A stretch of DNA of 64,000 bases from Proteiniphilum acetatigenes DSM 18083 (GTDB lineage: Bacteria; Bacteroidota; Bacteroidia; Bacteroidales; Dysgonomonadaceae): NCBI RefSeq assembly GCF_000380985.1, contig NZ_KB905695.1:372001-436000 (forward strand), read 5' to 3'. Below are positions 1 to 64,000 of this stretch, one piece after another. The translations under genes and the position numbers were made by a program. The notes under the pieces are model-generated. The model was not told where the DNA came from and did not search any database. It saw only the letters and a program-made list of their open reading frames with translations. Position 1 is the stretch's first letter. Each line of letters starts with the position of its first letter.

Positions 1-8
1 CGCGCTGT

Positions 9-944
9 TTAGAGGTCCTGTAATTCTGCGATATCGGTAATATTAAAAGGTGTAGCCTGATATACGAAGTAATTCAACCAGTTTATATATAGAAGATTTG
101 CATGAGATCGCCATTGCACTAACGGGGGGTATTCAGGATCATTATTCCTGTAATAGTTTTCAGGTAGTGCGACAGAGTCCATCCCTTTCTCCTTGTCACG
201 TATATATTCCTTATGCAGGGTAGAAGGAGAGTATTCGGAGTGGCCGGTTACGTAAAACTCCCTTCCGCCACGCGAAGTGACAATATATACGCCGGCTTCA
301 TCCGATTCGGAGAGAATGGTCAGAGCGGGATGCCGGTTGATCTCTTCGGCCAGGATAGTGGTATGCCTGCTGTGAGGTGCATAGAATTCGTCATCGAAGC
401 CGCGGAACAAGGGGAACGAAGGATCGTTTATCCTATGCTTGAAAACGCCGAAGAGTTTTTTCTCCAACGGATATTTATTGATACCGTAAAAATGATGCAA
501 TGCAGCCTGGCCCCCCCAGCAGATATAGAAAGTGGAGGTGACATGCGTACGTGCCCAATCTAAAATCTGGGTGAACTCTTTCCAATACTTCACCTCATCA
601 AAAGGCAGCATTTCTACCGGTGCTCCGGTGATAATCATCCCGTCGTAATAGGCATTTTTTATTTTGGAGAAATTGGTGTAAAACGACATGAGATGTTCGA
701 TAGGTGTATTTTTGGGAGTATGCGTGGAGAGTCCCAGAAATTCAATCTCAACTTGAAGCGGAGAATTGGACAGAAGGCGTATAAGATCGGTCTCGGTCGT
801 GACTTTGACCGGCATTAGGTTGAGGATCAGGATTCTCAGCGGACGTATATCCTGTGTGGATGCACGCAAATCGTCCATCACAAAAATATGCTCCTTTTTT
901 AAGATCTCAATCGCGGGTAATTTATCGGGTATATTGACGGGCAT
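9..944 (-). CDS. metA: Homoserine O-acetyltransferase (MetA family)
   Basis: Activates homoserine by O-acylation, the first committed step of methionine synthesis, in the cytoplasm. The 311-residue protein begins MPVNIPDKLPAIEIL, the usual family start; an upstream in-frame extension of 23 basic residues was rejected. The catalytic Cys142 (ICWGGQ), His235 and Glu237 (GHSEY) all fall at the classic MetA positions. Residue 111 is Glu (GAPVE). In characterised MetA proteins Glu111 goes with acetyl-CoA and Gly111 with succinyl-CoA, so the acetyl donor is inferred. It lies 17 bp after pyrI on the same strand and may be read with it. Confidence 0.95.
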   Translation of the reverse strand: MPVNIPDKLPAIEILKKEHIFVMDDLRASTQDIRPLRILILNLMPVKVTTETDLIRLLSNSPLQVEIEFLGLSTHTPKNTPIEHLMSFYTNFSKIKNAYYDGMIITGAPVEMLPFDEVKYWKEFTQILDWARTHVTSTFYICWGGQAALHHFYGINKYPLEKKLFGVFKHRINDPSFPLFRGFDDEFYAPHSRHTTILAEEINRHPALTILSESDEAGVYIVTSRGGREFYVTGHSEYSPSTLHKEYIRDKEKGMDSVALPENYYRNNDPEYPPLVQWRSHANLLYINWLNYFVYQATPFNITDIAELQDL

Positions 945-961
945 AATTAGTTCAGTTTCAA

Positions 962-1414
962 TTATAGAAGGACTACTTCTTCTTTTTTTATTTTTACTTC
1001 GCAGTAGTGGCACTGAAGTTCCACTTTCTCTTTATCTGTCACATGGAACCGGGTTTTCATCGGTTCATTGTTGGTGATACATTTGGGATTGTTGCACTTC
1101 ATGATCTCCACAATCTCATCGGGAAGTACCACCTTCTTTTTCTCTACCACCTCGAAATTACGGATAATATTCAAATTTACATTAGGCGCAACCAAAGCAA
1201 TACGGTTGAGTTCATCTTCACGGAAGAATTTATCCGATACCTTGATGATCCCTTTGGATCCCATCTTGCTGCTTTTCAGATTATTGCCGATGGTGATCCG
1301 GTTGTTCAGTTTCTGCAGTTGAAGCAGTGAGACCACTTTGAAAACGGCATCACTGGGTATATGATCGATGGCTGTGCCATTCTCGAGCGCTGCAACCTGT
1401 AGTTCTTTTCCCAT
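962..1414 (-). CDS. pyrI: Aspartate carbamoyltransferase regulatory chain
   Basis: Allosteric subunit of aspartate transcarbamoylase, binding nucleotide effectors and clamping the catalytic trimers. At 150 residues it has the family length. An N-terminal nucleotide-binding domain (to about residue 95) is followed by a zinc domain whose four cysteines, C107, C112, C135 and C138 (CNNPKC and CHYC), are the expected ligands. It lies downstream of pyrB on the same strand, separated by a 236-bp repeat-rich spacer that is unusual inside a pyrBI pair. Confidence 0.96.
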
Positions 1415-1650
1415 AATTATTATTCAATTACCAATTACCAAATTTAATTACCAATTAGTAATTACTAATTACTAATTATCGGTTTCTCCCAATCTCCCCC
1501 GGCCTCCCGGTCTCCCAGTCTGACCTCCCTGCCATTTTTCACTATTCGTTTCGCGCAATCTGCTCCCGCTCGGCAAACCCAAGTAAACTTGTTTTACTCT
1601 CACTTACTCACAGATTTCACTATCAATTGTCAATTGTCAATTGTCAATTA
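1415..1650. repeat. A/T short-repeat spacer between pyrB and pyrI
   Basis: No gene is visible. Both ends carry degenerate tandem units: variants of AATTACTAATT around 1428-1480 and variants of CAATTGT/CAATTAT around 1620-1660. Between them is a pyrimidine-rich stretch with repeated CTCCC and TCTCCC words (about 1486-1530). Similar A/T units recur in other spacers of this window (29368-29443, 58105-58205). Confidence 0.7.
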
Positions 1651-2571
1651 TCAATTATTATCTACGATTCCCATTAAATCACAAATAATTGCCTGGCGTG
1701 TATACATCCCGTTCTTTGCCTGCTCAAAATAGTAAGCTTTCGGGCTCTCATCCACGTCCTGGTCGATTTCTTTCACGCGCGGAAGCGGGTGCAGCACCTT
1801 CAGATTCTCTTTAGACTCATCCAGCATACGGTTATGCAGGATATATACATTCTTTACTTTTTCATATTCCATCAGGTCGGTAAAACGTTCTTTCTGCACG
1901 CGGGTCATATAAAGGATGTCGGCGCTGTTGATCGCTTCGGGGGAGAATTCCGTAAATTCCCTGTAAGGGATCTGTTTGTTGTCGCAGAACGTTTTGTACT
2001 TGTCGGGGATATGTAACTCTTCCGGCGCCACGAAATTGAATGTAGGATTGAAGTGGGAGAGTCCCTGGATAAGCGAGTGTACCGCACGCCCGTATTTCAG
2101 GTCGCCCACGATGGTGACAGTGAGGTTTTCTAATGTCCCCTGCGTCTCGTAGATGGTGAACAGGTCGAGCATTGTCTGCGTGGGATGCTGGTTTGAACCA
2201 TCCCCGGCATTGATTACGGGTACGGGCGATATCTCCGAGGCGTAGCGGGCCGATCCTTCCAGATGGTGGCGCATAATGATGAGGTCGGCATAGTTGCTTA
2301 CCATCATGATGGTGTCTTTAAGCGACTCCCCCTTAGTGGAACTGCTGGTGGCCGAGTCGGAGAAGCCGATGATACGTCCGCGCAGACGGTTAACTGCCGT
2401 CTCGAAACTGAGCCTTGTACGGGTAGACGGCTCGAAGAAAAGCGTGGCACACACTTTTCCCTGCAACAAATCACGGTCAGGATTCTGCTTGAACCTGGAA
2501 GCACTTTTGATGATACGATAGATATCATCCCTGTCGTAATCGACGATATTGACTAAACTTTTGGATTTCAT
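1651..2571 (-). CDS. pyrB: Aspartate carbamoyltransferase catalytic chain
   Basis: Condenses carbamoyl phosphate with aspartate, the committed step of pyrimidine synthesis. The 306-residue protein carries the carbamoyl-phosphate signature [12 protein letters not shown] (S49-T-R-T-R53), the [11 protein letters not shown] segment and the [10 protein letters not shown] aspartate-binding loop near the C-terminus. Length and motifs match the class that pairs with PyrI, and pyrI follows directly. A TAnnTTTG promoter box lies about 22 bp upstream of the start. Confidence 0.97.
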
Positions 2572-2592
2572 CCGTGAGGAATTTTATTGTTG

Positions 2593-2600
2593 CAAAAATA
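2593..2600 (-). promoter_or_regulatory. Bacteroidetes -7 box for pyrB
   Basis: Reads TATTTTTG on the minus strand, matching the Bacteroidetes -7 consensus TAnnTTTG. No clear -33 TTTG was identified. Confidence 0.5.
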
Positions 2601-2663
2601 GCTAATTTTACTACTGCTTGAAAGCTTTCATCGTGAAAATATGAAATTATGCTGTGGACTGCA

Positions 2664-4160
2664 TCACATAGACAATGCTTCTTCGTCCATATAGCGGAAC
2701 CTTCCTTCTAACCAGCTTTTGAGTTGACGGACTGTACCCTCAAAATCAGATGTCCCGTTTTTCCATAATTGGAGGTCTTTCTTTTGGGATTCCTTTATCC
2801 TGTCGGCGTACCAGTCGATATAGTCGAATAATTCTCCTTTTTTTTCGGTATGGAACCGGGTCCAGATATCCCTGTACGACTGAACCACTTCCGGATCCTC
2901 TAAAAAACGTGAGAAGAATGTATAGCCGGTTGCATCGGAGTGTCCGAATTTGTGGAGCAATGGACGATGGGAAGTAAAGTGCTTCATCGACCCTTCGTAA
3001 CCGTAAGCCCAATCGAAATCCCAGATTGGCCCCATGGTGTATTTTCCGTTGTCATCTTTATAGAGATAGATACTTTTTGGGTGATTGATCTCCATATTGT
3101 GCGTGAGATTATAGACGATCAGGTATTTTACCACCGATTCTATATCGATAAAATTCTTATAATTATTGTCAGGAAAAGATTCTGATGCCAACGCATCTTC
3201 GAACTGGTGAAAATCGCTTTTAATCTGTTCAAAATGCTCGTCGGACTCCACATCGGGATCCTTTACCATCACTGGTAAGCCATAGTTATTGGAGTAAAAC
3301 TGGAAGTCTTCGTCGAAGTTGATGTCCAGTTCCAATAGAACACCTCTCTTATCATCGATATTTACGCGGCTTGAAGATAATTCAACCTGTTCGGTGAGAA
3401 GATAGCTTCCCGCATACTTGCCATTCAGGGTCAAATCGACGGGAATGGCATGATTAGTGAATTGCAATCCAATCAGTTGCCCGATTTTAAAAGCTACAGA
3501 GTTCAGCATCAGCGTAGGATCTATATAATTGGCCAGAAGTACCCAATCCTTCTCCTCAGCTAAGTTGAACAGGACTGCTTTTGTTTCCAGTTTAAGACGG
3601 TACGGTTTTTTAGGCATACCCCAGGTGGAATTTCCTCTACCTCTGATCTGTGTCCTGTTTGAATAGTCCTTACCCCAGCCGTTGGCTTCGATGGAAATAT
3701 CAGCCCATAAATAATCCTCTTTCGAGGTGATATCCTCTTCGTTTTCGGTGTTAATATATATATGGGGTATGGGAGGAGAGTATGCAATGGTTGCGATATA
3801 CTCTTTTATACTTCCGTCCTCAGCAATAATGGTATAGATAACGGCGTCATTGAAATTATTAGGTGTAGTACCCGATACCTGTTCTTTTCCGCCGACTAAT
3901 ACCTTTGCGCCTTTGTAAGAGAATGTGGCAATCAGCTCACTTATATTAAGATCGTAGGGAAGATTCAGTTCTATTTTTCCCTCTTCGATCCTCCCTGTAA
4001 TATCTCCATTGACGAGTTGAGGGTTCAGTGATGCTTCAAATTTATATTCCAGTAACTCTTTGTCCCCGTCTAACTGAGTATCCGGGGTATCTTCCTTGCA
4101 GCCTGCTAAGATGAGAAGAAGAATGAAAAGGGGGAGCGTTCTTAACGATATTTTTTGCAT
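2664..4160 (-). CDS. CotH-kinase-fold lipoprotein
   Basis: The start at MQKISLRTLPL is supported by an AGGAGG site 9 bp upstream and by the lipoprotein signal that follows (lipobox LAGC). The product is therefore predicted to be a lipid-anchored protein of 498 residues. After a short beta-rich domain with the look of a DUF5018-type module (about 50-135), the rest matches the CotH family: GRGNSTWGMPKKPYRLKL, DWVLLANYIDPTLM, GSYLLTEQVEL and IWDFDWAYG. CotH proteins in Bacillus are atypical secreted kinases; the substrate here is unknown. It stands alone between pyrB and a dehydrogenase gene. Confidence 0.85.
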   Translation of the reverse strand: MQKISLRTLPLFILLLILAGCKEDTPDTQLDGDKELLEYKFEASLNPQLVNGDITGRIEEGKIELNLPYDLNISELIATFSYKGAKVLVGGKEQVSGTTPNNFNDAVIYTIIAEDGSIKEYIATIAYSPPIPHIYINTENEEDITSKEDYLWADISIEANGWGKDYSNRTQIRGRGNSTWGMPKKPYRLKLETKAVLFNLAEEKDWVLLANYIDPTLMLNSVAFKIGQLIGLQFTNHAIPVDLTLNGKYAGSYLLTEQVELSSSRVNIDDKRGVLLELDINFDEDFQFYSNNYGLPVMVKDPDVESDEHFEQIKSDFHQFEDALASESFPDNNYKNFIDIESVVKYLIVYNLTHNMEINHPKSIYLYKDDNGKYTMGPIWDFDWAYGYEGSMKHFTSHRPLLHKFGHSDATGYTFFSRFLEDPEVVQSYRDIWTRFHTEKKGELFDYIDWYADRIKESQKKDLQLWKNGTSDFEGTVRQLKSWLEGRFRYMDEEALSM

Positions 4161-4201
4161 AATACAATTCCTCCTGTATGATGAATGCTTATTATTTATT
4201 G

Positions 4202-4238
4202 AAAACGCGACAAGAATTATTTTCTTTGTCGCGTTTTT
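4202..4238 (-). terminator. Hairpin terminator downstream of the dehydrogenase gene
   Basis: A perfect 12-bp inverted repeat, AAAACGCGACAA / TTGTCGCGTTTT, with a 12-nt loop. Its arms carry A and T runs on both sides. It lies 38 bp after the stop of the minus-strand dehydrogenase and before the CotH start. Confidence 0.75.
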
Positions 4239-4275
4239 CATAAGATACAACCAAGCATAGGCCACAACGTGTAGA

Positions 4276-5478
4276 TTATACCTCCAGATCTATGTCGAAC
4301 TGTTCGTGCCAGGGCAATCCCTGTTTATTGAGTTGATCCATGAAGGGATCGGGATCGAACTCTTCTACGTTGAATACGCCCGGTTTCTTCCAGATACCCT
4401 GCAAAAACATCATGGCCCCGATGGTTGCCGGTACGCCGGTAGTATAGCTTACACCCTGGGCACCGGTCTCTTTGTAAGCCTCTTCGTGGCTACAGTTATT
4501 ATAGATATAGTAGGTACGTTCTTTACCGTCTTTAATGCCCCGTATACGACATCCGATGGATGTCTCTCCCGTATAATTCTCTCCCAGTTCGCCGGGATCG
4601 GGAAGTACCGCTTTCAGAAACTGGATGGGTACAATCTTTTGTCCGTTGTATTCCACTTCATCGATCCGGGCCATACCGATATTCTGGATCACACGCAGGT
4701 GGGTGAGGTACTCCTGTCCGAAGGTCATCCAGAAGCGTGCCCGCTTGAGGGTGGGGAAGTTCTTCACGAGTGATTCCAATTCCTCGTGATAGATCACGTA
4801 GGACTCTTTGGGACCGATCTCGGGGTAGGTGAGCGGCTTGTGGATTTCGTGCGGCTCCGTTTCAACCCATTGTCCGTTTTCCCAGTATTTACCTTTCTGT
4901 GTTACCTCGCGGATATTGATCTCGGGATTGAAATTGGTAGCAAAGGCTTTACCATGATCGCCAGCGTTGCAATCCACAATATCGAGATAGTGGATCTCAT
5001 CGAAATGATGTTTGGCGGCATATGCCGTAAAGACACTTGTCACTCCGGGATCGAAGCCGCAGCCGAGGATGGCTGTCAGTCCCGCTTTTTCGAACTTTTC
5101 TTTATAGGCCCACTGCCATTTGTATTCGAACTTGGCTTCATCTTTCGGCTCGTAATTGGCCGTGTCGAGATAGTTTACGCCGCATTCCAGGCAGGCATCC
5201 ATGATGGTCAGATCCTGATAGGGCAACGCTACATTAATCACCAATTCCGGTTTTTGTTCGTTGAACAGCTTTACCAATTCCGGTACATTGTCGGCATCCA
5301 CCTGTGCCGTCTGAATGGTTACACCTGTACGACGTTTCACATCTTCAGCAATGGCATCGCATTTACTTTTGGTACGGCTTGCCAGCATAATATCGGTGAA
5401 GATATCGCTGTTTTGTGCCACTTTATTGGCTACCACTGTTCCCACACCACCGGCGCCAATGATCAGTACTTTTCCCAT
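4276..5478 (-). CDS. Saccharopine dehydrogenase family protein (probable carboxynorspermidine/carboxyspermidine synthase)
   Basis: NAD(P)-dependent oxidoreductase of 400 residues. The start is set at MGKVLIIGAGGVG, where the Rossmann nucleotide-binding loop (residues 8-13) begins; the longer frame upstream has no family resemblance. The conserved ILGCGFDPGVTSVF, the central substrate segment and the PWHEQFDIDLEV tail are typical of the Bacteroidetes enzymes that reductively join aspartate semialdehyde to a diamine in the alternative spermidine route. True lysine-pathway saccharopine dehydrogenase activity is less likely. No other polyamine gene is adjacent. It is transcribed divergently from the MscS gene. 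Confidence 0.85.
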   Translation of the reverse strand: MGKVLIIGAGGVGTVVANKVAQNSDIFTDIMLASRTKSKCDAIAEDVKRRTGVTIQTAQVDADNVPELVKLFNEQKPELVINVALPYQDLTIMDACLECGVNYLDTANYEPKDEAKFEYKWQWAYKEKFEKAGLTAILGCGFDPGVTSVFTAYAAKHHFDEIHYLDIVDCNAGDHGKAFATNFNPEINIREVTQKGKYWENGQWVETEPHEIHKPLTYPEIGPKESYVIYHEELESLVKNFPTLKRARFWMTFGQEYLTHLRVIQNIGMARIDEVEYNGQKIVPIQFLKAVLPDPGELGENYTGETSIGCRIRGIKDGKERTYYIYNNCSHEEAYKETGAQGVSYTTGVPATIGAMMFLQGIWKKPGVFNVEEFDPDPFMDQLNKQGLPWHEQFDIDLEV

Positions 5479-5573
5479 ATTTTCGTTAAGTTGTTTAGAT
5501 ATAATAAATATTAAGAGCAATTCCTTCATCTCTTTATAGCAGAGTAAGGACTGCCTTGACAAATCCTATCCTA

Positions 5574-5581
5574 CAAATATA
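5574..5581 (-). promoter_or_regulatory. -7 box for the dehydrogenase gene
   Basis: TATATTTG on the minus strand, about 95 bp upstream of the start, in the divergent intergenic region. Confidence 0.5.
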
Positions 5582-5622
5582 CAATGAATCCGTGAAATGA
5601 GGCGTGTTTCACCTAAAAATTG

Positions 5623-5630
5623 TACCTTTG
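5623..5630 (+). promoter_or_regulatory. -7 box for the MscS gene
   Basis: TACCTTTG on the plus strand, about 130 bp before the MscS start. A tandem TAATCTTTGCGCT repeat between it and the gene (about 5705-5730) could be a second, imperfect promoter. Confidence 0.45.
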
Positions 5631-5759
5631 TCGTTTCATCACCTTATCTGATGATATATTAATTAGTTAATCAAATAACGCATGTTTTGATTCCTGACCC
5701 TGATAATCTTTGCGCTTAATCTTTGCGCTGTCAGGCTTCTTTAAAAGACAAATAATTTT

Positions 5760-7064
5760 ATGAACGAAGAGAACATCCAACAAATTTCACGTTCGACCAA
5801 TGCTGTCAGCGATTGGTCCCTCCAATTACTCCAAAGCCTCGGAATTACGGATACCTGGGCTAAGTATATCAACCTGGTCATCCTGTTGATAGTATTAACA
5901 GCACTGGTATTTATAGTGCAATACCTTACCCGTACTATCCTGAAGAAGATACTCAACCGTTTTGGGAAGATTTCACGCGCCGAATTCCCTAAAAATCTTT
6001 CTAACAGAAGATTTCCTCATTACCTGGCAATGGTGATACCCTATAGCCTGGTAAAAGGTTCCATCCCTATTATTTTTGACCAATTCCCGAAAACAATGGT
6101 GTTGATCAATAAATTAATCGATATTTTCCTGATATTCTATGTGATATGGCTTCTGATGTCTGTTCTTAATGCATTCTTCGACTCGCTTGCCAAGAAACCA
6201 AGGATGAGGGATAAGCCGCTGGAAAGTTATGCCCAGGTGGTGAAAATTGTGCTCTATTGTGTCGGCTTTATCGTCTTTTTCTCTATCCTTACCGGACAAA
6301 ATCCTGCTCATATCCTGACCGGCCTGGGAGCCCTTTCTGCCGTATTGATGCTGGTATTCAAAGACCCTATCCTTGGATTTATGGCCAGTATCCAGGTGTC
6401 GGCCAATGATATGGTGCGTATTGGTGACTGGATCACCATGCCCAAGTATGATGCAGACGGGGATGTGTTCGAAATTTCACTCACTACCGTGAAAATAAGG
6501 AATTTCGATAAGACCATTACCACTATCCCTCCTTACTCACTGGTGTCGGAGTCGTTCCAGAACTGGCGCGGTATGGTAGAGACCGGCGGGAGAAGATTAA
6601 AACGTTCTGTTTTCGTGAAACAGTCCACCATCCGGTTTATGAAGGATGACGAGTTGAAAGAACTGGAAAGGATAGGACTTATTTCGGATTATATCCGTTC
6701 AAGGAGTGCAGAGATCGATGAGTACAACAAGGCGAGGGGTGTGGACAAGTCACTTTCCATCAATGGAAGAAATCTGACCAATATGGGCCTTTACAGACAT
6801 TACCTGCTCTCTTATCTGAAAAATCATCCTGATGTGCATCAAGGGCTGCTGATACTGGTACGCCAGTTGCAACCTACTTCAAAGGGACTTCCCCTGGAAC
6901 TCTATTTCTTTACTGCTACAACCAATTGGCTTAAATATGAAGATATATGTTCCGACGTGCTTGATCATGTGACAGCAGCAGCTAAATATTTCGACCTGGA
7001 ACTTTACGAGGATGTCTCTAATCCGGTCATCACCAAAATACCCGAAACCGGGATAACCCATTAA
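5760..7064 (+). CDS. Mechanosensitive channel, MscS superfamily (YbdG-like)
   Basis: Predicted inner-membrane channel of 434 residues that opens on osmotic downshock. Hydrophobic helices appear near residues 38-57, 112-135 and 152-170. The pore-lining helix and beta domain follow (GLGALSAVLMLVFKDPILGF, then IGDWITMPKYDADGDVFEIS), the signature of the family. Size and the long C-terminal cytoplasmic part resemble the medium-size YbdG branch rather than small MscS. It stands as a single gene with its own upstream region. Confidence 0.9.
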   Translation: MNEENIQQISRSTNAVSDWSLQLLQSLGITDTWAKYINLVILLIVLTALVFIVQYLTRTILKKILNRFGKISRAEFPKNLSNRRFPHYLAMVIPYSLVKGSIPIIFDQFPKTMVLINKLIDIFLIFYVIWLLMSVLNAFFDSLAKKPRMRDKPLESYAQVVKIVLYCVGFIVFFSILTGQNPAHILTGLGALSAVLMLVFKDPILGFMASIQVSANDMVRIGDWITMPKYDADGDVFEISLTTVKIRNFDKTITTIPPYSLVSESFQNWRGMVETGGRRLKRSVFVKQSTIRFMKDDELKELERIGLISDYIRSRSAEIDEYNKARGVDKSLSINGRNLTNMGLYRHYLLSYLKNHPDVHQGLLILVRQLQPTSKGLPLELYFFTATTNWLKYEDICSDVLDHVTAAAKYFDLELYEDVSNPVITKIPETGITH

Positions 7065-7133
7065 TACAATTAGTTTTCCGTTGATTAAAATGGTTATTTT
7101 TACCTGTTTGTGGTTTATTTAGAAAAAATCATG

Positions 7134-7141
7134 TACTTTTG
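7134..7141 (+). promoter_or_regulatory. -7 box for the KAS III gene
   Basis: TACTTTTG, 73 bp upstream of the start, with a TTTG at 7107-7110 as a loosely spaced -33 candidate. Confidence 0.5.
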
Positions 7142-7213
7142 TATTCCCTAACAGGAAGTAGAGAGGTAAAAAAAGAGATACAAGGTTATCAAGTCAATTA
7201 AGAAAGATTTACA

Positions 7214-8296
7214 ATGAGTAAGCTTTATAGTGTTTTTACCGGAACAGGCAGTTATGTTCCTGCCAAACAGATAAAGAACGAGTTTTTTCACAATTATGAG
7301 TTTTATGACTCTACCGGAGAGAAATTGTTCACGCCTAACGAGGAGATCACCCGGAAATTTGAAGAGATCACCACTATTGCCGAGCGGCGCTATGCCAGCG
7401 ATGATGAGTCGACTTCCGATCTGGCTCTTGTAGCATCCCAGAGAGCTTTAGAGGCGGCCGGAGTGGATAAGGAGGAACTCGATTATATTATTTTTGCCCA
7501 TAACTTCGGTGAGACAACCAAGGATAATATGCGGATAGATGTATTGCCTACGATGGCTGCCCGTTTGAAGCAGAAACTGGGCATTGCCAATCCCTCTGCC
7601 GTAGCATATGATATTTTGTATGGTTGTCCGGGATGGGTGCAGGCGGTTATTCAGGCCGACTACTATATCCGTTCCGGTGATGCAAAGAAGATATTGGTTG
7701 TAGGGGCAGATGTACTGTCACGTATATCCGACCCGCACGACCGTGACAGTATGATCTATGCCGACGGTGCAGGCGCAGCGGTCATGGAGGCGAGAGAAAG
7801 CGATACTCCTGTAGGTGTTATCGGTCATAATTCGCGTAGCGATGCATTGGAATATGCCAATATGCTTTATCTTGGATATTCCTATAAACCCGAATTGGCA
7901 GAGAAAAAAGAATATTACCTGAAGATGAATGGCCGGCGTCTTTATCAGTACGCCCTTGAGAACGTGCCGAAAGCCATTAAAGCCGGACTTGATAAATTGA
8001 AATTGCATGTCAATGAAATCGGTAAGGTACTGATCCATCAGGCAAACGGGAAGATGGACGATGCTATCCTGAAGCGGTTATTTAAATTGTATAACCTCAA
8101 GGAGGTCCCTGAACATATTATGCCGATGACTATTTCATGGTTGGGTAACTCATCGGTGGCTACCGTCCCTACGTTGCTCGATATCATTACACGTGGTGAG
8201 ATGGACGGGCATACCCTCAGAAGCGGAGACAATATTGTATTGGCTTCGGTAGGTGCCGGTATGAATATTAACAGTATTGTTTACCGGGTTCCATAA
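7214..8296 (+). CDS. 3-oxoacyl-ACP synthase III family protein
   Basis: Thiolase-fold condensing enzyme of 360 residues, normally starting fatty-acid synthesis from acyl-CoA and malonyl-ACP. The catalytic triad is present: Cys138 (ILYGCPGWVQAV), His275 (LIHQANGK) and Asn312 (WLGNSSVATVP). It is about 40 residues longer than E. coli FabH, with an acidic N-terminal insertion (FTPNEEITRKFEEITTIAER). It is not next to plsX or other fab genes, so it may be a specialised paralogue rather than the housekeeping FabH. A strong terminator follows. Confidence 0.88.
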   Translation: MSKLYSVFTGTGSYVPAKQIKNEFFHNYEFYDSTGEKLFTPNEEITRKFEEITTIAERRYASDDESTSDLALVASQRALEAAGVDKEELDYIIFAHNFGETTKDNMRIDVLPTMAARLKQKLGIANPSAVAYDILYGCPGWVQAVIQADYYIRSGDAKKILVVGADVLSRISDPHDRDSMIYADGAGAAVMEARESDTPVGVIGHNSRSDALEYANMLYLGYSYKPELAEKKEYYLKMNGRRLYQYALENVPKAIKAGLDKLKLHVNEIGKVLIHQANGKMDDAILKRLFKLYNLKEVPEHIMPMTISWLGNSSVATVPTLLDIITRGEMDGHTLRSGDNIVLASVGAGMNINSIVYRVP

Positions 8297-8324
8297 GGTT
8301 ATTCTTACTTTACCCCTAAAAATT

Positions 8325-8362
8325 GAGGGTGGAATTGCTGTAATGTGATTCCACCCTCTTTT
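8325..8362 (+). terminator. Intrinsic terminator after the KAS III gene
   Basis: Perfect 11-bp stem GAGGGTGGAAT / ATTCCACCCTC, 12-nt loop, then TTTT. It lies between convergent genes and could also serve the flotillin gene, since ATTTTT follows the stem on the minus strand. Confidence 0.85.
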
Positions 8363-8392
8363 GCTCTACTTCTACTTGAGATTTTAGATCTT

Positions 8393-9856
8393 CTATTCCT
8401 CTTTTTCAGTCTCTTCTTCCACCGGGATTATTTCCGGGCGGTCTTCCCCTTTCAAATAATTAGGAAGGTTCATTCCCGCCATGTTGAACAGATCATCGAG
8501 GGGTGGAATAGTTTTCATCAGTCCCGATACGAAGTTGGCAGTAGATCCCTTGCCCTGTTCGTTATTGCCCGCGTCCCAGACGGTCACTTTATCTATCTTC
8601 AGATTCTTCACTGCTTCGACCTGCGTTTTAATCAGTTCAGGAAGTTTCTCGATCATCAGCAATTGATAAGCTTTGTCGGGATTTCCACCTGCGGCGGAAA
8701 CCACATCTCTGTATCCTTGTGCCTGCTTACTGAGGATTTCGAATAGCCCACGCGCTTCCGCATCCATCTTGGCAAAGATAGCGTCGGCTTCCCCTTTTGC
8801 CTGTACGCGGATACGTTCGGCCTCGGCTTGTGCGTCGATGATCGCTTTCTGTTTGGCAATTTCAGCCGGCACCACGATATTGGCTGTTTCGGTGGAACGT
8901 TCGCGTTCAGCACGTGCATTCTCCGCTTTTTGCTCTGCAGAATAGGCTTCTTCCAGGGCTTTTGCCTGCTGTACCTTTTCTGCTGCTACGGCAATACGTG
9001 CTGCCTCGGCTTCTTTTTCACGGCGTGCGGCATCGGATTGGGCGATAGTGATTTTTGCCGTATTTTCTCCTTCCACCGCTGTGGCATTGGCTTCCGATGT
9101 TTTGATACGGGTCAGTTTATCGGCTTCGGCTTTGCCGATCGCTTCGTCTTTTCTGGCCGAGGCAATGTTCACCTCACGGTCTTTATCGGCCACGGCCTTA
9201 CCGGTTTCACCAATCTTTTCCTGTTCCGCCACACTTATTTTGGCTTCGTTAATCGCTTTGGCTGCGGCTTCCTTACCCAACGCTTCAATATATCCCGATT
9301 CATCCCTGATGTCGGTTACGTTCACATTGATAAGCTTCAGGCCCACTTTCTTCAATTCTGAATCTACGGTCTTAGAGATGGCCTCGAGGAATTTATCACG
9401 GTCGGAGTTGATCTCTTCGATCGACATGGTGGCGATCACCAGACGTAACTGTCCGAAAAGAATATCGGATGCCAGTTCCCTGATTTTATCGGGAGTAAGG
9501 CCGAGTAACCTTTCAGCTGCGGTATTCATTAATTCCGGTTCCGATGAGATGGCAATGGTAAAGCGGGAAGGAACATCTACACGAATATTCTGTCGGCTCA
9601 ATGCATTGGTGAGATTAGCCTCTATTGATAACGGTTTCAGGTCGAGGAATGCATAATCCTGAATGACGGGCCAGATAAAAGCACCACCGCCATGGATACA
9701 TCGGGCCGATGACCCGCCGGTCCGTCCGTAGACGACCAGTATCTTGTCGGAGGGACATCTCTTAAAGCGCGATGCCAATGCCAGGATGGTGACGAAGATG
9801 ACGACTGCCAGGACAATAATTAAAAACATGGGTGATGAAAGCATTTCGGGTGTCAT
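8393..9856 (-). CDS. Flotillin-like SPFH membrane-scaffold protein
   Basis: Predicted membrane-microdomain scaffold of 487 residues. An N-terminal hydrophobic helix (about 10-27) anchors it. The SPFH/band-7 domain spans roughly 35-190, and a long Ala/Glu-rich heptad region (about 195-370, many AEA words) follows, as in FloT/YuaG. The acidic tail ends EEETEKEE. It lies 6 bp after an NfeD-type gene, the same pairing as B. subtilis yuaF-yuaG. Confidence 0.92.
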   Translation of the reverse strand: MTPEMLSSPMFLIIVLAVVIFVTILALASRFKRCPSDKILVVYGRTGGSSARCIHGGGAFIWPVIQDYAFLDLKPLSIEANLTNALSRQNIRVDVPSRFTIAISSEPELMNTAAERLLGLTPDKIRELASDILFGQLRLVIATMSIEEINSDRDKFLEAISKTVDSELKKVGLKLINVNVTDIRDESGYIEALGKEAAAKAINEAKISVAEQEKIGETGKAVADKDREVNIASARKDEAIGKAEADKLTRIKTSEANATAVEGENTAKITIAQSDAARREKEAEAARIAVAAEKVQQAKALEEAYSAEQKAENARAERERSTETANIVVPAEIAKQKAIIDAQAEAERIRVQAKGEADAIFAKMDAEARGLFEILSKQAQGYRDVVSAAGGNPDKAYQLLMIEKLPELIKTQVEAVKNLKIDKVTVWDAGNNEQGKGSTANFVSGLMKTIPPLDDLFNMAGMNLPNYLKGEDRPEIIPVEEETEKEE

Positions 9857-9862
9857 AAATAT

Positions 9863-10432
9863 TTAGATTTTTTCGACTATTAGAATGTTGTTATTTTCTA
9901 TTTTGACGATTTTTACGGTCGACTGCGAATGAATAGGTTCTTTCTCATCGGTCATGGCGTCCAGTTCGCGTAGCGAGCCGCCCACACTGATAAGTATTTT
10001 TCCTTTACCCATGCGATTCGCCGGAATGGTCAGATATACTTCGGCTGTTTTATGGAGTGCCTTTTCCATCTTGAATGAATTATCTTCTGCCAACCGCAGG
10101 AAAACCCTTACGATCATAAAGAAGATAGCTACAAACAAAACTCCGGAGATTACGGCTGCCAGGATCAGTAAGGTTTTGTTGGGGATAAGATTATAGAATG
10201 CGATCCCTGCCCATCCGAAGCCGAGTAAAAAATTAATGAGATTCCGGAGAGAGAACAGTTGAAACGGAGCATCCCCGTCACTCAGGTCGCCTTCGAAATC
10301 GGCTTCCACTCCGTCCATGGAATCTCCACCTACAAATGTCAGAATAGTCTGGATAATAAAAATCACGGTAACAGGGGCGGCGATATACCAAAAGGTTCGC
10401 AACAGGGGTTCGGCGTTTTGCAGGATATCCAT
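9863..10432 (-). CDS. NfeD/YuaF-like membrane protein
   Basis: Partner of the flotillin encoded 6 bp downstream. The 189-residue protein has a hydrophobic helix near 13-33, two more between about 63 and 112, and a C-terminal OB-fold-like domain (about 120-189, GKGKILISVGGSLRELDAM and TVKIVKIENNNILIVEK), the NfeD arrangement. Such proteins are thought to help organise flotillin domains; no enzymatic role is implied. Confidence 0.85.
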   Translation of the reverse strand: MDILQNAEPLLRTFWYIAAPVTVIFIIQTILTFVGGDSMDGVEADFEGDLSDGDAPFQLFSLRNLINFLLGFGWAGIAFYNLIPNKTLLILAAVISGVLFVAIFFMIVRVFLRLAEDNSFKMEKALHKTAEVYLTIPANRMGKGKILISVGGSLRELDAMTDEKEPIHSQSTVKIVKIENNNILIVEKI

Positions 10433-10452
10433 ATCTATTGGGATTTAATGCT

Positions 10453-10460
10453 CAAAGATA
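10453..10460 (-). promoter_or_regulatory. -7 box for the NfeD-flotillin operon
   Basis: TATCTTTG on the minus strand, 20 bp before the NfeD start. It implies a short leader and co-transcription of both genes. Confidence 0.5.
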
Positions 10461-10540
10461 CAAAATGAATTTTAGATAGACAAGCAGCCCGCTACATCTC
10501 AATAAATGAAAATCCAAATCCTTTCCACGTCCGTTATATT

Positions 10541-10734
10541 TTACAGCTCCGATAAGTCAAAAAAATCGGAATCGAAGGTTACAATGGTAAAATCCTTTTC
10601 TTTGGCAAACTGCCATATTTCCACATCTTCGTGGTCGTTAAGCCCCACGGAGTTACATGCCTGCTGTGGAAAAAATCGTCCGGTAACAGACGCATAATGC
10701 GGAATGAGATATTCTGGTCAAAAAGCAGTTTCAT
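10541..10734 (-). pseudogene. DUF5615 PIN-like toxin, frameshifted
   Basis: Begins MKLLFDQNISFRIMRLLPDD one base after the stop of the DUF433 gene, the usual antitoxin-toxin order. The reading frame breaks near 10645-10655. The family-like continuation VGLNDHEDVEIWQFAKEKDF, then TIVTFDSDFFDLS, is found in another frame and stops at 10541, so a single-base loss explains the break. Even when repaired, the product is about 64 residues, while the family is usually above 100, so the 3' end is also missing. Sequencing error at the shift site is the alternative. Confidence 0.75.
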
Positions 10735-10735
10735 C

Positions 10736-10957
10736 TCAGGCTGTTTGCAAAGAGCGTTCGCGTCGGGCGGCAAATGCCAGGCAAGCAAGAATGTCTTCCT
10801 TCGTCAACTCAGGAAAATCAGCGATAATTTCATCGTAGGTCATTCCTACCGAAAGCCAGCCCAACACATCGTAAACCGTAATACGGGTATCCCTTACGCA
10901 AGGTTTACCAAAACGTTTTTTCGGATTGATCCGGATAATGTGATTAAAATCTACCAT
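10736..10957 (-). CDS. DUF433 antitoxin-like protein
   Basis: A 73-residue winged-helix-like protein of the DUF433 family, which typically pairs with DUF5615 PIN-like toxins as a type II toxin-antitoxin module. The core RFGKPCVRDTRITVYDVLGW, GMTYDEIIADFPELTKEDI and ACLAFAARRE is intact. The start at MVDFNHIIRI was chosen because a good promoter ends just upstream; a longer frame exists. Its toxin partner is frameshifted, so it may be an orphan. Confidence 0.85.
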   Translation of the reverse strand: MVDFNHIIRINPKKRFGKPCVRDTRITVYDVLGWLSVGMTYDEIIADFPELTKEDILACLAFAARRERSLQTA

Positions 10958-10983
10958 AATAAATTCATTTTTAAAGGGATTTA

Positions 10984-11014
10984 CAAATATACGAAAAAAC
11001 AAAAGATGAACAAG
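10984..11014 (-). promoter_or_regulatory. Promoter of the DUF433 module
   Basis: On the minus strand a TTG is followed by 19 bp and then TATATTTG (10984-10991). This matches the Bacteroidetes -33/-7 arrangement closely. Confidence 0.65.
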
Positions 11015-11114
11015 ACAAATTTAATCGAAGTTATACCGATCGCATCTGTAGCCATTCCCGGCCAGCGCATAAGTATGACCGGTAAGGCATTGATCCCGGG
11101 TAATACACCTCCCC

Positions 11115-11693
11115 TCATTTCCTCCTCAAAAGCAATATTATCAGGAGCAGGAGCGCCATGCCCGTCACCAGCAAGGCGAGATGGTATATGACGCGCGTTC
11201 CGGAATACTCGCTTTTCTGCTTTTCCTTTTCCTGTGATTGGGTTTTATACTTTAATTCCACCGCCTTTTGGATGCTGTCGCGGATGTGCAGGCTCCACTG
11301 CATGTCCTGCCGGGAAATATCCCTTTCTTCTTCCCGGCGTTCCGGGAAATAATAAGGCACCACTACCGTATCCCCGTCGAGGAATACCGTGTCCGTCCTT
11401 GTCCGGTAAAACGTGACAATGCGTTCCCGGGTACGCGTGTCGGCATACTGTTTTTCCCGGTCGATGCGGGTATGGATCTGCGACGTGTCTTTCAGGACGA
11501 AATAGCCCAGCCCGAATGCCACCGATGCCCCGTTGCACACTTCCTTGACGGCTATTTGCTTGAGGATGTCGATACACGCCCTGAGCGTGATGGCATTCAG
11601 GTCGGTGCGGCGGGCTACCGCCGTCTTGATAAGGTCGTCCTTGTTGAGCGATTTACTGGTTATCACAAGCATGTGGCGCCCGGATAGCGACAC
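11115..11693 (-). CDS. HU-like domain joined to a coiled-coil/transmembrane tail
   Basis: The first ~75 residues (LNKDDLIKTAVARRTDLNAI, then ACIDILKQIAVKEVCNGASV) resemble the N-terminal part of the Bacteroidetes HU-related DNA-binding family, which is normally about twice this length. From about residue 77 the sequence changes abruptly to a charged helical stretch (DTVFLDGDTVVVPYYFPER, EEERDISRQDMQ) ending in a single transmembrane helix (about 168-188) and RRK. That tail has the look of small phage-type or envelope coiled-coil proteins. A DNA-binding start and a membrane tail make little sense together, so a deletion fusion is likely. Start uncertain (11693 or 11672). Confidence 0.5.
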   Translation of the reverse strand: MSLSGRHMLVITSKSLNKDDLIKTAVARRTDLNAITLRACIDILKQIAVKEVCNGASVAFGLGYFVLKDTSQIHTRIDREKQYADTRTRERIVTFYRTRTDTVFLDGDTVVVPYYFPERREEERDISRQDMQWSLHIRDSIQKAVELKYKTQSQEKEKQKSEYSGTRVIYHLALLVTGMALLLLIILLLRRK

Positions 11694-11725
11694 GCAGAAT
11701 ACATTTCTTCCTACGGATAAGCAAC

Positions 11726-13113
11726 TCAGTTATAATAAAAGAGTTCACCATTGAGGATGAAGAATACTTTACCCTTCTTTTTTGCGGTATTGTTGTTCAA
11801 ATGTAACAGGGCGTTTTTCGGGGTGTTGAATTCGATGGTTTGTCCCGTCGCCGTTTTCTTGCCGATTGATTTCCAACCGTTGTCCTTCCAGCAAAACAAC
11901 TCATACTCATATCCTTCATAAATGCCAATCCCCAGGAGCCGGGGAGAGTAACGGATAACCGCTATTTTCTTTTCTTCCCCGAAATCTAACCCAGTCCAAG
12001 AGTTATCCGGTTCGATTGCGTCATAGAAAGTGGTGATATCACCGTCGAACGCCTTGTCTCCGGTGTCGCCTAAATCGTTATATGAGCCGGCGGATCCGAA
12101 CGGTGTTTTACCGGGACGGTAATATTTGTTATATTATCATGTTCCGAAGAAATATCATATAAATTGTCCTGAAACAAGGGCGGGGTATGCATTTCATCTG
12201 TTTCAACAACCCTGTGGCGCTTATAGGTTTTCCTGTAAGCCTTTGCTTTCTGCAATGTGTTGCCCTGATGAGGTTTGTAAGGATTGGTTTCGGTACCCAT
12301 GAAGGATATATGTTGCCCGGCACTGTCGCAAACACTGTTCCAACTATGTCCTGTAGGGAGAGTTTTCCACTGCGGGGTAAAATCAATGGTTACAGGAATA
12401 CCCAACCCCCGCATCACAAAAGCGGCCAATGCCGCCTGGCTGTCACACATCCCTTTGGTTGTTGCCATCAATTGGGTAAAACTCATGTTTGAGAAGTCCT
12501 TGTCCAGACGGAAGCGAGGTAAGAGGTCATTCACTTTTCTGCAAGCTTCTACTGCCGTAATTGTTGAATCTTCCTTTAGCGATTGATTGATATCGGCAAA
12601 GCTGGCGAGGACTTTTTCACGCCAGTTTTCGAGCGGTTCGGCTTCGATCCTGTACGGAAGGATCTCCTCGCAAAAGGTGTCGAATGAAATATGTTTTCCC
12701 CACGGCTTGTCGTTCCAGACCTGGAATGCTAGGTCGATACTGGAGACCAGGTATTCTGCCGTGATGTGGTTGACATCGTCCCTTCTGACCGGATTGCCCA
12801 TTTTATAGGCATCCAACACTTTTGATTTGTCCGAGGAACTGCTCCACCGCAGGTTTACGGTCGCCACATCTTCCCAAGGGGCCTCATAATATTCGGAATA
12901 TTTCCCCGGCATGTTCAGGATAAGAAATCCGGCTGCTTTTAGTTTCAGGCTATCCGCAGGATCGGCCTTGTAATGAGCAATCACCCGTTCTAATTCATGT
13001 CTGTTTGAGCCGGCAAGTCCTAATACCTCTTCCAGCGGGCTATCATTCTTATGGGAACAGGCGGAGGAAAGAAGAAAAAAACAGAAAAAAAGAATTCCAG
13101 AAAGATACTTCAT
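11726..13113 (-). pseudogene. Transglutaminase-like lipoprotein with discoidin tail, frameshifted
   Basis: Starts MKYLSGILFF with a lipoprotein signal (LSSAC). The intact N-terminal part carries a transglutaminase-like core with Cys223 (TTKGMCDSQAAL) and His256 (TGHSWNSV). The frame closes at 12070 after VPVKHR. A different frame continues at once as PGKTPFGSAGSYNDLGDTGD, AFDGDITTFYDAIEPDNSW and TGLDFGEEKKIAVIRYSPR to a stop at 11726, a clear F5/8-type (discoidin) domain. As I recall the family, a longer linker separates the two domains, so the junction looks like an out-of-frame deletion. It sits 44 bp downstream of the clostripain-like gene. Confidence 0.75.
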
Positions 13114-13157
13114 CGCTATTTCTTGCTTATAATATAAATCGTTTATGATTTTTTCCA

Positions 13158-14249
13158 TTAAAATAAATGGTAAATTCCTGCTGCATTATACCATCCCGAT
13201 TTCCTGTAATATGTGTTCAGATCATCCCTCCCAGGATGGGATATGTAGCAACTCAATCCACAATAGGTTTCGATTTCGTATTCAGATAAAAACATCGGAG
13301 TATGAGCCTTGTAAATGACTACTTTGTTGAGTTGGTCGGTGAATATACTTTTATCTGTTTCGGGAAAAACCGTATCCACAAAATCTGCTAAATCGAAACA
13401 ATATTGTTCCTCGTAAGTATCCATTCGTTGAACCGTGGTTCGGTCAAACGGAGAAATATTTGCTATATTATCTTCAAAAAGCTGTTTTAATCGGAGAGCC
13501 AGTTCCTGTACATATCGTGTTTCAATAACAGAAACGGTTGCCGAACGATATGCTCCCTGCATATTATCATAGTAATTATAATAATGCTGTGCCACAGATT
13601 TATAATCGATTACCGGTTTTATCAGTTCAGGGATAACCCTGTCATAAGGGAATCCATTATAAATGATTTCCATAGAGGATGCTATGATATAATCCGTTTT
13701 ATCTTTCAGCTCATAGGCTACTTCCACGGCCCCCATCAGACAGGCGTCGAACAAGATAAAATCGAAATGAACTGGTAGCGACATTGACAGATCGGGAATA
13801 TTCATTTCACTTCCATGATCTCTTCCAAATGACCTTAATGACATGTTTGAAGGAAGCCATGATGTTCCATGCGACCATAAAACCAATCCATAGCCATGAG
13901 CAGGATATAAATCAATAACATCTTTCAAAACATCTTGCATTTGAGAGGCAGAAGCCGAATTTATTTCGGGATATGTTTTTACTGTTTTGGCTGAATTCGG
14001 TGCTATCTCTAACAAATAAGGCGATTCTCCCGATAAATCGACAAACACTATCAGATGGACATCTTTGCGGTTATACCCTTTCTTTATTTCTTCTATATCG
14101 TTAAGGGCATCAGCAGATAAGTCATTATCTGCTGACATATAAATAATAACAGTACGATTAACTGATTCGGGACGTAATGATTCATCCTTTTCGCACGAAA
14201 ATAAAATAAAAGTCAACGCAACAATATATGTAGTGAAAATTTTATACAT
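13158..14249 (-). CDS. Clostripain-like cysteine peptidase (C11), lipoprotein
   Basis: Predicted surface or periplasmic peptidase of 363 residues with a lipoprotein signal (LFSC, Cys19). The catalytic dyad is visible as His127 (LVLWSHGTSW) and Cys170 (FDACLMGAVEVAYEL), and the YMSADNDLSADALNDIEEI opening is typical of the family. The C11 peptidases cut after Arg or Lys and often self-activate. The reading frame is intact, unlike the transglutaminase gene immediately downstream. Confidence 0.9.
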   Translation of the reverse strand: MYKIFTTYIVALTFILFSCEKDESLRPESVNRTVIIYMSADNDLSADALNDIEEIKKGYNRKDVHLIVFVDLSGESPYLLEIAPNSAKTVKTYPEINSASASQMQDVLKDVIDLYPAHGYGLVLWSHGTSWLPSNMSLRSFGRDHGSEMNIPDLSMSLPVHFDFILFDACLMGAVEVAYELKDKTDYIIASSMEIIYNGFPYDRVIPELIKPVIDYKSVAQHYYNYYDNMQGAYRSATVSVIETRYVQELALRLKQLFEDNIANISPFDRTTVQRMDTYEEQYCFDLADFVDTVFPETDKSIFTDQLNKVVIYKAHTPMFLSEYEIETYCGLSCYISHPGRDDLNTYYRKSGWYNAAGIYHLF

Positions 14250-14309
14250 ACTATAAATTTTAAATCTCCGACCCTATACAAATCATCGATTTATCCGGGC
14301 CGGAGAGAT

Positions 14310-14819
14310 TCACGAAAGAATATTACTTAACTCTAAAAGAAATTTAGAGCCGCCATTTAAGAGTAATATGTACTTCTTACCAAAATTATCTCTTATAATT
14401 AATTGACTGCCATTAATATGTTCATAATCAGATATTATGTTTAAAGACAAACACATCAACATTTTATTCCGATCAAAAAACTCTGTTCCCAAAAAGAGAA
14501 TACGCTTATCCGTAAGAAATAAAAAGCCATCTAACAAAACAATATTTCTTTTCAGGTTAGCATTGGTTTTTATGATTAGTTTTTCTTCAGATAACAAATC
14601 AAAACTTATATCCATTCTTCTACCTGTTTGCTTGTTTAACACTTTGAAGAAAAAATAAGTTGCAGGTATACTGAGTATAGCAGAGAGAATAAATGCAAGA
14701 ATGATCATTCCCCAAGTTAATTTCTCCTGCCTCACAACTATTATTGGAATTATAGTAAATACTATAGTCCAACTTAAATAAAATAAAATAAACTGCTTTT
14801 TGGTAGGTTTGCTTTTCAT
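14310..14819 (-). CDS. Small membrane protein with PH/GRAM-like domain (paralogue A)
   Basis: Unknown function. Of 169 residues, two hydrophobic helices (about 12-30 and 37-58) are followed by a beta-rich domain (EEKLIIKTNANLKRNIVLLD, GFLFLTDKRILFLGTEFFDR) with the spacing of bacterial PH/GRAM domains. It is paralogous to the protein at 18732-19238: both share the NWTI/SWTI first helix, TNA.LK and TDK.ILF.GTEFFDRNK. The pair brackets the most decayed part of the window. It could be an accessory or immunity-type membrane protein, but nothing in the sequence proves this. Confidence 0.75.
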   Translation of the reverse strand: MKSKPTKKQFILFYLSWTIVFTIIPIIVVRQEKLTWGMIILAFILSAILSIPATYFFFKVLNKQTGRRMDISFDLLSEEKLIIKTNANLKRNIVLLDGFLFLTDKRILFLGTEFFDRNKMLMCLSLNIISDYEHINGSQLIIRDNFGKKYILLLNGGSKFLLELSNILS

Positions 14820-14843
14820 ATTACTTTTATATTATTGTGGTTA

Positions 14844-15221
14844 TTACCAAAATGTAACTAAAATACCCATAAGTGCTGAACCTCCGATTGCTCCTTGTGC
14901 TCCACCTACGACTGCTCCAGTAATACCAACGGTTATAGTCCCCGGGCCTGGAGCTGCGACAGTTCCCATTGATCCACCGGCTATGGCTCCCATCACAGCA
15001 CCAGATGCGGCACCGGCGAAATCAGCTTTTACAACCTCTTCAGCTTTTGGCATAAAAGTGTTCTGCCACCATTCTCCAAAATTCCAACTGGATTCATTCC
15101 CATTTTTTAACCTGACACCTCGTCCTCTATACGGATAATTTGGAAAAAGAGATTTACCGGATGAGGAAATTTGTCCGGTAAATCTCCTGAGTCGTTCAGA
15201 ACAGCTGTTTAATGGCTTCAT
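14844..15221 (-). CDS. Glycine-zipper protein, possible bacteriocin-like peptide
   Basis: A 125-residue product. The C-terminal 60 residues are a run of small residues with repeated GxxxG spacing (GAASGAVMGAIAGGSMGTVA, GAVVGGAQGAIGGSALMGIL), preceded by NFGEWWQNTFMPKAEEVVKA. Such glycine zippers insert in membranes and occur in colicin-V-like bacteriocins and in envelope proteins. No double-glycine leader or signal peptide is seen. The start at MKPLNSC overlaps the upstream three-helix membrane protein gene by 26 bp, suggesting coupled translation. Confidence 0.5.
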   Translation of the reverse strand: MKPLNSCSERLRRFTGQISSSGKSLFPNYPYRGRGVRLKNGNESSWNFGEWWQNTFMPKAEEVVKADFAGAASGAVMGAIAGGSMGTVAAPGPGTITVGITGAVVGGAQGAIGGSALMGILVTFW

Positions 15222-15477
15222 AAAGCCATAATCCCGACAAAAGTCCCGCGGCATACATCAATCTGGCACAAGTGCCGTATCGTCCATTTTGTTGAAATCT
15301 TTTCGACGCTTTAAGGCATGTAATAGTTAATGTGACTGCCAATAATATGTAGGTTATACCCCAAAAGATATCGGGTACATTATATAGCCCTGAAGTAGAA
15401 AAGATGACAAGCAGGATAAATATGCCGGCAGCAACCGCAAATGGCCAGCTTGCTTTGAGTTGTTCTTTAAAATTCAT
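15196..15477 (-). CDS. Small three-helix membrane protein
   Basis: Unknown function; 93 residues from MNFKEQLKASWPF. Three predicted membrane helices lie near 11-30, 37-54 and 70-88. Its stop overlaps the start of the glycine-zipper gene. The pairing of a short polytopic protein with a glycine-zipper peptide is reminiscent of bacteriocin-immunity pairs, but no homology is claimed. Confidence 0.65.
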   Translation of the reverse strand: MNFKEQLKASWPFAVAAGIFILLVIFSTSGLYNVPDIFWGITYILLAVTLTITCLKASKRFQQNGRYGTCARLMYAAGLLSGLWLYEAIKQLF

Positions 15478-15525
15478 ATTATACCAGATGTTTTTTACAT
15501 TGTTCTTTTTTATTTCTCCAGTCAA

Positions 15526-16314
15526 TTATAATATCTCATCAAAAAGTTTTAGGTATTTGGACTGGTCGAATTTGTTATCGAAACCGTCTGCTATTATTTG
15601 CCGGAAGAGACTGGAAAACCGGAGTGCCTTTCCCTGTGGGCAATGAATCGATAAAGTCCATAACTCATCGTCCATGACACAACGGAATGTCACTTCAAAA
15701 CCATCCACGATGTTCAGAGGTATTCCTACTCCTTTGAAATTTTCAATCAGTATTGAAGTTTTGTCATGTATTTTCTCAGCTAATTCTTTATTAATCTGAA
15801 GTTTCAAGGGTTCAGGCCGATAAGGTTTATACAGGTTATCCTGATTTTCAAGAAGAATTGCCTGTTTGTTATGTTCCCTTATCCGGTTCTCTGTTTCACG
15901 GGAGACCACAGTGGACAACCAAAAAGGGGTGACAATTGGTGTCGACTTTTCCAACAACACATTCTTCAATTTATTATAATACACATCCAAGTTTTGCAAA
16001 CGCATCACTTCCAGTTCATAGGAATCGTCCTGTCGGTTTTTAATAATGCGGAATACAGCAGCTTCGTTACTTCCCTCGGGAGAATCCGTGAATACGAATT
16101 CCACAAAGGCGTTTTTAGTCCCAAAAAATAACCTGTCAATTACCGATTTATGTTTCAGGTTGTAAATGTTTGCATCTTCCGTCACGCCTGGGTGAATCAC
16201 ATTATATTCAATCGTTTTTAAATATTTTCCTCCATTCACATGATTTACAGGATAAGACATGATTAAGTTGCTGGTAAATGCAACCAGGATTAATAAAATA
16301 AGAGTAGCCTTCAT
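15526..16314 (-). CDS. Hypothetical exported protein
   Basis: Not recognised. It has 262 residues with a plausible N-terminal signal sequence (ATLILLILVAFTSNLIMSYP). The rest is a mixed alpha/beta sequence without cysteines in a metal pattern or an obvious catalytic signature. The frame is intact and the end LFDEIL looks complete. It is on the same strand as the membrane-protein genes that follow, with a 48-bp gap. Confidence 0.7.
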   Translation of the reverse strand: MKATLILLILVAFTSNLIMSYPVNHVNGGKYLKTIEYNVIHPGVTEDANIYNLKHKSVIDRLFFGTKNAFVEFVFTDSPEGSNEAAVFRIIKNRQDDSYELEVMRLQNLDVYYNKLKNVLLEKSTPIVTPFWLSTVVSRETENRIREHNKQAILLENQDNLYKPYRPEPLKLQINKELAEKIHDKTSILIENFKGVGIPLNIVDGFEVTFRCVMDDELWTLSIHCPQGKALRFSSLFRQIIADGFDNKFDQSKYLKLFDEIL

Positions 16315-16319
16315 TTATT

Positions 16320-16459
16320 CTAATTTAAAAGTTCAAGTATTTGTCTTGTAAAGTCAATAATTCCTAAGTTGTATCAATAATAGTGGAATGCGCCATTGTA
16401 ATAAATTGCATGTCCAATTCCTGGATATTTATTAATTGATTTCACCTTATTCCAAAATC
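16320..16459 (-). pseudogene. Unidentified C-terminal gene remnant
   Basis: Outside the intact genes, the minus strand reads KVKSINKYPGIGHAIYYNGA, then FHYY, an in-frame TGA at 16374-16376, and YNLGIIDFTRQILELLN before a stop at 16320. The composition is protein-like but no family was recognised. It is placed directly before the exported-protein gene and may be the tail of a deleted gene. Confidence 0.3.
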
Positions 16460-16512
16460 AATGAGAGGCAGGCGGCTTGCCGGAATAGGAAAGTGTATTA
16501 TGCCGCCTTGTC

Positions 16513-17626
16513 TCAGGTAGGCAGGAGCGCCCTCGGAGTCCTTGGATCCGGAAGGCAATCCTGCCATGAGGAAGTAGTTGCCGGTTTCATATTGTATTCA
16601 ATTAATTTGGGTGAATCATTCAGACTGTCCTGTTCATTCAACAAATTCCGCATTTTGTTTTTGATGCTGTTTATAACCGGTGACGGAACCTTTACTTGTT
16701 TGTCCACTATCTTTTGGGCCAATACCCGCGCTTCTTCTTTTCGCCCCGTTTCCAGATAAAGTTCAGTCAACTGGTATAACGGCATGAATTTCACAGGACA
16801 CATTGCCGCCGCTTTTTTGAGATGTTTTTCTGTATCTCCGTATTGCCGTAATTGCAGGCAATTATCTGCCATCAGCATTTGCAGGTCATAATCCGCCCAA
16901 AGGATATCACATTCATGCGCGATTTGCAGGCTTTCTTTGTAATGTCCCACTACATTCAACTCCGCAGCGTAATTGTAGAGGAACAGGTCTTTGTGTCGTA
17001 AATGCGTATGAAGCGATTTATACCGGGGTAACATCCGGCGTGTTTCACCCTTTAACGACCAATAACAACGTCAGGCTTAATCCTGCCATGCCGTAATTTA
17101 TCGTCCACTTTAAAAATTCGTTGAACGGGTGGCGTACATTGTCGGCAAGCATTGCATATTTACTGTCGGGATGCTTTGTGAAATATGAGGCTTGCTCATC
17201 CATGTAATTTGTCGTGAAACCGTTGCCGCCATATCCGAATACCGGCTTACGGGAAACCAGTTGTGCCGAACATTGCCAGATCAGTAACCTGCCGCTGGCC
17301 GAGTCTTTTTTTATGAAAAACAAGCCTGCAAGCAACAACAGGCAACATAAAGCAACGACCGTATAGTGGACGAAAGAGAACCTGATGTCCCGCTCTTTTA
17401 ACAAGCGGATAAAAAACAGGATAAAAATAACAACAGTTGCCAGGATAGCTGCCCGCCCCTTTCTCGACAAGACATACCCCAATATTCCGGTACTTATCCA
17501 TACCTGCATCCATAATGACGGTACAGTAGTAAACCTGTCTACAAATATAGCGGGAATGAAAAAAAGCGTACCTGCAAAAAGTGTAAATAGATATAATGTC
17601 TCAATATTCTTATAATTTGGTCTCAT
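16513..17626 (-). pseudogene. O-antigen-ligase/TPR membrane protein, deletion remnant
   Basis: Two frames together resemble one large Wzy-type (O-antigen ligase) protein with a TPR tail. The 5' part (17626-17045) has first membrane helices, then jumps to a late segment (SRKGRAAILATVVIFILFF, SGRLLIWQCSAQLV, PVFGYGGNGFTTNYMDEQAS, VRHPFNEFLKWTINYGMAGL). The frame then breaks, and the next frame carries WSLKGETRRMLPRYKSL and TPR-like repeats (LFLYNYAAELNVVGHYKESL). The combined length is well short of the roughly 550-600 residues I recall for the family. Missing inner membrane segments at both joins point to deletions. Confidence 0.65.
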
Positions 17627-17807
17627 TTAGTTCTTTAAATATTCAGGTGCATTCACAGGCAAAGGAAAAAATAAAAAATGAAATTGTCAATACACAAGCA
17701 AATCACGACCTGATAAAAAACCGTAATCATTTAATTATAAATAATATATCGCGCCGAAGAGAGGAGGATTCTTACCGGAAGAGGGGAAAGAAAAGGAATA
17801 GATTTAG

Positions 17808-18671
17808 TCAAAATAACTCCATCAGTCGCTGAAATCCATTGGAAGTGGTGGTTTGTGCAATGATTTTGTTCTTCAGATATGATTTTCTTGATTTCATGTT
17901 GTCCGCAGAGATATTGAGAAATGCGGCAATCTGTTCGTTATCGGCATTATTGGCAAGCATAAAAAGCAATAACCTGTCACTTTTAGTCAGGATATTATTT
18001 TCATCATGGATATCGAACAAGCGTTCCATATCTTCTACCTTAAAAAGGGTGCCTACAAGTTCATTAAACCGCTCTCTCTCCACTTCAAGCATTTTATCAT
18101 AGGCATCTCCCAATGCTGGATATTTAGATCGCACTTTGTTGGCATTCTTTTGTAGTAGCAACTGTTGTTCTACTCGAAATTTCAGAAATAAATCGTATCG
18201 AAATAGCAGCTCCTGCTGGTTTTCCACTTGCTCACGTGATAACTTCAATGATGATTCTACTTGCTGCTTCTCTAATTTAATATGATTTTTCTCCTGTGTC
18301 ACTTCTGCTTGAAGGAACCATGCTTCTTCCCTCTTGGCATAGAGCATTACATTGATAACAAAAAGTAACCCACAGGCAACTAATAAAAGAATAATCCGGG
18401 TTCGGTAATCAGATTTCAACATCCTATTTTCAGCTTCTACAAGGTCGCATTGTTTTTTGAGTTCTTGAATTTGTATGTCAAGTTGATTATGGTCCAAAGC
18501 AGTGTATAGTCCCAATGCCTGTCCATGATAATTATCACCAAGAGAATAATTACAAAATGTGTCCCTGCGTTGCAATGAATGGACGAACCCGTCGTGTATC
18601 CAATTACAAGATTCTAAAAACAAGCTTGTAAAAAGAACCATAGTGACTAAACGCGCATAGGCATTACACAT
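17808..18671 (-). CDS. Membrane-anchored HTH regulator, apparently lacking its TPR sensor part
   Basis: 287 residues from MCNAYARLVTMVLF, with a lipobox-like LESC and a single membrane helix (about 91-110, ILLLVACGLLFVINVML). A coiled coil follows, and a C-terminal LuxR-type helix-turn-helix (LTKSDRLLLFMLANNADNEQ, IAAFLNISADNMKSRKSYL). Related Bacteroidetes regulators carry several TPRs before the membrane helix; here only about 70 residues precede it. The start was chosen because the -7 box at 18692-18699 lies inside the longer frame. It may be functional or a shortened relic. Confidence 0.6.
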   Translation of the reverse strand: MCNAYARLVTMVLFTSLFLESCNWIHDGFVHSLQRRDTFCNYSLGDNYHGQALGLYTALDHNQLDIQIQELKKQCDLVEAENRMLKSDYRTRIILLLVACGLLFVINVMLYAKREEAWFLQAEVTQEKNHIKLEKQQVESSLKLSREQVENQQELLFRYDLFLKFRVEQQLLLQKNANKVRSKYPALGDAYDKMLEVERERFNELVGTLFKVEDMERLFDIHDENNILTKSDRLLLFMLANNADNEQIAAFLNISADNMKSRKSYLKNKIIAQTTTSNGFQRLMELF

Positions 18672-18691
18672 AGGAAGAGAATTTAGTTTGA

Positions 18692-18699
18692 CAAAGTTA
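18692..18699 (-). promoter_or_regulatory. -7 box for the HTH regulator
   Basis: TAACTTTG on the minus strand, about 20 bp upstream of the chosen start at 18671. Confidence 0.5.
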
Positions 18700-18731
18700 T
18701 GTTTTTTACGACGTTCCATTTTGAGTTCATA

Positions 18732-19238
18732 CTACTCCAAGGCATTGTTTAGTTTTGAGAAAAATCTGAAAGCCCCTTCTAAAGCAATGATATACTCTTT
18801 ACCAGAGTCTTCTCTTATTTTCAGTTGATAATTATCGTCAAGTTCATGTCCGGATATTAAATGTAAAGGTAAGCAGATCAATTTTTTATTTCGGTCAAAA
18901 AACTCTGTCCCGATAAATAGGATATGTTTATCTGTAAGATACAAAATACCTTCCAAACGAATTACACCTTTTTTCAGGCTAGCATTGGTTTTTGATATTA
19001 ATTTTTCTTCAGGCAGCAAATTTAAATGTATATAGTCACTTTTAACCGTCTCTTTACTAAATGTCTTAAAGAAATAATATATAGCGGGTATACTAAGAGT
19101 AGCAGAAATAATAGTTGCAACAAAAATCATTCTCAAAGTTAACATTTCAGGCTGAACGTTTAGTATTATGATTATAGTAAACATAATTGTCCAGTTCAAA
19201 TAAAACAAAACATATTTTTTTGACTGCTTATTTTTCAT
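18732..19238 (-). CDS. Small membrane protein with PH/GRAM-like domain (paralogue B)
   Basis: Unknown function; 168 residues from the first ATG (a TTG 12 bp upstream would add four residues). Two membrane helices (about 9-27 and 33-53) and a beta-rich domain (LLPEEKLISKTNASLKKGVI, LYLTDKHILFIGTEFFDRNK) match the protein at 14310-14819 along the whole length, roughly half of positions by eye. The duplication with about 3.9 kb of degraded genes between the copies suggests an expanded accessory family. Confidence 0.75.
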   Translation of the reverse strand: MKNKQSKKYVLFYLNWTIMFTIIIILNVQPEMLTLRMIFVATIISATLSIPAIYYFFKTFSKETVKSDYIHLNLLPEEKLISKTNASLKKGVIRLEGILYLTDKHILFIGTEFFDRNKKLICLPLHLISGHELDDNYQLKIREDSGKEYIIALEGAFRFFSKLNNALE

Positions 19239-19733
19239 CTTATTCTCCAATTAAAACTTTTTTAGAAGAAGAACGAGAGCAAATTTAAACCTCTCTATCG
19301 TTCTCGGATTATGGCGCTGTAGTCATTACGAACCAAGGGATTACACTGAACAAAAGTAGGCATTTTTTTGAGAAAAGATGTATCCTCACTAGAGGAACAA
19401 CGTTTGAGAATGCTTTTCTCTGTTTTTTCTGTAACGCAATAAGCAGCAATTAGGCTATCAGGTTTTTATGGCGTGCTCATCCTCTCTGAATCCAATTTTT
19501 ATAAAAAGAAGATACTTGCTCCTGCGATACTGATTACGGTTCCGATTACCTACCGGGCGTAAACATAAAGGCGGTGGGCAAATATTATTGGTGGCAAAGA
19601 AATAACTCATAGAATGAATCTTCCCGCCACAAGCGGTCGGGGATCATAGAGGAATAATTTTTACTTCCCGCTGCAAGCAGCGGGGAATTAACCCCTGAGA
19701 GATAAAAATTCAAAACAGCTGCTTAATAAAATT
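19239..19733. other. Gene-free stretch with relics
   Basis: No intact gene. On the minus strand, around 19500-19560, a frame reads VIGTVISIAGASIFFL before a stop, which looks like the end of a polytopic membrane protein whose body is gone. A further 54-codon frame (about 19300-19470) is not recognisable. Two similar hairpins lie at 19621-19687. Confidence 0.45.
19621..19687. repeat. Pair of REP-like hairpins
   Basis: 19665-19687 is TTCCCGCTG-CAAG-CAGCGGGGAA, a 7-bp perfect GC stem with A/T flanks. 19621-19644 is a diverged copy, TTCCCGCC-ACAAGC-GGTCGGGGAT. Both share TTCCCGC..CAAGC..GGGGA, so they look like copies of one repeat. Confidence 0.6.
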
Positions 19734-20858
19734 TTAACTTAAATGATATCCCTGACTGCGCAGTTCCGATGCACGGAAGAGGTTATAGGTCTCCTTATCT
19801 AAGGGATAATCCCAGCAGCCGAGACTATGGTATATTTCACCTCCGAATCCCGATTTGAATTTGTATAAGCCGTAGAGCGGATGTTCGGGATCGGGTGAAG
19901 GGGAAATGCCGAACATGTCATACTGGGTGCAACCCGCCTGTTGTGATCTCATGATCGCTTCCCATTGCAATGCGTAGGTTGCCATAAGGTTACGGTGTGA
20001 CGATGAGGATGCACCGTAAAGATAAGATCCTCTGTTACCTGTAATGACCAGGAACATAGCCGCTAACGGTTTTTCGTCGTATTCCGCTATAAGAAGGCTT
20101 ACATCGGCCGGAGAACTGGTATTGTCTGCACGGGCGTCAAGCACTGCCCGAAAATACTTGATATCGTTCAGGAGAAGGTGATTCCTGGTCGCTGTCTCTT
20201 TATAGAGTTCATACCAGATATCCATTCCTTCCATGCCCATCGATCTTACCGTCACCCCTTTGCGTTGTGCTAATTTGATGTTGTAACGTGTTTTCGGTTT
20301 CATCCTTTGGAGAAGGGTTTCTTTATCCTGTGTCAGATCGAGATAGATGGTATTAGCCGGTAAAATATTGGAGTGGGCTTTCTTGAAATTCCAGTTATGC
20401 GTACTGAAATTGAACCGTAGTTCCTGTGAGAGACTTTCCGGTTCGCCTTTCCATATCCCGTTCTCGTCGAAATGATCTTTCTCCCTGGCCCAGTACGATT
20501 CCCAGCAAAGGTCATAACGGATATGGATGCAATCGGGAGGCAGAACTGAGCGGAGAGATTCGGAGAGTTCTTCTAAAAATATACCCTGGAATTCGTCGGC
20601 CGGTTCAATTTCCGGGCCGTAAGGCACATAAGCTACAGAATGATTCCGGTTGATCTGCTGCAAAATAACCAGCAGATCCGATTTAATGTATGACTGATCG
20701 CCTGATTTCGGAAAGAGATCAGGCCTTTGGGATGTAAAATTGACGGCAAGGGTGTTAGCTCCCAGGGATGTTTTCACCTCCGACCAGAAAGCCGTTTGCT
20801 GTAAAATAGGTGTAGCATACAACTCTTCGGTCTCCTTGAGGCAGACGTTTGTTAGCAT
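19734..20858 (-). CDS. FemAB-family aminoacyltransferase
   Basis: GNAT-fold peptidyltransferase of the FemABX/lipid II bridge group, 374 residues. The first domain (PYGPEIEPADEFQGIFLEEL) is followed by a second (NTIYLDLTQDKETLLQRMKP, KTRYNIKLAQRKGV, then LAAMFLVITGNRGSYLYGAS and LYKFKSGFGGEIYHSLGCWD), the standard double acyltransferase layout. Enzymes of this group add amino acids to peptidoglycan precursors from aminoacyl-tRNA, which fits the murein theme of the genes upstream. The substrate is not deducible. Confidence 0.88.
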   Translation of the reverse strand: MLTNVCLKETEELYATPILQQTAFWSEVKTSLGANTLAVNFTSQRPDLFPKSGDQSYIKSDLLVILQQINRNHSVAYVPYGPEIEPADEFQGIFLEELSESLRSVLPPDCIHIRYDLCWESYWAREKDHFDENGIWKGEPESLSQELRFNFSTHNWNFKKAHSNILPANTIYLDLTQDKETLLQRMKPKTRYNIKLAQRKGVTVRSMGMEGMDIWYELYKETATRNHLLLNDIKYFRAVLDARADNTSSPADVSLLIAEYDEKPLAAMFLVITGNRGSYLYGASSSSHRNLMATYALQWEAIMRSQQAGCTQYDMFGISPSPDPEHPLYGLYKFKSGFGGEIYHSLGCWDYPLDKETYNLFRASELRSQGYHLS

Positions 20859-20879
20859 ATCTTCTTTATTTTAGACCTG

Positions 20880-20887
20880 CAAAGGTA
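20880..20887 (-). promoter_or_regulatory. -7 box for the FemAB gene
   Basis: TACCTTTG on the minus strand, 21 bp before the start. Confidence 0.5.
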
Positions 20888-20916
20888 GGCAAAATAAACC
20901 TGTTTCTCCAGGGAAA

Positions 20917-21738
20917 TTATTTTTTCTCTCTGTTTAAGCGTGTTATCTCATTTAACATCAAAGGAAATGCGGGATATGCCATGTCATGTCCATAACCTTG
21001 CAGTTCGAGTAAACGGGTATCCTGATGTCCTGCTACTTTCATCATGCGGGCGAGATAGGCGTTCTCTTCATAGCGGCCTAACATTTCCAGTTCGCGGTCT
21101 CCCGTGATAAGCAGCATAGGGGGTGCGTCGGAGCGGACATGGAACAGCGGGGCATATTTATCTATAACCGGTTGTTTGTCGTCGATATCGTTCTCCTTTC
21201 GTATAGTAAAGTGGGTGATAGCCTGCCCGCTGAAAGGGATCAGACCGGCAATACTGTCGGCATCGATACCGTGAACTGCAAGATATTGTTTATCCAGTCC
21301 AATCATCATGGACAGATATCCTCCGGCAGAATGCCCCGATACAAATATTCGCGAACTGTCGCCTCCATATCTTCCGATATTCTTAAAGACCCATGCCACC
21401 GCTGCTGCCGCATCTTCAATATAAGCGGGTGCTTTTACCCCCGGGGCAAGCCTATAGTTGACGCCGACAATGCACAGACCTTTATTTTTCAGTGCTTCGG
21501 GAAGTTCTTTATTGCCTCCTGTCAGGCCGCCACCGTGAAACCAGACGACTGTAGTGAAATCTTTTTTATTTACCGGATAGTAAATATCGAGCAGGCACCG
21601 CTCTCCAATATAGCTGTCTTGCCGGCGCACTTCTTCCGCATAATAGGGAATGTCGGAAATGGTTTCGTATCCTATCTCCTGTGCTACCAAAGATGTGGAT
21701 AATGCAATGAAGAGGAAGAGTGTTATATTTCTGATCAT
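20917..21738 (-). CDS. Secreted alpha/beta-hydrolase esterase
   Basis: 273 residues with a cleavable signal peptide (ITLFLFIALSTSLVAQ). The hormone-sensitive-lipase pattern is complete: oxyanion HGGG (68-71), nucleophile Ser137 in GHSAGG, Asp in ITGDRELEM and His in GYGHD near the C-terminus. It likely acts on small acyl esters in the periplasm. Its place at the end of the peptidoglycan locus would suit removal of O-acetyl groups from murein sugars, but that is inference. Confidence 0.85.
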   Translation of the reverse strand: MIRNITLFLFIALSTSLVAQEIGYETISDIPYYAEEVRRQDSYIGERCLLDIYYPVNKKDFTTVVWFHGGGLTGGNKELPEALKNKGLCIVGVNYRLAPGVKAPAYIEDAAAAVAWVFKNIGRYGGDSSRIFVSGHSAGGYLSMMIGLDKQYLAVHGIDADSIAGLIPFSGQAITHFTIRKENDIDDKQPVIDKYAPLFHVRSDAPPMLLITGDRELEMLGRYEENAYLARMMKVAGHQDTRLLELQGYGHDMAYPAFPLMLNEITRLNREKK

Positions 21739-21797
21739 AATTATTAAATTAAAAATTAAAAGTGAAAAATTAAAAATGAAAATAGGGAATATAATAT

Positions 21798-22139
21798 TCA
21801 GAACCGGTCTGGTTCTGTGCGTGCGGCTGTCACCGTTACATTCCGGAAATCCCGGTCGAAACGGGCCAGTAGCAACTCAACCAGTTTCGCATGAAAAGCT
21901 GTATAGAGTTTTGTCGAGATATGTTTTCTGTCCTTTCGCTTTATCAATCCGAAACGGAGTTGTTTGTCATCTACCCAGATCTCAGGCTTAAAAAAAGCTT
22001 CATTTTTCCATAGAAGTGATCCGTAGGTAAGATAACCGTCTGCAGTCGCTACCCATTTATCCGCTTTTTTATTTTCTATTGCCTCATAGATCTTGTCCAG
22101 TAAAAGATCGGGATGATCGGTATAAATGATGATTGCCAT
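21798..22139 (-). CDS. Small conserved hypothetical protein
   Basis: 113 residues, no signal peptide. The sequence (IIIYTDHPDLLLDKIYEAIE, VATADGYLTYGSLLWKNEAF) suggests a compact alpha/beta protein that I cannot assign. It follows murQ by 11 bp, so it is probably co-transcribed with it. Confidence 0.75.
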   Translation of the reverse strand: MAIIIYTDHPDLLLDKIYEAIENKKADKWVATADGYLTYGSLLWKNEAFFKPEIWVDDKQLRFGLIKRKDRKHISTKLYTAFHAKLVELLLARFDRDFRNVTVTAARTEPDRF

Positions 22140-22150
22140 ATTGTACAGTT

Positions 22151-22972
22151 CTATTCCTTCTTAGAGTGATAACTATTGATGGCATTTTTGACTGACCCAT
22201 GGAGTAATAACAGGTTTTTAGCTTGTTCGTATGACAGCCCCAGTTCATCGACGATCATACGTGTGCCTCTGTCCACCAGTTTTTGATTGGTGAGTTGCAT
22301 ATTTACCATACGGTTGCCTTTTACCCTACCAAGCTTGATCATGGTGCTTGTCGTGATCATATTGAGTACCATCTTCTGAGCTGTTCCCGCCTTCATACGG
22401 GTACTGCCGGTCACATATTCCGGCCCGACAATGGGCTCTATCTTAATCTCCGCTTCAGCTGCTACGGGAGAATCGGGATTACAGCAGATGGCTGCCGTAA
22501 GGATACCCTTTTCACGTGCGCGGCGTAATGCCCCTATCACATAAGGAGTGGTGCCCGAAGCTGCAATACCAACCAACACATCGTTTTGATCGATCTTATG
22601 TGCTATAAGTTCTTCCCACGCTTTCTCAAGGTTGTCTTCGGCTGCTTCCACCGGATTACGTAACGCGACGTCTCCTCCGGCAATCAACCCGATCACATAA
22701 GTGTCAGGCATGCCGAAGGTAGGTGGAATCTCAGAGGCGTCGAGCACTCCAAGCCTGCCGCTTGTACCTGCACCGATATAGAAAAGACGCCCGCCTCGCT
22801 GCATTCTTGCCACGATGCCGGTCACCAGTTTCTCTATTTCGGGAATGGTTTTCTGTACGGCAAGCGCTACTTTCTGATCTTCTTGATTGATCTCTGTAAG
22901 AATTTCGAGAACAGATTTTTGTTCTAAGTTGTCATAGAGCGATGATTGCTCTGTTATTTTAGTAAAAGACAT
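22151..22972 (-). CDS. murQ: N-acetylmuramic acid 6-phosphate etherase
   Basis: Removes the lactyl ether from MurNAc-6-P to give GlcNAc-6-P, the key cytoplasmic step of MurNAc salvage. The 273-residue protein has the SIS fold with FYIGAGTSGRLGVLDASEIP and the two acidic catalytic positions Glu81 (SEIPPTF) and Glu112 (VEAAEDN). PEYVTGSTRMKAGTAQKMVL and the C-terminal UBA-like end follow. The etherase acts after a kinase, and a BadF-type sugar kinase gene lies just upstream, as in the Tannerella murTKQ set. Confidence 0.97.
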   Translation of the reverse strand: MSFTKITEQSSLYDNLEQKSVLEILTEINQEDQKVALAVQKTIPEIEKLVTGIVARMQRGGRLFYIGAGTSGRLGVLDASEIPPTFGMPDTYVIGLIAGGDVALRNPVEAAEDNLEKAWEELIAHKIDQNDVLVGIAASGTTPYVIGALRRAREKGILTAAICCNPDSPVAAEAEIKIEPIVGPEYVTGSTRMKAGTAQKMVLNMITTSTMIKLGRVKGNRMVNMQLTNQKLVDRGTRMIVDELGLSYEQAKNLLLLHGSVKNAINSYHSKKE

Positions 22973-23060
22973 GACTGTTGATGTGATGATTTGCTAATGT
23001 GATGATTTGATGATTAATTTAATGTGACAAACAACGTTCAACGGAGCGAAACGTAGTTAA

Positions 23061-23108
23061 ATGTACCAATCCCGATGAGTCGGGACGGGTAGTGCTAATG
23101 TGGCTAAT
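23061..23108. repeat. REP-like hairpin element, copy 1
   Basis: TCCCGA-TGAG-TCGGGA hairpin (23070-23085) flanked by CTAATGTG words. A related arrangement, with two hairpins, lies at 30919-30996. Confidence 0.55.
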
Positions 23109-23140
23109 TGATTGGTATACTTAAATTAGTAATTAGTAAT

Positions 23141-23980
23141 TTACAATTTGTGATACTCAATCAGTCCGGGCATAGGTGATTGGGATATTGTTCCGATCTC
23201 AATTCCTTTCTCTGCCGCAACTTCCTTCAACGGTTCGGAAAAATACCATGCGATAGAGCCCACAAAATTAACTTTATTTTTTTGATAATCGTATTGCATC
23301 ACGTTCCTTTCAAAAAAAGCAGAAAGACTGCGGGTAACGATTCTCCGGATAGTCGGGTCTTCGATATGTTTGAGTAGAAACGGGCAGAGGCTTGCCAGAA
23401 AACGGTTAGGGAAAGGTTGACGGTATACTTTGTCAATAATTAGTGCAGGTGTAAGATCATACTCGTCGAGTAATGTTTCTTTCAGCCCTTCAGTAAGTTG
23501 ATTTTTCAAAGCATCTCCTATCAGATTTTTTCCCAATACAGCACCACTTCCTTCGTCACCCAAAATAAAACCGAGCGGAGATATCTGGTTCACGATACTT
23601 GTACCATCCCATTCACAGGAATTACTTCCGGTTCCCAGGATACAGGCAATTCCGGATCTGCGTCCACAAAGGCTGTGAGTCGCTGCTATCAGATCGCTGT
23701 AGACTTGAACAGTCTCAACGGGAAATGATTGACGAATGGCATCGCGTACCAAGTCCGTTTTCTCAGGGATACACCCTGCTCCATAGAAATAAATCGCTTC
23801 TATATTGGCCTCTTTTAAGAGAGGATATACATGTAACCTTATCTCTTCAGCGATCTCTTCTTGTGTCTGATATACAGGACTAATACCTTTCCCGGAAAAA
23901 CGGTGTATTATCTCTCCGTTTCTTGTAAGACACCAGTCTGATTTTGTAGCGCCGCTATCGGCTATTAATATTTCTTGCAT
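23141..23980 (-). CDS. murK: BadF/BcrAD-family sugar kinase, probable MurNAc/GlcNAc kinase
   Basis: ASKHA-fold ATPase of 279 residues. Phosphate loop 1 (IADSGATKSDW, residues 6-16), the second phosphate loop GTGSNS and GFILGDEGSGAVLG are those of the BadF group of GlcNAc kinases. In Tannerella a kinase of this group (MurK) phosphorylates MurNAc to MurNAc-6-P for MurQ. The position directly upstream of murQ supports that role; plain GlcNAc kinase activity is the alternative and may coexist. Confidence 0.85.
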   Translation of the reverse strand: MQEILIADSGATKSDWCLTRNGEIIHRFSGKGISPVYQTQEEIAEEIRLHVYPLLKEANIEAIYFYGAGCIPEKTDLVRDAIRQSFPVETVQVYSDLIAATHSLCGRRSGIACILGTGSNSCEWDGTSIVNQISPLGFILGDEGSGAVLGKNLIGDALKNQLTEGLKETLLDEYDLTPALIIDKVYRQPFPNRFLASLCPFLLKHIEDPTIRRIVTRSLSAFFERNVMQYDYQKNKVNFVGSIAWYFSEPLKEVAAEKGIEIGTISQSPMPGLIEYHKL

Positions 23981-24043
23981 ATGGCAAAATCCATGGATAA
24001 TTTGTAAATTCCCAAATCTTCTATTTGTATAATTATTTTCCTT

Positions 24044-24084
24044 TATCGCACGTAGCGCATTATTGCCGAAGGCATTATTGTGCG
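24044..24084 (+). repeat. 41-bp direct repeat, copy 1
   Basis: Matches 25378-25418 at 36 of 41 positions by eye, with potential to fold (CGCAC..GTGCG ends). The two copies bracket the NagX-like gene. A partial third copy lies around 24103-24126. Confidence 0.65.
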
Positions 24085-24139
24085 CAACATCTATCTTTTA
24101 ATTATTGCCCGTAGCACATTATTACAATGAAATTGGCTA

Positions 24140-25312
24140 TCATAATTTGATGTAAATATTCCGTTTGTAGAGGATATATCCGAATAGCCAACAAGCAGTG
24201 ACGAATAAGAGGGCGTAAAGCAGCGATCCGAAATAATCACCTGCCCAGGGACGCAGTAACATTTCATAGACAAACCCTTTGATGGAAATAACTTCCCCCT
24301 GTACTGTAAAACTGATGTTGGAAAGTAGGGTAGCGAATACTCCTGCAAAAACATACACGATAAGCGGATTTACACCGAATGCATGGAAAAACCGGCTCCA
24401 TCGCTCTTTTTTATTGATATCGATGATCCAGATCAGCAATCCCAACAATTGGGCTGCAAAACCTGTAGTAGCAAGGACGAAAGTAGGACTCCATATTTTC
24501 TTGTTGATAGGACAGCCATATTGTAGCAGTAATCCGGCAAATGCAAGTACGGTCCCCCAGATCAGCAGTTTTTCTACGCGGGTATGATTCTCCTTGTTAT
24601 CAACGATAAGCTTACCGAAGAGGAAGCCGATCAGTACATGGGCAATGGAAGGAAGTGTGCTGAGCAGACCTTCCGGATCGAATGCAATCCGTTCTCCTGA
24701 CGGTGCGGTATCTTTGTACATATGATCAGTACCCCATAACTCGCGGTCGACTACGGCAATGATATTCTGTTCCGACATCTCAAAGCCTTTTCCAAATTGT
24801 AGTATAAGAAAGTATCCCAATAACAGCAAGGCAATCACCCAGGGCAGATACTTACTTTTTACAAATATAGCGATCAGTGCTGCAAAGCCATAAGCCAGCC
24901 CCAATCGTTGCAGTACGCCTAATATGCGGAGGGTATCGAAATGTGTGGCAGCTTGTGTGAAGGATTCTCCTGAAGCCAGTCCCCTGCACAGTTGTCCGAA
25001 CCAGCCCAACGCCAATCCGATCACGAAAATAAGGATGGTGCGCCGTACAATTTTCCAGATAGCTGCTTTAGACGGTTCGAAGCGGAATTTTCTCAATGAC
25101 ATGAAGGTGGATACGCCCATGATAAACATAAAGAACGGAAATACCAGGTCGGTGGGGGTGAGCCCATGCCAATGTGCATGGCCGAGAGGAGTATAGACAT
25201 AACTCCATGAACCGGGATTGTTGACCATAATCATACCGGCGATGGTGATTCCACGAAGAATATCGAGCGAGAGTAACCGGCCGCTTTGCTGAGGTGTAGT
25301 TATTGTATTCAT
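24140..25312 (-). CDS. NagX-like membrane acyltransferase (COG4299/DUF5009)
   Basis: Polytopic protein of 390 residues with about ten hydrophobic helices. The N-terminal LSLDILRGITIAGMIMVNNP, then WHGLTPTDLVFPFFMFIMG are hallmarks of the heparan-alpha-glucosaminide N-acetyltransferase/NagX family. Members are found with amino-sugar catabolic genes and are proposed to acetylate or move glucosamine-type sugars across the membrane. Lying between a NamZ enzyme and the sugar kinase, it fits processing of murein amino sugars. The exact reaction is unknown. Confidence 0.88.
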   Translation of the reverse strand: MNTITTPQQSGRLLSLDILRGITIAGMIMVNNPGSWSYVYTPLGHAHWHGLTPTDLVFPFFMFIMGVSTFMSLRKFRFEPSKAAIWKIVRRTILIFVIGLALGWFGQLCRGLASGESFTQAATHFDTLRILGVLQRLGLAYGFAALIAIFVKSKYLPWVIALLLLGYFLILQFGKGFEMSEQNIIAVVDRELWGTDHMYKDTAPSGERIAFDPEGLLSTLPSIAHVLIGFLFGKLIVDNKENHTRVEKLLIWGTVLAFAGLLLQYGCPINKKIWSPTFVLATTGFAAQLLGLLIWIIDINKKERWSRFFHAFGVNPLIVYVFAGVFATLLSNISFTVQGEVISIKGFVYEMLLRPWAGDYFGSLLYALLFVTACWLFGYILYKRNIYIKL

Positions 25313-25377
25313 ATATTATTTTCAAATTCAAAATTCAAGATTCCAAATTTAAGATTCAAAATCCATTATCTTTTATC

Positions 25378-25418
25378 TATCGCGCGAAGCGCATTATCAC
25401 CGAAGGCATTATCGTGCG
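25378..25418 (+). repeat. 41-bp direct repeat, copy 2
   Basis: Second copy of the 24044-24084 unit, immediately before the stop codon end of the NamZ-type gene. The A/T spacer before it contains repeated CAAATTCAAAATTCAAGATT-like units (25320-25365). Confidence 0.65.
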
Positions 25419-25425
25419 AGGTACA

Positions 25426-26661
25426 TTATCTGTAAAGATAATACTTCTTCGACAATTTCCTGAATGCTTCTTCATCTTTTGTCCAGTAGGATTGAATATC
25501 GGCGAAATGGTGGTTTTTGGAAAATTCCAGTCGGATAAAATCACTGCCGCTCACTTTGTCGAACATGTCGAACCTGTTTTCGGGAGCATGATCAAATACC
25601 TTTTTGTCGGGGTAAAGTTGTGCGGCGACCTCCATTATATGGAACTGGATATCCGACAGGCGTGCTTTCCGAAAATCAGTCAGATATATCTGTACTCCCT
25701 GAAAGTTACTTCCTTGCCCAACCGAATAGTAGGGCTTCAGGTGGATAGGACGGAACGTTACTCCCGGCAGTCGCTTGGCATTCAATACCCCGGCAAACTC
25801 TTCGGCATTGATCCATTCGGCTGCGAACATCTCAAAGGGAAGCGTATAACCCACGCCGATAGACATATACCCCAATTCTCCCAGGATCCCCGAAACAGGA
25901 TAAAAATAGGCTGAATGGGCGAACGGTATATGAGGTGAGGTGGGAATCCAGGGTAACCCTGTGTCTTCGAAATTCATTTTCCGACGCCATTTTTTCATTT
26001 TTACCACCGTCAGTTTACAAGGTTGAGGAATCATCTTTTCTCCGATGATCATTTCCGCCAATTCTCCGCAGGTAAGGCCGTAGACATAAGGGATCCGCAG
26101 TTGGCTTACAAAAGAGAAGAAACCTTCTTCCACCAGGTTCCCTTCCACTTTCAGGCCGCCTAACGGGTTTGGGCGATCGAGTACCACAAATTCGATATTG
26201 TTTTCTGCGGCGGCCTGCATAGCCAGATACATGGTAGATATATAGGTATAAGACCGGCATCCTATATCCTGGATATCATACACAAGTACATCCACGCCCT
26301 CCAGCATTTCTTTGGTGGGTTTTCGGGTAGCTCCGTAGAGGGAATGGACAGGTACTCCGGTATTGGGATCAGTGAATGATTCTATTTTATCGCCGGCATG
26401 CACATCACCGCGTACGCCATGTTCCGGGCCATAGAGTGCTACCAGTTGCACATTGGGTGCTTCATACAGGATATCGATGGTCGATTTCAGGTTGTTATCG
26501 ACTCCCGTCGGATTAGTGATCAGTCCCACACGTTTCCCATGCAATATTTTAAAGTTGGCTTCTTTCAGTACTTCGATCCCGGTCTTCACGTTTATTTTCT
26601 GGGCGGAAGAGGAGAAGGAAATGAGTAAACCACATACAATAAATACCAAGAATTTATTCAT
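25426..26661 (-). CDS. namZ: NamZ-type exo-beta-N-acetylmuramidase (DUF1343), copy 1
   Basis: 411 residues with a signal peptide (MNKFLVFIVCGLLISFSSSA). The DUF1343 core is complete: GKRVGLITNPTGVD, the conserved LYGPEHGVRGD (Glu80), VYDIQDIGCRSYTY and VLDRPNPLGG. Characterised members (B. subtilis YbbC/NamZ and Tannerella NamZ1/2) release MurNAc from the non-reducing end of murein glycans. It sits 53 bp after the MFS carrier, upstream of the NagX, kinase and etherase genes. A second, diverged DUF1343 gene lies at 35235-36401. Confidence 0.92.
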   Translation of the reverse strand: MNKFLVFIVCGLLISFSSSAQKINVKTGIEVLKEANFKILHGKRVGLITNPTGVDNNLKSTIDILYEAPNVQLVALYGPEHGVRGDVHAGDKIESFTDPNTGVPVHSLYGATRKPTKEMLEGVDVLVYDIQDIGCRSYTYISTMYLAMQAAAENNIEFVVLDRPNPLGGLKVEGNLVEEGFFSFVSQLRIPYVYGLTCGELAEMIIGEKMIPQPCKLTVVKMKKWRRKMNFEDTGLPWIPTSPHIPFAHSAYFYPVSGILGELGYMSIGVGYTLPFEMFAAEWINAEEFAGVLNAKRLPGVTFRPIHLKPYYSVGQGSNFQGVQIYLTDFRKARLSDIQFHIMEVAAQLYPDKKVFDHAPENRFDMFDKVSGSDFIRLEFSKNHHFADIQSYWTKDEEAFRKLSKKYYLYR

Positions 26662-26714
26662 ATAATCAGTAAATTAATAAATCATCAAATTAACCTTTTT
26701 ACCATTCCTCTTTT

Positions 26715-27995
26715 TCACTTTCTCACTTTTTTAGCTTTCCCAAAATCCTTATCTACTTTCATAAAGGGAATCAACAGGAGGGTAGGAATAGTAGCTATCA
26801 GGATAAAGATAAAGAAATTCACATATCCCAGTTGTTCCTGAATCCAGCCGGCCGCCATACCCGGGAGCATCATTCCCAGTGCCATGAATCCCGTGCAGAT
26901 GGAGTAGTGTGCAGTCTTATGTTCGCCCTGAGAGAAATAGATCAGGTAGAGCATATAGGCGGTAAAACCAAACCCGTAACCAAGTTGTTCGATAGCCACT
27001 GCCACATTTACCCAAATAAAACTTTCGGGTTGGTATATCGCCAGTAGAAGATAAGCGGCATTGGGAAGTGTAATAGCCAGTGCCATAGGCCAAAGCCAGT
27101 ATTTTAATCCTTTACGCGACGCAACGATACCGCCTATGATACCGCCAAGAGTCAGGGCTATCACGCCGACCGTACCGTAGGCGAGACCTACCTCCTGAGT
27201 ATTTAACCCCACTCCGCCCACTTCGCGGGCATCGAGCAGGAAAGGTGATGCCAGCTTCACCAACATGGCTTCAGCCAGTCGGTATAAAAGCATAAAGGTG
27301 ATAGCCAGTCCGATTCCTTTCTTCGTGAAAAATGATTTGAATGTGTTCCCGAACTCTGTCATTACCTCCTTTGGGGTGTGTGCAGCTTTTCCTGTATCGC
27401 TTGCAGGGTAGGGCAGCATAAAGCGGTGCCAGGCAAAGAAAGCGATAAACAGACCTGCCAGAATGAAAAAGGTAATGCTCCAGGCGTATGGGATATTACC
27501 GGTACTTTTCTCGAGGAATCCGGCCAGGATCACCAGCAATCCCTGTCCCGCAATGGAGGCCAGGCGGTAGAAAGTGCTACGGATACCGACAAAAAATGAT
27601 TGTTGTGAGTCGTCCAACGCAAGCATATAAAAACCGTCGGCAGCGATATCGTGTGTGGCGGAACTGAAGGCCATCAGCCAGAAGAATGCAAGTGATGCCT
27701 GCAGGTAGAATGGGGTGGGTAGGGTAAAGGCAATACCCGCGAATCCGGCGCCGATCAGCAACTGCATGGATACGATCCACCACCGTTTGGTTTTCAGGAT
27801 ATCCACGAAAGGGCTCCAGAAGGGTTTGATGACCCATGGAAGATAGAGCCAGCTGGTGTACAGGGCTATTTCGGTATTGGATAATCCGAAGCGTTTGTAC
27901 ATAACTACGGAAACGACCATTACCGCTACGTAGGGTAAACCTTCGGCAAAATACAAAGTAGGGATCCATGCCCAGGGGTTGCGTGTTGTTTTCAT
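26715..27995 (-). CDS. AmpG/MurT-like MFS transporter
   Basis: Twelve-helix major-facilitator carrier of 426 residues, started at MKTTRNPWAWIPTLYFAEGLPY. That opening and SSATHDIAADGFYMLAL are characteristic of the AmpG group, which imports murein-derived GlcNAc-anhydroMurNAc peptides. In Tannerella an AmpG-like carrier (MurT) brings MurNAc across the inner membrane and is linked to MurK and MurQ. The same gene company here suggests a MurNAc or muropeptide importer. Specificity cannot be read from sequence. Confidence 0.9.
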   Translation of the reverse strand: MKTTRNPWAWIPTLYFAEGLPYVAVMVVSVVMYKRFGLSNTEIALYTSWLYLPWVIKPFWSPFVDILKTKRWWIVSMQLLIGAGFAGIAFTLPTPFYLQASLAFFWLMAFSSATHDIAADGFYMLALDDSQQSFFVGIRSTFYRLASIAGQGLLVILAGFLEKSTGNIPYAWSITFFILAGLFIAFFAWHRFMLPYPASDTGKAAHTPKEVMTEFGNTFKSFFTKKGIGLAITFMLLYRLAEAMLVKLASPFLLDAREVGGVGLNTQEVGLAYGTVGVIALTLGGIIGGIVASRKGLKYWLWPMALAITLPNAAYLLLAIYQPESFIWVNVAVAIEQLGYGFGFTAYMLYLIYFSQGEHKTAHYSICTGFMALGMMLPGMAAGWIQEQLGYVNFFIFILIATIPTLLLIPFMKVDKDFGKAKKVRK

Positions 27996-28044
27996 TTTTT
28001 CAATATAACCTATAATTAGTAATTGGTAATTTATCAATTAGTAA

Positions 28045-29367
28045 TTAGTAATTTTTTACGGTTTTTGATTGAGGAAAATAATGCGCCAGTATCTCATTAT
28101 AGCTGTATCCTTTTTCCGCCATTATGGCGGCGCCTATCTGGCACAGTCCTACGCCATGACCCCATCCGGCGCCGGTGAGTATAAATGTCTGCGGGATTCC
28201 GTTCTCATCTTCGTCCTGAGTATCGGTTACGAATGCGGAACTATAAAGATGCGACTTCGATAAAGTACGCCGTATTTCCAATTCTTTCCCTATCGTCATC
28301 ACCCGTTCCGTGCCGATGATCTTCAGACGGATGATACGGCCGGAAGCACCTCTTTCAAGCGGTTGCAGGGCAATGATATCACCAAAATCGATTCCGGAAC
28401 GTTCTCTGATAAGAGTCGATAATTCTTTCTGAGAATAGGTTATCTTCCAACGGTAAAAATCGGCTGTTTCCCGGTCATAATCGTTCAGCACTTGTTTTAA
28501 TACATTTGCATCCTGTGTGTTACAAAAAGCGGGAGGTGAAGTGCGGATCCATTCCTCCGCATTGTCTTCGATGGTCAGGTCGGGTAGGAGTGAACCTTCG
28601 GTATAGTCGGGTTTTGCCTGCAGATAGGGATGTATTACGGGTTCCCATACGTTCTCGAATGTTTCCATCACGCCGCCACAACACTTTGAGAAGCGGGCAT
28701 CGCAGATGGTACCGTCATAGGAAAGGACTTCTCCCCATGTTTCCCGGATCACCTTTTTTACCAATTCGGTGGATTGACGGGTGATTCCCTGGTAGCGCTG
28801 GCAGTGGTCGTCGGCACAGACGTCGAACCGATTGTGATTCTCCCGGTCGTACCAACGGAATATCCCGGTTGGTGTTTCGAATGACGTTTGATAATGGGTG
28901 CCGGTACTTTCAAGTGATTGATTTTTGTGTATCTGTGCCAGCAACCAGCTTCGTGAGATGACAGCATGTGCTTTCAGCAGCTCTTCGGAACTTGTAGCAC
29001 TCATTTCGGATGAGATCACACTGGTGAGGTAATCTTCTAATGAAACGATATTAATCGCCGAGAGACTGCCGTTTTCTACGATAAATTTCAGGCTACCCAA
29101 AAAATATTGATCTTCCTTTCGTTCCCAATGAAATTGCACGCCGATGATCACATTTTTCAATCCGAAAGCATTATGATGCAGATCATCGGCTTCGAAAACG
29201 AGTTCATCGGATATCTCCCCCTTGAAAAGGATCTTTTCCCCCGAGATTTCAACCGAATAATCTCCCGGCTGTATTTCCCGACCGTTCGACTTATAACCGT
29301 CAGTCAGCGAAAAATCAATTTTTTGCTGTTGCAATAATATGCCTACATGAATCAGCGGTGCGTTCAT
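28045..29367 (-). CDS. SpoIID/LytB-domain protein
   Basis: 440 residues. The SpoIID core is present: VSLEDYLTSVISSEMSATSS with the expected catalytic Glu121, AHAVISRSW, FSKCCGG and the C-terminal GWGHGVGLCQIGAAIMAEKG. SpoIID of B. subtilis is a lytic transglycosylase acting on glycan strands stripped of peptides. No signal peptide is visible (MNAPLIHVGILLQQQKIDF), so export is unclear. The gene starts 76 bp after the glycosyltransferase gene and ends 49 bp before the transporter start. Confidence 0.9.
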   Translation of the reverse strand: MNAPLIHVGILLQQQKIDFSLTDGYKSNGREIQPGDYSVEISGEKILFKGEISDELVFEADDLHHNAFGLKNVIIGVQFHWERKEDQYFLGSLKFIVENGSLSAINIVSLEDYLTSVISSEMSATSSEELLKAHAVISRSWLLAQIHKNQSLESTGTHYQTSFETPTGIFRWYDRENHNRFDVCADDHCQRYQGITRQSTELVKKVIRETWGEVLSYDGTICDARFSKCCGGVMETFENVWEPVIHPYLQAKPDYTEGSLLPDLTIEDNAEEWIRTSPPAFCNTQDANVLKQVLNDYDRETADFYRWKITYSQKELSTLIRERSGIDFGDIIALQPLERGASGRIIRLKIIGTERVMTIGKELEIRRTLSKSHLYSSAFVTDTQDEDENGIPQTFILTGAGWGHGVGLCQIGAAIMAEKGYSYNEILAHYFPQSKTVKNY

Positions 29368-29443
29368 ATTTTAATTACTAATTGATAGTTGATTGTGGGT
29401 TGTTGAATATCATTTTTAACTTTCAATTTTCAATTTTCAATTT
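29368..29443. repeat. A/T short-repeat spacer
   Basis: Contains four tandem TTTCAATTTTCAA-like units (29420-29450) and an AATTACTAATTGATAG unit. The design matches the spacers at 1415-1650 and 58105-58205. Confidence 0.6.
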
Positions 29444-30904
29444 TCAATTGTCCATTGTCACCTTCTTCCTTGCCTGTAATTCCCATGTCCTGATCCTGTC
29501 TTTATAGAGGTTATGTGCGTTCATTTTCACTATATCGAGCGACGCATCACTATTATCCTCCCAACGGCGGCAGAGGTAAAGCACATCATAAATACGGCCT
29601 ATCTGGTAGCGTCGTGAGATATTCAATCCCAGGGCATAATCCTCACCATAGCTGGTATTGGGCACTTTGATATCGCGCAGTACCGGCGTATAGAATGCGC
29701 GGGGGGCTCCCAGCCCGTTGATGCGCAAAGCGTTATTCCGGCCGTTATCGGGTGTCCATTCGCGATGGTCGATAATGCCTGGTGGAATCTCCTCCATATG
29801 GAAGTTGGTCATCCGGTAGGTACCTACCACCATGGCACACTGCTGTTCGTAGAAGGCGTCGACAATTTTTAGCAGTGTATCTTCACCGCTGTAGACATCG
29901 TCACTGTCGAGTTGTACGGCAAATTTTCCGCATTTCGGGTGGTGTACTCCCAGATTCCAGCATCCACCTATGCCCAGGTCGTCCCTCTCCGGGATAATAT
30001 GTATCAGTCGTTCATCATCTTTAAATTCGTCGATAGCCTCTGTGGTACCATCCGTAGAGTAGTTATCCACCACAATGAGATTGAATGGGAAACCAGTCTT
30101 CTGTTTCAATACGGATGTGATGGCATCTTTAATGGTTTTTACACGGTTGCGCACCGGAATGATCACAGAAGCTTCATATTCGAAATGATCTTTGTTGAAT
30201 TCGATTTCTTCGAATTGTGGTACCAGGTAGGCTCCCACTTCTTTTAGGTGTTGAGTACAGGCCTGTTCCATCTCGATCTGCACCTGCCGGTTTTTCGGAT
30301 CCACGTAATCGAATATTTTTTCTCCCGATGCACGTTTGTCCTCTTCTATCTCCGTGTAAAGGTATTCATTGATATGTATCAGCGGGTGGTGTTGTGAGAC
30401 TTTGAGCCGCAAGTCATATAGTCCGGCGAACCGGTAATCCTCATTCATCCTTGCTGCTGCCTCTTTGAGTGCGTCTGCATTATAGAGCAGCAACGACCCG
30501 AAATTGAAATCATCGCGCAGGCTTCCTTCCTGATAATCTATCACAGGATGATTCTTTTTTTCGCCGTCGATAACCGCGTAATAGTCGGCATATACCATTC
30601 CCGCCTGCATATCTCCGGCAATGCGAGCCATCCGTTCAAGGGCAAAATAACCCGGTTTCAGGACGGACGGTTTCTGATAGATAAGTGTGTAACCGGTAGT
30701 AGATTTACCGGCGATTTTTCTGATCGTTTCCGTGCTTTGCAGTCTATCGATGATAATCTTTTCACAATCTTCCAAAGTTGTGACAGTTTCATCAGGAGTA
30801 AGCAGATAAATGTTTTGTATCAGTTCCGACTGTTTGAGTTCTTCTACTGTTTTTCTTGCCTGTTCAGGTTGTGTGAAAAGAATAAAGGCGTTTATTTTTT
30901 GCAT
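29444..30904 (-). CDS. Two-domain glycosyltransferase (family 2 C-terminal half)
   Basis: 486 residues, no signal peptide. The second half is a GT-A domain (YEASVIIPVRNRVKTIKDAI, NLIVVDNYSTDGTTEAI) with the acidic metal motif QLDSDDVYSG and WNLGVHHPKCGKFA. The first half (about 1-220) has a similar GT-A-like outline (NAFILFTQPEQARKTVEEL, MVYADYYAV) but lacks a clear DxD, so it looks like a degenerate second domain. The donor and acceptor are unknown. Its place between amidase and SpoIID genes links it to murein or envelope glycan work. Confidence 0.8.
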   Translation of the reverse strand: MQKINAFILFTQPEQARKTVEELKQSELIQNIYLLTPDETVTTLEDCEKIIIDRLQSTETIRKIAGKSTTGYTLIYQKPSVLKPGYFALERMARIAGDMQAGMVYADYYAVIDGEKKNHPVIDYQEGSLRDDFNFGSLLLYNADALKEAAARMNEDYRFAGLYDLRLKVSQHHPLIHINEYLYTEIEEDKRASGEKIFDYVDPKNRQVQIEMEQACTQHLKEVGAYLVPQFEEIEFNKDHFEYEASVIIPVRNRVKTIKDAITSVLKQKTGFPFNLIVVDNYSTDGTTEAIDEFKDDERLIHIIPERDDLGIGGCWNLGVHHPKCGKFAVQLDSDDVYSGEDTLLKIVDAFYEQQCAMVVGTYRMTNFHMEEIPPGIIDHREWTPDNGRNNALRINGLGAPRAFYTPVLRDIKVPNTSYGEDYALGLNISRRYQIGRIYDVLYLCRRWEDNSDASLDIVKMNAHNLYKDRIRTWELQARKKVTMDN

Positions 30905-30918
30905 AGGATTTTTTTTAA

Positions 30919-30996
30919 AGTGACTAATATGGCAATCCTGATATGTCGGGATAACTGGTCCCGATCTTTCGGGTAGTAGTGACTAATGTGCTAAAT
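30919..30996. repeat. REP-like hairpin element, copy 2 (double hairpin)
   Basis: Two hairpins in series: ATCCTGA-TATG-TCGGGAT (30935-30952) and CCCGA-TCTT-TCGGG (30960-30973). They are flanked on both sides by GTGACTAAT words. Related to 23061-23108. Confidence 0.6.
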
Positions 30997-31037
30997 TCTA
31001 ATTTCTCAATCATCAAATCATCAAATTTTCAAATCAA

Positions 31038-34000
31038 CTAATCAGTTAGGGCATCAACCAGTCCTTTCACCAATTTATTCCGGTTCTCCGTACCTTTTAT
31101 GGCTTCTATCGGAAATCCCAGTATGGCGGTACCATATTGTTCCCCTTTATATATGACGCCGGCGCTTAGATTATTCTCTGAATAGCGAAAGACGGTAAAG
31201 GCATTCTCGTCTGCCGGTTCAATGGCATCGGGATATTCCACCACATAGCTTTCACTGTTCAGGGTATTATAATAGGACCAATTTCCCTGAACGGAAGGGA
31301 AGGGCGAAGCCACCGCTTTGACCTTTCCGGTTACTGCTCCATAATTGTTGCGCCATTTGTATCTGAGGGTGTTTTGTGCCCACTCCCTGTCTTCCGCTGA
31401 AGCATACGGATTGTCCCACAGGTCGGTTCCCACAAAAGCACCGCTGACGATGATGCTGCCGCCGTTATTACAATAATCGGTAATAGCTTCCTGGTTGGAT
31501 TTGGAGAATGTTTTGAACCGTGGTGGTTTTGCTCCCCGTGCTACCGACCATTCCCGTTGTTTACCCAGTATCCAGTCCACAATACTATAGGAGTTTAAAG
31601 ATAGGCTTTTATTTTCAATAGCAGCGACAGATGAGGATACAAATGAATAGCCTGCTTTGGCAAAGGCCTGCCCGTGAATAAAGGGATAATCGAAAGTATT
31701 ACCTGCAATTGCGGTAGTTTCGTAATTCGCACCGCTGTCACCGAAACCCGATGCGTCGTCGTCCATCCATGGGATCACGCGACGGAATTCATGCATATGG
31801 CCTATAAAATGATGGTCGGCAATATAGGGTACGCCATTGTCCACATTTCCTGCAAAACCGGCGATGCTGTCTTCGGAAGTAGTAAAACTGAACGGAGCGG
31901 AAACCCTCGTAAATCCGTTTACGATTAAGACTTCCCCTCTCTGGCCCGTTTTACGGCATACGGATAGTATCTCCGAGGGAAAGCTGATACCACCGTCATT
32001 CACAGCCACTACCTTAAAACTGTAAACAGTGTCTTTTTGTATGGATGTAGTGTAACTGTTGCTATTCACAACGATTCCATTATCGAATCCTCCACCGTTG
32101 AGGCGGGTATAGACTGTATACCGGGTGGGAGTGGCTGACGGCTCCGCGGGATCGGGCGATGGCTGCCATTTCAATTCCACTTCCGTATCACCCGAAAAGC
32201 GGGCGCTGAATTCTTTTACAGGAAGTGGTTGTACTACGTAAGGACGGTTGTACTGGTTCGCCAGGAAGCGGAGCATTCCTTTGTAGATAGAGCGGCTTAC
32301 AGTAAAGCGGAAAGAGGGATCCAGTCCGTAGCGCATATCTGCGAAGTTTTGATGGGATAACAACTCCAGTAGCATGGTCGGTACATTAGGCATCCGTGCT
32401 TCGGCATAGGAACGATTCCAGAGATGGCGGCGTGTCCATTCCGGTTCGAATTCGCGCCGTATATCGCTTACGATCTCTTCCATCACCAGTTCGGAGAGAT
32501 CGCGCGAGGCCCATCTCGATCTTCCGTTTTCGAATAACCCGTCGTTAAAATGCGTCATATAAATACCGAGTGTTCCTACTATGGTATCTCCCCAGAAAGT
32601 CCCTGCATCGGTATGGAAAGCAAAAGCCATGTCTACAGGGATATTGAGCCCCTCGTCCTTGGGCAGTACCGGCGAGCCACCTGCCAGCCAGTTCACCCAT
32701 GCGCCGCGTGATGCATAGTCGTCGGTATAATCATTCTTCCCTTCAGTGCGGTTGTATACGCTGTCGGGTACGCCCGCCCACTGCATCCAGTAACGTGCTC
32801 CCTCGGTATAGCGCGGATAGCCGCTTATCTCGGGTGAATAGTTGATCTTTGCTATAAGTGTCTCCTTGGAAACCTGTTTTTCGGAACTTTTTGTATTTTC
32901 TTTTTCAAATCCGTCGGGATGGGGCATTCTTGCGATATTTCCCATTCCCCCACCTATTTTTACTGCATCGGCAATGACAATCCTCCCTGCACGGCTGCTC
33001 CTGTTGGTGAGTGTTATTTTATGATTATTTCCTTCGTCGAAATAAAAATATCCCAGAAATATCCAGGTGCCGCCCCCCATTTGCTGGTTGACCCGGAAAT
33101 CGGTCCTTCCACCGGCATGATACACGCTGTAGAGCGCCTCGTCTGTACTGTTCCTGACTGTTTGATAGGATACATAGACACCATATTTTCCCTTTCCGGG
33201 AATATCGGGATACCATTCGGCGAGACTCTCTTCATCGCGGGTTATTGTCTTGATTTGTCTGGCTGTTCCCATCCTGAACGGATTTTCACCATCCGGATAG
33301 ATCTCTTTTGGATTGGCAAAACCTGCGGAATTGGTATTTTGCCATCTTTCTTTTCCATTGAGTTCCCTATAGTGTGAATCGCCATATCTGCCTGAATGGC
33401 CGGAACGGTTCCCTCCGGTAACATCATCATTGTCTATGATCAGTTCCGTTTTATTGTAATCCCGTTCGCGCGGCATCAGTACGTTAGCTCCCGCATTCTC
33501 AAGCATCGGTACCAGGAACGGCAGGACATAACTCTGTGTGTAAAGGTCTTCTACCGTTTGGAAGATACGTGCCCGCTGCCATTCCCACCGTCCCAGTTTC
33601 TGCTCGTAATACCAACCATGGCTTTGCCACAGTGCAATATGGTTGTTTTGCAATCCTTTGCCGAAATCTCCCATAGGAGAAGAAATATTGGTGACGAGCG
33701 GTTTTTTCACCCGGTGTGCGATCATCCGGTTTTTGTCTTTCTGCTTACTCCGGAAGAAATTGGGGATCAGGTGGCTGATCTCCTGTCCGTCGGAAAAAAC
33801 GCTTATGTGATATTTTTTCTGTGCCGGGGGGAGGTGGTAACGTACGCTATCATAGATATGCAGGACTGTATTTTCCCGCATGGGGAGGTATGATAGCGTC
33901 AGGTTGGTATGTAACTCTATACTCTTTTTTCGTTCATTCATCGCGATGCTGTCCACCGTAACCCTTCCGGGACGCAGCATGACTTCTTTATAGATATTGG

Positions 34001-34106
34001 TGAGAGAACTGTTCAATTTCAGTTTCAACGAATCGTCGGCAGGATTCTGTGAAAAAACAGAATAAGATAGAGCAAGGATGAATAGAATGAAAACGGATCT
34101 TTTCAT
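31038..34106 (-). CDS. Large N-acetylmuramoyl-L-alanine amidase with golvesin-like insert and FnIII domain
   Basis: 1022-residue secreted protein (signal MKRSVFILFILALSYSVFSQ). An Amidase_3-like fold appears split. The first part holds LWQSHGWYYEQKLGRWEWQR (His163); a golvesin-type beta module (WYPDIPGKGKYGVYVSYQTV to VIADAVKIGGG, about 298-387) interrupts it; the second part holds MAFAFHTDAG (His498) and NVPTMLLELLSHQNFADMRY. A fibronectin type III domain (about 650-735) and a Rossmann-like C-terminal region (LIVNGFTRVSAP, GGSIIVSGAFVGTDLW) follow. It probably strips peptides from murein outside the cytoplasm. Similar proteins are often annotated as xanthan lyase, which the amidase residues argue against. 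Confidence 0.82.
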   Translation of the reverse strand: MKRSVFILFILALSYSVFSQNPADDSLKLKLNSSLTNIYKEVMLRPGRVTVDSIAMNERKKSIELHTNLTLSYLPMRENTVLHIYDSVRYHLPPAQKKYHISVFSDGQEISHLIPNFFRSKQKDKNRMIAHRVKKPLVTNISSPMGDFGKGLQNNHIALWQSHGWYYEQKLGRWEWQRARIFQTVEDLYTQSYVLPFLVPMLENAGANVLMPRERDYNKTELIIDNDDVTGGNRSGHSGRYGDSHYRELNGKERWQNTNSAGFANPKEIYPDGENPFRMGTARQIKTITRDEESLAEWYPDIPGKGKYGVYVSYQTVRNSTDEALYSVYHAGGRTDFRVNQQMGGGTWIFLGYFYFDEGNNHKITLTNRSSRAGRIVIADAVKIGGGMGNIARMPHPDGFEKENTKSSEKQVSKETLIAKINYSPEISGYPRYTEGARYWMQWAGVPDSVYNRTEGKNDYTDDYASRGAWVNWLAGGSPVLPKDEGLNIPVDMAFAFHTDAGTFWGDTIVGTLGIYMTHFNDGLFENGRSRWASRDLSELVMEEIVSDIRREFEPEWTRRHLWNRSYAEARMPNVPTMLLELLSHQNFADMRYGLDPSFRFTVSRSIYKGMLRFLANQYNRPYVVQPLPVKEFSARFSGDTEVELKWQPSPDPAEPSATPTRYTVYTRLNGGGFDNGIVVNSNSYTTSIQKDTVYSFKVVAVNDGGISFPSEILSVCRKTGQRGEVLIVNGFTRVSAPFSFTTSEDSIAGFAGNVDNGVPYIADHHFIGHMHEFRRVIPWMDDDASGFGDSGANYETTAIAGNTFDYPFIHGQAFAKAGYSFVSSSVAAIENKSLSLNSYSIVDWILGKQREWSVARGAKPPRFKTFSKSNQEAITDYCNNGGSIIVSGAFVGTDLWDNPYASAEDREWAQNTLRYKWRNNYGAVTGKVKAVASPFPSVQGNWSYYNTLNSESYVVEYPDAIEPADENAFTVFRYSENNLSAGVIYKGEQYGTAILGFPIEAIKGTENRNKLVKGLVDALTD

Positions 34107-34243
34107 GTGATTATTTTACTTTCTCTTTATGGATATAGGACTGTTTATCAAAATGAAATGATAAGTTTGAGTACGGAGGACTGACGTAATCAATAGATGC
34201 TTTTCCGAATTTTTACAAAAATAAGAAAAATCGGTGGATCACC

Positions 34244-35194
34244 TCAATCTTTCAATAGTTTATCTACTCTCTTGAATTCATAATCTCTTTTTTTCAGTTT
34301 CTTTATCAGATCTTCCAACCGGTCGTACAATTTATCGGTCCGTTTCGGATCGGTACCGATATGGATCAGAAGTAGAAAGCCATTCAATCCATTCTTTTCT
34401 TCATACGCCAGGATGTTGTTGTAAATTGTTTCTGACGAAAGATAATTCTTCATATCGGGCGTTGTATAATCGGCATTGGAAGTTGTGCCGGGGGTGAAAT
34501 TCACTATTTGTACGCCCATCGCTTCGGTCCAGTTGCTGATTTCCTGATTATACCATTCGTAGGGTGGCATAAAGTATCGTGGAGATTCAACTTTTAATCC
34601 GATTTCTTCCATCGTCTGATAATTATCATTCAGATCTTTTTCGAAATCAGTCCGGGAAAGCAGGGTAGAATCACGGTTCTTCCAGTCTGCATACAAAAGG
34701 TGCTTGTCGGAATGTGGACCAAGATAGTGGCCGTCTTTCTGAATATCCCTTGCAATGGCGGGGTATTTCCTGTAGAAATCGCCGGTGAGGAAGAATGTAC
34801 CTTTTATATTATTTTTTTTCAGCACTTTTTGTATCTTCCTGGCTCCGTCGGCATATTCGTGTCCGGTAAAAACAAGCGACAGTTGTTTTTTTGAACTGTC
34901 ACTGCGTACGATACCTCCTGCTACTTTTTTCGGTTGCTTTGCCTGTGCACTCAGATAACCCGGATTACATCCCAGCAGCCCGTCGCGCATGACGGTTTCG
35001 ATTTCAGGAAATGAATCATCGCCTGTGATATCGTAATACACATCGTTGCCAATACGGAATGGGATGGATTCTGTTTCGCCCACTTTCACATCGTCTTCGA
35101 GATAGCCGACCTGGTTGACACGTATCCAGGATGATTGGGCATAACCTGTGAACACTATCCAAAGTAGTGGCAATATTAGATTTACTCTTTTCAT
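34244..35194 (-). CDS. Polysaccharide-deacetylase-like protein with GH9-type N-terminal stub
   Basis: 316 residues with a signal peptide (ILPLLWIVFTGYAQ). Residues 21-37 (SSWIRVNQVGYLEDDVKV) are the opening of the Ig-like domain that precedes GH9 catalytic domains, yet no GH9 domain follows. From about residue 100 the fold is of the NodB/CE4 type (KNNIKGTFFLTGDFYRKYP, DGHYLGPHSDKHLLYADW, RYFMPPYEWYN, GFLLLIHIGT). The HSxxH metal motif is kept, but the usual TFDDG motif reads VFTGHEYADG, so activity is uncertain. It is probably the shortened form of a GH9-CE4 gene. It lies between the NamZ-2 and amidase genes. Confidence 0.7.
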   Translation of the reverse strand: MKRVNLILPLLWIVFTGYAQSSWIRVNQVGYLEDDVKVGETESIPFRIGNDVYYDITGDDSFPEIETVMRDGLLGCNPGYLSAQAKQPKKVAGGIVRSDSSKKQLSLVFTGHEYADGARKIQKVLKKNNIKGTFFLTGDFYRKYPAIARDIQKDGHYLGPHSDKHLLYADWKNRDSTLLSRTDFEKDLNDNYQTMEEIGLKVESPRYFMPPYEWYNQEISNWTEAMGVQIVNFTPGTTSNADYTTPDMKNYLSSETIYNNILAYEEKNGLNGFLLLIHIGTDPKRTDKLYDRLEDLIKKLKKRDYEFKRVDKLLKD

Positions 35195-35234
35195 ACTATT
35201 TATTGTAAGTATGTATATGAATTCTATTTATTCT

Positions 35235-36401
35235 TTATTCCGGATATAACAGGTAAGGCTTGCGTTGTATCTTGAACTTTTCCACATCATCTTTCCACAT
35301 CGCTTTTATCTCATCGGCCGGTTTACCTTCCATTATCATTTTCCGAACATAGGATACACCAATCAGCTTTTCGAAAAAAGAACGGAAGAAATGATCATCT
35401 AAATTTAAGTTGGTATAAGCATCTATAATGTATGACAGATCAAGACCCTTTTCAAATATTTCTTCATCGGGAATATTCCTTAAATCTACACCATAACATA
35501 GTCTATTTAGTTGTGGTGGATTTTTTGCTCCCGGAATGCTTCTGGGAGTAAATGTGAAAGAATACCCTTTCATATTGGGATGCCCATATACCTGAAACGG
35601 AAATTCCGTACCTCTGCCCAGGCTGACCGGTGTGGCTTCGAACAGGCATGTGGAAGGGTACAGGTATATCGATTTCATATTCGGTAAATTGGGTGATGGA
35701 GCAATTGGGAGCTGATAAAGCGTCTGATGGGTATAATTTTTACATTTGATGACGGTAATATCACAAATACGCGATTCGGGTAACCATTTTTCCCCGTTTA
35801 TCATAAGAGCCAACTCTCCCAGCGTCATCCCATGGACTACGGGTATCGGTAACCATCCTACTCCCGATTTATATTGCATGTCGAGGATCGGACCGTCCAC
35901 ATAAAACCCGTTCGGATTAGGGCGGTCAAGGACGATCATTTTCTTGTTATGTTCCGCACATGCGTCCATCAGGCGTGCCATGCTGGCGTAATAGGTATAG
36001 AAACGAAGTCCTACATCCTGCAGGTCGAACAGCAGCACGTCGAATTGTGCCATGTTCTCCGGTGACGGCTTGCTGCTCCCACTGCCATAGAGCGACCATA
36101 TGGGAGTACCTGTCTTTTCGTCCACTGAACTGGCTACATGCTCTCCTGCATCGGCTGTTCCACGAAAACCATGCTCCGGAGAGAATATTCCTACTACATT
36201 CATTTTATTTCTTATCAGCATATCCACCAGGTGTTCATCACCTGCCATGCTGGTTTGGTTAGCCATCACAGCTACCCGTTTGTTTTTCAGGATAGGGAAA
36301 TATTCATTCGTAGATTCCGCACCTACTTTCACCTTGTTGCTTTGTGCATTCATCGCCAAAGCAGAAAGTAAAAAGATAAATAAGATTTTGATTATTTGCA
36401 T
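35235..36401 (-). CDS. namZ: NamZ-type exo-beta-N-acetylmuramidase (DUF1343), copy 2
   Basis: 388 residues from MQIIKILFIFLLSALAMNAQ, a signal peptide; a nine-residue longer frame was rejected. The family core is complete (NKRVAVMANQTSM, GIFSPEHGFRGTADAGEHV, LLFDLQDVGLRFYTY, VLDRPNPNGFYVDGP). It is clearly diverged from the copy at 25426-26661, as the two Tannerella NamZ enzymes are from each other, which suggests different glycan ends or peptide states as substrates. It follows susD1 by 79 bp and is likely in the same transcript. Confidence 0.92.
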   Translation of the reverse strand: MQIIKILFIFLLSALAMNAQSNKVKVGAESTNEYFPILKNKRVAVMANQTSMAGDEHLVDMLIRNKMNVVGIFSPEHGFRGTADAGEHVASSVDEKTGTPIWSLYGSGSSKPSPENMAQFDVLLFDLQDVGLRFYTYYASMARLMDACAEHNKKMIVLDRPNPNGFYVDGPILDMQYKSGVGWLPIPVVHGMTLGELALMINGEKWLPESRICDITVIKCKNYTHQTLYQLPIAPSPNLPNMKSIYLYPSTCLFEATPVSLGRGTEFPFQVYGHPNMKGYSFTFTPRSIPGAKNPPQLNRLCYGVDLRNIPDEEIFEKGLDLSYIIDAYTNLNLDDHFFRSFFEKLIGVSYVRKMIMEGKPADEIKAMWKDDVEKFKIQRKPYLLYPE

Positions 36402-36480
36402 AGGTTTGTTTTTCTTTTCTATCGGCAATAGAGAGACTCATTTTATAATAAATGCGCCTCTCTATTTTTGATCAGGTCTA

Positions 36481-38358
36481 TTACCAACCCGGATTCTGTG
36501 TTAATGTATATCCTTTGTCTTTATAGATCGTTATTTGCGCGGCCGGTATAGACCGCAGATAATTCCTTTCGGAATTTATATCTCCTTTCACAAATGTTCT
36601 TAACGGAGAACTAAAACTGAAATAGCTGATATACCCTTCGGTTGGGGTTGCTCCCGGGTTCTCAGGATCAAATAGTTGTACAGCCGTAGATATGCCCGGA
36701 TAATCCGCTTTGTCTATCCATGCTCCAAGTACTTTTTTATTGGGATTGTTTGATGTGCCTGTATTCAGGTATTCAAATTTTGCCCATCTGTTCAGGTCGT
36801 CACTGCGTCTGCCTTCCATCATCAGTTCGGTACGGCGTTCTCTACGTATTTCCCATAAAACAGGATCTACGGATGGGTCACGGTCTGGATCATCTATCAC
36901 GATATTATTTACAGCAAGGCTGTTTCCGCTAAGAGTTACAGACGGTAATTTCCTGTTTACAGAAGGCGTTTCTGCCCATTTTGTCAATGTCCTTTTTCTT
37001 ATTTCATTGATGGATTTATCCAGATCGGCCTGACTGAATGCTTCTCCTCCTATTTTACTTATTTCATACCGTGCTTCCACATAATTGAGAAGTACCTCTG
37101 CATAGCGTATTACCGGTGCATCTGCCGGACTAAGGAGGCCTGTAATGTATGGGGAGTCTCCAAGGAGCCATTCTTCATTCAGGAATTTTTTCGAAGCGAA
37201 TCCGGTGGGAGAGGCAGCACTGAATAACCCGGAATTTAAAATGCGAAGAGAGTCGACAAACGTATCATAAATTCTCGGGTCACGATCGATGAATGTATTT
37301 TCTATACTGGGTTTTGTTTCCCCCTGATATAGAGGAGACTGTCCTATTGGAAGTCCGTCCAGGCATAGATAACTTTCTATAGCATCGATAGTGGCTCCAC
37401 CTAACCTTTGGTCTTCTTTGGCATTATAGGCCATCAGTGCATTGGTGGCTATGCCTGTCGTGTATTCCCTATAGAATATTATTTCGGGATTATCGGCCAG
37501 ACTCTCGCTTGTAAACAATGCATTGTATGTATTCCCGATAGAATATTCGTTGGATTCCATGACGCTTACGGCTCCGTCGATAGCTCCCCTGAAAAACTTT
37601 GAAAGTTCTTCATTGTTCACCGGTTGGGAGGAAGGACCTACAGTCGTGCCATGGTACTTCAGCCAGGTGGCATGATATAGCATATTGCGCGACATGAATG
37701 CACCTACAACGGCTTTATTTACCTGGCGTAGACCATCATCACTCCTAACGTTTTGCAGCGCATAATTATAATCATCCAGGATTTTATTTACCACCATAAC
37801 CTGAGGATCACGGTCTTTGTACAGGATTTCATAATCTTCGGCATTCACAACAGCGATGTCTATATATGGGACATCTCCATATGCTTTTACCAATGCACTG
37901 TAAGCCATTGCCCTGAAAAAATATGCGATCCCTGTCCAATGATTTTTTGCTTCCTCGGAGATACCCATTTCCGGAATCTTCTCAAGCATGACGTTGGCTT
38001 TACGGACAATCCTGTATTGGTCTGTCCACAGGGCTGTAACTGAGTTGATACCTGTCGTATTGCTGGTAGGGAAAAATAAGCGTTGATTTGTATCGCTCAC
38101 ATTATCACTTGTCAGGAGGAAGTCGTCATTATATGAATCTCCTGAGAAATAGCCGCCGAAAACCCTGTAGTCCTGGGCATAGCCGACAAAATAAGTCGAA
38201 TAGAAATCCTGCGCATACGCTCTCAAGCTTACTTCATCTACCCAGAATGACTCATCGTTTACCAGTTTGTCGAGAGGCGGCTTGTCCAGGAAATCGTCAC
38301 AGCCGTGTACCGATATGAGAAGTAATAAGCATCCTGTATATAGTATATATTTTTTCAT
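36481..38358 (-). CDS. SusD/RagB-family surface lipoprotein, pair 1
   Basis: Outer-membrane ligand-capture lipoprotein of 625 residues that caps its SusC partner. The start at MKKYILYTGCLLLL gives a lipobox (SVHGC); the longer frame was rejected. SusD features are the CDDFLDKPPLDKLVNDESFW start, TPR-like helices, LWEIRRERRTELMMEGRRSD and the C-terminal PAAQITIYKDKGYTLTQNPGW. The ligand is inferred from the neighbours to be a murein fragment. It follows susC1 by 71 bp. Confidence 0.95.
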   Translation of the reverse strand: MKKYILYTGCLLLLISVHGCDDFLDKPPLDKLVNDESFWVDEVSLRAYAQDFYSTYFVGYAQDYRVFGGYFSGDSYNDDFLLTSDNVSDTNQRLFFPTSNTTGINSVTALWTDQYRIVRKANVMLEKIPEMGISEEAKNHWTGIAYFFRAMAYSALVKAYGDVPYIDIAVVNAEDYEILYKDRDPQVMVVNKILDDYNYALQNVRSDDGLRQVNKAVVGAFMSRNMLYHATWLKYHGTTVGPSSQPVNNEELSKFFRGAIDGAVSVMESNEYSIGNTYNALFTSESLADNPEIIFYREYTTGIATNALMAYNAKEDQRLGGATIDAIESYLCLDGLPIGQSPLYQGETKPSIENTFIDRDPRIYDTFVDSLRILNSGLFSAASPTGFASKKFLNEEWLLGDSPYITGLLSPADAPVIRYAEVLLNYVEARYEISKIGGEAFSQADLDKSINEIRKRTLTKWAETPSVNRKLPSVTLSGNSLAVNNIVIDDPDRDPSVDPVLWEIRRERRTELMMEGRRSDDLNRWAKFEYLNTGTSNNPNKKVLGAWIDKADYPGISTAVQLFDPENPGATPTEGYISYFSFSSPLRTFVKGDINSERNYLRSIPAAQITIYKDKGYTLTQNPGW

Positions 38359-38429
38359 ATTATTAAAAATATTCTTGTGTGCCAATAATTTATATGCTCG
38401 TTTCATAATCTCAGTTTTTTAACAATCAA

Positions 38430-41400
38430 TTATAATGTAAGTTGTAATCCAAACGAAAGTGTCCTTTGGTAAGGATAGCTGCGTCCGAAATTGCGGGAGT
38501 CTGCTGCGGTACCTACATAGCGAACATCTATTTCAGGATCGATATCGGGTTTTACATTATCGAATTCAAACAGGTTTTCAGCAGTAACATACACTCTGAG
38601 GTTACTCATATAAGCTTGAGAGATAAGAGACTTAGGCAATGTATATCCTAAAGTCAATGTTTTTGCACGTAAGTAGGCCATATTAAGTAAATACCTGTTG
38701 TTTACCTGGTAATTACCCGAAGCTACCTGTGAATAGTTCATGGGGCGGGGATAGAAAGCATTCGTGTTGTCCGCTCTCCAATAATCTTCAGCACCTTTGT
38801 AATAAGGCTCTCCGGCAGTATATCCCGGTAATACCTGATTACCCATTGCCCAGAGTTTGCGTTGTCCCACACCCTGAAAGAACATATGGAAATCAAATCC
38901 TTTATAATCAGCACCTATACTGAATCCATATTCAAAACGGGGTAATGCGTTCCCTATGATAGTCATATCTTTGGCATCTCCCACTGTTACACCTTTTCTG
39001 ATATATCCGTCACCATCCAGATCTTTATACAATACATCTCCCGGTGCAAATTTGTAATTTCCGGGAAATACCTCTGTCTGGTTGGGTATACCTGCCACGA
39101 GGTTTCCATCTGCATCGAAATCACTTTCCTGAAGTAATCTGTCTACCTGCAATCCCCATATATCACCTAATACCATACCTTCTTTGTAGACACTTACATC
39201 CGTAAACCATCCGTTGCCATTACCTCCATAAGAGGGTATGGTTGTATTATTGGACCATTTATTCACCTTGGTTTTATAATCAGTGATTTGTCCGCCTAAG
39301 GTAATTCCCAGGCCATTGGAGAATTTGTGACGGAAATCGGCTGATAACTCCCAGCCCAGTGTTTCCAATTCTCCCATATTCTGATAGGGGCTTGCAGCAC
39401 CCAATGTCGCAGGGAGGGTTTGGGTGGCAAGTACATCACTGGTTGTTCTCCGGTACCAGTCGAATGTAATGCCCAATTTGTCATTGATGAATCGTGAATC
39501 AAATCCAACGTCGATCGTTTTTACTTTTTCCCACGTAAGAGAACTGGATACAACAGTAGGCGTACTTACTGATGTCTGTCTCACGCCATTGATAACCCAG
39601 CTGTCTAACTGACCGTCCATCGTAGAAATAAATCGGTTCAGTCCTACATCTTGATTACCAATAGTCCCGTAGGATGCTCTTATTTTCAGAGAAGAGAGCG
39701 CGGGATAGAGTTTCTGCATAAAATCTTCTTCTGATATTGTATATCCTGCAGAGACGGAAGGGAAGAATGCGAACCTCTGATCTTTAGGAAATCTTGAAGA
39801 GCCGTCATAACGTCCATTCAACTCCAGAAGGTAGCGGTTATTATATGCATAGTTGATCCGCCCGAAGAATCCTGCTACGGCCCAATCCGTATGTTCGGAA
39901 CTGGTAGTCGGATCCCCGATGGCTAAATTAAGCTCAGGCCTGGAGGTACTGAGCAGATCTCTTTTCTGTGTCCAGATATACCTATACTCACTTTGTTCTA
40001 TATTGGAGCCGGCCAATACATTAAAATCATGTTTTCCTACTTTCCTGGTGTAAGTAGCCACAATGTTATTTGTTAACATCTGCCTGTTACTTCTTTCTTC
40101 GCGCACATAGTCGTAACTTGAAGAGATATAATTCCCATAAGAATTCTTTAAACTTTCAAGAGAACTATGAGCGGTGAAGATATCATAGGCATATACTTTA
40201 TCTCCAAATCTTTTATAACGTAATTCATTAGCCGTGTAGATGAAATCAAAGTCAATAGTGAGTCCTTCCAACGGCTTTAACGTGAATCCTGCTCCAAGAC
40301 GTATATAGTCTCTATCACGATGGGTCATAGGTGCTTGTTGCAACTCGGTTAAAGCGCTTCTGAACGGTTTTCCATCCAAAGTGCCATATGGATACATCGG
40401 CTGCCATCTGTAGAGATAGTACATATGGTCATATAAATCCGCCGCATACATAAACGGTTTATCAAAACCGGTTTTGGTGTACATAGCATTAGCCCTGATG
40501 TTCATATATTTGCTAAGCTCTGTATTTAATGTGAGGTTGGCATTATACCTGTTAAACACATCGGGGTTCACTTTGGTAAGCCCTTCCTGATGGATATAAC
40601 CTAATGTCAATCCGTAGTTTGTTTTTCCATTACCTCCACTTACCGAGAGATTGTGAGACTGTTGTGGCATCCAGTTTTTTATGTACATATCATACCAGTC
40701 CCATGTTCTGTAAAACCGTATTCCGGCAGCATCTATTTCGAAGTCGCGACCATACACCATCTCCAGGCCTAAGCCTTTTCCGTCACCATACTGTTCGGCC
40801 CAGGCTTTCATACCATCTACGGTTTTCTGGTCGACGATCATATTTGCCACAACATTGTATGAGTTGGCAGGAGAAGGGGCTGCCTGCATCCCGGCCAGAT
40901 TAATTTCGGCTTGTTGCCATCCGGGTAGTTGTTCCGGTTTTTTTGTCGGGGTTCTCCATGCGAAATTATTGGAATAATTGATGGATAGCCTGTCGTATCG
41001 TTGTTTTGCCTTTGTGGTTATCAGAATAACCCCGAATGCCGCCCTGGCACCATATATGGAAGATGATGCAGCATCTTTCAATACGGAAATGGATTCAATG
41101 TCATCCGGATTGATAAGTGTTATATCCGAGATCTCCACATTATCCACAAGAATCAATGGGTTGGCATCTCCGTTCGGAGAGCCTACTCCTCCTCTGATCT
41201 TAATGGAAGGAGCACTCCCGATTTCTCCCGATCTTGTTGAAATGGTTAATCCGGGTACAGCACCCTGCAACGCACGGCCGATATCTGAAATAGGACGGCT
41301 ATCGACTGTCTTTCCCAGGTCGACTGATGCAACTGCGCCTGTTAAATTGGCTTTTGCCTGTACACCATAGCCTACTACCACGACCTCTTCCAGTGCCTGG

Positions 41401-42059
41401 GTGTCTTCCTGCAATGTAATATTGAAACTTGTTCTTCCACCCGTATTGATTGTTTGAGACAGGTAGCCTATATATGTGATCTGTACTGTGGCATCATTTG
41501 CCACCTTGAGGGAAAAATTTCCGTTTACATCGGTAATGGTACCGTTGGAGGTGCCCACTTCAATAATATTGGCACCGATGATGGATTCACCGTTTGCATC
41601 CCTTACTGTTCCGGTAATGGTTTTTCCGGTTTGTTGCACTTCATCGGGATTGGTTTCGTTATCAACGCTTCTGTTGTCTTTAATAACCTCGGGTTTCTTT
41701 GAAACGGTGATCTGTCGATTGACAATGGAATAAGTAAGGTCCGTATTCCTCAGCAATAAATCCAGAATTTCGTCCATAGATTTATTGTGAAGAGAAACGT
41801 TTACACTCGTCGATAAACTGTTCTCTGTATTATCCATTAAAAGGAAGAGATAGTCGCTGTTTTTCTCTAATTCACGAAATGCTTCTTTCAACGTTACATT
41901 TTCCAACTCGGCGCTGATTGCTTTTGATTGAGAATAAATATTTTCTGCCGTCACAGAAAAAATGCAAAGGAAAGTGATAAAAAAATAGATTTTCATGATC
42001 TTAAAAAACTTATCATTCTTTTTCGTGACAAAAAGCTTACTTGTGTACTTTTCTTGCAT
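38430..42059 (-). CDS. SusC/RagA TonB-dependent transporter with STN domain, pair 1
   Basis: 1209-residue outer-membrane importer. In order: signal region (KIYFFITFLCIFSVTAENIY), STN signalling domain (about 50-124), carboxypeptidase-regulatory-like domain (about 145-228), TonB box/plug (LEEVVVVGYGVQAKANLTGA) and beta barrel to the final SFGLQLTL. The STN domain means import is coupled to a FecR/ECF switch, such as the pair at 47.7-49.5 kb. Its first ~70 codons and leader are nearly identical to those of susC2. Confidence 0.95.
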   Translation of the reverse strand: MQEKYTSKLFVTKKNDKFFKIMKIYFFITFLCIFSVTAENIYSQSKAISAELENVTLKEAFRELEKNSDYLFLLMDNTENSLSTSVNVSLHNKSMDEILDLLLRNTDLTYSIVNRQITVSKKPEVIKDNRSVDNETNPDEVQQTGKTITGTVRDANGESIIGANIIEVGTSNGTITDVNGNFSLKVANDATVQITYIGYLSQTINTGGRTSFNITLQEDTQALEEVVVVGYGVQAKANLTGAVASVDLGKTVDSRPISDIGRALQGAVPGLTISTRSGEIGSAPSIKIRGGVGSPNGDANPLILVDNVEISDITLINPDDIESISVLKDAASSSIYGARAAFGVILITTKAKQRYDRLSINYSNNFAWRTPTKKPEQLPGWQQAEINLAGMQAAPSPANSYNVVANMIVDQKTVDGMKAWAEQYGDGKGLGLEMVYGRDFEIDAAGIRFYRTWDWYDMYIKNWMPQQSHNLSVSGGNGKTNYGLTLGYIHQEGLTKVNPDVFNRYNANLTLNTELSKYMNIRANAMYTKTGFDKPFMYAADLYDHMYYLYRWQPMYPYGTLDGKPFRSALTELQQAPMTHRDRDYIRLGAGFTLKPLEGLTIDFDFIYTANELRYKRFGDKVYAYDIFTAHSSLESLKNSYGNYISSSYDYVREERSNRQMLTNNIVATYTRKVGKHDFNVLAGSNIEQSEYRYIWTQKRDLLSTSRPELNLAIGDPTTSSEHTDWAVAGFFGRINYAYNNRYLLELNGRYDGSSRFPKDQRFAFFPSVSAGYTISEEDFMQKLYPALSSLKIRASYGTIGNQDVGLNRFISTMDGQLDSWVINGVRQTSVSTPTVVSSSLTWEKVKTIDVGFDSRFINDKLGITFDWYRRTTSDVLATQTLPATLGAASPYQNMGELETLGWELSADFRHKFSNGLGITLGGQITDYKTKVNKWSNNTTIPSYGGNGNGWFTDVSVYKEGMVLGDIWGLQVDRLLQESDFDADGNLVAGIPNQTEVFPGNYKFAPGDVLYKDLDGDGYIRKGVTVGDAKDMTIIGNALPRFEYGFSIGADYKGFDFHMFFQGVGQRKLWAMGNQVLPGYTAGEPYYKGAEDYWRADNTNAFYPRPMNYSQVASGNYQVNNRYLLNMAYLRAKTLTLGYTLPKSLISQAYMSNLRVYVTAENLFEFDNVKPDIDPEIDVRYVGTAADSRNFGRSYPYQRTLSFGLQLTL

Positions 42060-42106
42060 ATCTTTATTTTGAATTTTAATTTGTTTCCAATAAATTATGA
42101 TTCACT
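41848..42106 (+). repeat. 259-bp direct repeat at the susC1 5' end
   Basis: Covers about the first 70 codons of susC1 and 47 bp upstream of it. It aligns without gaps to 47299-47557 with about six mismatches by eye, while the sequence immediately beyond falls off to ordinary paralogue similarity. Confidence 0.85.
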
Positions 42107-42113
42107 TAATCTA

Positions 42114-43841
42114 TTAATTCCAACCCGGGTTCTGTCCTAATTGAGGATTCAAAGAAATCTGATCTGACGGTATGGGATACCAATAGTGTTTCTTATCGAA
42201 CAGACGTGTCATTTCTTTGCTACCGTCAATATAGGTTCCCACCTTATCTATAACACGGTTATACGGGTCGTTCACAATATTGGCACCCAGCAGGATATCG
42301 GGATATACCGACGAATCCAGTTTATCAAGTTGATGCCATCTGATCAGATCCCAGTAGCGTGTCCAGTTGTCAAACATCAGTTCGGTACGGCGTTCACGAC
42401 GGATTTCCCAGATTAGATCACTTACTCCCATATTATTGGCAGGATCGGAAAAACCGACATCCACAGTTAATGGAGGAAGTCCGGCCCTGCTCTTCAATCT
42501 ATTAACTGATTTATCAAGATCATCCTGGGTAATATCACCTAGCTCTGCGCAAGCTTCTGCATACTGCAGGTAGACGGTCGCCAACCAGAAAATAGGAGCA
42601 TGCGTGAAATTAGCCGAAGTTTGGTTTCTGTATATGTTCTCCAGATTCTTATTGTCGTATTTGGATACTCCATAACCGGTAGATGAAGTCATGGAAATAC
42701 CGGTTCCAAAACGAGTGAACCCTCTTCCCACATAACAGAGCGCCGTATCAATCGTCTCACTGAGCCGTTTATCACGTATTTCCAACATTTTCCTAATGGA
42801 CAATACCGTATCGGGCACCACTTCTCCTGCGACTGTTTTAGTTCCGACCAGGAATTCTGCTTCATCATTTGTATCGAGTGATGTCGATGCCAATGGTCTA
42901 CCATCGGTAAACAGATAAGATTCAAAAGCATTTTTTGACATTCCACTGATCTGTGTCGATGAACTGATATAAGCAATCAGGGAATGATGCAACACACTTT
43001 GTTTATAAGCTTTATAGAAGATCATTTCAGGATTACCGGACAAATCGGTTGAGTTGTAATTTCCCTGATATGAGCTATTTAGTGAAAACTCTTTCCCCAT
43101 CAAATACGCCGCTGCACTCTTGGTTTCATTAAGAAACCTGTTGGCTCCCGTCATATCCGGTGCCGATTGGTTATCTTCTGCTTTTCTATATTTACGGTAA
43201 GTTCCTTCAAACAGACATATCTCCGCTTTCATCGCATAGGCCACATTCCGGTTCAACTTGGTCTTTGCTGAATTATCATACATATTCTGACAGGCATAAT
43301 CCAAATCTTCAAGTACCTTGTCCATTATACTGTCACGATTTTCACGTGTACCGTAGAGGTATCCATCATCAGTAATATCAAGAGACTGATCGACCCAGGG
43401 AACATCTCCGTACGTACGCACAAGCTGATAATAATGCCATGCGCGCATTAAACGGCCCACGCCTCTCCAATGATTTTTTGCCTCGTCACTCATTTCCACA
43501 TTGTCCACGTTCTCAAGCAGAATATTTGCACGGCGTATTTCCACCCATCCGTCACGCCAGTTGGTACTACTTGCCGGCACATTCTGAAAGGTCCAGTTAG
43601 TAAAACTGTTACCTGCCTGATCATCCGACAGTGTCCGGTAATAAAAGAGTCCGCTTCCACCGGCATTACCATACCCCAGGAATGTTTGATAGAAGGTATT
43701 GGCGTAGCCGGTCACATTATTTTCATTGGTCCAAAAATTATCGTTAGTGAACGTATCCAGCGGTCCTTTGTCCAGAAAATCGCTACACGACGCCAACACT
43801 AAAGCGATAGTAGATATGCATATTATATTTATATTCTTCAT
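42114..43841 (-). CDS. SusD/RagB-family surface lipoprotein, pair 2
   Basis: 575 residues from MKNINIICISTIALVLASC, with lipobox LASC. SusD hallmarks: CSDFLDKGPLDTFTNDNFWT, WEIRRERRTELMFDNWTRYW and the end YPIPSDQISLNPQLGQNPGW. It follows susC2 by 30 bp and is followed by susC1 after only 54 bp, so both pairs are probably in one transcript. It shares only family-level similarity with the other SusD, unlike the susC leaders. Confidence 0.95.
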   Translation of the reverse strand: MKNINIICISTIALVLASCSDFLDKGPLDTFTNDNFWTNENNVTGYANTFYQTFLGYGNAGGSGLFYYRTLSDDQAGNSFTNWTFQNVPASSTNWRDGWVEIRRANILLENVDNVEMSDEAKNHWRGVGRLMRAWHYYQLVRTYGDVPWVDQSLDITDDGYLYGTRENRDSIMDKVLEDLDYACQNMYDNSAKTKLNRNVAYAMKAEICLFEGTYRKYRKAEDNQSAPDMTGANRFLNETKSAAAYLMGKEFSLNSSYQGNYNSTDLSGNPEMIFYKAYKQSVLHHSLIAYISSSTQISGMSKNAFESYLFTDGRPLASTSLDTNDEAEFLVGTKTVAGEVVPDTVLSIRKMLEIRDKRLSETIDTALCYVGRGFTRFGTGISMTSSTGYGVSKYDNKNLENIYRNQTSANFTHAPIFWLATVYLQYAEACAELGDITQDDLDKSVNRLKSRAGLPPLTVDVGFSDPANNMGVSDLIWEIRRERRTELMFDNWTRYWDLIRWHQLDKLDSSVYPDILLGANIVNDPYNRVIDKVGTYIDGSKEMTRLFDKKHYWYPIPSDQISLNPQLGQNPGWN

Positions 43842-43871
43842 ATTACTTTCTTTTTTCAATAATAAAACAAT

Positions 43872-46800
43872 TTAGAATGTAAGCTGAACTCCAAATGATA
43901 CTGTCCTGTACATCGGGTCTATACGTCCCCATGTGGCGTTACCCAGGCTCGCACCTTCTTCTTTATCATTTACTTCGGGATCGACAGGAGCATTGCTTTT
44001 GTTGATCAGCTCCATCAGGTTATTCCCGCTAAAGTAGATCCTGGCTCTTTGCATGTAGATCTTCGATGCAATCTCTGATGGCAAAGTATATCCGACCGTT
44101 AAATTCTTTAACCGCAAATAGGCCATATTGACAAGATATTTGGATTGGGGATAGAAATTATGATTCCCTAACTCTAACACTGAGATAGTTCCTCTTCCGG
44201 CATTACCGGGAAATAAACGCGGGAAATCAGCATTGGGATCGGGATTTTCTTCTGTCCAATAGCTTGTCTGGTTTGCATAAATAGCATCGGCACCACGCAT
44301 CATCGGCATAACAAAAGCACTTTGGGTCCAAACTGCCCGTTTCCCCACGCCCTGGAAAAACATATCAATGTCAAAACCTTTCCATTCTGCACCTAATCTG
44401 AAACTATATTGATAACGAGGGGTCGTATTACCTATCACTTTCAGGTCGCCATGATCATCGGCAGTACCTTTACCACCATCAATCACGCCATCTCCGTTTA
44501 GATCCTTGAACTTGACATCACCGGGACCAAATGCGAAACTTCCCTGTTCTAGCCCCTCTTGAGAAGCAACTCCAGTCTTATAAGTTCCATCGGCATTAAA
44601 ATCATCTTGTGTGAAATAGCGTTCAGTCTCAAATCCCCAGATATCACCATATCTTTTTCCGGAGTAATTTTGATTCAGTAATTTCGCTTCATTTTCCCAT
44701 TTGGTAATATCGGTAACGAAATCTCCTATATTTGCATTAGCATATACAAGCACTTGATTGAAACGGTGACGCCAGTCAACTGTCAGTTCCCAACCACGTG
44801 TGCGGAGTGTGCCGGCATTCACATATGGAGCATCGGCACCTAATACCTGAGGCATGGTCTGACCAGGAGCCAACATATCTTTTGTGGTACGTTGGTACCA
44901 GTCGAACGTGAAGTTCAGTTCATTGTGCAGCAACCCTAAATCCAATCCCACGTCAAGCGTTTGAATCCGTTCCCACATCAATGTGGACGAAACCAACTTG
45001 GGTAAATCATATGCCACTACTTTGGTACCATCATCGGCCAGCCAATAGGTATCGGTATCGGAGCGCTTTGCCAGCGTAGACAGGAACATGTTGTCCCCTA
45101 CTGCCTGATTACCAATTTCACCATAAGATGCTCTAAATTTCAGGTTACTAATGGATTCTCTCAGAGGGACAAAGAATGATTCTTCACTGATCCTGTAACC
45201 TGCCGAAGCGGAAGGGAAGAACGCCCATCTATCGGATGCAGGAAAACGTGATGAACCGTCGTAACGACCGTTCATCTCCAGTAACCAGATACCCTTATAA
45301 TCGTAATTAATACGGCCGAAATAACCTGCTGTCGCCCAATGGTTATGCTGTCCGGTCACGTACTGAGAGCCGGTTGCAAGATTGAACTCCGGAAGGTTGT
45401 AATCCAAAAGGTTATCTCTTCTTGAAGAATGTCTGAAATGGGTGCCGCTCTCAGCATTGGCTCCTAACATAAAATTAAAATTATGTTGATTGGCAAGCGA
45501 GAATTCATAATTGGCAAAAATATTAAAGGCGAATGACTTGTCCTTTCGTGATTCCTGGATCAGGTATGAGGTAGTTTCAAAAGTTCCAATATTATCAATG
45601 GCTCCACCCCAGGAGTTCCAAACCTGTACGGGAATATAGGCACCCTTGTAAGTATAGTTATTTACATCGTAGGTGTAATCGGTATTTAACGTCAACCCTT
45701 TTGCGAGGGTAGCTTTTGCAAACGTACCCATACGGATAAAACCATTATTGTCGGTCCAATCTCCTGCCTGCTTCCGGTATGCTATATCATTCCTGAAATC
45801 AGTACCTTGATATGTTCCGTAAGGACCGAAGAAACTTCCCCATCGCCACATATACTGATAAGTCGTTCTACGCGTGGCAGGCCCGATGAAGTCTTTATTG
45901 CTGTAATTGAATCGTGCTCCCACCTGCAACCAGTCCTTTACATCGGTGGTTACATTCATCATGGCAGTCCATTTATCCAGTTTTTCGGGGAAGAAGGTCA
46001 TGATACCTTCATCATGGTTGTATCCTACCGACATGTAGTAAGATGTTTTTCCACTTGTTCCCTGTACGGACAGGTTATGGCTTTGCGACGGTTTCCAGTT
46101 CCTGAACATGATATCTACGACATCCCAATCGGCAAAATACATACCCACTCCGTTGTTGTCGAGAATGAAATCTCCAAGCGGCTTGGAACTATCCGTAAGG
46201 GCATCTCTGTGACCCGGAATCATTTCCCTATAACCTGATTTTTTACCGTTATGCTCATCTCTCCATCTTTCGGCATATGGAAGCATTTGATCCAAATACA
46301 TGCCGAACAACTCATTTGCCGCACCGCTCCGACCGTTTGCTGCGATTAACGCTCTCAACTGACTGGGCACGTCGGGATAGTCGGGTAGTATAGTAGGTGT
46401 ATCCCATGCAACATTTCCATTATAGTTCACTGATACCCGGTCGACCTGCCGGGCTGATTTGGTGGTGATGAGTATTACCCCAAAAGCAGCTCTGGTACCG
46501 TAAATAGAAGTTGAGGCTGCATCTTTTAACACTGAAACACTTTGAATATCCTGTGTATTCAATAAGGAAAGGTCGTCCATCGGTACCCCATCCACAACTA
46601 TCAGGGGATTACTTTTCGCATCATTACTCAATGTCCCCAACCCCCTGATCGTAACTGTGGGCTGTGCTCCCAACCTGCCGCTGCTGCTTATAACGGATAG
46701 CCCGGGAACCGCTCCTTGTAAAGCTTTGGAAATATCCGAATAGGGGCGCGCCTCCAGTGTCTTGCTTACATCCACGGTAGATACAGCTCCTGTTAAATTA

Positions 46801-47510
46801 GCTTTTTTCTGTATACCGTATCCCACGACCACCACCTCTTCCAATGCCTGAGAGTCTTCTATTAGTGTGATGTTGAAATTTGTGTTTCCTGCTGTATTGA
46901 TTGTCTGGTTCAAATATCCGATATAGGTGATCTGTATTGTTGCATCGTTTGCCACTTGCAACGTGAAATTTCCGTTTACATCGGTAATGGTACCGTTGGA
47001 GGTGCCCACTTCAATAATATTGGCACCGATAATTGATTCTCCGCTAACATCATTTACAGTTCCGGTAATTGTCTTACGGGTTTGCTGCACTTCCCCGGTA
47101 TTGATTTTGTTTTCAGCCTCTTTCTTATTTTCAACACTTCCCGGTTTCCTTGAAATGGTGATCTGCCTGTTGACGATAGAGTAGGCCATATCTGTATTCC
47201 TCAGCAACAAATCCAGTATTTCGTCCATAGATTTGTTGTTAAAGGAAACATTTACAATCTTTGATAAACCGCTTTCGGTATCATCCATAAAGAGAAACAG
47301 ATAGTCGCTGTTTTTCTCTAATTCACGAAATGCTTCTTTCAACGTTACATTTTCCAATTCGGCGCTGATTGCTTTTGATTGAGAATAAATATTTTCTGCC
47401 GTCACAGAAAAAATGCAAAGGAAAGTGATAAAAAAATAGATTTTCATAATCTTTAAAAACTTATCATTCTTTTTCGTGACAAAAAGCTTACTTGTGTACT
47501 TTTCTTGCAT
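43872..47510 (-). CDS. SusC/RagA TonB-dependent transporter with STN domain, pair 2
   Basis: 1212-residue outer-membrane importer, the first PUL gene downstream of fecR. Domains run as in SusC1: signal region, STN (about 50-124), CarboxypepD_reg-like (about 147-228), plug (VVVGYGIQKKANLTGAVSTV) and barrel ending YRTVSFGVQLTF. The STN domain again predicts signalling to FecR. The barrel is clearly different from that of SusC1, so the two pairs probably take different fragments. Confidence 0.95.
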   Translation of the reverse strand: MQEKYTSKLFVTKKNDKFLKIMKIYFFITFLCIFSVTAENIYSQSKAISAELENVTLKEAFRELEKNSDYLFLFMDDTESGLSKIVNVSFNNKSMDEILDLLLRNTDMAYSIVNRQITISRKPGSVENKKEAENKINTGEVQQTRKTITGTVNDVSGESIIGANIIEVGTSNGTITDVNGNFTLQVANDATIQITYIGYLNQTINTAGNTNFNITLIEDSQALEEVVVVGYGIQKKANLTGAVSTVDVSKTLEARPYSDISKALQGAVPGLSVISSSGRLGAQPTVTIRGLGTLSNDAKSNPLIVVDGVPMDDLSLLNTQDIQSVSVLKDAASTSIYGTRAAFGVILITTKSARQVDRVSVNYNGNVAWDTPTILPDYPDVPSQLRALIAANGRSGAANELFGMYLDQMLPYAERWRDEHNGKKSGYREMIPGHRDALTDSSKPLGDFILDNNGVGMYFADWDVVDIMFRNWKPSQSHNLSVQGTSGKTSYYMSVGYNHDEGIMTFFPEKLDKWTAMMNVTTDVKDWLQVGARFNYSNKDFIGPATRRTTYQYMWRWGSFFGPYGTYQGTDFRNDIAYRKQAGDWTDNNGFIRMGTFAKATLAKGLTLNTDYTYDVNNYTYKGAYIPVQVWNSWGGAIDNIGTFETTSYLIQESRKDKSFAFNIFANYEFSLANQHNFNFMLGANAESGTHFRHSSRRDNLLDYNLPEFNLATGSQYVTGQHNHWATAGYFGRINYDYKGIWLLEMNGRYDGSSRFPASDRWAFFPSASAGYRISEESFFVPLRESISNLKFRASYGEIGNQAVGDNMFLSTLAKRSDTDTYWLADDGTKVVAYDLPKLVSSTLMWERIQTLDVGLDLGLLHNELNFTFDWYQRTTKDMLAPGQTMPQVLGADAPYVNAGTLRTRGWELTVDWRHRFNQVLVYANANIGDFVTDITKWENEAKLLNQNYSGKRYGDIWGFETERYFTQDDFNADGTYKTGVASQEGLEQGSFAFGPGDVKFKDLNGDGVIDGGKGTADDHGDLKVIGNTTPRYQYSFRLGAEWKGFDIDMFFQGVGKRAVWTQSAFVMPMMRGADAIYANQTSYWTEENPDPNADFPRLFPGNAGRGTISVLELGNHNFYPQSKYLVNMAYLRLKNLTVGYTLPSEIASKIYMQRARIYFSGNNLMELINKSNAPVDPEVNDKEEGASLGNATWGRIDPMYRTVSFGVQLTF

Positions 47511-47557
47511 ATCTTTGTTTTGAATTTTAATTTGTTACCAATAAATTACGATTCACT
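47299..47557 (+). repeat. 259-bp direct repeat at the susC2 5' end
   Basis: Second copy of 41848-42106, 5451 bp away in the same orientation. It includes the start region and the upstream leader. Recombination between copies would delete one SusC-SusD pair and leave a hybrid susC. Confidence 0.85.
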
Positions 47558-47672
47558 CCGTAGATTTTGCTAATCGCTCGGCATAGTCCAAACTTCCTTG
47601 GCCTCTGTTCTTGCCTAACTGCAAAATTCACACTCTGGTCGAATAATGTTGCCGCATTATTCGACTTTTTTT
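47524..47672 (+). ncRNA. Candidate antisense small RNA between fecR and susC2
   Basis: Inferred. A plus-strand TATCTTTG box lies at 47510-47517 and a strong plus-strand terminator at 47638-47672, giving a possible RNA of about 150 nt. It would run opposite to the minus-strand operon in the fecR-susC gap and pair with the susC2 leader. Cis-encoded antisense sRNAs at this spot (DonS type) are known in Bacteroides PULs. The -33 element is weak, so the 5' end is uncertain. Confidence 0.45.
47638..47672 (+). terminator. Intrinsic terminator on the strand opposite to the operon
   Basis: Perfect 11-bp stem GTCGAATAATG / CATTATTCGAC, 6-nt loop TTGCCG, followed by seven T on the plus strand. On the minus strand there is no T-run after the stem, so it does not serve fecR. 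Confidence 0.8.
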
Positions 47673-47727
47673 GATTTTTCTTTTTCCATAGGCATACATA
47701 GTTTTTAAATTAATAATATCGATTTAG

Positions 47728-48888
47728 TTATCGGTGGATGAATATTGTCTCATCACTCTGTTTATCAAATTGTAAATAAGTCATTTTAGAAAAAACTTCG
47801 AGCACATCATTCAAGTTATCCGAAAGGAATAGTTTACCTGAACAGGTCTGGTCATGCATATTCATATTCGGATTGTATCGGAATTCTACGTTATAGTATC
47901 TTCCTACTTTCTTCAATACCTCGCTCAAAGGGGTTTTATTTAATTGCATATAACCGTTTGTCCAACTGATATAATCCGAAACATCTACTTGCTTGCGAAG
48001 GATCATGCCGTTTTCGATCTCAGCCATTTCATTGGGTTGTAATAATACGGCGCTGTTTTCGCTCATCACTTCCACTGAACCGTTTACCAAAACAACCGAC
48101 TCTCTTGTATCTTCAGAATAGGAAGAGACATTGAAGGATGTTCCATATACGGTGATTTGAGAATGAGGGGTATGGATCACAAAAGGGACATCGGTTTGTT
48201 TCGTAACCTCAATGAAGATTTCTCCTTCCACACTGATCTCCCTCTTTTTTCCGGAAAATGTGCCGGGAAATTCCATTTTGGTACCGGAATTCAGGTGTAC
48301 TTTCGATCCGTCTGCCAATATAAGGGTCGACCTTTTTCCATAAGGCACGATAAGTTTGTTTGTCTGGTTATTATTCAAATCGATTTCTTTCTGTGTAAGT
48401 GGATTCTGGATCACTGCACTGTGTTTCTTTTCGGAAAGATCCAAGGTGGAATTATTATCGATTTCCAATACGTTATTACCGGTAAAAAGTTGTATATTGT
48501 TATTGTTCATTACTTCCCCGATGGAAGACATTCCAGGCTCCCTGTTTTCAGACTTCTCGTGCAGAATGAAGAGTGTGGATATTAACGCAAACAATAATAC
48601 GGCGGCGGCAGATGAAGCATATATTTTATGCCATTTTTTTCTTCTCTGTTTTTCAATTTTTTCATTTAGTTTTTGCAGGCCTGAAGTTTTGCTGTTCTGA
48701 AGTGTACCTTTTCTATTCCGTATTGTTTCAAGTGCTTCAATAGCTTTATTGAACGGTTCCTGAAGCTCTGCATTTTCCCGAATAAAATTTTCCCAGAAAG
48801 CATCCAGTTCTTTTGTGGGGCGGATTCTCCAGTACACAAAAAGTTCGTCGCTCAAAAAATCTTTATAATCCATAACAGGCTCTATCAT
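47728..48888 (-). CDS. FecR-type anti-sigma factor
   Basis: Inner-membrane regulator of 386 residues. A cytoplasmic helical part (1-85) is followed by one membrane helix (about 89-110, IYASSAAAVLLFALISTLFI), the periplasmic FecR domain (VPYGKRSTLILADGSKVHLN, FSGKKREISVEGEIFIEVTK, about 180-275) and a C-terminal STN-contacting domain (LNKTPLSEVLKKVGRYYNVE). It should hold the ECF sigma factor until an STN-SusC signals ligand. The start may be MDYKDFL, five codons later. Confidence 0.93.
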   Translation of the reverse strand: MIEPVMDYKDFLSDELFVYWRIRPTKELDAFWENFIRENAELQEPFNKAIEALETIRNRKGTLQNSKTSGLQKLNEKIEKQRRKKWHKIYASSAAAVLLFALISTLFILHEKSENREPGMSSIGEVMNNNNIQLFTGNNVLEIDNNSTLDLSEKKHSAVIQNPLTQKEIDLNNNQTNKLIVPYGKRSTLILADGSKVHLNSGTKMEFPGTFSGKKREISVEGEIFIEVTKQTDVPFVIHTPHSQITVYGTSFNVSSYSEDTRESVVLVNGSVEVMSENSAVLLQPNEMAEIENGMILRKQVDVSDYISWTNGYMQLNKTPLSEVLKKVGRYYNVEFRYNPNMNMHDQTCSGKLFLSDNLNDVLEVFSKMTYLQFDKQSDETIFIHR

Positions 48889-48957
48889 TAGTTATATAAT
48901 AAAGACTGAGCGAAGGGGAAAAGGAGGACAATATTAATAAATATTAACCAAATATAG

Positions 48958-49527
48958 TTAAAGGAATGCCAGAAGAAAAGTAAGGAAAGGATTTTTTAGT
49001 TGCTGGTTTTCTCTCATTTTTTGTAGTGCCCTGTATGTCGATTTTTTTACGGCTTCAGGGTTCATATCCAACAAGGCTGCTATCTCATTGAAAGATAGAT
49101 TGAGTTGATAATGGTAATAAATTATTTTCCTCTGTTTCGGTGGTAAAACTCTTAGTGATCGTTTAATTTCATCTTTCCACTGCAATTCTGTTTCTTTCTC
49201 AATAATCCTTTCAACTACACTGTTTTCACTCTCCAGTATGATATCATTATAATTTATATAGTTAATTTGGGTTTCCACATTATGGATATCAAATAATCTG
49301 TTTTTCATGCAGTGAAGCAGGTAAAACTCAATATTTCTGATATGGGTCAACTGCTTCCGGGATATATATATTTTATAAAAAACATCCTGAATGGCATCTT
49401 TACATACCTCCTCATCGAAGCCTATTTTCAGACCGTATGCAAAAAGTTCTTTGAAATAAAAGCGATAAAGTTCTGAAAAAGCGTCTTCGTTACCTTGTAA
49501 GAATTTTTGCCAGCTGTCCGCACCCAT
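48958..49527 (-). CDS. ECF sigma factor of the Bacteroidetes FecI/PUL type
   Basis: 189 residues. Region 2 (FSELYRFYFKELFAYGLKIG, ICKDAIQDVFYKIYISR-like) and region 4 (LRVLPPKQRKIIYYHYQLNL, SFNEIAALLDMNPEAVKKST) are both present. It precedes fecR by 69 bp and should direct transcription of the SusC/D genes. Unusually, its ATG lies two bases after the folA stop codon, so it may be made at a basal level from the thyA-folA transcript. Confidence 0.93.
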   Translation of the reverse strand: MGADSWQKFLQGNEDAFSELYRFYFKELFAYGLKIGFDEEVCKDAIQDVFYKIYISRKQLTHIRNIEFYLLHCMKNRLFDIHNVETQINYINYNDIILESENSVVERIIEKETELQWKDEIKRSLRVLPPKQRKIIYYHYQLNLSFNEIAALLDMNPEAVKKSTYRALQKMRENQQLKNPFLTFLLAFL

Positions 49528-49529
49528 TT

Positions 49530-50045
49530 TTACTGTTTCCTTTTTATATAGGTCAGAAACGAATAATTATACTTATGCTTTTCGTCTGTTTTATATTTTT
49601 CGGTGTGAATTAATTCCCATTCATCCGGGTCGATTTCCGGAAAAAAGGTGTCGGCATCGTCGAACGTATGATGGATACGGGTAAGATAAAGTTTATCGGC
49701 CAGATGTAATGATGAACGGTAAAGTTCTCCTCCGCCGATAATAAAAACCGTATCTTCATTTTTGCAATAGGCCAGCGCTTCATCCACAGAGCGTACCACA
49801 ATACAGCCAGGGTAATTCTCCGCCTTATCGGAGGTGATCACTATATTAGTGCGGTTGGGAAGTGCACCTTTGGGTAACGATTCATAGGTCTTTCTTCCCA
49901 TGATGATACTGTGTCCGGTGGTAAGTTCCTTAAAATGTTTCAGGTCGGCAGGAAGATAGCAAAGCAGTCCGCCATTACGCCCGATACCGTTTTGTTCATC
50001 GAGTGCGACGATAATAGCAATATGTGGTTTATTGTGGTTCATCAT
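49530..50045 (-). CDS. folA: Dihydrofolate reductase
   Basis: Reduces dihydrofolate produced by thymidylate synthase. 171 residues with the NADPH/folate-binding signatures [40 protein letters not shown] and [14 protein letters not shown]. The start overlaps the thyA stop (ATGA-type coupling). The [17 protein letters not shown] and FLTYIKRK ends are typical of the chromosomal enzyme. Confidence 0.97.
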
Positions 50046-50836
50046 ATACTGACAGTGCCTTTAATGTGTGGGTGTGGATCGTAATCTACCAGTTCGAAAT
50101 CTTCGAATCGGAAACTGAAAATATCCTTGACATCAGGGTTGATCTTCATATTTGGTAATGGTCGCGGTTCACGCGACAGTTGAAGATTCACCTGCTCAAG
50201 GTGGTTCAGATAGATATGGGCATCCCCAAAAGTGTGGATGAAATCTCCTTCCTGTAATCCGGTAACCTGCGCCATCATTTTCAGCAGTAGCGCATAGGAA
50301 GCTATATTGAAAGGCACTCCCAGAAAGATATCAGCACTGCGTTGATAGAGTTGCAGGCTCAGTTTGCCATCGGCTACATAGAACTGGAAAAAGGCGTGGC
50401 AGGGTGGGAGGTTCATATTGGGAATATCGGCCACGTTCCACGAACTGACGATGATACGGCGCGAATCGGGATTGTTCTTAATGGTGTTGACTACCTGCGA
50501 TATCTGATCGATATGTCCGCTATTATAATCGGGCCATGAACGCCATTGGTATCCGTAGATATGCCCCAGGTCGCCATTTTCATCTGCCCATTCGTTCCAG
50601 ATGCGTACACCGTTTTCATTCAGATATTTCACATTGGTATCCCCGTTCAGGAACCAGAGTAGTTCGTGAATGATCGATTTCAGATGCAGTTTTTTTGTGG
50701 TGAGTACCGGAAATCCGTCGCTCATCCTATATCGACTCTGGTGCCCGAAGATACTGATGGTACCGGTTCCTGTACGGTCTTCTTTTTTGGCACCTTCGTC
50801 GAGTACCCGCTGCAATAGATCAAGATATTGTTTCAT
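50042..50836 (-). CDS. thyA: Thymidylate synthase
   Basis: Methylates dUMP to dTMP with methylene-tetrahydrofolate. It is exactly 264 residues, as in E. coli, with the catalytic Cys146 in [18 protein letters not shown] and the [20 protein letters not shown] and HIYLNHLEQ segments. First gene of the thyA-folA-sigma-fecR run; a good promoter lies 140 bp upstream. Confidence 0.98.
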
Positions 50837-50975
50837 ATTGTTGAAAAAAGAACTTAGAACTTAGAAGTAAGAACTTAGAATCAAGATATAAGATATGCTT
50901 ACTATACTTTTTATAAGATTTCACCCTTTGTTCTTTTTATATTAAAAATTTATCATCCATAATAATGTGGATAGA

Positions 50976-51006
50976 CAAAAATAACGCTTTTTTTTACAGC
51001 TGGCAA
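50976..51006 (-). promoter_or_regulatory. Promoter of the thyA run
   Basis: On the minus strand TTG, 20 bp, then TATTTTTG (50976-50983), close to the Bacteroidetes consensus. Confidence 0.6.
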
Positions 51007-51114
51007 TCCAATGTTGAAAAGTAATTGTAAATTACTGCGATTCCAGTGTGTGGTTTTATTCCTCATTATGCTAATTATAAGAACTCAACCGGGATAGAAA
51101 TTGTTTAATTAGTA

Positions 51115-51122
51115 TATATTTG
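51115..51122 (+). promoter_or_regulatory. -7 box for the DUF937 gene
   Basis: TATATTTG on the plus strand, 26 bp before the ATG. Confidence 0.5.
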
Positions 51123-51148
51123 GACTCTATTATTAATTACTCACGCAA

Positions 51149-51739
51149 ATGGATCTATCAGAATTATTAAACAGCCCGATGGGGCAATCAATCGTGAAAA
51201 ATGTGGCCGGTCAATTCGGCATGGATGAAAAAGAGGCGTCGGGAGTCGTCAATATGGCTGTACCGGCGATATTGGCCGGAATTACCAGAAATGTACAATC
51301 CAGCAACGGGGCGGAAAGCCTGAACAAAGCGCTCGAGTCAAAACACGACGGGTCGCTTCTGAATAACCTTTCCGGCATATTGCAGGGCCGTACACAGGAA
51401 TTGCAGCAGGATGGCAACGGGATCCTGGGGCATGTGTTCGGGAACAACCTTCCCGCTGTAGAACAGGGGATATCTCAGAAAACAGGTGTCAGTATGAATA
51501 AGATAGCTCCTTTGCTGGCCATGTTAGCACCTATTGTAATGGCTTACCTTGGTAAAGAGAAACGGCAGACCAATACCGGTGCCGGCGGTTTAGGCGATCT
51601 CCTGGGAGGCCTTTTGGGCAGCTCACAGCAGAGCAGATCCGGCGGTGGAATTATGGATATGCTGGGCGGCGCGCTCGATAAGGATGGCGACGGCAATCCA
51701 TTGAACGATATTCTCGGAGGATTTCTCGGAGGAAGATAA
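51149..51739 (+). CDS. DUF937-family protein
   Basis: 196 residues, function unknown. The N-terminal three-helix DUF937 part (MDLSELLNSPMGQSIVKNVA, VNMAVPAILAGITRNVQSSN) is typical. One hydrophobic helix (about 113-130, KIAPLLAMLAPIVMAYLG) and a Gly-rich, low-complexity C-terminal half (GLGDLLGGLLGSSQQ, DKDGDGNPLNDILGGFLGG) follow. It is preceded by its own promoter and followed by a terminator, so it is monocistronic. Confidence 0.88.
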   Translation: MDLSELLNSPMGQSIVKNVAGQFGMDEKEASGVVNMAVPAILAGITRNVQSSNGAESLNKALESKHDGSLLNNLSGILQGRTQELQQDGNGILGHVFGNNLPAVEQGISQKTGVSMNKIAPLLAMLAPIVMAYLGKEKRQTNTGAGGLGDLLGGLLGSSQQSRSGGGIMDMLGGALDKDGDGNPLNDILGGFLGGR

Positions 51740-51843
51740 ATTTGATCCCAAGATTGTAGTACAAATATTTAAGAGGTATAAAATAATACTTTTATCTTCT
51801 TGAATTAAATAATTTGTTCTGATCTTCAGGCAAGTATTAATAT

Positions 51844-51879
51844 AGAGGGGAAATGGGTTTAAACTTTTTTCCCTCTTTT
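51844..51879 (+). terminator. Terminator after the DUF937 gene
   Basis: AGAGGGGAAA pairs with TTTTCCCTCT (one bulge) around an A/T loop and is followed by TTTTA. Confidence 0.65.
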
Positions 51880-51957
51880 ACTGTTTTAAATTAAACGTAA
51901 GAACTTTTTTCAAGTCTTAGCTTATAAATAAGCTGTATGGCTTCAACACAACGAATT

Positions 51958-52407
51958 ATGAAAAGAAAATTATTTCCCTACTTGTTTGCTGGCCTTCTGT
52001 TTGTAGGTATTGGCTTTTTTGCCTCATCCTGTAGTGATGACGATATAACTGAAACCGCGTGGGATATTCAGGATTATGAAGTGAATGCTTCGGAATGGAG
52101 TTGGAATCCTGCCAAGAGAAGGTGGGAAGTAGTTAAACAGATGAAATATATAGATGAATTCATCTACGAAAGTGGAGCGGTGATTGGGTATGTTTTTTTA
52201 GGCGTACAAAATCAGGATGAGGTGCAAACCCAACTTCCTTACTCAAGGAGTTTTCTTTTGAACGATGGAACTGAATTTACGGAAACAATAAGCTATGAAT
52301 ATAGCTTTTTGACCACCAGAGTGACATTCTATATTCAGCCGTCTGACGGTATTCAGGATACGGCGGCGAAAGCATACTATCAATTCAGACTTGTATTGAT
52401 CTGGTGA
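51958..52407 (+). CDS. Small lipoprotein, tandem copy 1
   Basis: 149 residues from MKRKLFPYLFAGLLFVG, with lipobox SSC; the seven-residue upstream extension was rejected. After the acidic CSDDD linker it is a compact beta-rich domain (KYIDEFIYESGAVIGYVFLG, ETISYEYSF, VTFYIQPSD) ending FRLVLIW. I do not know its function. It is paralogous to the next gene: both share W.WNP, FIYE.GAV.GYVF.G, FT/YTETIS and FR.VL.W. Confidence 0.8.
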   Translation: MKRKLFPYLFAGLLFVGIGFFASSCSDDDITETAWDIQDYEVNASEWSWNPAKRRWEVVKQMKYIDEFIYESGAVIGYVFLGVQNQDEVQTQLPYSRSFLLNDGTEFTETISYEYSFLTTRVTFYIQPSDGIQDTAAKAYYQFRLVLIW

Positions 52408-52476
52408 GATCAAATGCTTTTTTGATAAAAAATGATTATTTTTACGCTCGAATGGAAACCAATTAAAACTATCTAT

Positions 52477-53025
52477 ATGGGAAAAAATTTATTTAAAACA
52501 GTTGCTGTATCATTGTTTTCTGTGGCAGTTTTGCTTGGAGGGTATTCCTGTTCTGATGATTATCCTGATGATTATCTGACTGAGGCTCAGATTCGGAGGA
52601 TGATTGAAGAGGCGTTGCGGCAGAATAATCAGGAACTAGAACCTAAATTTACGAAGTGGGAAATACTTCCGTATACTGTTTTAAAGGAACATTGGGACTG
52701 GAATCCTGATGCGGGTCGTTATCAGGCGATATATGATTTACCAGAGTTAACGGATTTTATTTACGAAGAAGGAGCTGTTTTAGGTTATGTTTTTATAGGC
52801 CAGCAGGGTGTGAATGAAGTGCAAAAATTACTTCCCTATGTGCATACTTATAATGATGCGGATACGCCGTATACCGAAACTATCAGTTTCGATATACAAT
52901 ATAAATCTGAAGGCGTAGTTCAGCCTACCGTCGCTTTCTTTATTCAGACTTCAGATCTATTCGGAGGCGATGAATATGTGGAATATCTGCCTGATTACAA
53001 CTTCCGAATCGTGTTAGTTTGGTAA
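52477..53025 (+). CDS. Small lipoprotein, tandem copy 2
   Basis: 182 residues from MGKNLFKTVAVSLFSVAVLL, with lipobox GYSC. Compared with copy 1 it has an extra helical acidic stretch (YLTEAQIRRMIEEALRQNNQ) before the shared domain (ELTDFIYEEGAVLGYVFIG, NEVQKLLPYVHTY, FRIVLVW). Same strand, 69 bp after copy 1, so probably one transcript. Function unknown. Confidence 0.8.
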   Translation: MGKNLFKTVAVSLFSVAVLLGGYSCSDDYPDDYLTEAQIRRMIEEALRQNNQELEPKFTKWEILPYTVLKEHWDWNPDAGRYQAIYDLPELTDFIYEEGAVLGYVFIGQQGVNEVQKLLPYVHTYNDADTPYTETISFDIQYKSEGVVQPTVAFFIQTSDLFGGDEYVEYLPDYNFRIVLVW

Positions 53026-53032
53026 TTATATG

Positions 53033-53110
53033 AACAGCGGCAACGCGTCTGCTACGATAAAGAAACTACCGCCGATGAAAATGAGATCATTTTTATCGGT
53101 GTTTTCTTTT
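53033..53110 (-). pseudogene. Duplicated 3' fragment of folC
   Basis: 78 bp matching the real folC end (53634-53711) at 75 of 78 positions. Two of the three differences change codons (Ala to Thr, Ser to Phe), and it ends with its own stop after PLFI. It lies upstream of the toxin-antitoxin cassette, so the cassette is bracketed by direct repeats. Confidence 0.85.
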
Positions 53111-53125
53111 TGATAAATTTTTTTA

Positions 53126-53133
53126 TATATTTG
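53126..53133 (+). promoter_or_regulatory. -7 box for the toxin-antitoxin genes
   Basis: TATATTTG on the plus strand, 32 bp before the antitoxin ATG. Confidence 0.5.
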
Positions 53134-53149
53134 TAGTCCAATAATATAG

Positions 53150-53157
53150 AAGGAGGT
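53150..53157 (+). promoter_or_regulatory. Strong Shine-Dalgarno site of the antitoxin gene
   Basis: AAGGAGGT with a 7-bp spacer to ATG at 53165. Most genes here show no such site, so this one stands out and fits recent arrival. Confidence 0.7.
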
Positions 53158-53164
53158 TATAATA

Positions 53165-53374
53165 ATGAATTCTTCAGGCATTAAAATAAAAAAAGACCAG
53201 AAAGGAAGGACTCGTTACGTAAAAATTGACATGAAAAAGCATGGCAATAATGAGTTACTTGAAGATTTTTTGGATATAGAAGAGGCTAATAGCCGTCAAG
53301 GGGGAGAGACAATCTCTTTGCAAGAGTTTAAGGAAAATATGGATAAACGTTTTGGAAAGTGTATACCGTTGTAA
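53165..53374 (+). CDS. Antitoxin of a RelE-type module
   Basis: 69-residue, charged protein (IKKDQKGRTRYVKIDMKKHG, ETISLQEFKENMDKRFGK). The C-terminal ISLQEFKENM segment is like the toxin-wrapping helices of small antitoxins. It overlaps the toxin gene by 16 bp, the usual coupling. No DNA-binding fold could be assigned. Confidence 0.75.
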   Translation: MNSSGIKIKKDQKGRTRYVKIDMKKHGNNELLEDFLDIEEANSRQGGETISLQEFKENMDKRFGKCIPL

Positions 53375-53619
53375 TCCATAAAAAGGCGGAAAAAGAGATT
53401 GATAAAATTCCGGATGTTTATGCAATTAAAATTGCAGAAGCAATTTATGATTTGGCTGAAAATCCACGCCCAAGTGGATGTGTAAAATTAATTGGATCTA
53501 ACAATTACTATCGAATTCGTATAGCAGATTACCGGATTATTTATTCTATCGAGGACGATATTTTATGTATAGAAGTAATAAAGGTTGCACATAGAAAAGA
53601 AAGTTATAAAAGACGATAA
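53359..53619 (+). CDS. RelE/ParE-family toxin
   Basis: 86 residues with a GTG start (MYTVVIHKKAEKEIDKIPD). The RelE pattern is clear: AEAIYDLAENPRPSGCVKL, NYYRIRIADYRIIYSIEDD and EVIKVAHRKESYKR, with the basic residues expected for ribosome-dependent mRNA cleavage. The frame is intact. It ends 4 bp before the convergent folC stop. Confidence 0.9.
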   Translation: MYTVVIHKKAEKEIDKIPDVYAIKIAEAIYDLAENPRPSGCVKLIGSNNYYRIRIADYRIIYSIEDDILCIEVIKVAHRKESYKRR

Positions 53620-53623
53620 CTCC

Positions 53624-54913
53624 CTAAATATTAAACAGCGGCAACGCGTCCGCTACGATAAAGGAACTACCGCCGATGAAAATGAGATCATTTTTATCGG
53701 CGTTTTCTTTTGCAGCTTCTATTGCTTCTTTTACGCTGCTGAAGCTTTCTCCGTTTAATCCATGGGCTTCGGCTTGCCGTGACAGTATTTTTTCATCCAA
53801 GGCACGCTCTACCGATGCTTTTGTAAAATAATAAACAGCATCTCGTGGTAAGAGAGAAAGGACGGGATCGATATCTTTATCGTTTGCTATCCCGAACACC
53901 ATATGGAGACGATTGAAGTTTTCTGATTGTAGCTGTTCCGCCACATATCGTATCCCGTGAGCGTTATGCGCGATATCACAGATGATCTTCGGCGAGGTTT
54001 GTAACTGCTGCCAGCGGCCCATCAATCCGGTGATCGCGATTATGTCGGCAAATCCTTTGTATACAGCTTCTTTCGGGATATCATACCCTGTTTCAAGGAG
54101 TACCTCCACAGCCGTCAACACCGTTCTGGCATTTTTGTTCTGTGCCAGTCCCTTTAATCCGCCTTTTACATCCGGATACCCGTTGGCGTGAAACAACCAT
54201 CCGGACTCTTTTCTTTCTGCCGTAAAATTGTTCATATAGAGTTCTGCGAAGACAATAGGAGCGTTCACTGACTGTGCCTTATCGATAAAAACCTGTGTTA
54301 CTTCCGTATTGCCCATTTCTCCAATCACTACAGGTGTATATGACTTTATAATTCCTGCTTTTTCGGCAGCAATCTTGGGCAATGTATTGCCTAACTGTTT
54401 CATATGATCGAATCCTATGTTAGTGATAATGCTAAGGTCGGGAGAGATGATATTGGTGCTGTCAAGCCGTCCGCCCAGACCGACTTCGATCACAGCTACA
54501 TCCACTTCCTGTTGAACAAAATAGAGGAAAGCCATCTCCATGGTTAACTCGAAGAACGAGGGCATTACCGGCTCAAACTGTTCCCTGTAGTGCTCTACAA
54601 AATCCATCACGAACTCACGACTGGTCATCTCTCCATTGACACGGATTCTTTCGCGGAAATCGATCAGATGGGGGGAAGTATATAATCCCACTTTATATCC
54701 TGATTCCTGTAATATAGCAGCCAACAGGTGTGAAACGGAGCCCTTCCCGTTGGTACCCCCCACATGGATGGTTTTATAATGTCGGTGGGGATGATCGAAT
54801 ATCTTGTCTAATGCAAGGCTGTTGTCGAGCCCGGGTTTATAAGCCTTATCGCCGATCCGCTGATATTCGGGCATCTGGCGATAAAGATAATCAATTGTTT
54901 CGTCGTAATTCAT
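53624..54913 (-). CDS. folC: Folylpolyglutamate/dihydrofolate synthase
   Basis: Adds glutamate to folates, ATP-dependent, 429 residues. The Mur-ligase P-loop HVGGTNGKGSV (50-60), SPHLIDFRERIRVNG, VGLGGRLDSTNI and ICDIAHNAHGI are all present. Its last 78 bp before the final codons are duplicated at 53033-53110 on the far side of the toxin-antitoxin cassette; this copy is the one joined to the gene. Confidence 0.96.
   Translation of the reverse strand: MNYDETIDYLYRQMPEYQRIGDKAYKPGLDNSLALDKIFDHPHRHYKTIHVGGTNGKGSVSHLLAAILQESGYKVGLYTSPHLIDFRERIRVNGEMTSREFVMDFVEHYREQFEPVMPSFFELTMEMAFLYFVQQEVDVAVIEVGLGGRLDSTNIISPDLSIITNIGFDHMKQLGNTLPKIAAEKAGIIKSYTPVVIGEMGNTEVTQVFIDKAQSVNAPIVFAELYMNNFTAERKESGWLFHANGYPDVKGGLKGLAQNKNARTVLTAVEVLLETGYDIPKEAVYKGFADIIAITGLMGRWQQLQTSPKIICDIAHNAHGIRYVAEQLQSENFNRLHMVFGIANDKDIDPVLSLLPRDAVYYFTKASVERALDEKILSRQAEAHGLNGESFSSVKEAIEAAKENADKNDLIFIGGSSFIVADALPLFNI
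53634..53711. repeat. folC-end direct repeat, functional copy
   Basis: Partner of 53033-53110. The two copies are 601 bp apart in the same orientation and enclose only the antitoxin and toxin genes. Confidence 0.85.
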
Positions 54914-54957
54914 GCATCAATTTTTCTACATGTTGATACGGAAATGGGAAAATAGTA

Positions 54958-54965
54958 CAAAAGTA
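54958..54965 (-). promoter_or_regulatory. -7 box for folC
   Basis: TACTTTTG on the minus strand, 44 bp before the start. Confidence 0.45.
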
Positions 54966-55062
54966 ATTGATTTATTATAGAGAAACAAAAGAGAGCTGGA
55001 TTGATGCCTTGTTATCTTCAGCGAATCATTCGTATCTAGGGATATCAATCAGTATAAATTCT

Positions 55063-55332
55063 TCAATATGAACTTATATTATTCTCTACAACAACTGAAG
55101 TGCTCTTCAATATTTCGATCAGTTTAAAATTGGTGACACAATGATATCCGCATTCTCCGTTGCAAGCGGCCAGGCTTGTGTCGAACACCATTCGGTTCAC
55201 CCGGCGTGTTTCCTGATTTCGGATAAAAACAACACTATTGTCCAGGAACGAGCAGTCTCCGCCACAAGGCTTGCATTGCAGACAGACTGAAAAATGTGTA
55301 TGGAATCTGTTCGTTACCAATGGTTTTAGCAT
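55063..55332 (-). CDS. Cysteine-rich small protein
   Basis: 89 residues with two cysteine clusters, CLQCKPCGGDC and CNGECGYHC, that could bind metal or an Fe-S centre. No family recognised. It lies 9 bp after the CxxC protein gene on the same strand, so the two are probably co-expressed. Confidence 0.65.
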   Translation of the reverse strand: MLKPLVTNRFHTHFSVCLQCKPCGGDCSFLDNSVVFIRNQETRRVNRMVFDTSLAACNGECGYHCVTNFKLIEILKSTSVVVENNISSY

Positions 55333-55341
55333 ATATTGGCT

Positions 55342-55683
55342 TTAGTTTAACCGGATTGTTGTATGAAAAGTTCTAATCAGCTCTTCTTCTGCTGAAGCTG
55401 AAGTGTTTTCGAGTAACTTACGTAGCGCCGAGAGTTCCTCAACCGTCAGCATCAGGCAGATCGGTGTCGCACTGATGGGAATGCGGATCTTTCGGCGATA
55501 TGGGGAATTAGTATTCAGTTCTGCCCAATACTGACCGTCCAAATGATAAATGTAATCCGAAAAACGCTTGTAATCAGTTTCCGAAAAATTAAGGTTGATA
55601 TTATTAAACTCAATGTGGATTTTTTTACATTGACTACATCTAAACACTAAACCGAAACTTGTTTTGTTTATAATCTGTGCCAT
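55342..55683 (-). CDS. CxxC-containing conserved hypothetical protein (DUF6686-like)
   Basis: 113 residues from MAQIINKTSFGLVFRCSQCK. A TTG 36 bp upstream overlaps the -7 box, so the ATG start is preferred. It carries a single CSQC pair followed by KIHIEFNNINLNFSETDYKR, a pattern I associate, tentatively, with DUF6686 of Bacteroidetes. Function unknown. Confidence 0.7.
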   Translation of the reverse strand: MAQIINKTSFGLVFRCSQCKKIHIEFNNINLNFSETDYKRFSDYIYHLDGQYWAELNTNSPYRRKIRIPISATPICLMLTVEELSALRKLLENTSASAEEELIRTFHTTIRLN

Positions 55684-55716
55684 TTGATCTATACTATTTT
55701 CTAAAACTTTCAATGA

Positions 55717-55724
55717 CAAAGTTA
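55717..55724 (-). promoter_or_regulatory. -7 box for the CxxC protein gene
   Basis: TAACTTTG on the minus strand, 34 bp before the ATG. Confidence 0.5.
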
Positions 55725-55892
55725 TTCATAAACGGGTGAGCGGGCAATCCCTAAATATAATGAGAAAATCAAAGAAAACTTATTAGAAAAGGTGATATCT
55801 CTATTATGATTTCAGGTAATTATAAACAATACTGCCAGGAGTACGATTGCGAAAGATGTGATATTTATCACAATGAAAATTATATAAAAAAT

Positions 55893-55937
55893 ATGAGAGG
55901 ATCAATGCGGAAATCCTTCCGTTATCGATCCTCTCAT
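55893..55937 (-). terminator. Terminator after the DPP III gene
   Basis: Perfect 11-bp stem ATGAGAGGATC / GATCCTCTCAT with an inner GGAA/TTCC stem, followed on the minus strand by an ATATTTTTATATAATTTT run. Confidence 0.8.
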
Positions 55938-56016
55938 TTACATTTATGCTTTGTATTGTCCTGAAAAGGAAATACCTGTAATAAACAGATTTATTGAATG
56001 TTTACTGACTACAGCG

Positions 56017-58083
56017 TCAGTTCTTCAGTGGCAATACCGAATATTGTCTTGAATAACGCAACTGCTGGTTTACATAGTTTTCGTCGTACGAAACGGTTAC
56101 ATCCGTTACCTTACCTTTGTCATCGGTTACGAGTTTATAAACCGGATTCACAAATCCCTTGTATGGAGCGATATTCAGTGCTTCATAGCGTGCCAGCACC
56201 TCTTTGTGCAGATTCGCATTTACTTTCACACCATATTTTTCCACTAAGTTCTTGCCTGCTTCGTAATCGCCTTCCGACTTGATACGCTGTACTTCGGCCA
56301 GTAACTCTCCAAAGAGGCTGCGCAGTTTGTCGTAATCGTTGATCACCACGTATGTTTTGTCATCACGTTGCTGTAATTCCACTACATTGTCAGCTTTTCC
56401 GTTTTCGATCACCCAGTTGGAGATCAATGCCCGGTTGCGCATATGTGCCTGTTCGATATCTTTACCCGGTTGGATACGGGTGAGCTGAGTCATGGCACCA
56501 TTCATGATGTAGCCATAATACTCTGTTTTGTAAGCCTCATTGTCCGGTAAAAGCCCCAGTTCCACTAATTTGGGATCAGCCAGATAATAAAGCGCAAACA
56601 GGTCGGCTCTTGTTTCTTCCAGCGGTGAACCATAGGCTCTGAGTGCGTCACCGTCCACACCCGGAAGTAATTTTCCCGATCCATGTCCGAGGCATTCGTG
56701 CAGGTCGGTATGCAGGTTATCGGTCAGGGTGCCATATTTTTTGGCACGTTCCCGTTCGGTATCGCTCCACATGAACTCTTCTTTGAAGCCATTCCCTTCT
56801 GCCGCTTTGTCATAGGCAAAGGTGATATTATCAATAGTCACCGATTTGGAGCCATGGTCGCGTCGGATCCAGTTAGAGTTAGGCAGGTTGATGCCGATTG
56901 GAGTAGCCGGATAGCAGTCGCCACCAAGCATGGCGGCTGTAATCACCTTGGCCGATACCCCTTTCACTTCTTCTTTCTTGAAACGGTCGTCGACAGGAGA
57001 ATTATCTTCGAACCACTGGGCGTTTTCGCTGATGATCCGGGTACGTTCGGATGCTTCTTCGCTCTTGAAGTTCACCATAGACTCCCAGGTCGCTTTCATA
57101 CCGAGCGGATCAGTGTAGGTTTCGATAAAACCGTTGATAAAATCTACGCGGGAATCGGTGTCAGTCACCCATTTCACCGAATAGTCGTCGAACGTTTTCA
57201 GATCCCCCGTTTGGTAATAGGAGATCAGCGTGTTGATCACCTCTTTCTGCTGATCGTTCTCGGCGACGGCAGCCGCCTTTTCCAGCCATCCGATAATGCG
57301 TTCAATGGCTTTATCGTACATACCGCCCAGTTTCCATACCTGTTCGGTGACAACGTCATTTTCTTTTGCTACTTTACTGTTAAGACCGTAAGACACCGGT
57401 GTATTGTCGTTAGGATCCTTCATTGCATTATAAAAATCTTCTACCTCTTTTTGTGTCACACCTTCGTAGAAGTTCACTGCTGAAGTTGCCACGATATCGG
57501 CACCCGGCGTTTGGTTCATCCGTTTAGGCATGACATTCGGATCGAACATCACCGGGAGGATTTCATTGAGTGTCTCATCGGCAGCCATCCCGTCACGGAA
57601 AGGCATACGCCCCGGATCCACCCCTTTTACGATAGAGACGAAGTAGTCCTGCGGGAATTCAGGTATGATCTTGTCTTCGGAATAGTGATGATGGATGCCG
57701 TTAGCCATCCATATCCGTTTCAGGTAGGTCTCGAAATGTTTCCAGTTCTCGGACGATTTGTCGCCCATATAGTTCTCGTAAACTCCTTCACAAACTCGCC
57801 GGATAGTCAGGTTGTAACGGTTGTGTTGATCCCAGAGGATATCGCGTCCTTCGAGTGCGGCCTGCGATAAATAATAGATCAGCTCTTTTTGTTGTAGCGA
57901 CAAGCTGTTGAAGCCCGGGACCGGATAGCGGAGTATTTCGATATCTGCAAACCGGTCCACCTTGTATTCGAATGTAGCGTAGTCGATACCGTCGTCAGCC
58001 GGTACTTGCTTATCTGCCTGGTTACTGTTGTTACAGGCTGCCAGCAGAGATAGGGCAGTTAACATAAGAATTACTTTTTTCAT
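56017..58083 (-). CDS. Dipeptidyl peptidase III (M49), lipoprotein
   Basis: Zinc exopeptidase of 688 residues that removes dipeptides from peptide N-termini. The signal MKKVILMLTALSLLAAC ends in a lipobox, so it is probably lipid-anchored. The zinc motif is HECLGH (about residue 460), as in the B. thetaiotaomicron enzyme, with the third ligand in EETRAD (about residue 488). Monocistronic, with a clear terminator. It likely feeds amino-acid fermentation. Confidence 0.95.
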   Translation of the reverse strand: MKKVILMLTALSLLAACNNSNQADKQVPADDGIDYATFEYKVDRFADIEILRYPVPGFNSLSLQQKELIYYLSQAALEGRDILWDQHNRYNLTIRRVCEGVYENYMGDKSSENWKHFETYLKRIWMANGIHHHYSEDKIIPEFPQDYFVSIVKGVDPGRMPFRDGMAADETLNEILPVMFDPNVMPKRMNQTPGADIVATSAVNFYEGVTQKEVEDFYNAMKDPNDNTPVSYGLNSKVAKENDVVTEQVWKLGGMYDKAIERIIGWLEKAAAVAENDQQKEVINTLISYYQTGDLKTFDDYSVKWVTDTDSRVDFINGFIETYTDPLGMKATWESMVNFKSEEASERTRIISENAQWFEDNSPVDDRFKKEEVKGVSAKVITAAMLGGDCYPATPIGINLPNSNWIRRDHGSKSVTIDNITFAYDKAAEGNGFKEEFMWSDTERERAKKYGTLTDNLHTDLHECLGHGSGKLLPGVDGDALRAYGSPLEETRADLFALYYLADPKLVELGLLPDNEAYKTEYYGYIMNGAMTQLTRIQPGKDIEQAHMRNRALISNWVIENGKADNVVELQQRDDKTYVVINDYDKLRSLFGELLAEVQRIKSEGDYEAGKNLVEKYGVKVNANLHKEVLARYEALNIAPYKGFVNPVYKLVTDDKGKVTDVTVSYDENYVNQQLRYSRQYSVLPLKN

Positions 58084-58104
58084 ATTGATTATAAATTAGA
58101 TACA

Positions 58105-58205
58105 AGTGTCAAGAACCAAGACGAATTACTAATTATGAATTATGAATTATGAATTACAAAATACCAATTGTTATCCATTATCAACTGTCAATTATCAATT
58201 ATCAA
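58105..58205. repeat. A/T short-repeat spacer
   Basis: Tandem AATTATGAATTATG units (58130-58155) followed by CAATTATCAATTATCAAT units (58185-58205). Same style as 1415-1650 and 29368-29443. No gene. Confidence 0.65.
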
Positions 58206-58712
58206 TCAGTTGGTTTTGAATTTGTAAGAAACGGATGCCAATTCCTGGTTTGCCTTGGTGATCTTATTTTTCAGGCTTATTTTGTAGTCCGACAGTTTCT
58301 TCTGTGCCGACTCATCGCCTGTAGCGATCATCTGTAATGCCAGGATAGCTGCATTCAACGCACCATTAATTCCTACGGTCGCTACCGGAATGCCGGGGGG
58401 CATTTGTACGATGGCGAGCAGTGCATCCATTCCGTCCAGAGACGATTTGATTGGTACGCCAATTACGGGGAGAGTAGTCATAGAGGCAATCACCCCCGGA
58501 AGATGTGCTGCCATACCGGCTGCCGCAATAATTACTTTAATACCTCTGTCCTTAGCACTCTTTGCAAACTTTTCCACCTCTTCGGGAGTCCGATGTGCAG
58601 AAAGGGCATTCATTTCGAACGGGATTTCCATTTCATTGAGAAACTGGGCTGCATTTTCCATTATAGGCAGATCGGAAGTACTGCCCATAATAATACTTAC
58701 TAATGGATTCAT
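58206..58712 (-). CDS. purE: N5-carboxyaminoimidazole ribonucleotide mutase
   Basis: Purine synthesis enzyme of 168 residues, class I Pur[53 protein letters not shown] and [20 protein letters not shown] are the expected substrate-binding stretches. No purK is adjacent. It lies about 100 bp after gcvH on the same strand. Confidence 0.97.
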
Positions 58713-58816
58713 AGAGAATGATTTGCTAATTTACTAATTTGTTGATTTACTGGCGTGTTAATGAAAGAATTGAATCATCATTAAATCTTTAAATCATCAA
58801 ATTATCACATCAATTT

Positions 58817-59197
58817 TTACTTTCCGATAAACTCCTTGTATTCGGCCGCTGACATCAAATCCGACAGTTCATCGGCATTATCGACTGCTATTTTGATGAT
58901 CCATCCGTCACCGAACGGGTCACTGTTCACTAACTCCGGAGCGTCTTCCAGTTTGGTATTCACTTCCAGGACTTCCCCTCCGATGGGCATCATCAGGTCG
59001 GATACGGTCTTCACGGCTTCAATACTTCCGAAAACTTCTCCCAGACCCAGGGTTTCACCTTCTGTCGTTACATCGACATAGACAATTTCACCCAATTCAC
59101 CTTGTGCAAAATCGGTAATTCCAACGTACGCTTCGTTGCCTTCTACTCTTACCCATTCATGATCGGAAGAGTACTTTACATTTTCAGGAAAATTCAT
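58817..59197 (-). CDS. gcvH: Glycine cleavage system H protein
   Basis: Lipoyl carrier of 126 residues. The lipoylated lysine is Lys63 in [20 protein letters not shown]. Length and flanking motifs ([20 protein letters not shown]) are typical. The P, T and L genes are not in the window. Confidence 0.97.
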
Positions 59198-59275
59198 AAT
59201 GATTATAATTTTAAAAAATATTTATGCGGTAAATATACTATTTAATTCTTTTATGTCAAAAAACAACGATTCTAT

Positions 59276-59890
59276 TCATGATTGAGCTCCTATCCATACA
59301 CAAACGAAGGAGAACAAAAAGCCCAATAAAAATCCTGCAATCACCTGGGCAAGGGTATGACGTTTTAGGATAAGCCTTGACGTACCCACCAGGCCTGCGA
59401 TAATAAACAATCCCATAAACATAAAATAAGGATTGGAATGCTCTACAAAATAGCTTACAGACATGGCACCCCCAATGAGTCCGCCGATGCCGAACATATG
59501 TGCGCTGATCTTCCATTTCAGAGTGATGAGGATAGCAACAAGCATGATTGCGACTGAGGAGACCATGATCATCAAAAACCATAGCGGCATACGCATCCTG
59601 TAATAGAAAAAGATCATTACAGAATAGGAGAGCAAGGTGATCATATAGGGATAAATACGCTCACGGCGTACTTTCAGCGACAGGTCGGAAATAACTCCTA
59701 TCTTATAGAGCATGAAAATAAGAATAGCCGGGATCACAAATGAAAATAGGATTACCGGCGTAATTATCAACCAGAACTGCTGCAGGTAAGTTACCCCGAA
59801 GTAAGTATATACAAACAGGAGCATTACTCCATAGGTGGGCATCAGCAGGGGTTGAAAGATTGTGGAGATTAGGTGTGCGATAGACTTCAT
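59276..59890 (-). CDS. PAP2-like membrane protein
   Basis: 204 residues with about six hydrophobic helices. The C-terminal half shows a PAP2-phosphatase-like arrangement (LKWKISAHMFGIGGLIGGAM, TSRLILKRHTLAQVIAGFLL), including the SAH and SR...H pieces. The first phosphatase motif is incomplete, so lipid-phosphatase activity is uncertain. It starts 28 bp after the rpoN stop codon. Confidence 0.75.
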   Translation of the reverse strand: MKSIAHLISTIFQPLLMPTYGVMLLFVYTYFGVTYLQQFWLIITPVILFSFVIPAILIFMLYKIGVISDLSLKVRRERIYPYMITLLSYSVMIFFYYRMRMPLWFLMIMVSSVAIMLVAILITLKWKISAHMFGIGGLIGGAMSVSYFVEHSNPYFMFMGLFIIAGLVGTSRLILKRHTLAQVIAGFLLGFLFSFVCVWIGAQS

Positions 59891-59912
59891 CCTGTAACCA
59901 GTTTTGAATCGG

Positions 59913-59920
59913 CAAAGTTA
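59913..59920 (-). promoter_or_regulatory. -7 box for the PAP2-like gene
   Basis: TAACTTTG on the minus strand, overlapping the rpoN stop region and 23 bp before the gene start. Confidence 0.45.
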
Positions 59921-61372
59921 TATCTTTTTTCTCAATCGTGCTACAGGAATATTCAATTGTTCACGATATTTGGCCACAGTACGGCGCGCAATCACATACC
60001 CTTTTTCATTGAGTATTTTCGTGAGTTGATCGTCTGTGAGCGGTTTGACAGGATTTTCATTGTCGATACTTTCTTTGAGGATCAATTTAACCTCTCTTGA
60101 AGAGATATCTTCTCCGCTATTAGTCTGCATCGCTTCCGAGAAGAAAAATTTAAGAGGATAAATACCGGTATTGGTCTGCACATACTTACTATTGCTTACG
60201 CGGGAAACGGTTGAAATATCGAATCCTGTTCTTTCAGCCACATCTTTCAGGATCATGGGTTTGAGTTGGGTTTCATCTTCCGTAAGAAAAAAATCGTATT
60301 GTAGGCTTACGATCGCCTCCATGGTACGCTGCAGGGTGTTCTGGCGCTGTTTCACCGCATCGATAAACCATTTGGCTGAGTCTACTTTCTGTTTCATAAA
60401 AAGGATAGCTTGTTTGTCGTCGTTCGACATGCTCTCCTTGTTTTCGTTGTATCCCTTGAGCATTTCCGAGAAAGATCGGTTCACCTGTAGGCTGGGAACA
60501 TTACTGTTATTGAGTTGGATAGAGACCTCTCCATTGTAAGAGTCCACGATAAAATCGGGAGTGATATTATTCATTGCGGTCTGCATTGTACCGCCCAGCG
60601 CGTTGCCCGGTTTAGGGTTCAGAGAGGTGATTTCACGGATGGCTTCGCGCAGTTCGTCCTGCGTGATATTCATCTGTCGGATGATCTTATCGTAATGCTT
60701 TCGGGAAAACTCTTCGAAGTAATTGGAGAGGATCTCTTTGGCATGTTCTACTGCCGGAGTGGGTTCATACCGATCCAGTTGAAGCAGAAGGCATTCCCGC
60801 AGATTCCGGGCTCCCACACCAGCCGGTTCCAGATCCTGAATTTCATACAGCACATCTTCCATTTGCAGAGGAGATACCTCTATCTGTTGCTGAAACAACA
60901 GGTCGTCTGAGATCGATTGCAGGTCGCGTTGCAGATAACCATTCTCATCGAGATTGCCAATAATATATTGTGCGATCAGCTGCCTGTGATCGTCCAGTTG
61001 CAATAATCCGATCTGTTCCTGCAACGAATCACCCAACGATTTGTCGTCGTAATAACTGATCTCGACAATGTTGGTCTCATTCTTCCGGTCGCTTCCGTTC
61101 AGTCGATAGTCCGGTATATCATCTTCCGAGGCATAATCACCAAGTATGATCTCTTCTTGGGATAAAATATCCTCCGTTGCTTCATTATTGTTCTCTTCTT
61201 CCTCGCCGGCAGGGCCGGAATCTGAGACTTCCAGAGCGGGATTATCTTCTATCTCCTGTTTGATGCGGTCTTCCACCTCTACCGAGTTTAATTCTACCAG
61301 TTTTATTACCTGCATTTGCAGAGGTGAAAGACGTTGTGTTTGTTTTAGTTCCTGTTGTTGTTTCAGAGCCAT
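59918..61372 (-). CDS. rpoN: RNA polymerase sigma-54 factor
   Basis: 484 residues. The Gln-rich activator region (MALKQQQELKQTQRLSPLQM) is followed by an acidic linker (about 60-100), the core-binding domain, the HTH (LKDVAERTGFDISTVSRVSN) and the RpoN box ARRTVAKYREQLNIP near the C-terminus. All parts are intact. It needs AAA+ activators, none of which is in the window. Confidence 0.97.
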   Translation of the reverse strand: MALKQQQELKQTQRLSPLQMQVIKLVELNSVEVEDRIKQEIEDNPALEVSDSGPAGEEEENNNEATEDILSQEEIILGDYASEDDIPDYRLNGSDRKNETNIVEISYYDDKSLGDSLQEQIGLLQLDDHRQLIAQYIIGNLDENGYLQRDLQSISDDLLFQQQIEVSPLQMEDVLYEIQDLEPAGVGARNLRECLLLQLDRYEPTPAVEHAKEILSNYFEEFSRKHYDKIIRQMNITQDELREAIREITSLNPKPGNALGGTMQTAMNNITPDFIVDSYNGEVSIQLNNSNVPSLQVNRSFSEMLKGYNENKESMSNDDKQAILFMKQKVDSAKWFIDAVKQRQNTLQRTMEAIVSLQYDFFLTEDETQLKPMILKDVAERTGFDISTVSRVSNSKYVQTNTGIYPLKFFFSEAMQTNSGEDISSREVKLILKESIDNENPVKPLTDDQLTKILNEKGYVIARRTVAKYREQLNIPVARLRKKI

Positions 61373-61403
61373 AAACGCAATTGAAATAGTCTAATGTTGG
61401 AGG

Positions 61404-61411
61404 CAAAGATA
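61404..61411 (-). promoter_or_regulatory. -7 box for rpoN
   Basis: TATCTTTG on the minus strand, 31 bp before the start. Confidence 0.5.
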
Positions 61412-61418
61412 ATGATTT

Positions 61419-61736
61419 CTATTCCATAAAACAATCGTCATAACCTGCCTGGCAAGTGAGAGGGGCAAGGGCGTATGAGTCGTATTCATCATAGGCGGGT
61501 CCCGGTATTCCGTTAATTACGATAATTCTGTCGAGACGTACCTGATCGCCGTTCTCAAAGAGAAGAAAATGACCCTCCTGACCTTTATCATCTACCTTGA
61601 TGATCTTTCCGCGTGACTCTTCCAGTTCAGGTTCATTGGCAAAAGCAAAATAGATCACTCTTACATCATTTTTTTCCATCTCCTGCTCAAAAAGTTCAAA
61701 ATAGCCGGAATCGATGGGCATATATTTCGGTTTCAT
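61419..61736 (-). CDS. Conserved hypothetical protein
   Basis: 105 residues, acidic, no signal peptide. The middle (RGKIIKVDDKGQEGHFLLFE, NGDQVRLDRIIVINGIPGPA) looks like a small beta-barrel that might bind nucleic acid, faintly like Rof-type proteins, followed by a tail with two cysteines. Function unknown. It lies just upstream of rpoN on the same strand. Confidence 0.7.
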   Translation of the reverse strand: MKPKYMPIDSGYFELFEQEMEKNDVRVIYFAFANEPELEESRGKIIKVDDKGQEGHFLLFENGDQVRLDRIIVINGIPGPAYDEYDSYALAPLTCQAGYDDCFME

Positions 61737-61768
61737 ACGATTTTTTTTATTTTTTATTTTCGCACCTC

Positions 61769-61796
61769 ACCAAAGCTCAAACAAGTTTGCTTTGGT
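61769..61796. repeat. Hairpin upstream of the rpoN-side gene
   Basis: ACCAAAGC pairs with GCTTTGGT and the inner AAAC with GTTT, with a two-base bulge. No T-run in a useful place, so it is probably not a terminator for a known gene. Confidence 0.55.
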
Positions 61797-61803
61797 TTCA
61801 ATA

Positions 61804-61925
61804 AATTTAGTCGTTTTCTCGTTATGGCAGAGGACAAGCTTGCTTGTCCTCTGCTCATTTAGCTTAACGAAAACGTTCGGTTTGTCGTCAGTTGAACTTT
61901 GTCATAACGAACAAATGACTAAATT
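61804..61925. mobile_element. Palindromic MITE-like element, 122 bp
   Basis: Ends are 23-bp inverted repeats (61804-61826 and 61903-61925) matching at 20 of 23 positions. Inside is a perfect 13-bp hairpin GCAGAGGACAAGC-TT-GCTTGTCCTCTGC (61827-61854). No coding sequence. Target-site duplication is not evident by eye. Confidence 0.5.
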
Positions 61926-62032
61926 ATATCATACTTATAAAACAATTGCTTTTACATTAGGTTCATCCATGTGCTGTAGTATATTGGATGCATTAAATAA
62001 TTACTTAAATGTGAAAAATTAAAACTTTTTAT

Positions 62033-62040
62033 TACCTTTG
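62033..62040 (+). promoter_or_regulatory. -7 box for the ORF-3-like gene
   Basis: TACCTTTG on the plus strand, 45 bp before the ATG. Confidence 0.5.
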
Positions 62041-62085
62041 AAATGTTTAATTATAGAAAAATAATCAGCATAAACGGAGATCACA

Positions 62086-62643
62086 ATGATATTCAAGTTT
62101 CTAATCCTGTCTGATGAAGTGGATAACTTCAAGAGAGAAATTAAAATAGATGCGGATGCCACGTTCCTGGATTTTTACAATGCTATTATAGATTGTACTG
62201 GATTCAGTAATAAGGAAATGGCGTCGTTCTTCCTTTGTGACAATAAATGGCGTAAGAAGCAGGAGATTACTCTGGTGGAGATGGATACCTATTCCGATGA
62301 GGATTCTTATATTATGGAAGAATGCATTTTGAGTGATTATCTGGAAGATGAAAAGCAAAAACTGATGTTTGTGTTCGATTACTTTAACGAACGCGCATTG
62401 TTTATAGAATTATCAGAGCTTATTCCCGGTAAAAACCTGAAATCGCCTGTATGCACACTTTCGGTAGGAGAAGCGCCTAAACAAATCGCAGATATTGAGG
62501 TTATGAAATCAGATACAGTTTCATTGGACATGGGGGAAACTTTTTATGGCGACGAAAGTTTTGAATTGGACGAATTGGATAGAGAAGGGTTTGATGGGTT
62601 AGACGACACCCCGGCAGAACCGGACACTAACGATTTATATTAA
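62086..62643 (+). CDS. Plasmid pRiA4b ORF-3-like protein
   Basis: 185 residues. The N-terminal 120 residues ([60 protein letters not shown]) match the pRiA4b ORF-3 fold found widely in chromosomes. The C-terminal tail is strongly acidic. Function unknown. It precedes miaA by 59 bp on the same strand. Confidence 0.8.
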
Positions 62644-62702
62644 TACAGTCGATAACACTATTATTGTTATTCGGCTTCGCCGTTATTAACTCTACCGAAA
62701 CA

Positions 62703-63605
62703 ATGAATACCCTCCTCGTGCTGCTTGGCCCCACAGGCGTAGGGAAAACTGAATGGAGCCTACAAATAGCTGAAGCTTTAGGATCTCCTGTTTTATCGGC
62801 TGATTCGCGTCAGATCTACCAAGGAATGATCATCGGTACGGCAGCGCCTACAGAACAGCAATTGCAGCGTGTGCCACACTACTTTGTGGGCATACTTTCC
62901 CCGGAAGATTACTACAGTGCCAGTGAATACGAGCGGGATGCGCTTTTACTACTCCGGGAATTGCATGAACAATATCCGGTCGTAGTAATGACAGGGGGTT
63001 CCATGATGTATATTGATGCCGTCTGTAAAGGAATTGACGATATTCCTACCATTGATGAAACGCTGCGCAGGGAGCTACAGGATATTTACCGGAAAGAGGG
63101 ACTCGATCCAATACGGCAACAATTGAAAATTCTTGATCCCGTTTTTTATAATGAGGTAGATTTAAAAAATCCCAAGCGAGTGATCCATGCTTTAGAGGTC
63201 TGCCTGATGGCCGGAAAACCTTACTCATCGCTTCGCACTAATCCTAAGAAAGAACGTCCGTTCCGGATTGTAAAAATTGGTTTTACCCGTGATCGTGAAG
63301 AATTATATGACCGTGTCAACCGACGGGTGGATCAAATGATCGTAGAAGGGTTGATAGAGGAGGCGAGAGCTTTCTATCCGCAGCGTCATCTGAATTCACT
63401 CAATACAGTGGGATATAAAGAACTTTTCGATTATTTCGATGGGACATGTAGCCTTGAGTTCGCAATAGAAAAAATAAAGCAGCATTCCCGTAATTATGCC
63501 CGTAAGCAGCTTACCTGGTTTAAGAAGGACAAAGAAACGATCTGGATTAACCTTTCCGATGGGGATGAAGATGTAATGAAAAGAATAATGCTATCTGTTT
63601 CTTAG
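62703..63605 (+). CDS. miaA: tRNA dimethylallyltransferase
   Basis: Adds dimethylallyl to A37 of tRNAs reading UNN codons. 300 residues from [20 protein letters not shown] (P-loop 9-16); the earlier TTG start was rejected. [39 protein letters not shown] and [12 protein letters not shown] are all family signatures. Confidence 0.96.
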
Positions 63606-63913
63606 TTGAAATTAATCGAAAAAATACTTTTATATGTGAAAAATAGATACCTTTGCCATTAAGTACTAAGAAATATATCTATATGTAAATCAAAAAGCGT
63701 TTGAGTATTGACCTTGTAGTCGATGAATGAGTAAACTAATGTATAGGAAAAACAACTGCAATTATAAAGAATATACATGATGCAAAAATGGGTGTTGTTT
63801 TTCTTTAAGGGGAGACATATTATCTGACACTAAGGGGGTATTCAACCGTTCTAACGCTTTTATTTTAAACTTCACCTAAACTTTAGGAACGGGGGGGTGG
63901 CAATAATTGAATT
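63606..63913. other. Long leader before the last gene
   Basis: 308 bp. It has a promoter box at 63648-63655, a G-rich stretch (63885-63902) and a TAAACTTTA word (about 63874) that may be a second promoter. No gene was recognised. Confidence 0.4.
63648..63655 (+). promoter_or_regulatory. -7 box upstream of the last gene
   Basis: TACCTTTG on the plus strand, followed by about 258 bp before the next ATG. Confidence 0.45.
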
Positions 63914-64000
63914 ATGAGAAAATTTAACTTGTTATTCTTAGCTCTATTTGTTTCACTGATTGCTTTTTCTCAGCAAAACAACCTTGTAGATGTTGTATAC
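63914..64000 (+). CDS. Exported protein, 5' end only
   Basis: Cut by the window edge after 29 codons. The visible part is a signal peptide (MRKFNLLFLALFVSLIAFSQ) followed by QNNLVDVVY, a start common among small Bacteroidetes exported proteins. Nothing more can be said about its role. Confidence 0.7.
   Translation, partial: MRKFNLLFLALFVSLIAFSQQNNLVDVVY

Follow-up and report, generated by a model that had tools for sequence, protein, structure and literature searches.

A probable polysaccharide-utilisation-type locus joined to the MurNAc-salvage operon of Proteiniphilum acetatigenes

Results

The window, by which we mean the whole stretch of 64,000 nucleotides analysed (Proteiniphilum acetatigenes DSM 18083, contig NZ_KB905695.1, positions 372,001 to 436,000), contains a locus in which all 21 ORFs of the ORF list from thyA through the FemAB-family gene lie on the minus strand, as a preliminary description of this DNA had stated, with intergenic gaps of -4 to 217 bp (Table 1). 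Matches to Pfam and NCBIfam also bore out its ThyA, two NamZ proteins, SpoIID protein, MurQ, FecR, ECF sigma factor, two SusCs with an STN domain, two SusDs and FemAB-family protein, and further identified an AmpG-type MFS protein and DHFR. The GT2 gene, the eroded GH9-CE4 gene, the 113-aa protein and the esterase had been passed over in that description. Gaps of 113-168 bp precede the NagX, MurK and MurQ genes and would thus allow separate transcripts. A scan with Rfam gave no matches at gathering cut-offs, and the Bacteroides-type promoter TTTG-N17-23-TAnnTTTG occurred three times in the window (2.22 expected), with none just before the locus.

Table 1. Features of the locus, in order of descending position
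Feature	Position	Strand	Evidence
thyA, housekeeping, upstream neighbour (also in relatives)	50042..50836	-	Pfam PF00303
folA (DHFR), housekeeping, upstream neighbour	49530..50045	-	Pfam PF00186
ECF sigma factor	48958..49527	-	Pfam; TIGR02937 over cut-off
FecR anti-sigma regulator	47728..48888	-	Pfam FecR, FecR_C
Conserved hairpin followed by T-run, terminator-like, antisense to operon	47637..47666	+	pairs covary, 9 genus sequences
Conserved 27-bp leader of SusC1	47522..47548	-	genome search, <=3 mismatches
SusC1 with STN	43872..47510	-	Pfam STN, Plug, barrel; TIGR04056; tree
SusD1, lipoprotein	42114..43859	-	Pfam; lipobox
SusC leader, second copy, before SusC2	42071..42097	-	1 mismatch
SusC2 with STN	38430..42059	-	Pfam/NCBIfam; tree
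SusD2, lipoprotein by eye	36481..38406	-	Pfam; sequence
NamZ1, exo-beta-N-acetylmuramidase family, N-terminus hydrophobic	35235..36428	-	Pfam PF07075/PF20732; PDB 4jja
CE4 deacetylase, remnant of GH9-CE4 gene	34244..35194	-	Pfam; comparison with relatives
Predicted N-acetylmuramoyl-L-alanine amidase, golvesin insert and fn3	31038..34106	-	Golvesin_C; weak Amidase_3
GT2 glycosyltransferase, N-terminus not hydrophobic	29444..30904	-	Pfam; N-terminus inspection
SpoIID/LytB-domain protein, predicted cytosolic	28045..29367	-	TIGR02669 over cut-off; N-termini
AmpG muropeptide permease	26715..28037	-	TIGR00901 E 8e-53, under cut-off
NamZ2	25426..26661	-	Pfam
NagX/HGSNAT-family protein at the position of the published MurT	24140..25312	-	NCBIfam; HGSNAT match
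MurK MurNAc kinase, S-P-L lactyl pocket	23141..23980	-	solved-structure matches
MurQ MurNAc-6P etherase	22151..22972	-	TIGR00274 328.8 bits (cut-off 302); PDB
113-aa protein, function not assigned; in most genus stretches	21798..22139	-	Pfam; relatives
Alpha/beta-hydrolase esterase, N-terminus hydrophobic	20917..21738	-	Pfam; N-terminus
FemAB-family protein	19734..20858	-	Pfam

Judged by sequence and gene order, the salvage core of the locus is the published nine-gene MurNAc/muropeptide operon of Tannerella forsythia (Tanf_08345-Tanf_08385; PMC5388701, PMC7670621), for which cotranscription is reported (PMC5388701), and hence is already known. The nine genes are collinear between our locus and the T. 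forsythia genome G429, which encodes a MurK 100% identical to that of the solved T. forsythia structure, and, as far as the available text of these reports describes the operon, the shared order comprises the 'xanthan lyase' (here the golvesin/amidase protein), gtf, SpoIID/LytB, AmpG, YbbC/NamZ, the MurT slot, MurK and MurQ. Within the same limits of the published text, the T. forsythia operon has two gtf genes and is controlled by GppX, whereas our locus has one gtf, an additional NamZ1, and the SusCD pairs and ECF/FecR genes upstream on the same strand. T. forsythia furthermore lacks MurA and MurB according to the available text (PMC7670621), while the MurA of P. acetatigenes scored over cut-off; the locus thus looks like one for nutrition, i.e. 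feeding on murein sugar, rather than the cure of an auxotrophy.

The kinase, for which Pfam gave only a sub-threshold BcrAD_BadFG match, had its best solved-structure matches among MurNAc kinases and their homologues, in agreement with the MurK-like assignment made earlier, and resembles T. forsythia MurK more closely than K1058. Alignment against published positions (PMC10465942) showed that the small S-P-L residues of the lactyl pocket (QISPLGF) and the catalytic Asp (YSDL) are present, while N32, F34, F35, T94 and M96 differ (S, V, Y, S and L). The order NamZ, NagX-like protein, MurK is common to our locus and G429, so that by position the T. forsythia NagX-like protein would be MurT; the earlier parallel with a Tannerella path of NamZ, MurT, MurK and MurQ holds on this understanding. 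The protein in the slot of the published MurT 'MurNAc transporter' belongs, as far as its sequence tells, to the HGSNAT/NagX family of transmembrane acetyltransferases. It matches human HGSNAT (E 2.7e-26), and its N31, H45 and D55 align with the catalytic N286, H297 and D307 of HGSNAT (PMC11199644), a pattern kept in 28 of 28 homologues scanned. From the NagX equivalog it is distant (NF046061, 132 bits against a cut-off of 480); the two matches bear out the 'NagX-like' label of the preliminary description. MurT has been regarded as a sodium symporter (PMC5790795), an identification we rejected for this slot: genes that look symporter-like by eye occur near NamZ1 in two relatives, G169 and G095, but none was seen at the position of Tanf_08375, which is flanked by NamZ2 and MurK. 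The supposed 'AmpG/MurT-like carrier' kept the AmpG half of its name (179.6 bits against a TIGR00901 cut-off of 350) and lost the MurT half.

The assignment of an amidase fared similarly: Pfam recognised Golvesin_C and fn3, and Amidase_3 stayed below its cut-off of 27 bits (15.6 bits; 19.3 without the golvesin insert), yet this similarity recurred in 18 of the 19 homologues (E<=1). H163, E186, H498 and E581, which judged by familiar motifs may be the zinc ligands and catalytic Glu, are invariant in the 19 homologues and lie in regions where the AlphaFold model (mean pLDDT 57.7) is mostly below 50 (residues 122-216, 388-486, 491-522 and 554-601). When a profile of these homologues was compared with solved structures, none of the matches at E<=1 was an amidase. 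Comparison with relatives identified the CE4 gene as the remainder of a GH9-CE4 gene whose GH9 domain was lost in frame, and we therefore do not regard it as a plain deacetylase gene.

Both SusCs fall inside a clade of 38 SusCs (SH-aLRT 100), the closest tree row to SusC2 being from Massilibacteroides (67%). By a fixed rule of 10 kb, 34 of the 47 tree rows near a salvage gene belong to this clade, compared with none of 15 further SusCs from the P. acetatigenes genome; the nearness is partly ascertained since the tree loci were gathered via NamZ1 and MurK. The remaining 13 of the 47, including one at a distance of 118 bp from NamZ1, are not members of the clade, and the SusC adjoining K1058 in G429 shows no more than remote similarity (34% over 308 residues). 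Across 393 genomes surveyed by profile, clade SusDs lay within 30 kb of murK in 12 of 24 cases, versus 1 of 31 for the next-ranked SusDs. Of the other genomes, 14 of the 18 that carry a clade SusD have murK (E<=1e-80), versus 21 of the 374 that do not; 5 of 22 judged clade SusDs had none of the sought murein genes close by. A SusC of any kind occurs in 21 of 59 NamZ1 loci, and a SusD immediately before NamZ1 in only 8 of the 59, spanning more than one family; 13 of the 59 loci hold at most 5 kb of upstream sequence. The SusCD neighbourhood by itself was rejected as evidence, as the own genome is rich in SusC: 211 stretches match, and a first look gave 134 candidates, one in roughly every 36 kb.

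Within the genus, SusC bodies 37-45% alike bear the same local STN, with 88 and 99% likeness inside two genomes, and the STN tracks the species rather than the body (Mantel r 0.72, none of 5000 permutations as high; r 0.62-0.64, 1 to 8 of 2000, with one SusC kept per genome). ECF and FecR genes accompany all eight genus loci with an STN-bearing SusC and judged context, and none of the four genus loci without SusCD has a whole ECF/FecR; in one genus genome (G031) SusCD is present and ECF/FecR was not detected. Since the STN is kept across differing bodies and ECF/FecR is absent where SusCD is absent, these data suggest one signalling head with exchangeable receptors. The 27-bp SusC leader, searched genome-wide at up to three mismatches, occurs only before SusC1 and SusC2, which thus share a local leader and STN tract, suggesting that one ECF/FecR pair governs receptors with differing bodies. 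The palindrome in this leader folds weakly, and does not fold in every species. We dropped the hairpin between FecR and SusC1 as terminator of thyA-folA-ECF-FecR, because its T-run lies on the opposite strand. As in FecA/FecR/FecI-type systems and in the ECF/anti-sigma regulation of Bacteroides PULs, an STN-bearing TonB-dependent receptor, FecR and an ECF sigma factor stand here in a single locus; unlike there, two receptors, alike in STN and different in body, share one regulator pair.

In other Bacteroidales the core and the adjacency of SusCD pairs to it or to NamZ1 recur. The partnership with SusCD is variable, however: of the 14 genus genomes examined, 4 keep the inner pathway and lack SusCD. 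Bacteroides ihuae (G201) carries on a single strand SusC-SusD-NamZ1-golvesin/amidase-GT2-SpoIID-AmpG-NamZ2-NagX-MurK-MurQ, as in our locus, and one genome of another family has two SusCD pairs in the same order. B. ihuae differs in a second MurK-type kinase before SusC, at the place of our ECF/FecR genes, in a SusC that does not match our STN, and in a GT2-SpoIID interval longer by about 1 kb, a place at which other relatives carry a further ORF. The design is not peculiar to P. acetatigenes.

Discussion

The locus is probably, in our judgement, a PUL-type locus for murein glycans grafted on the known MurNAc-salvage operon of the Bacteroidales. As architecture this reading of the preliminary description was upheld, the salvage path being joined, in relatives too, to SusCD pairs and ECF/FecR-STN genes. 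Adjacent susC/susD pairs, linked carbohydrate-active enzymes (two NamZ, CE4, SpoIID and the weak amidase), which would act on one glycan, and a linked sensor-regulator (ECF, FecR and the STN domains) are all present, and murein would be both ligand of the SusCDs and inducer. SusD1 or SusD2 would bind soluble extracellular murein fragments, to be imported by SusC1 or SusC2. By the FecA/FecR paradigm, the loaded SusC would signal via its STN to FecR, freeing the ECF sigma factor, which would drive expression of the SusCD genes and probably also of the genes that follow. In the periplasm, as their families suggest, the amidase would remove peptides and NamZ1 and NamZ2 release MurNAc from the denuded glycan, while CE4 may deacetylate. 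AmpG would move muropeptides inward, and the membrane protein in the MurT slot may carry MurNAc or re-acetylate de-N-acetylated sugars across the membrane. By homology to the characterised Tannerella enzymes, MurK would phosphorylate MurNAc and MurQ convert the product to GlcNAc-6-P and D-lactate.

Alternatively, the periplasmic amidase, NamZ and AmpG may act in the turnover of endogenous murein, with the SusCDs only recapturing lost fragments. In the window locus the SusDs alone are lipoprotein-like, and a simple lipobox pattern and inspection by eye found no other surface lipoprotein hydrolase or binding protein there; the golvesin protein, CE4, NamZ1 and NamZ2 carry signals with no lipobox and would therefore be periplasmic. 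The persistence of the inner pathway without SusCD points the same way, as does the T. forsythia operon, which the available text describes along with recycling genes (PMC5388701). However, the receptor bodies change quickly, which fits foreign ligands, and clade SusCDs in some relatives adjoin GHL10 and DUF4623 genes, mostly for lipoproteins by eye, whose products would act outside. We take E. coli DigH to be a member of the GHL10 family. DigH cleaves denuded murein (PMC12288456), and the GHL10 neighbours also count in favour of the murein reading. On balance we consider self-recycling unlikely.

It is equally unlikely, in our estimate, that the SusCD pairs import a different GlcNAc-type glycan, whether like chitin or chitosan or derived from a host, and merely adjoin the salvage operon. 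Some clade loci contain GH9-CE4 or GH42 genes, or genes that look GH20-like by eye, which would suit chitin-like glycans too; three clade pairs stand among apparent housekeeping genes; and SusCs of other kinds also lie near salvage genes, neighbourhood being cheap in a genome with so many SusC candidates. Against this, linkage to murK and co-occurrence with it are far higher for clade SusDs than for the next-ranked ones, and the placement of a SusD immediately before NamZ1 extends beyond one family.

A bolder proposal, which we put forward only tentatively, is that MurT is itself a member of the HGSNAT/NagX family, wholly or partly a transmembrane N-acetyltransferase using cytosolic acetyl-CoA on de-N-acetylated murein sugars, and that murein-specific receptor bodies are swapped onto a fixed STN/FecR/ECF head. 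If the MurT slot is of the HGSNAT family, the published transporter and the DUF5009 family, termed experimentally uncharacterised (PMC12423673), become one question. A constant STN head with exchanged bodies would be a simple way for new receptors to enter existing control. The available text of the literature on peptidoglycan PULs gives no description of the entry of murein fragments through the outer membrane of Bacteroidales, and the locus names receptor candidates, namely SusC1D1, SusC2D2 and their clade.

Composition of the locus and its Tannerella-like core

The window lies at G000:C4:372001-436000 (our numbering) in a 4.78-Mb genome. All genes from thyA through FemAB are transcribed from the minus strand with intergenic gaps of -4 to 217 bp, and family searches recovered the families that the preliminary description had claimed for this one-strand locus.

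Features of the locus in order of transcription, identified by family searches, followed by features on the opposite strand and elsewhere in the genome
Feature	Position	Strand
ThyA, FolA, ECF sigma	48958-50836	minus
FecR, SusC1, SusD1, SusC2, SusD2		minus
NamZ1	35235-36428	minus
CE4 deacetylase	34244-35194	minus
Golvesin/fn3 protein	31038-34106	minus
GT2		minus
SpoIID/LytB	28045-29367	minus
AmpG		minus
NamZ2	25426-26661	minus
NagX-like (MurT slot)	24140-25312	minus
MurK, MurQ, 113-aa unknown, esterase, FemAB		minus
Region with hairpin and T-run	47510-47680	plus
TAnnTTTG	47510-47517	
Second MurK-MurQ pair	L124:9608-11512	
Third NamZ	L122:14271-15437	

The core corresponds to the Tannerella MurNAc salvage path. 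Excerpts of PMC5388701 and PMC7670621 describe T. forsythia Tanf_08345-08385 (xanthan lyase, gtf, gtf, lytB, ampG, ybbC, murT, murK, murQ) as a single transcript by RT-PCR that is activated by GppX. The cluster of T. forsythia G429 corresponds to it gene by gene in position, so that the window's inner pathway belongs to a known kind; the second G429 gtf ORF was placed by position, and the G429 MurK ORF was recognised by 100% identity with the solved T. forsythia MurK (275 residues) rather than from the ORF list. The operon contains two gtf genes, whereas the window has one GT2, and the golvesin protein occupies the position of the 'xanthan lyase'. The window MurK matched entries 8ow9 and 8oqw better than 8oqk and 8ow7, which we assign to MurK and K1058, respectively, because of their S-P-L/I69 versus R-A/T69 residues (PMC10465942, in part) and the 100% match adjoining NamZ and MurQ. 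It retains S-P-L, the catalytic Asp, G67, I69, N119 and D141, and departs at N32, F34, F35, T94 and M96, Ser replacing T94, a residue named as important for MurNAc recognition in the same excerpt. MurA was found in the genome with a score over the cut-off. In the second MurK-MurQ pair E-S-L replaces the S-P-L of MurK, so that the substrate of this kinase may differ. The third NamZ is 75% identical to NamZ1 and has an unlike SusC 4.6 kb away; no salvage gene was matched in the 20-kb stretch around it.

The protein in the MurT slot matched human HGSNAT (E 2.7e-26) and, under the cut-off, NagX. Its N31, H45 and D55 align with HGSNAT N286, H297 and D307 (PMC11199644, in part), and this pattern occurred in 28/28 homologues scanned; in L027 and G061, for example, no NagX was seen between NamZ2 and MurK. 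Its counterpart in G429, which lies between NamZ and MurK, shares 56% identity with it, matches HGSNAT_cat (just under the cut-off), DUF5009 and NagX, and on gene order would be MurT. Excerpts of the literature place MurT in the sodium symporter superfamily and also in the MFS (both within PMC5790795) or, in another paper, in a novel family; DUF5009 is described in part of PMC12423673 as having no member with confirmed function. E. coli uptake data argue for some transport role of MurT; HGSNAT, according to the portion of PMC11199644 cited, does not translocate its substrate.

Three further proteins of the locus were analyzed. Amidase_3 similarity of the golvesin protein is weak: 18/19 homologues reach E<=1, the best at 8.7e-5 and the window protein at 0.017; H163, E186, H498 and E581 are invariant, and the roles we assign to them are presumed. 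On a simple hydrophobicity scale no signal peptide was recognisable in the SpoIID protein or its homologues. Since a hydrophobic N-terminus is absent in 32/34 homologues (the other two and the window's own just touch the threshold), it is predicted to be a would-be cytosolic lytic transglycosylase. The CE4 gene is the remnant of a GH9-CE4 gene, eroded in frame: it aligns blockwise to a relative's 832-residue protein, with 223 of 238 CE4 residues identical and the GH9 part missing in frame, and relatives carry intact copies.

A receptor clade associated with murein genes

Once L038 and L040 had been removed as exact or nearly exact duplicates of other rows, a tree of 71 SusC proteins, with SH-aLRT (a quick method, without bootstrap) as support, placed SusC1 and SusC2 in one clade of 38 rows (SH-aLRT 100). 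Classified by a fixed rule, the clade held 34/47 rows lying no more than 10 kb from a salvage gene, 0/15 of the own-genome background (best-scoring other SusCs, ORFs of at least 880 residues; two rows are one gene) and 4/9 others. Thirteen near rows fell outside, among them L076, 118 bp from NamZ1, and seven from Bacteroides, Prevotella and Dysgonomonas close to MurK or NamZ genes. In the tree SusC1 clusters with Tannerella sp. L044 and rows from two genomes of the genus, and SusC2 with Bacteroides L047 and Massilibacteroides L024/L025. Judged by eye, three clade pairs stand amid housekeeping-looking genes.

A SusD profile built from 16 rows was run on 393 Bacteroidales genomes, scoring the best three candidates per genome, and the cut was set at the gap between 435 and 366 bits (at least 24 matches above, at least 31 below at E<=1e-90). 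Among the matches scored, murK (E<=1e-80) lay within 30 kb on the same contig for 12/24 clade SusDs, two being the window's own, versus 1/31 next-ranked (Fisher p 6e-5, kinship ignored). A murK, NamZ1, GHL10 or GH9-CE4 neighbour was present for 17/22 judged clade matches among those scored, on stretches of unequal length, with two contigs too short to judge and this width applied to the clade matches alone; the other five are from G108, G260, G341, G349 and G426. At 1.5 kb, a non-Sus query gene (NamZ, GHL10, GH9-CE4, golvesin protein, MurK and others) stood beside SusD in 5/19 clade versus 0/11 next-ranked loci. Taking the two 393-genome searches as one set and ignoring kinship, murK is carried by 14/18 other genomes with a clade SusD versus 21/374 without. 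Single-sequence searches of 344 genomes (E<=1e-100) gave three close SusD2 and four SusD1 matches outside the window's genome. Of 59 NamZ1 loci, 46 of which include more than 5 kb of upstream sequence, eight have SusD immediately before NamZ1 and 21 any SusC.

The proposed search for the same gene order in other Bacteroidales found the closest design to the window in G316, from another family, where two SusCD pairs, NamZ1 and the whole core lie on one strand; its SusDs are among the 24, and an ECF/FecR match was absent from the stretch. Several relatives within the genus have DUF4623 and GHL10 lipoproteins (lipoproteins by eye) after the SusCD pair, some of them also GH9-CE4, and in G095, G316, G344 and G061 SusCD occurs with DUF4623 and GHL10 in varying order. 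GHL10 is presumably the family of E. coli DigH. This enzyme is described in part of PMC12288456 as specifically hydrolysing the denuded glycans of murein.

Conservation of the signalling head in the genus

Stretches from 14/36 same-genus genomes, with longer contigs picked, contained GT2, NagX and MurK in 14/14 each, SpoIID, AmpG and MurQ in 13/14 each, and the golvesin protein and NamZ2 in 12/14 each (one NamZ2 partial). NamZ1 was found in 0/14; two Dysgonomonas records match the window's NamZ1 at 84% and 79% identity. In 8/14 the interval from folA to the core holds ECF, FecR and SusCD together, and in four (G005, G017, G022, G023) all of them are gone, G017 retaining a 40-residue ECF match; the G010 contig ends ahead of its two SusCD pairs, and in G031 SusCD lacks a whole STN, ECF/FecR being undetected. 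This co-occurrence gave Fisher p 0.002 for the 12 clear cases and 0.007 with G031 included, kinship ignored in both. The ECF sigma gene starts 2 bp past the folA end, so that one transcript may cover the regulator as well as housekeeping thyA-folA.

One STN head on probably exchanged receptor bodies

SusC1 and SusC2 are 88% identical over their first 125 residues and 42% over their bodies (residue 231 on), and the G010 pair 99% and 39%, respectively. The shared tract is longer than STN, since residues 146-230 (next domain) of SusC1 and SusC2 are also 86% identical, and it takes in the leader: a 27-bp leader core (up to three mismatches) has two sites in the genome, ahead of SusC1 and SusC2. 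The 12 genus SusCs compared fall into three body types, 37-45% identical to each other. With golvesin protein identity as species distance, their STN identity tracked species (Mantel r 0.72, 0 of 5000 permutations); body versus species gave r -0.15, and STN and body were uncoupled (r -0.06). When each genome contributed a single SusC, the correlation of STN with species was 0.62 to 0.64, a level attained in 1 to 8 of the 2000 permutations. An STN query found no match in orthologous bodies of Massilibacteroides, Tannerella sp. and Bacteroides. We infer that recombination or gene conversion retains the resident STN and leader while receptor bodies are replaced. A limited literature search on STN/SusC/anti-sigma recombination turned up, in the excerpts returned, only SusCD import work.

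Opposite the operon, the pairs of the plus-strand hairpin covary among nine genus sequences: four pairs have changes in both partners, a count equalled in 3 of 500 shuffles, and pair types are no more numerous than in shuffles. TAnnTTTG is conserved, and no -33 TTTG was seen for it. This region may encode an antisense RNA resembling DonS, about 150 nt long, across the SusC1 leader.

The preliminary observation holds, and both architecture and evolution give grounds for reading these genes as a polysaccharide-utilisation-type locus joined to MurNAc salvage; we infer murein to be both the SusCD ligand and the inducer. The core is of an already known kind, and what is new is its link with a receptor clade whose signalling head is fixed; with the resident STN and leader kept, each exchanged receptor body would therefore remain under the local ECF/FecR.
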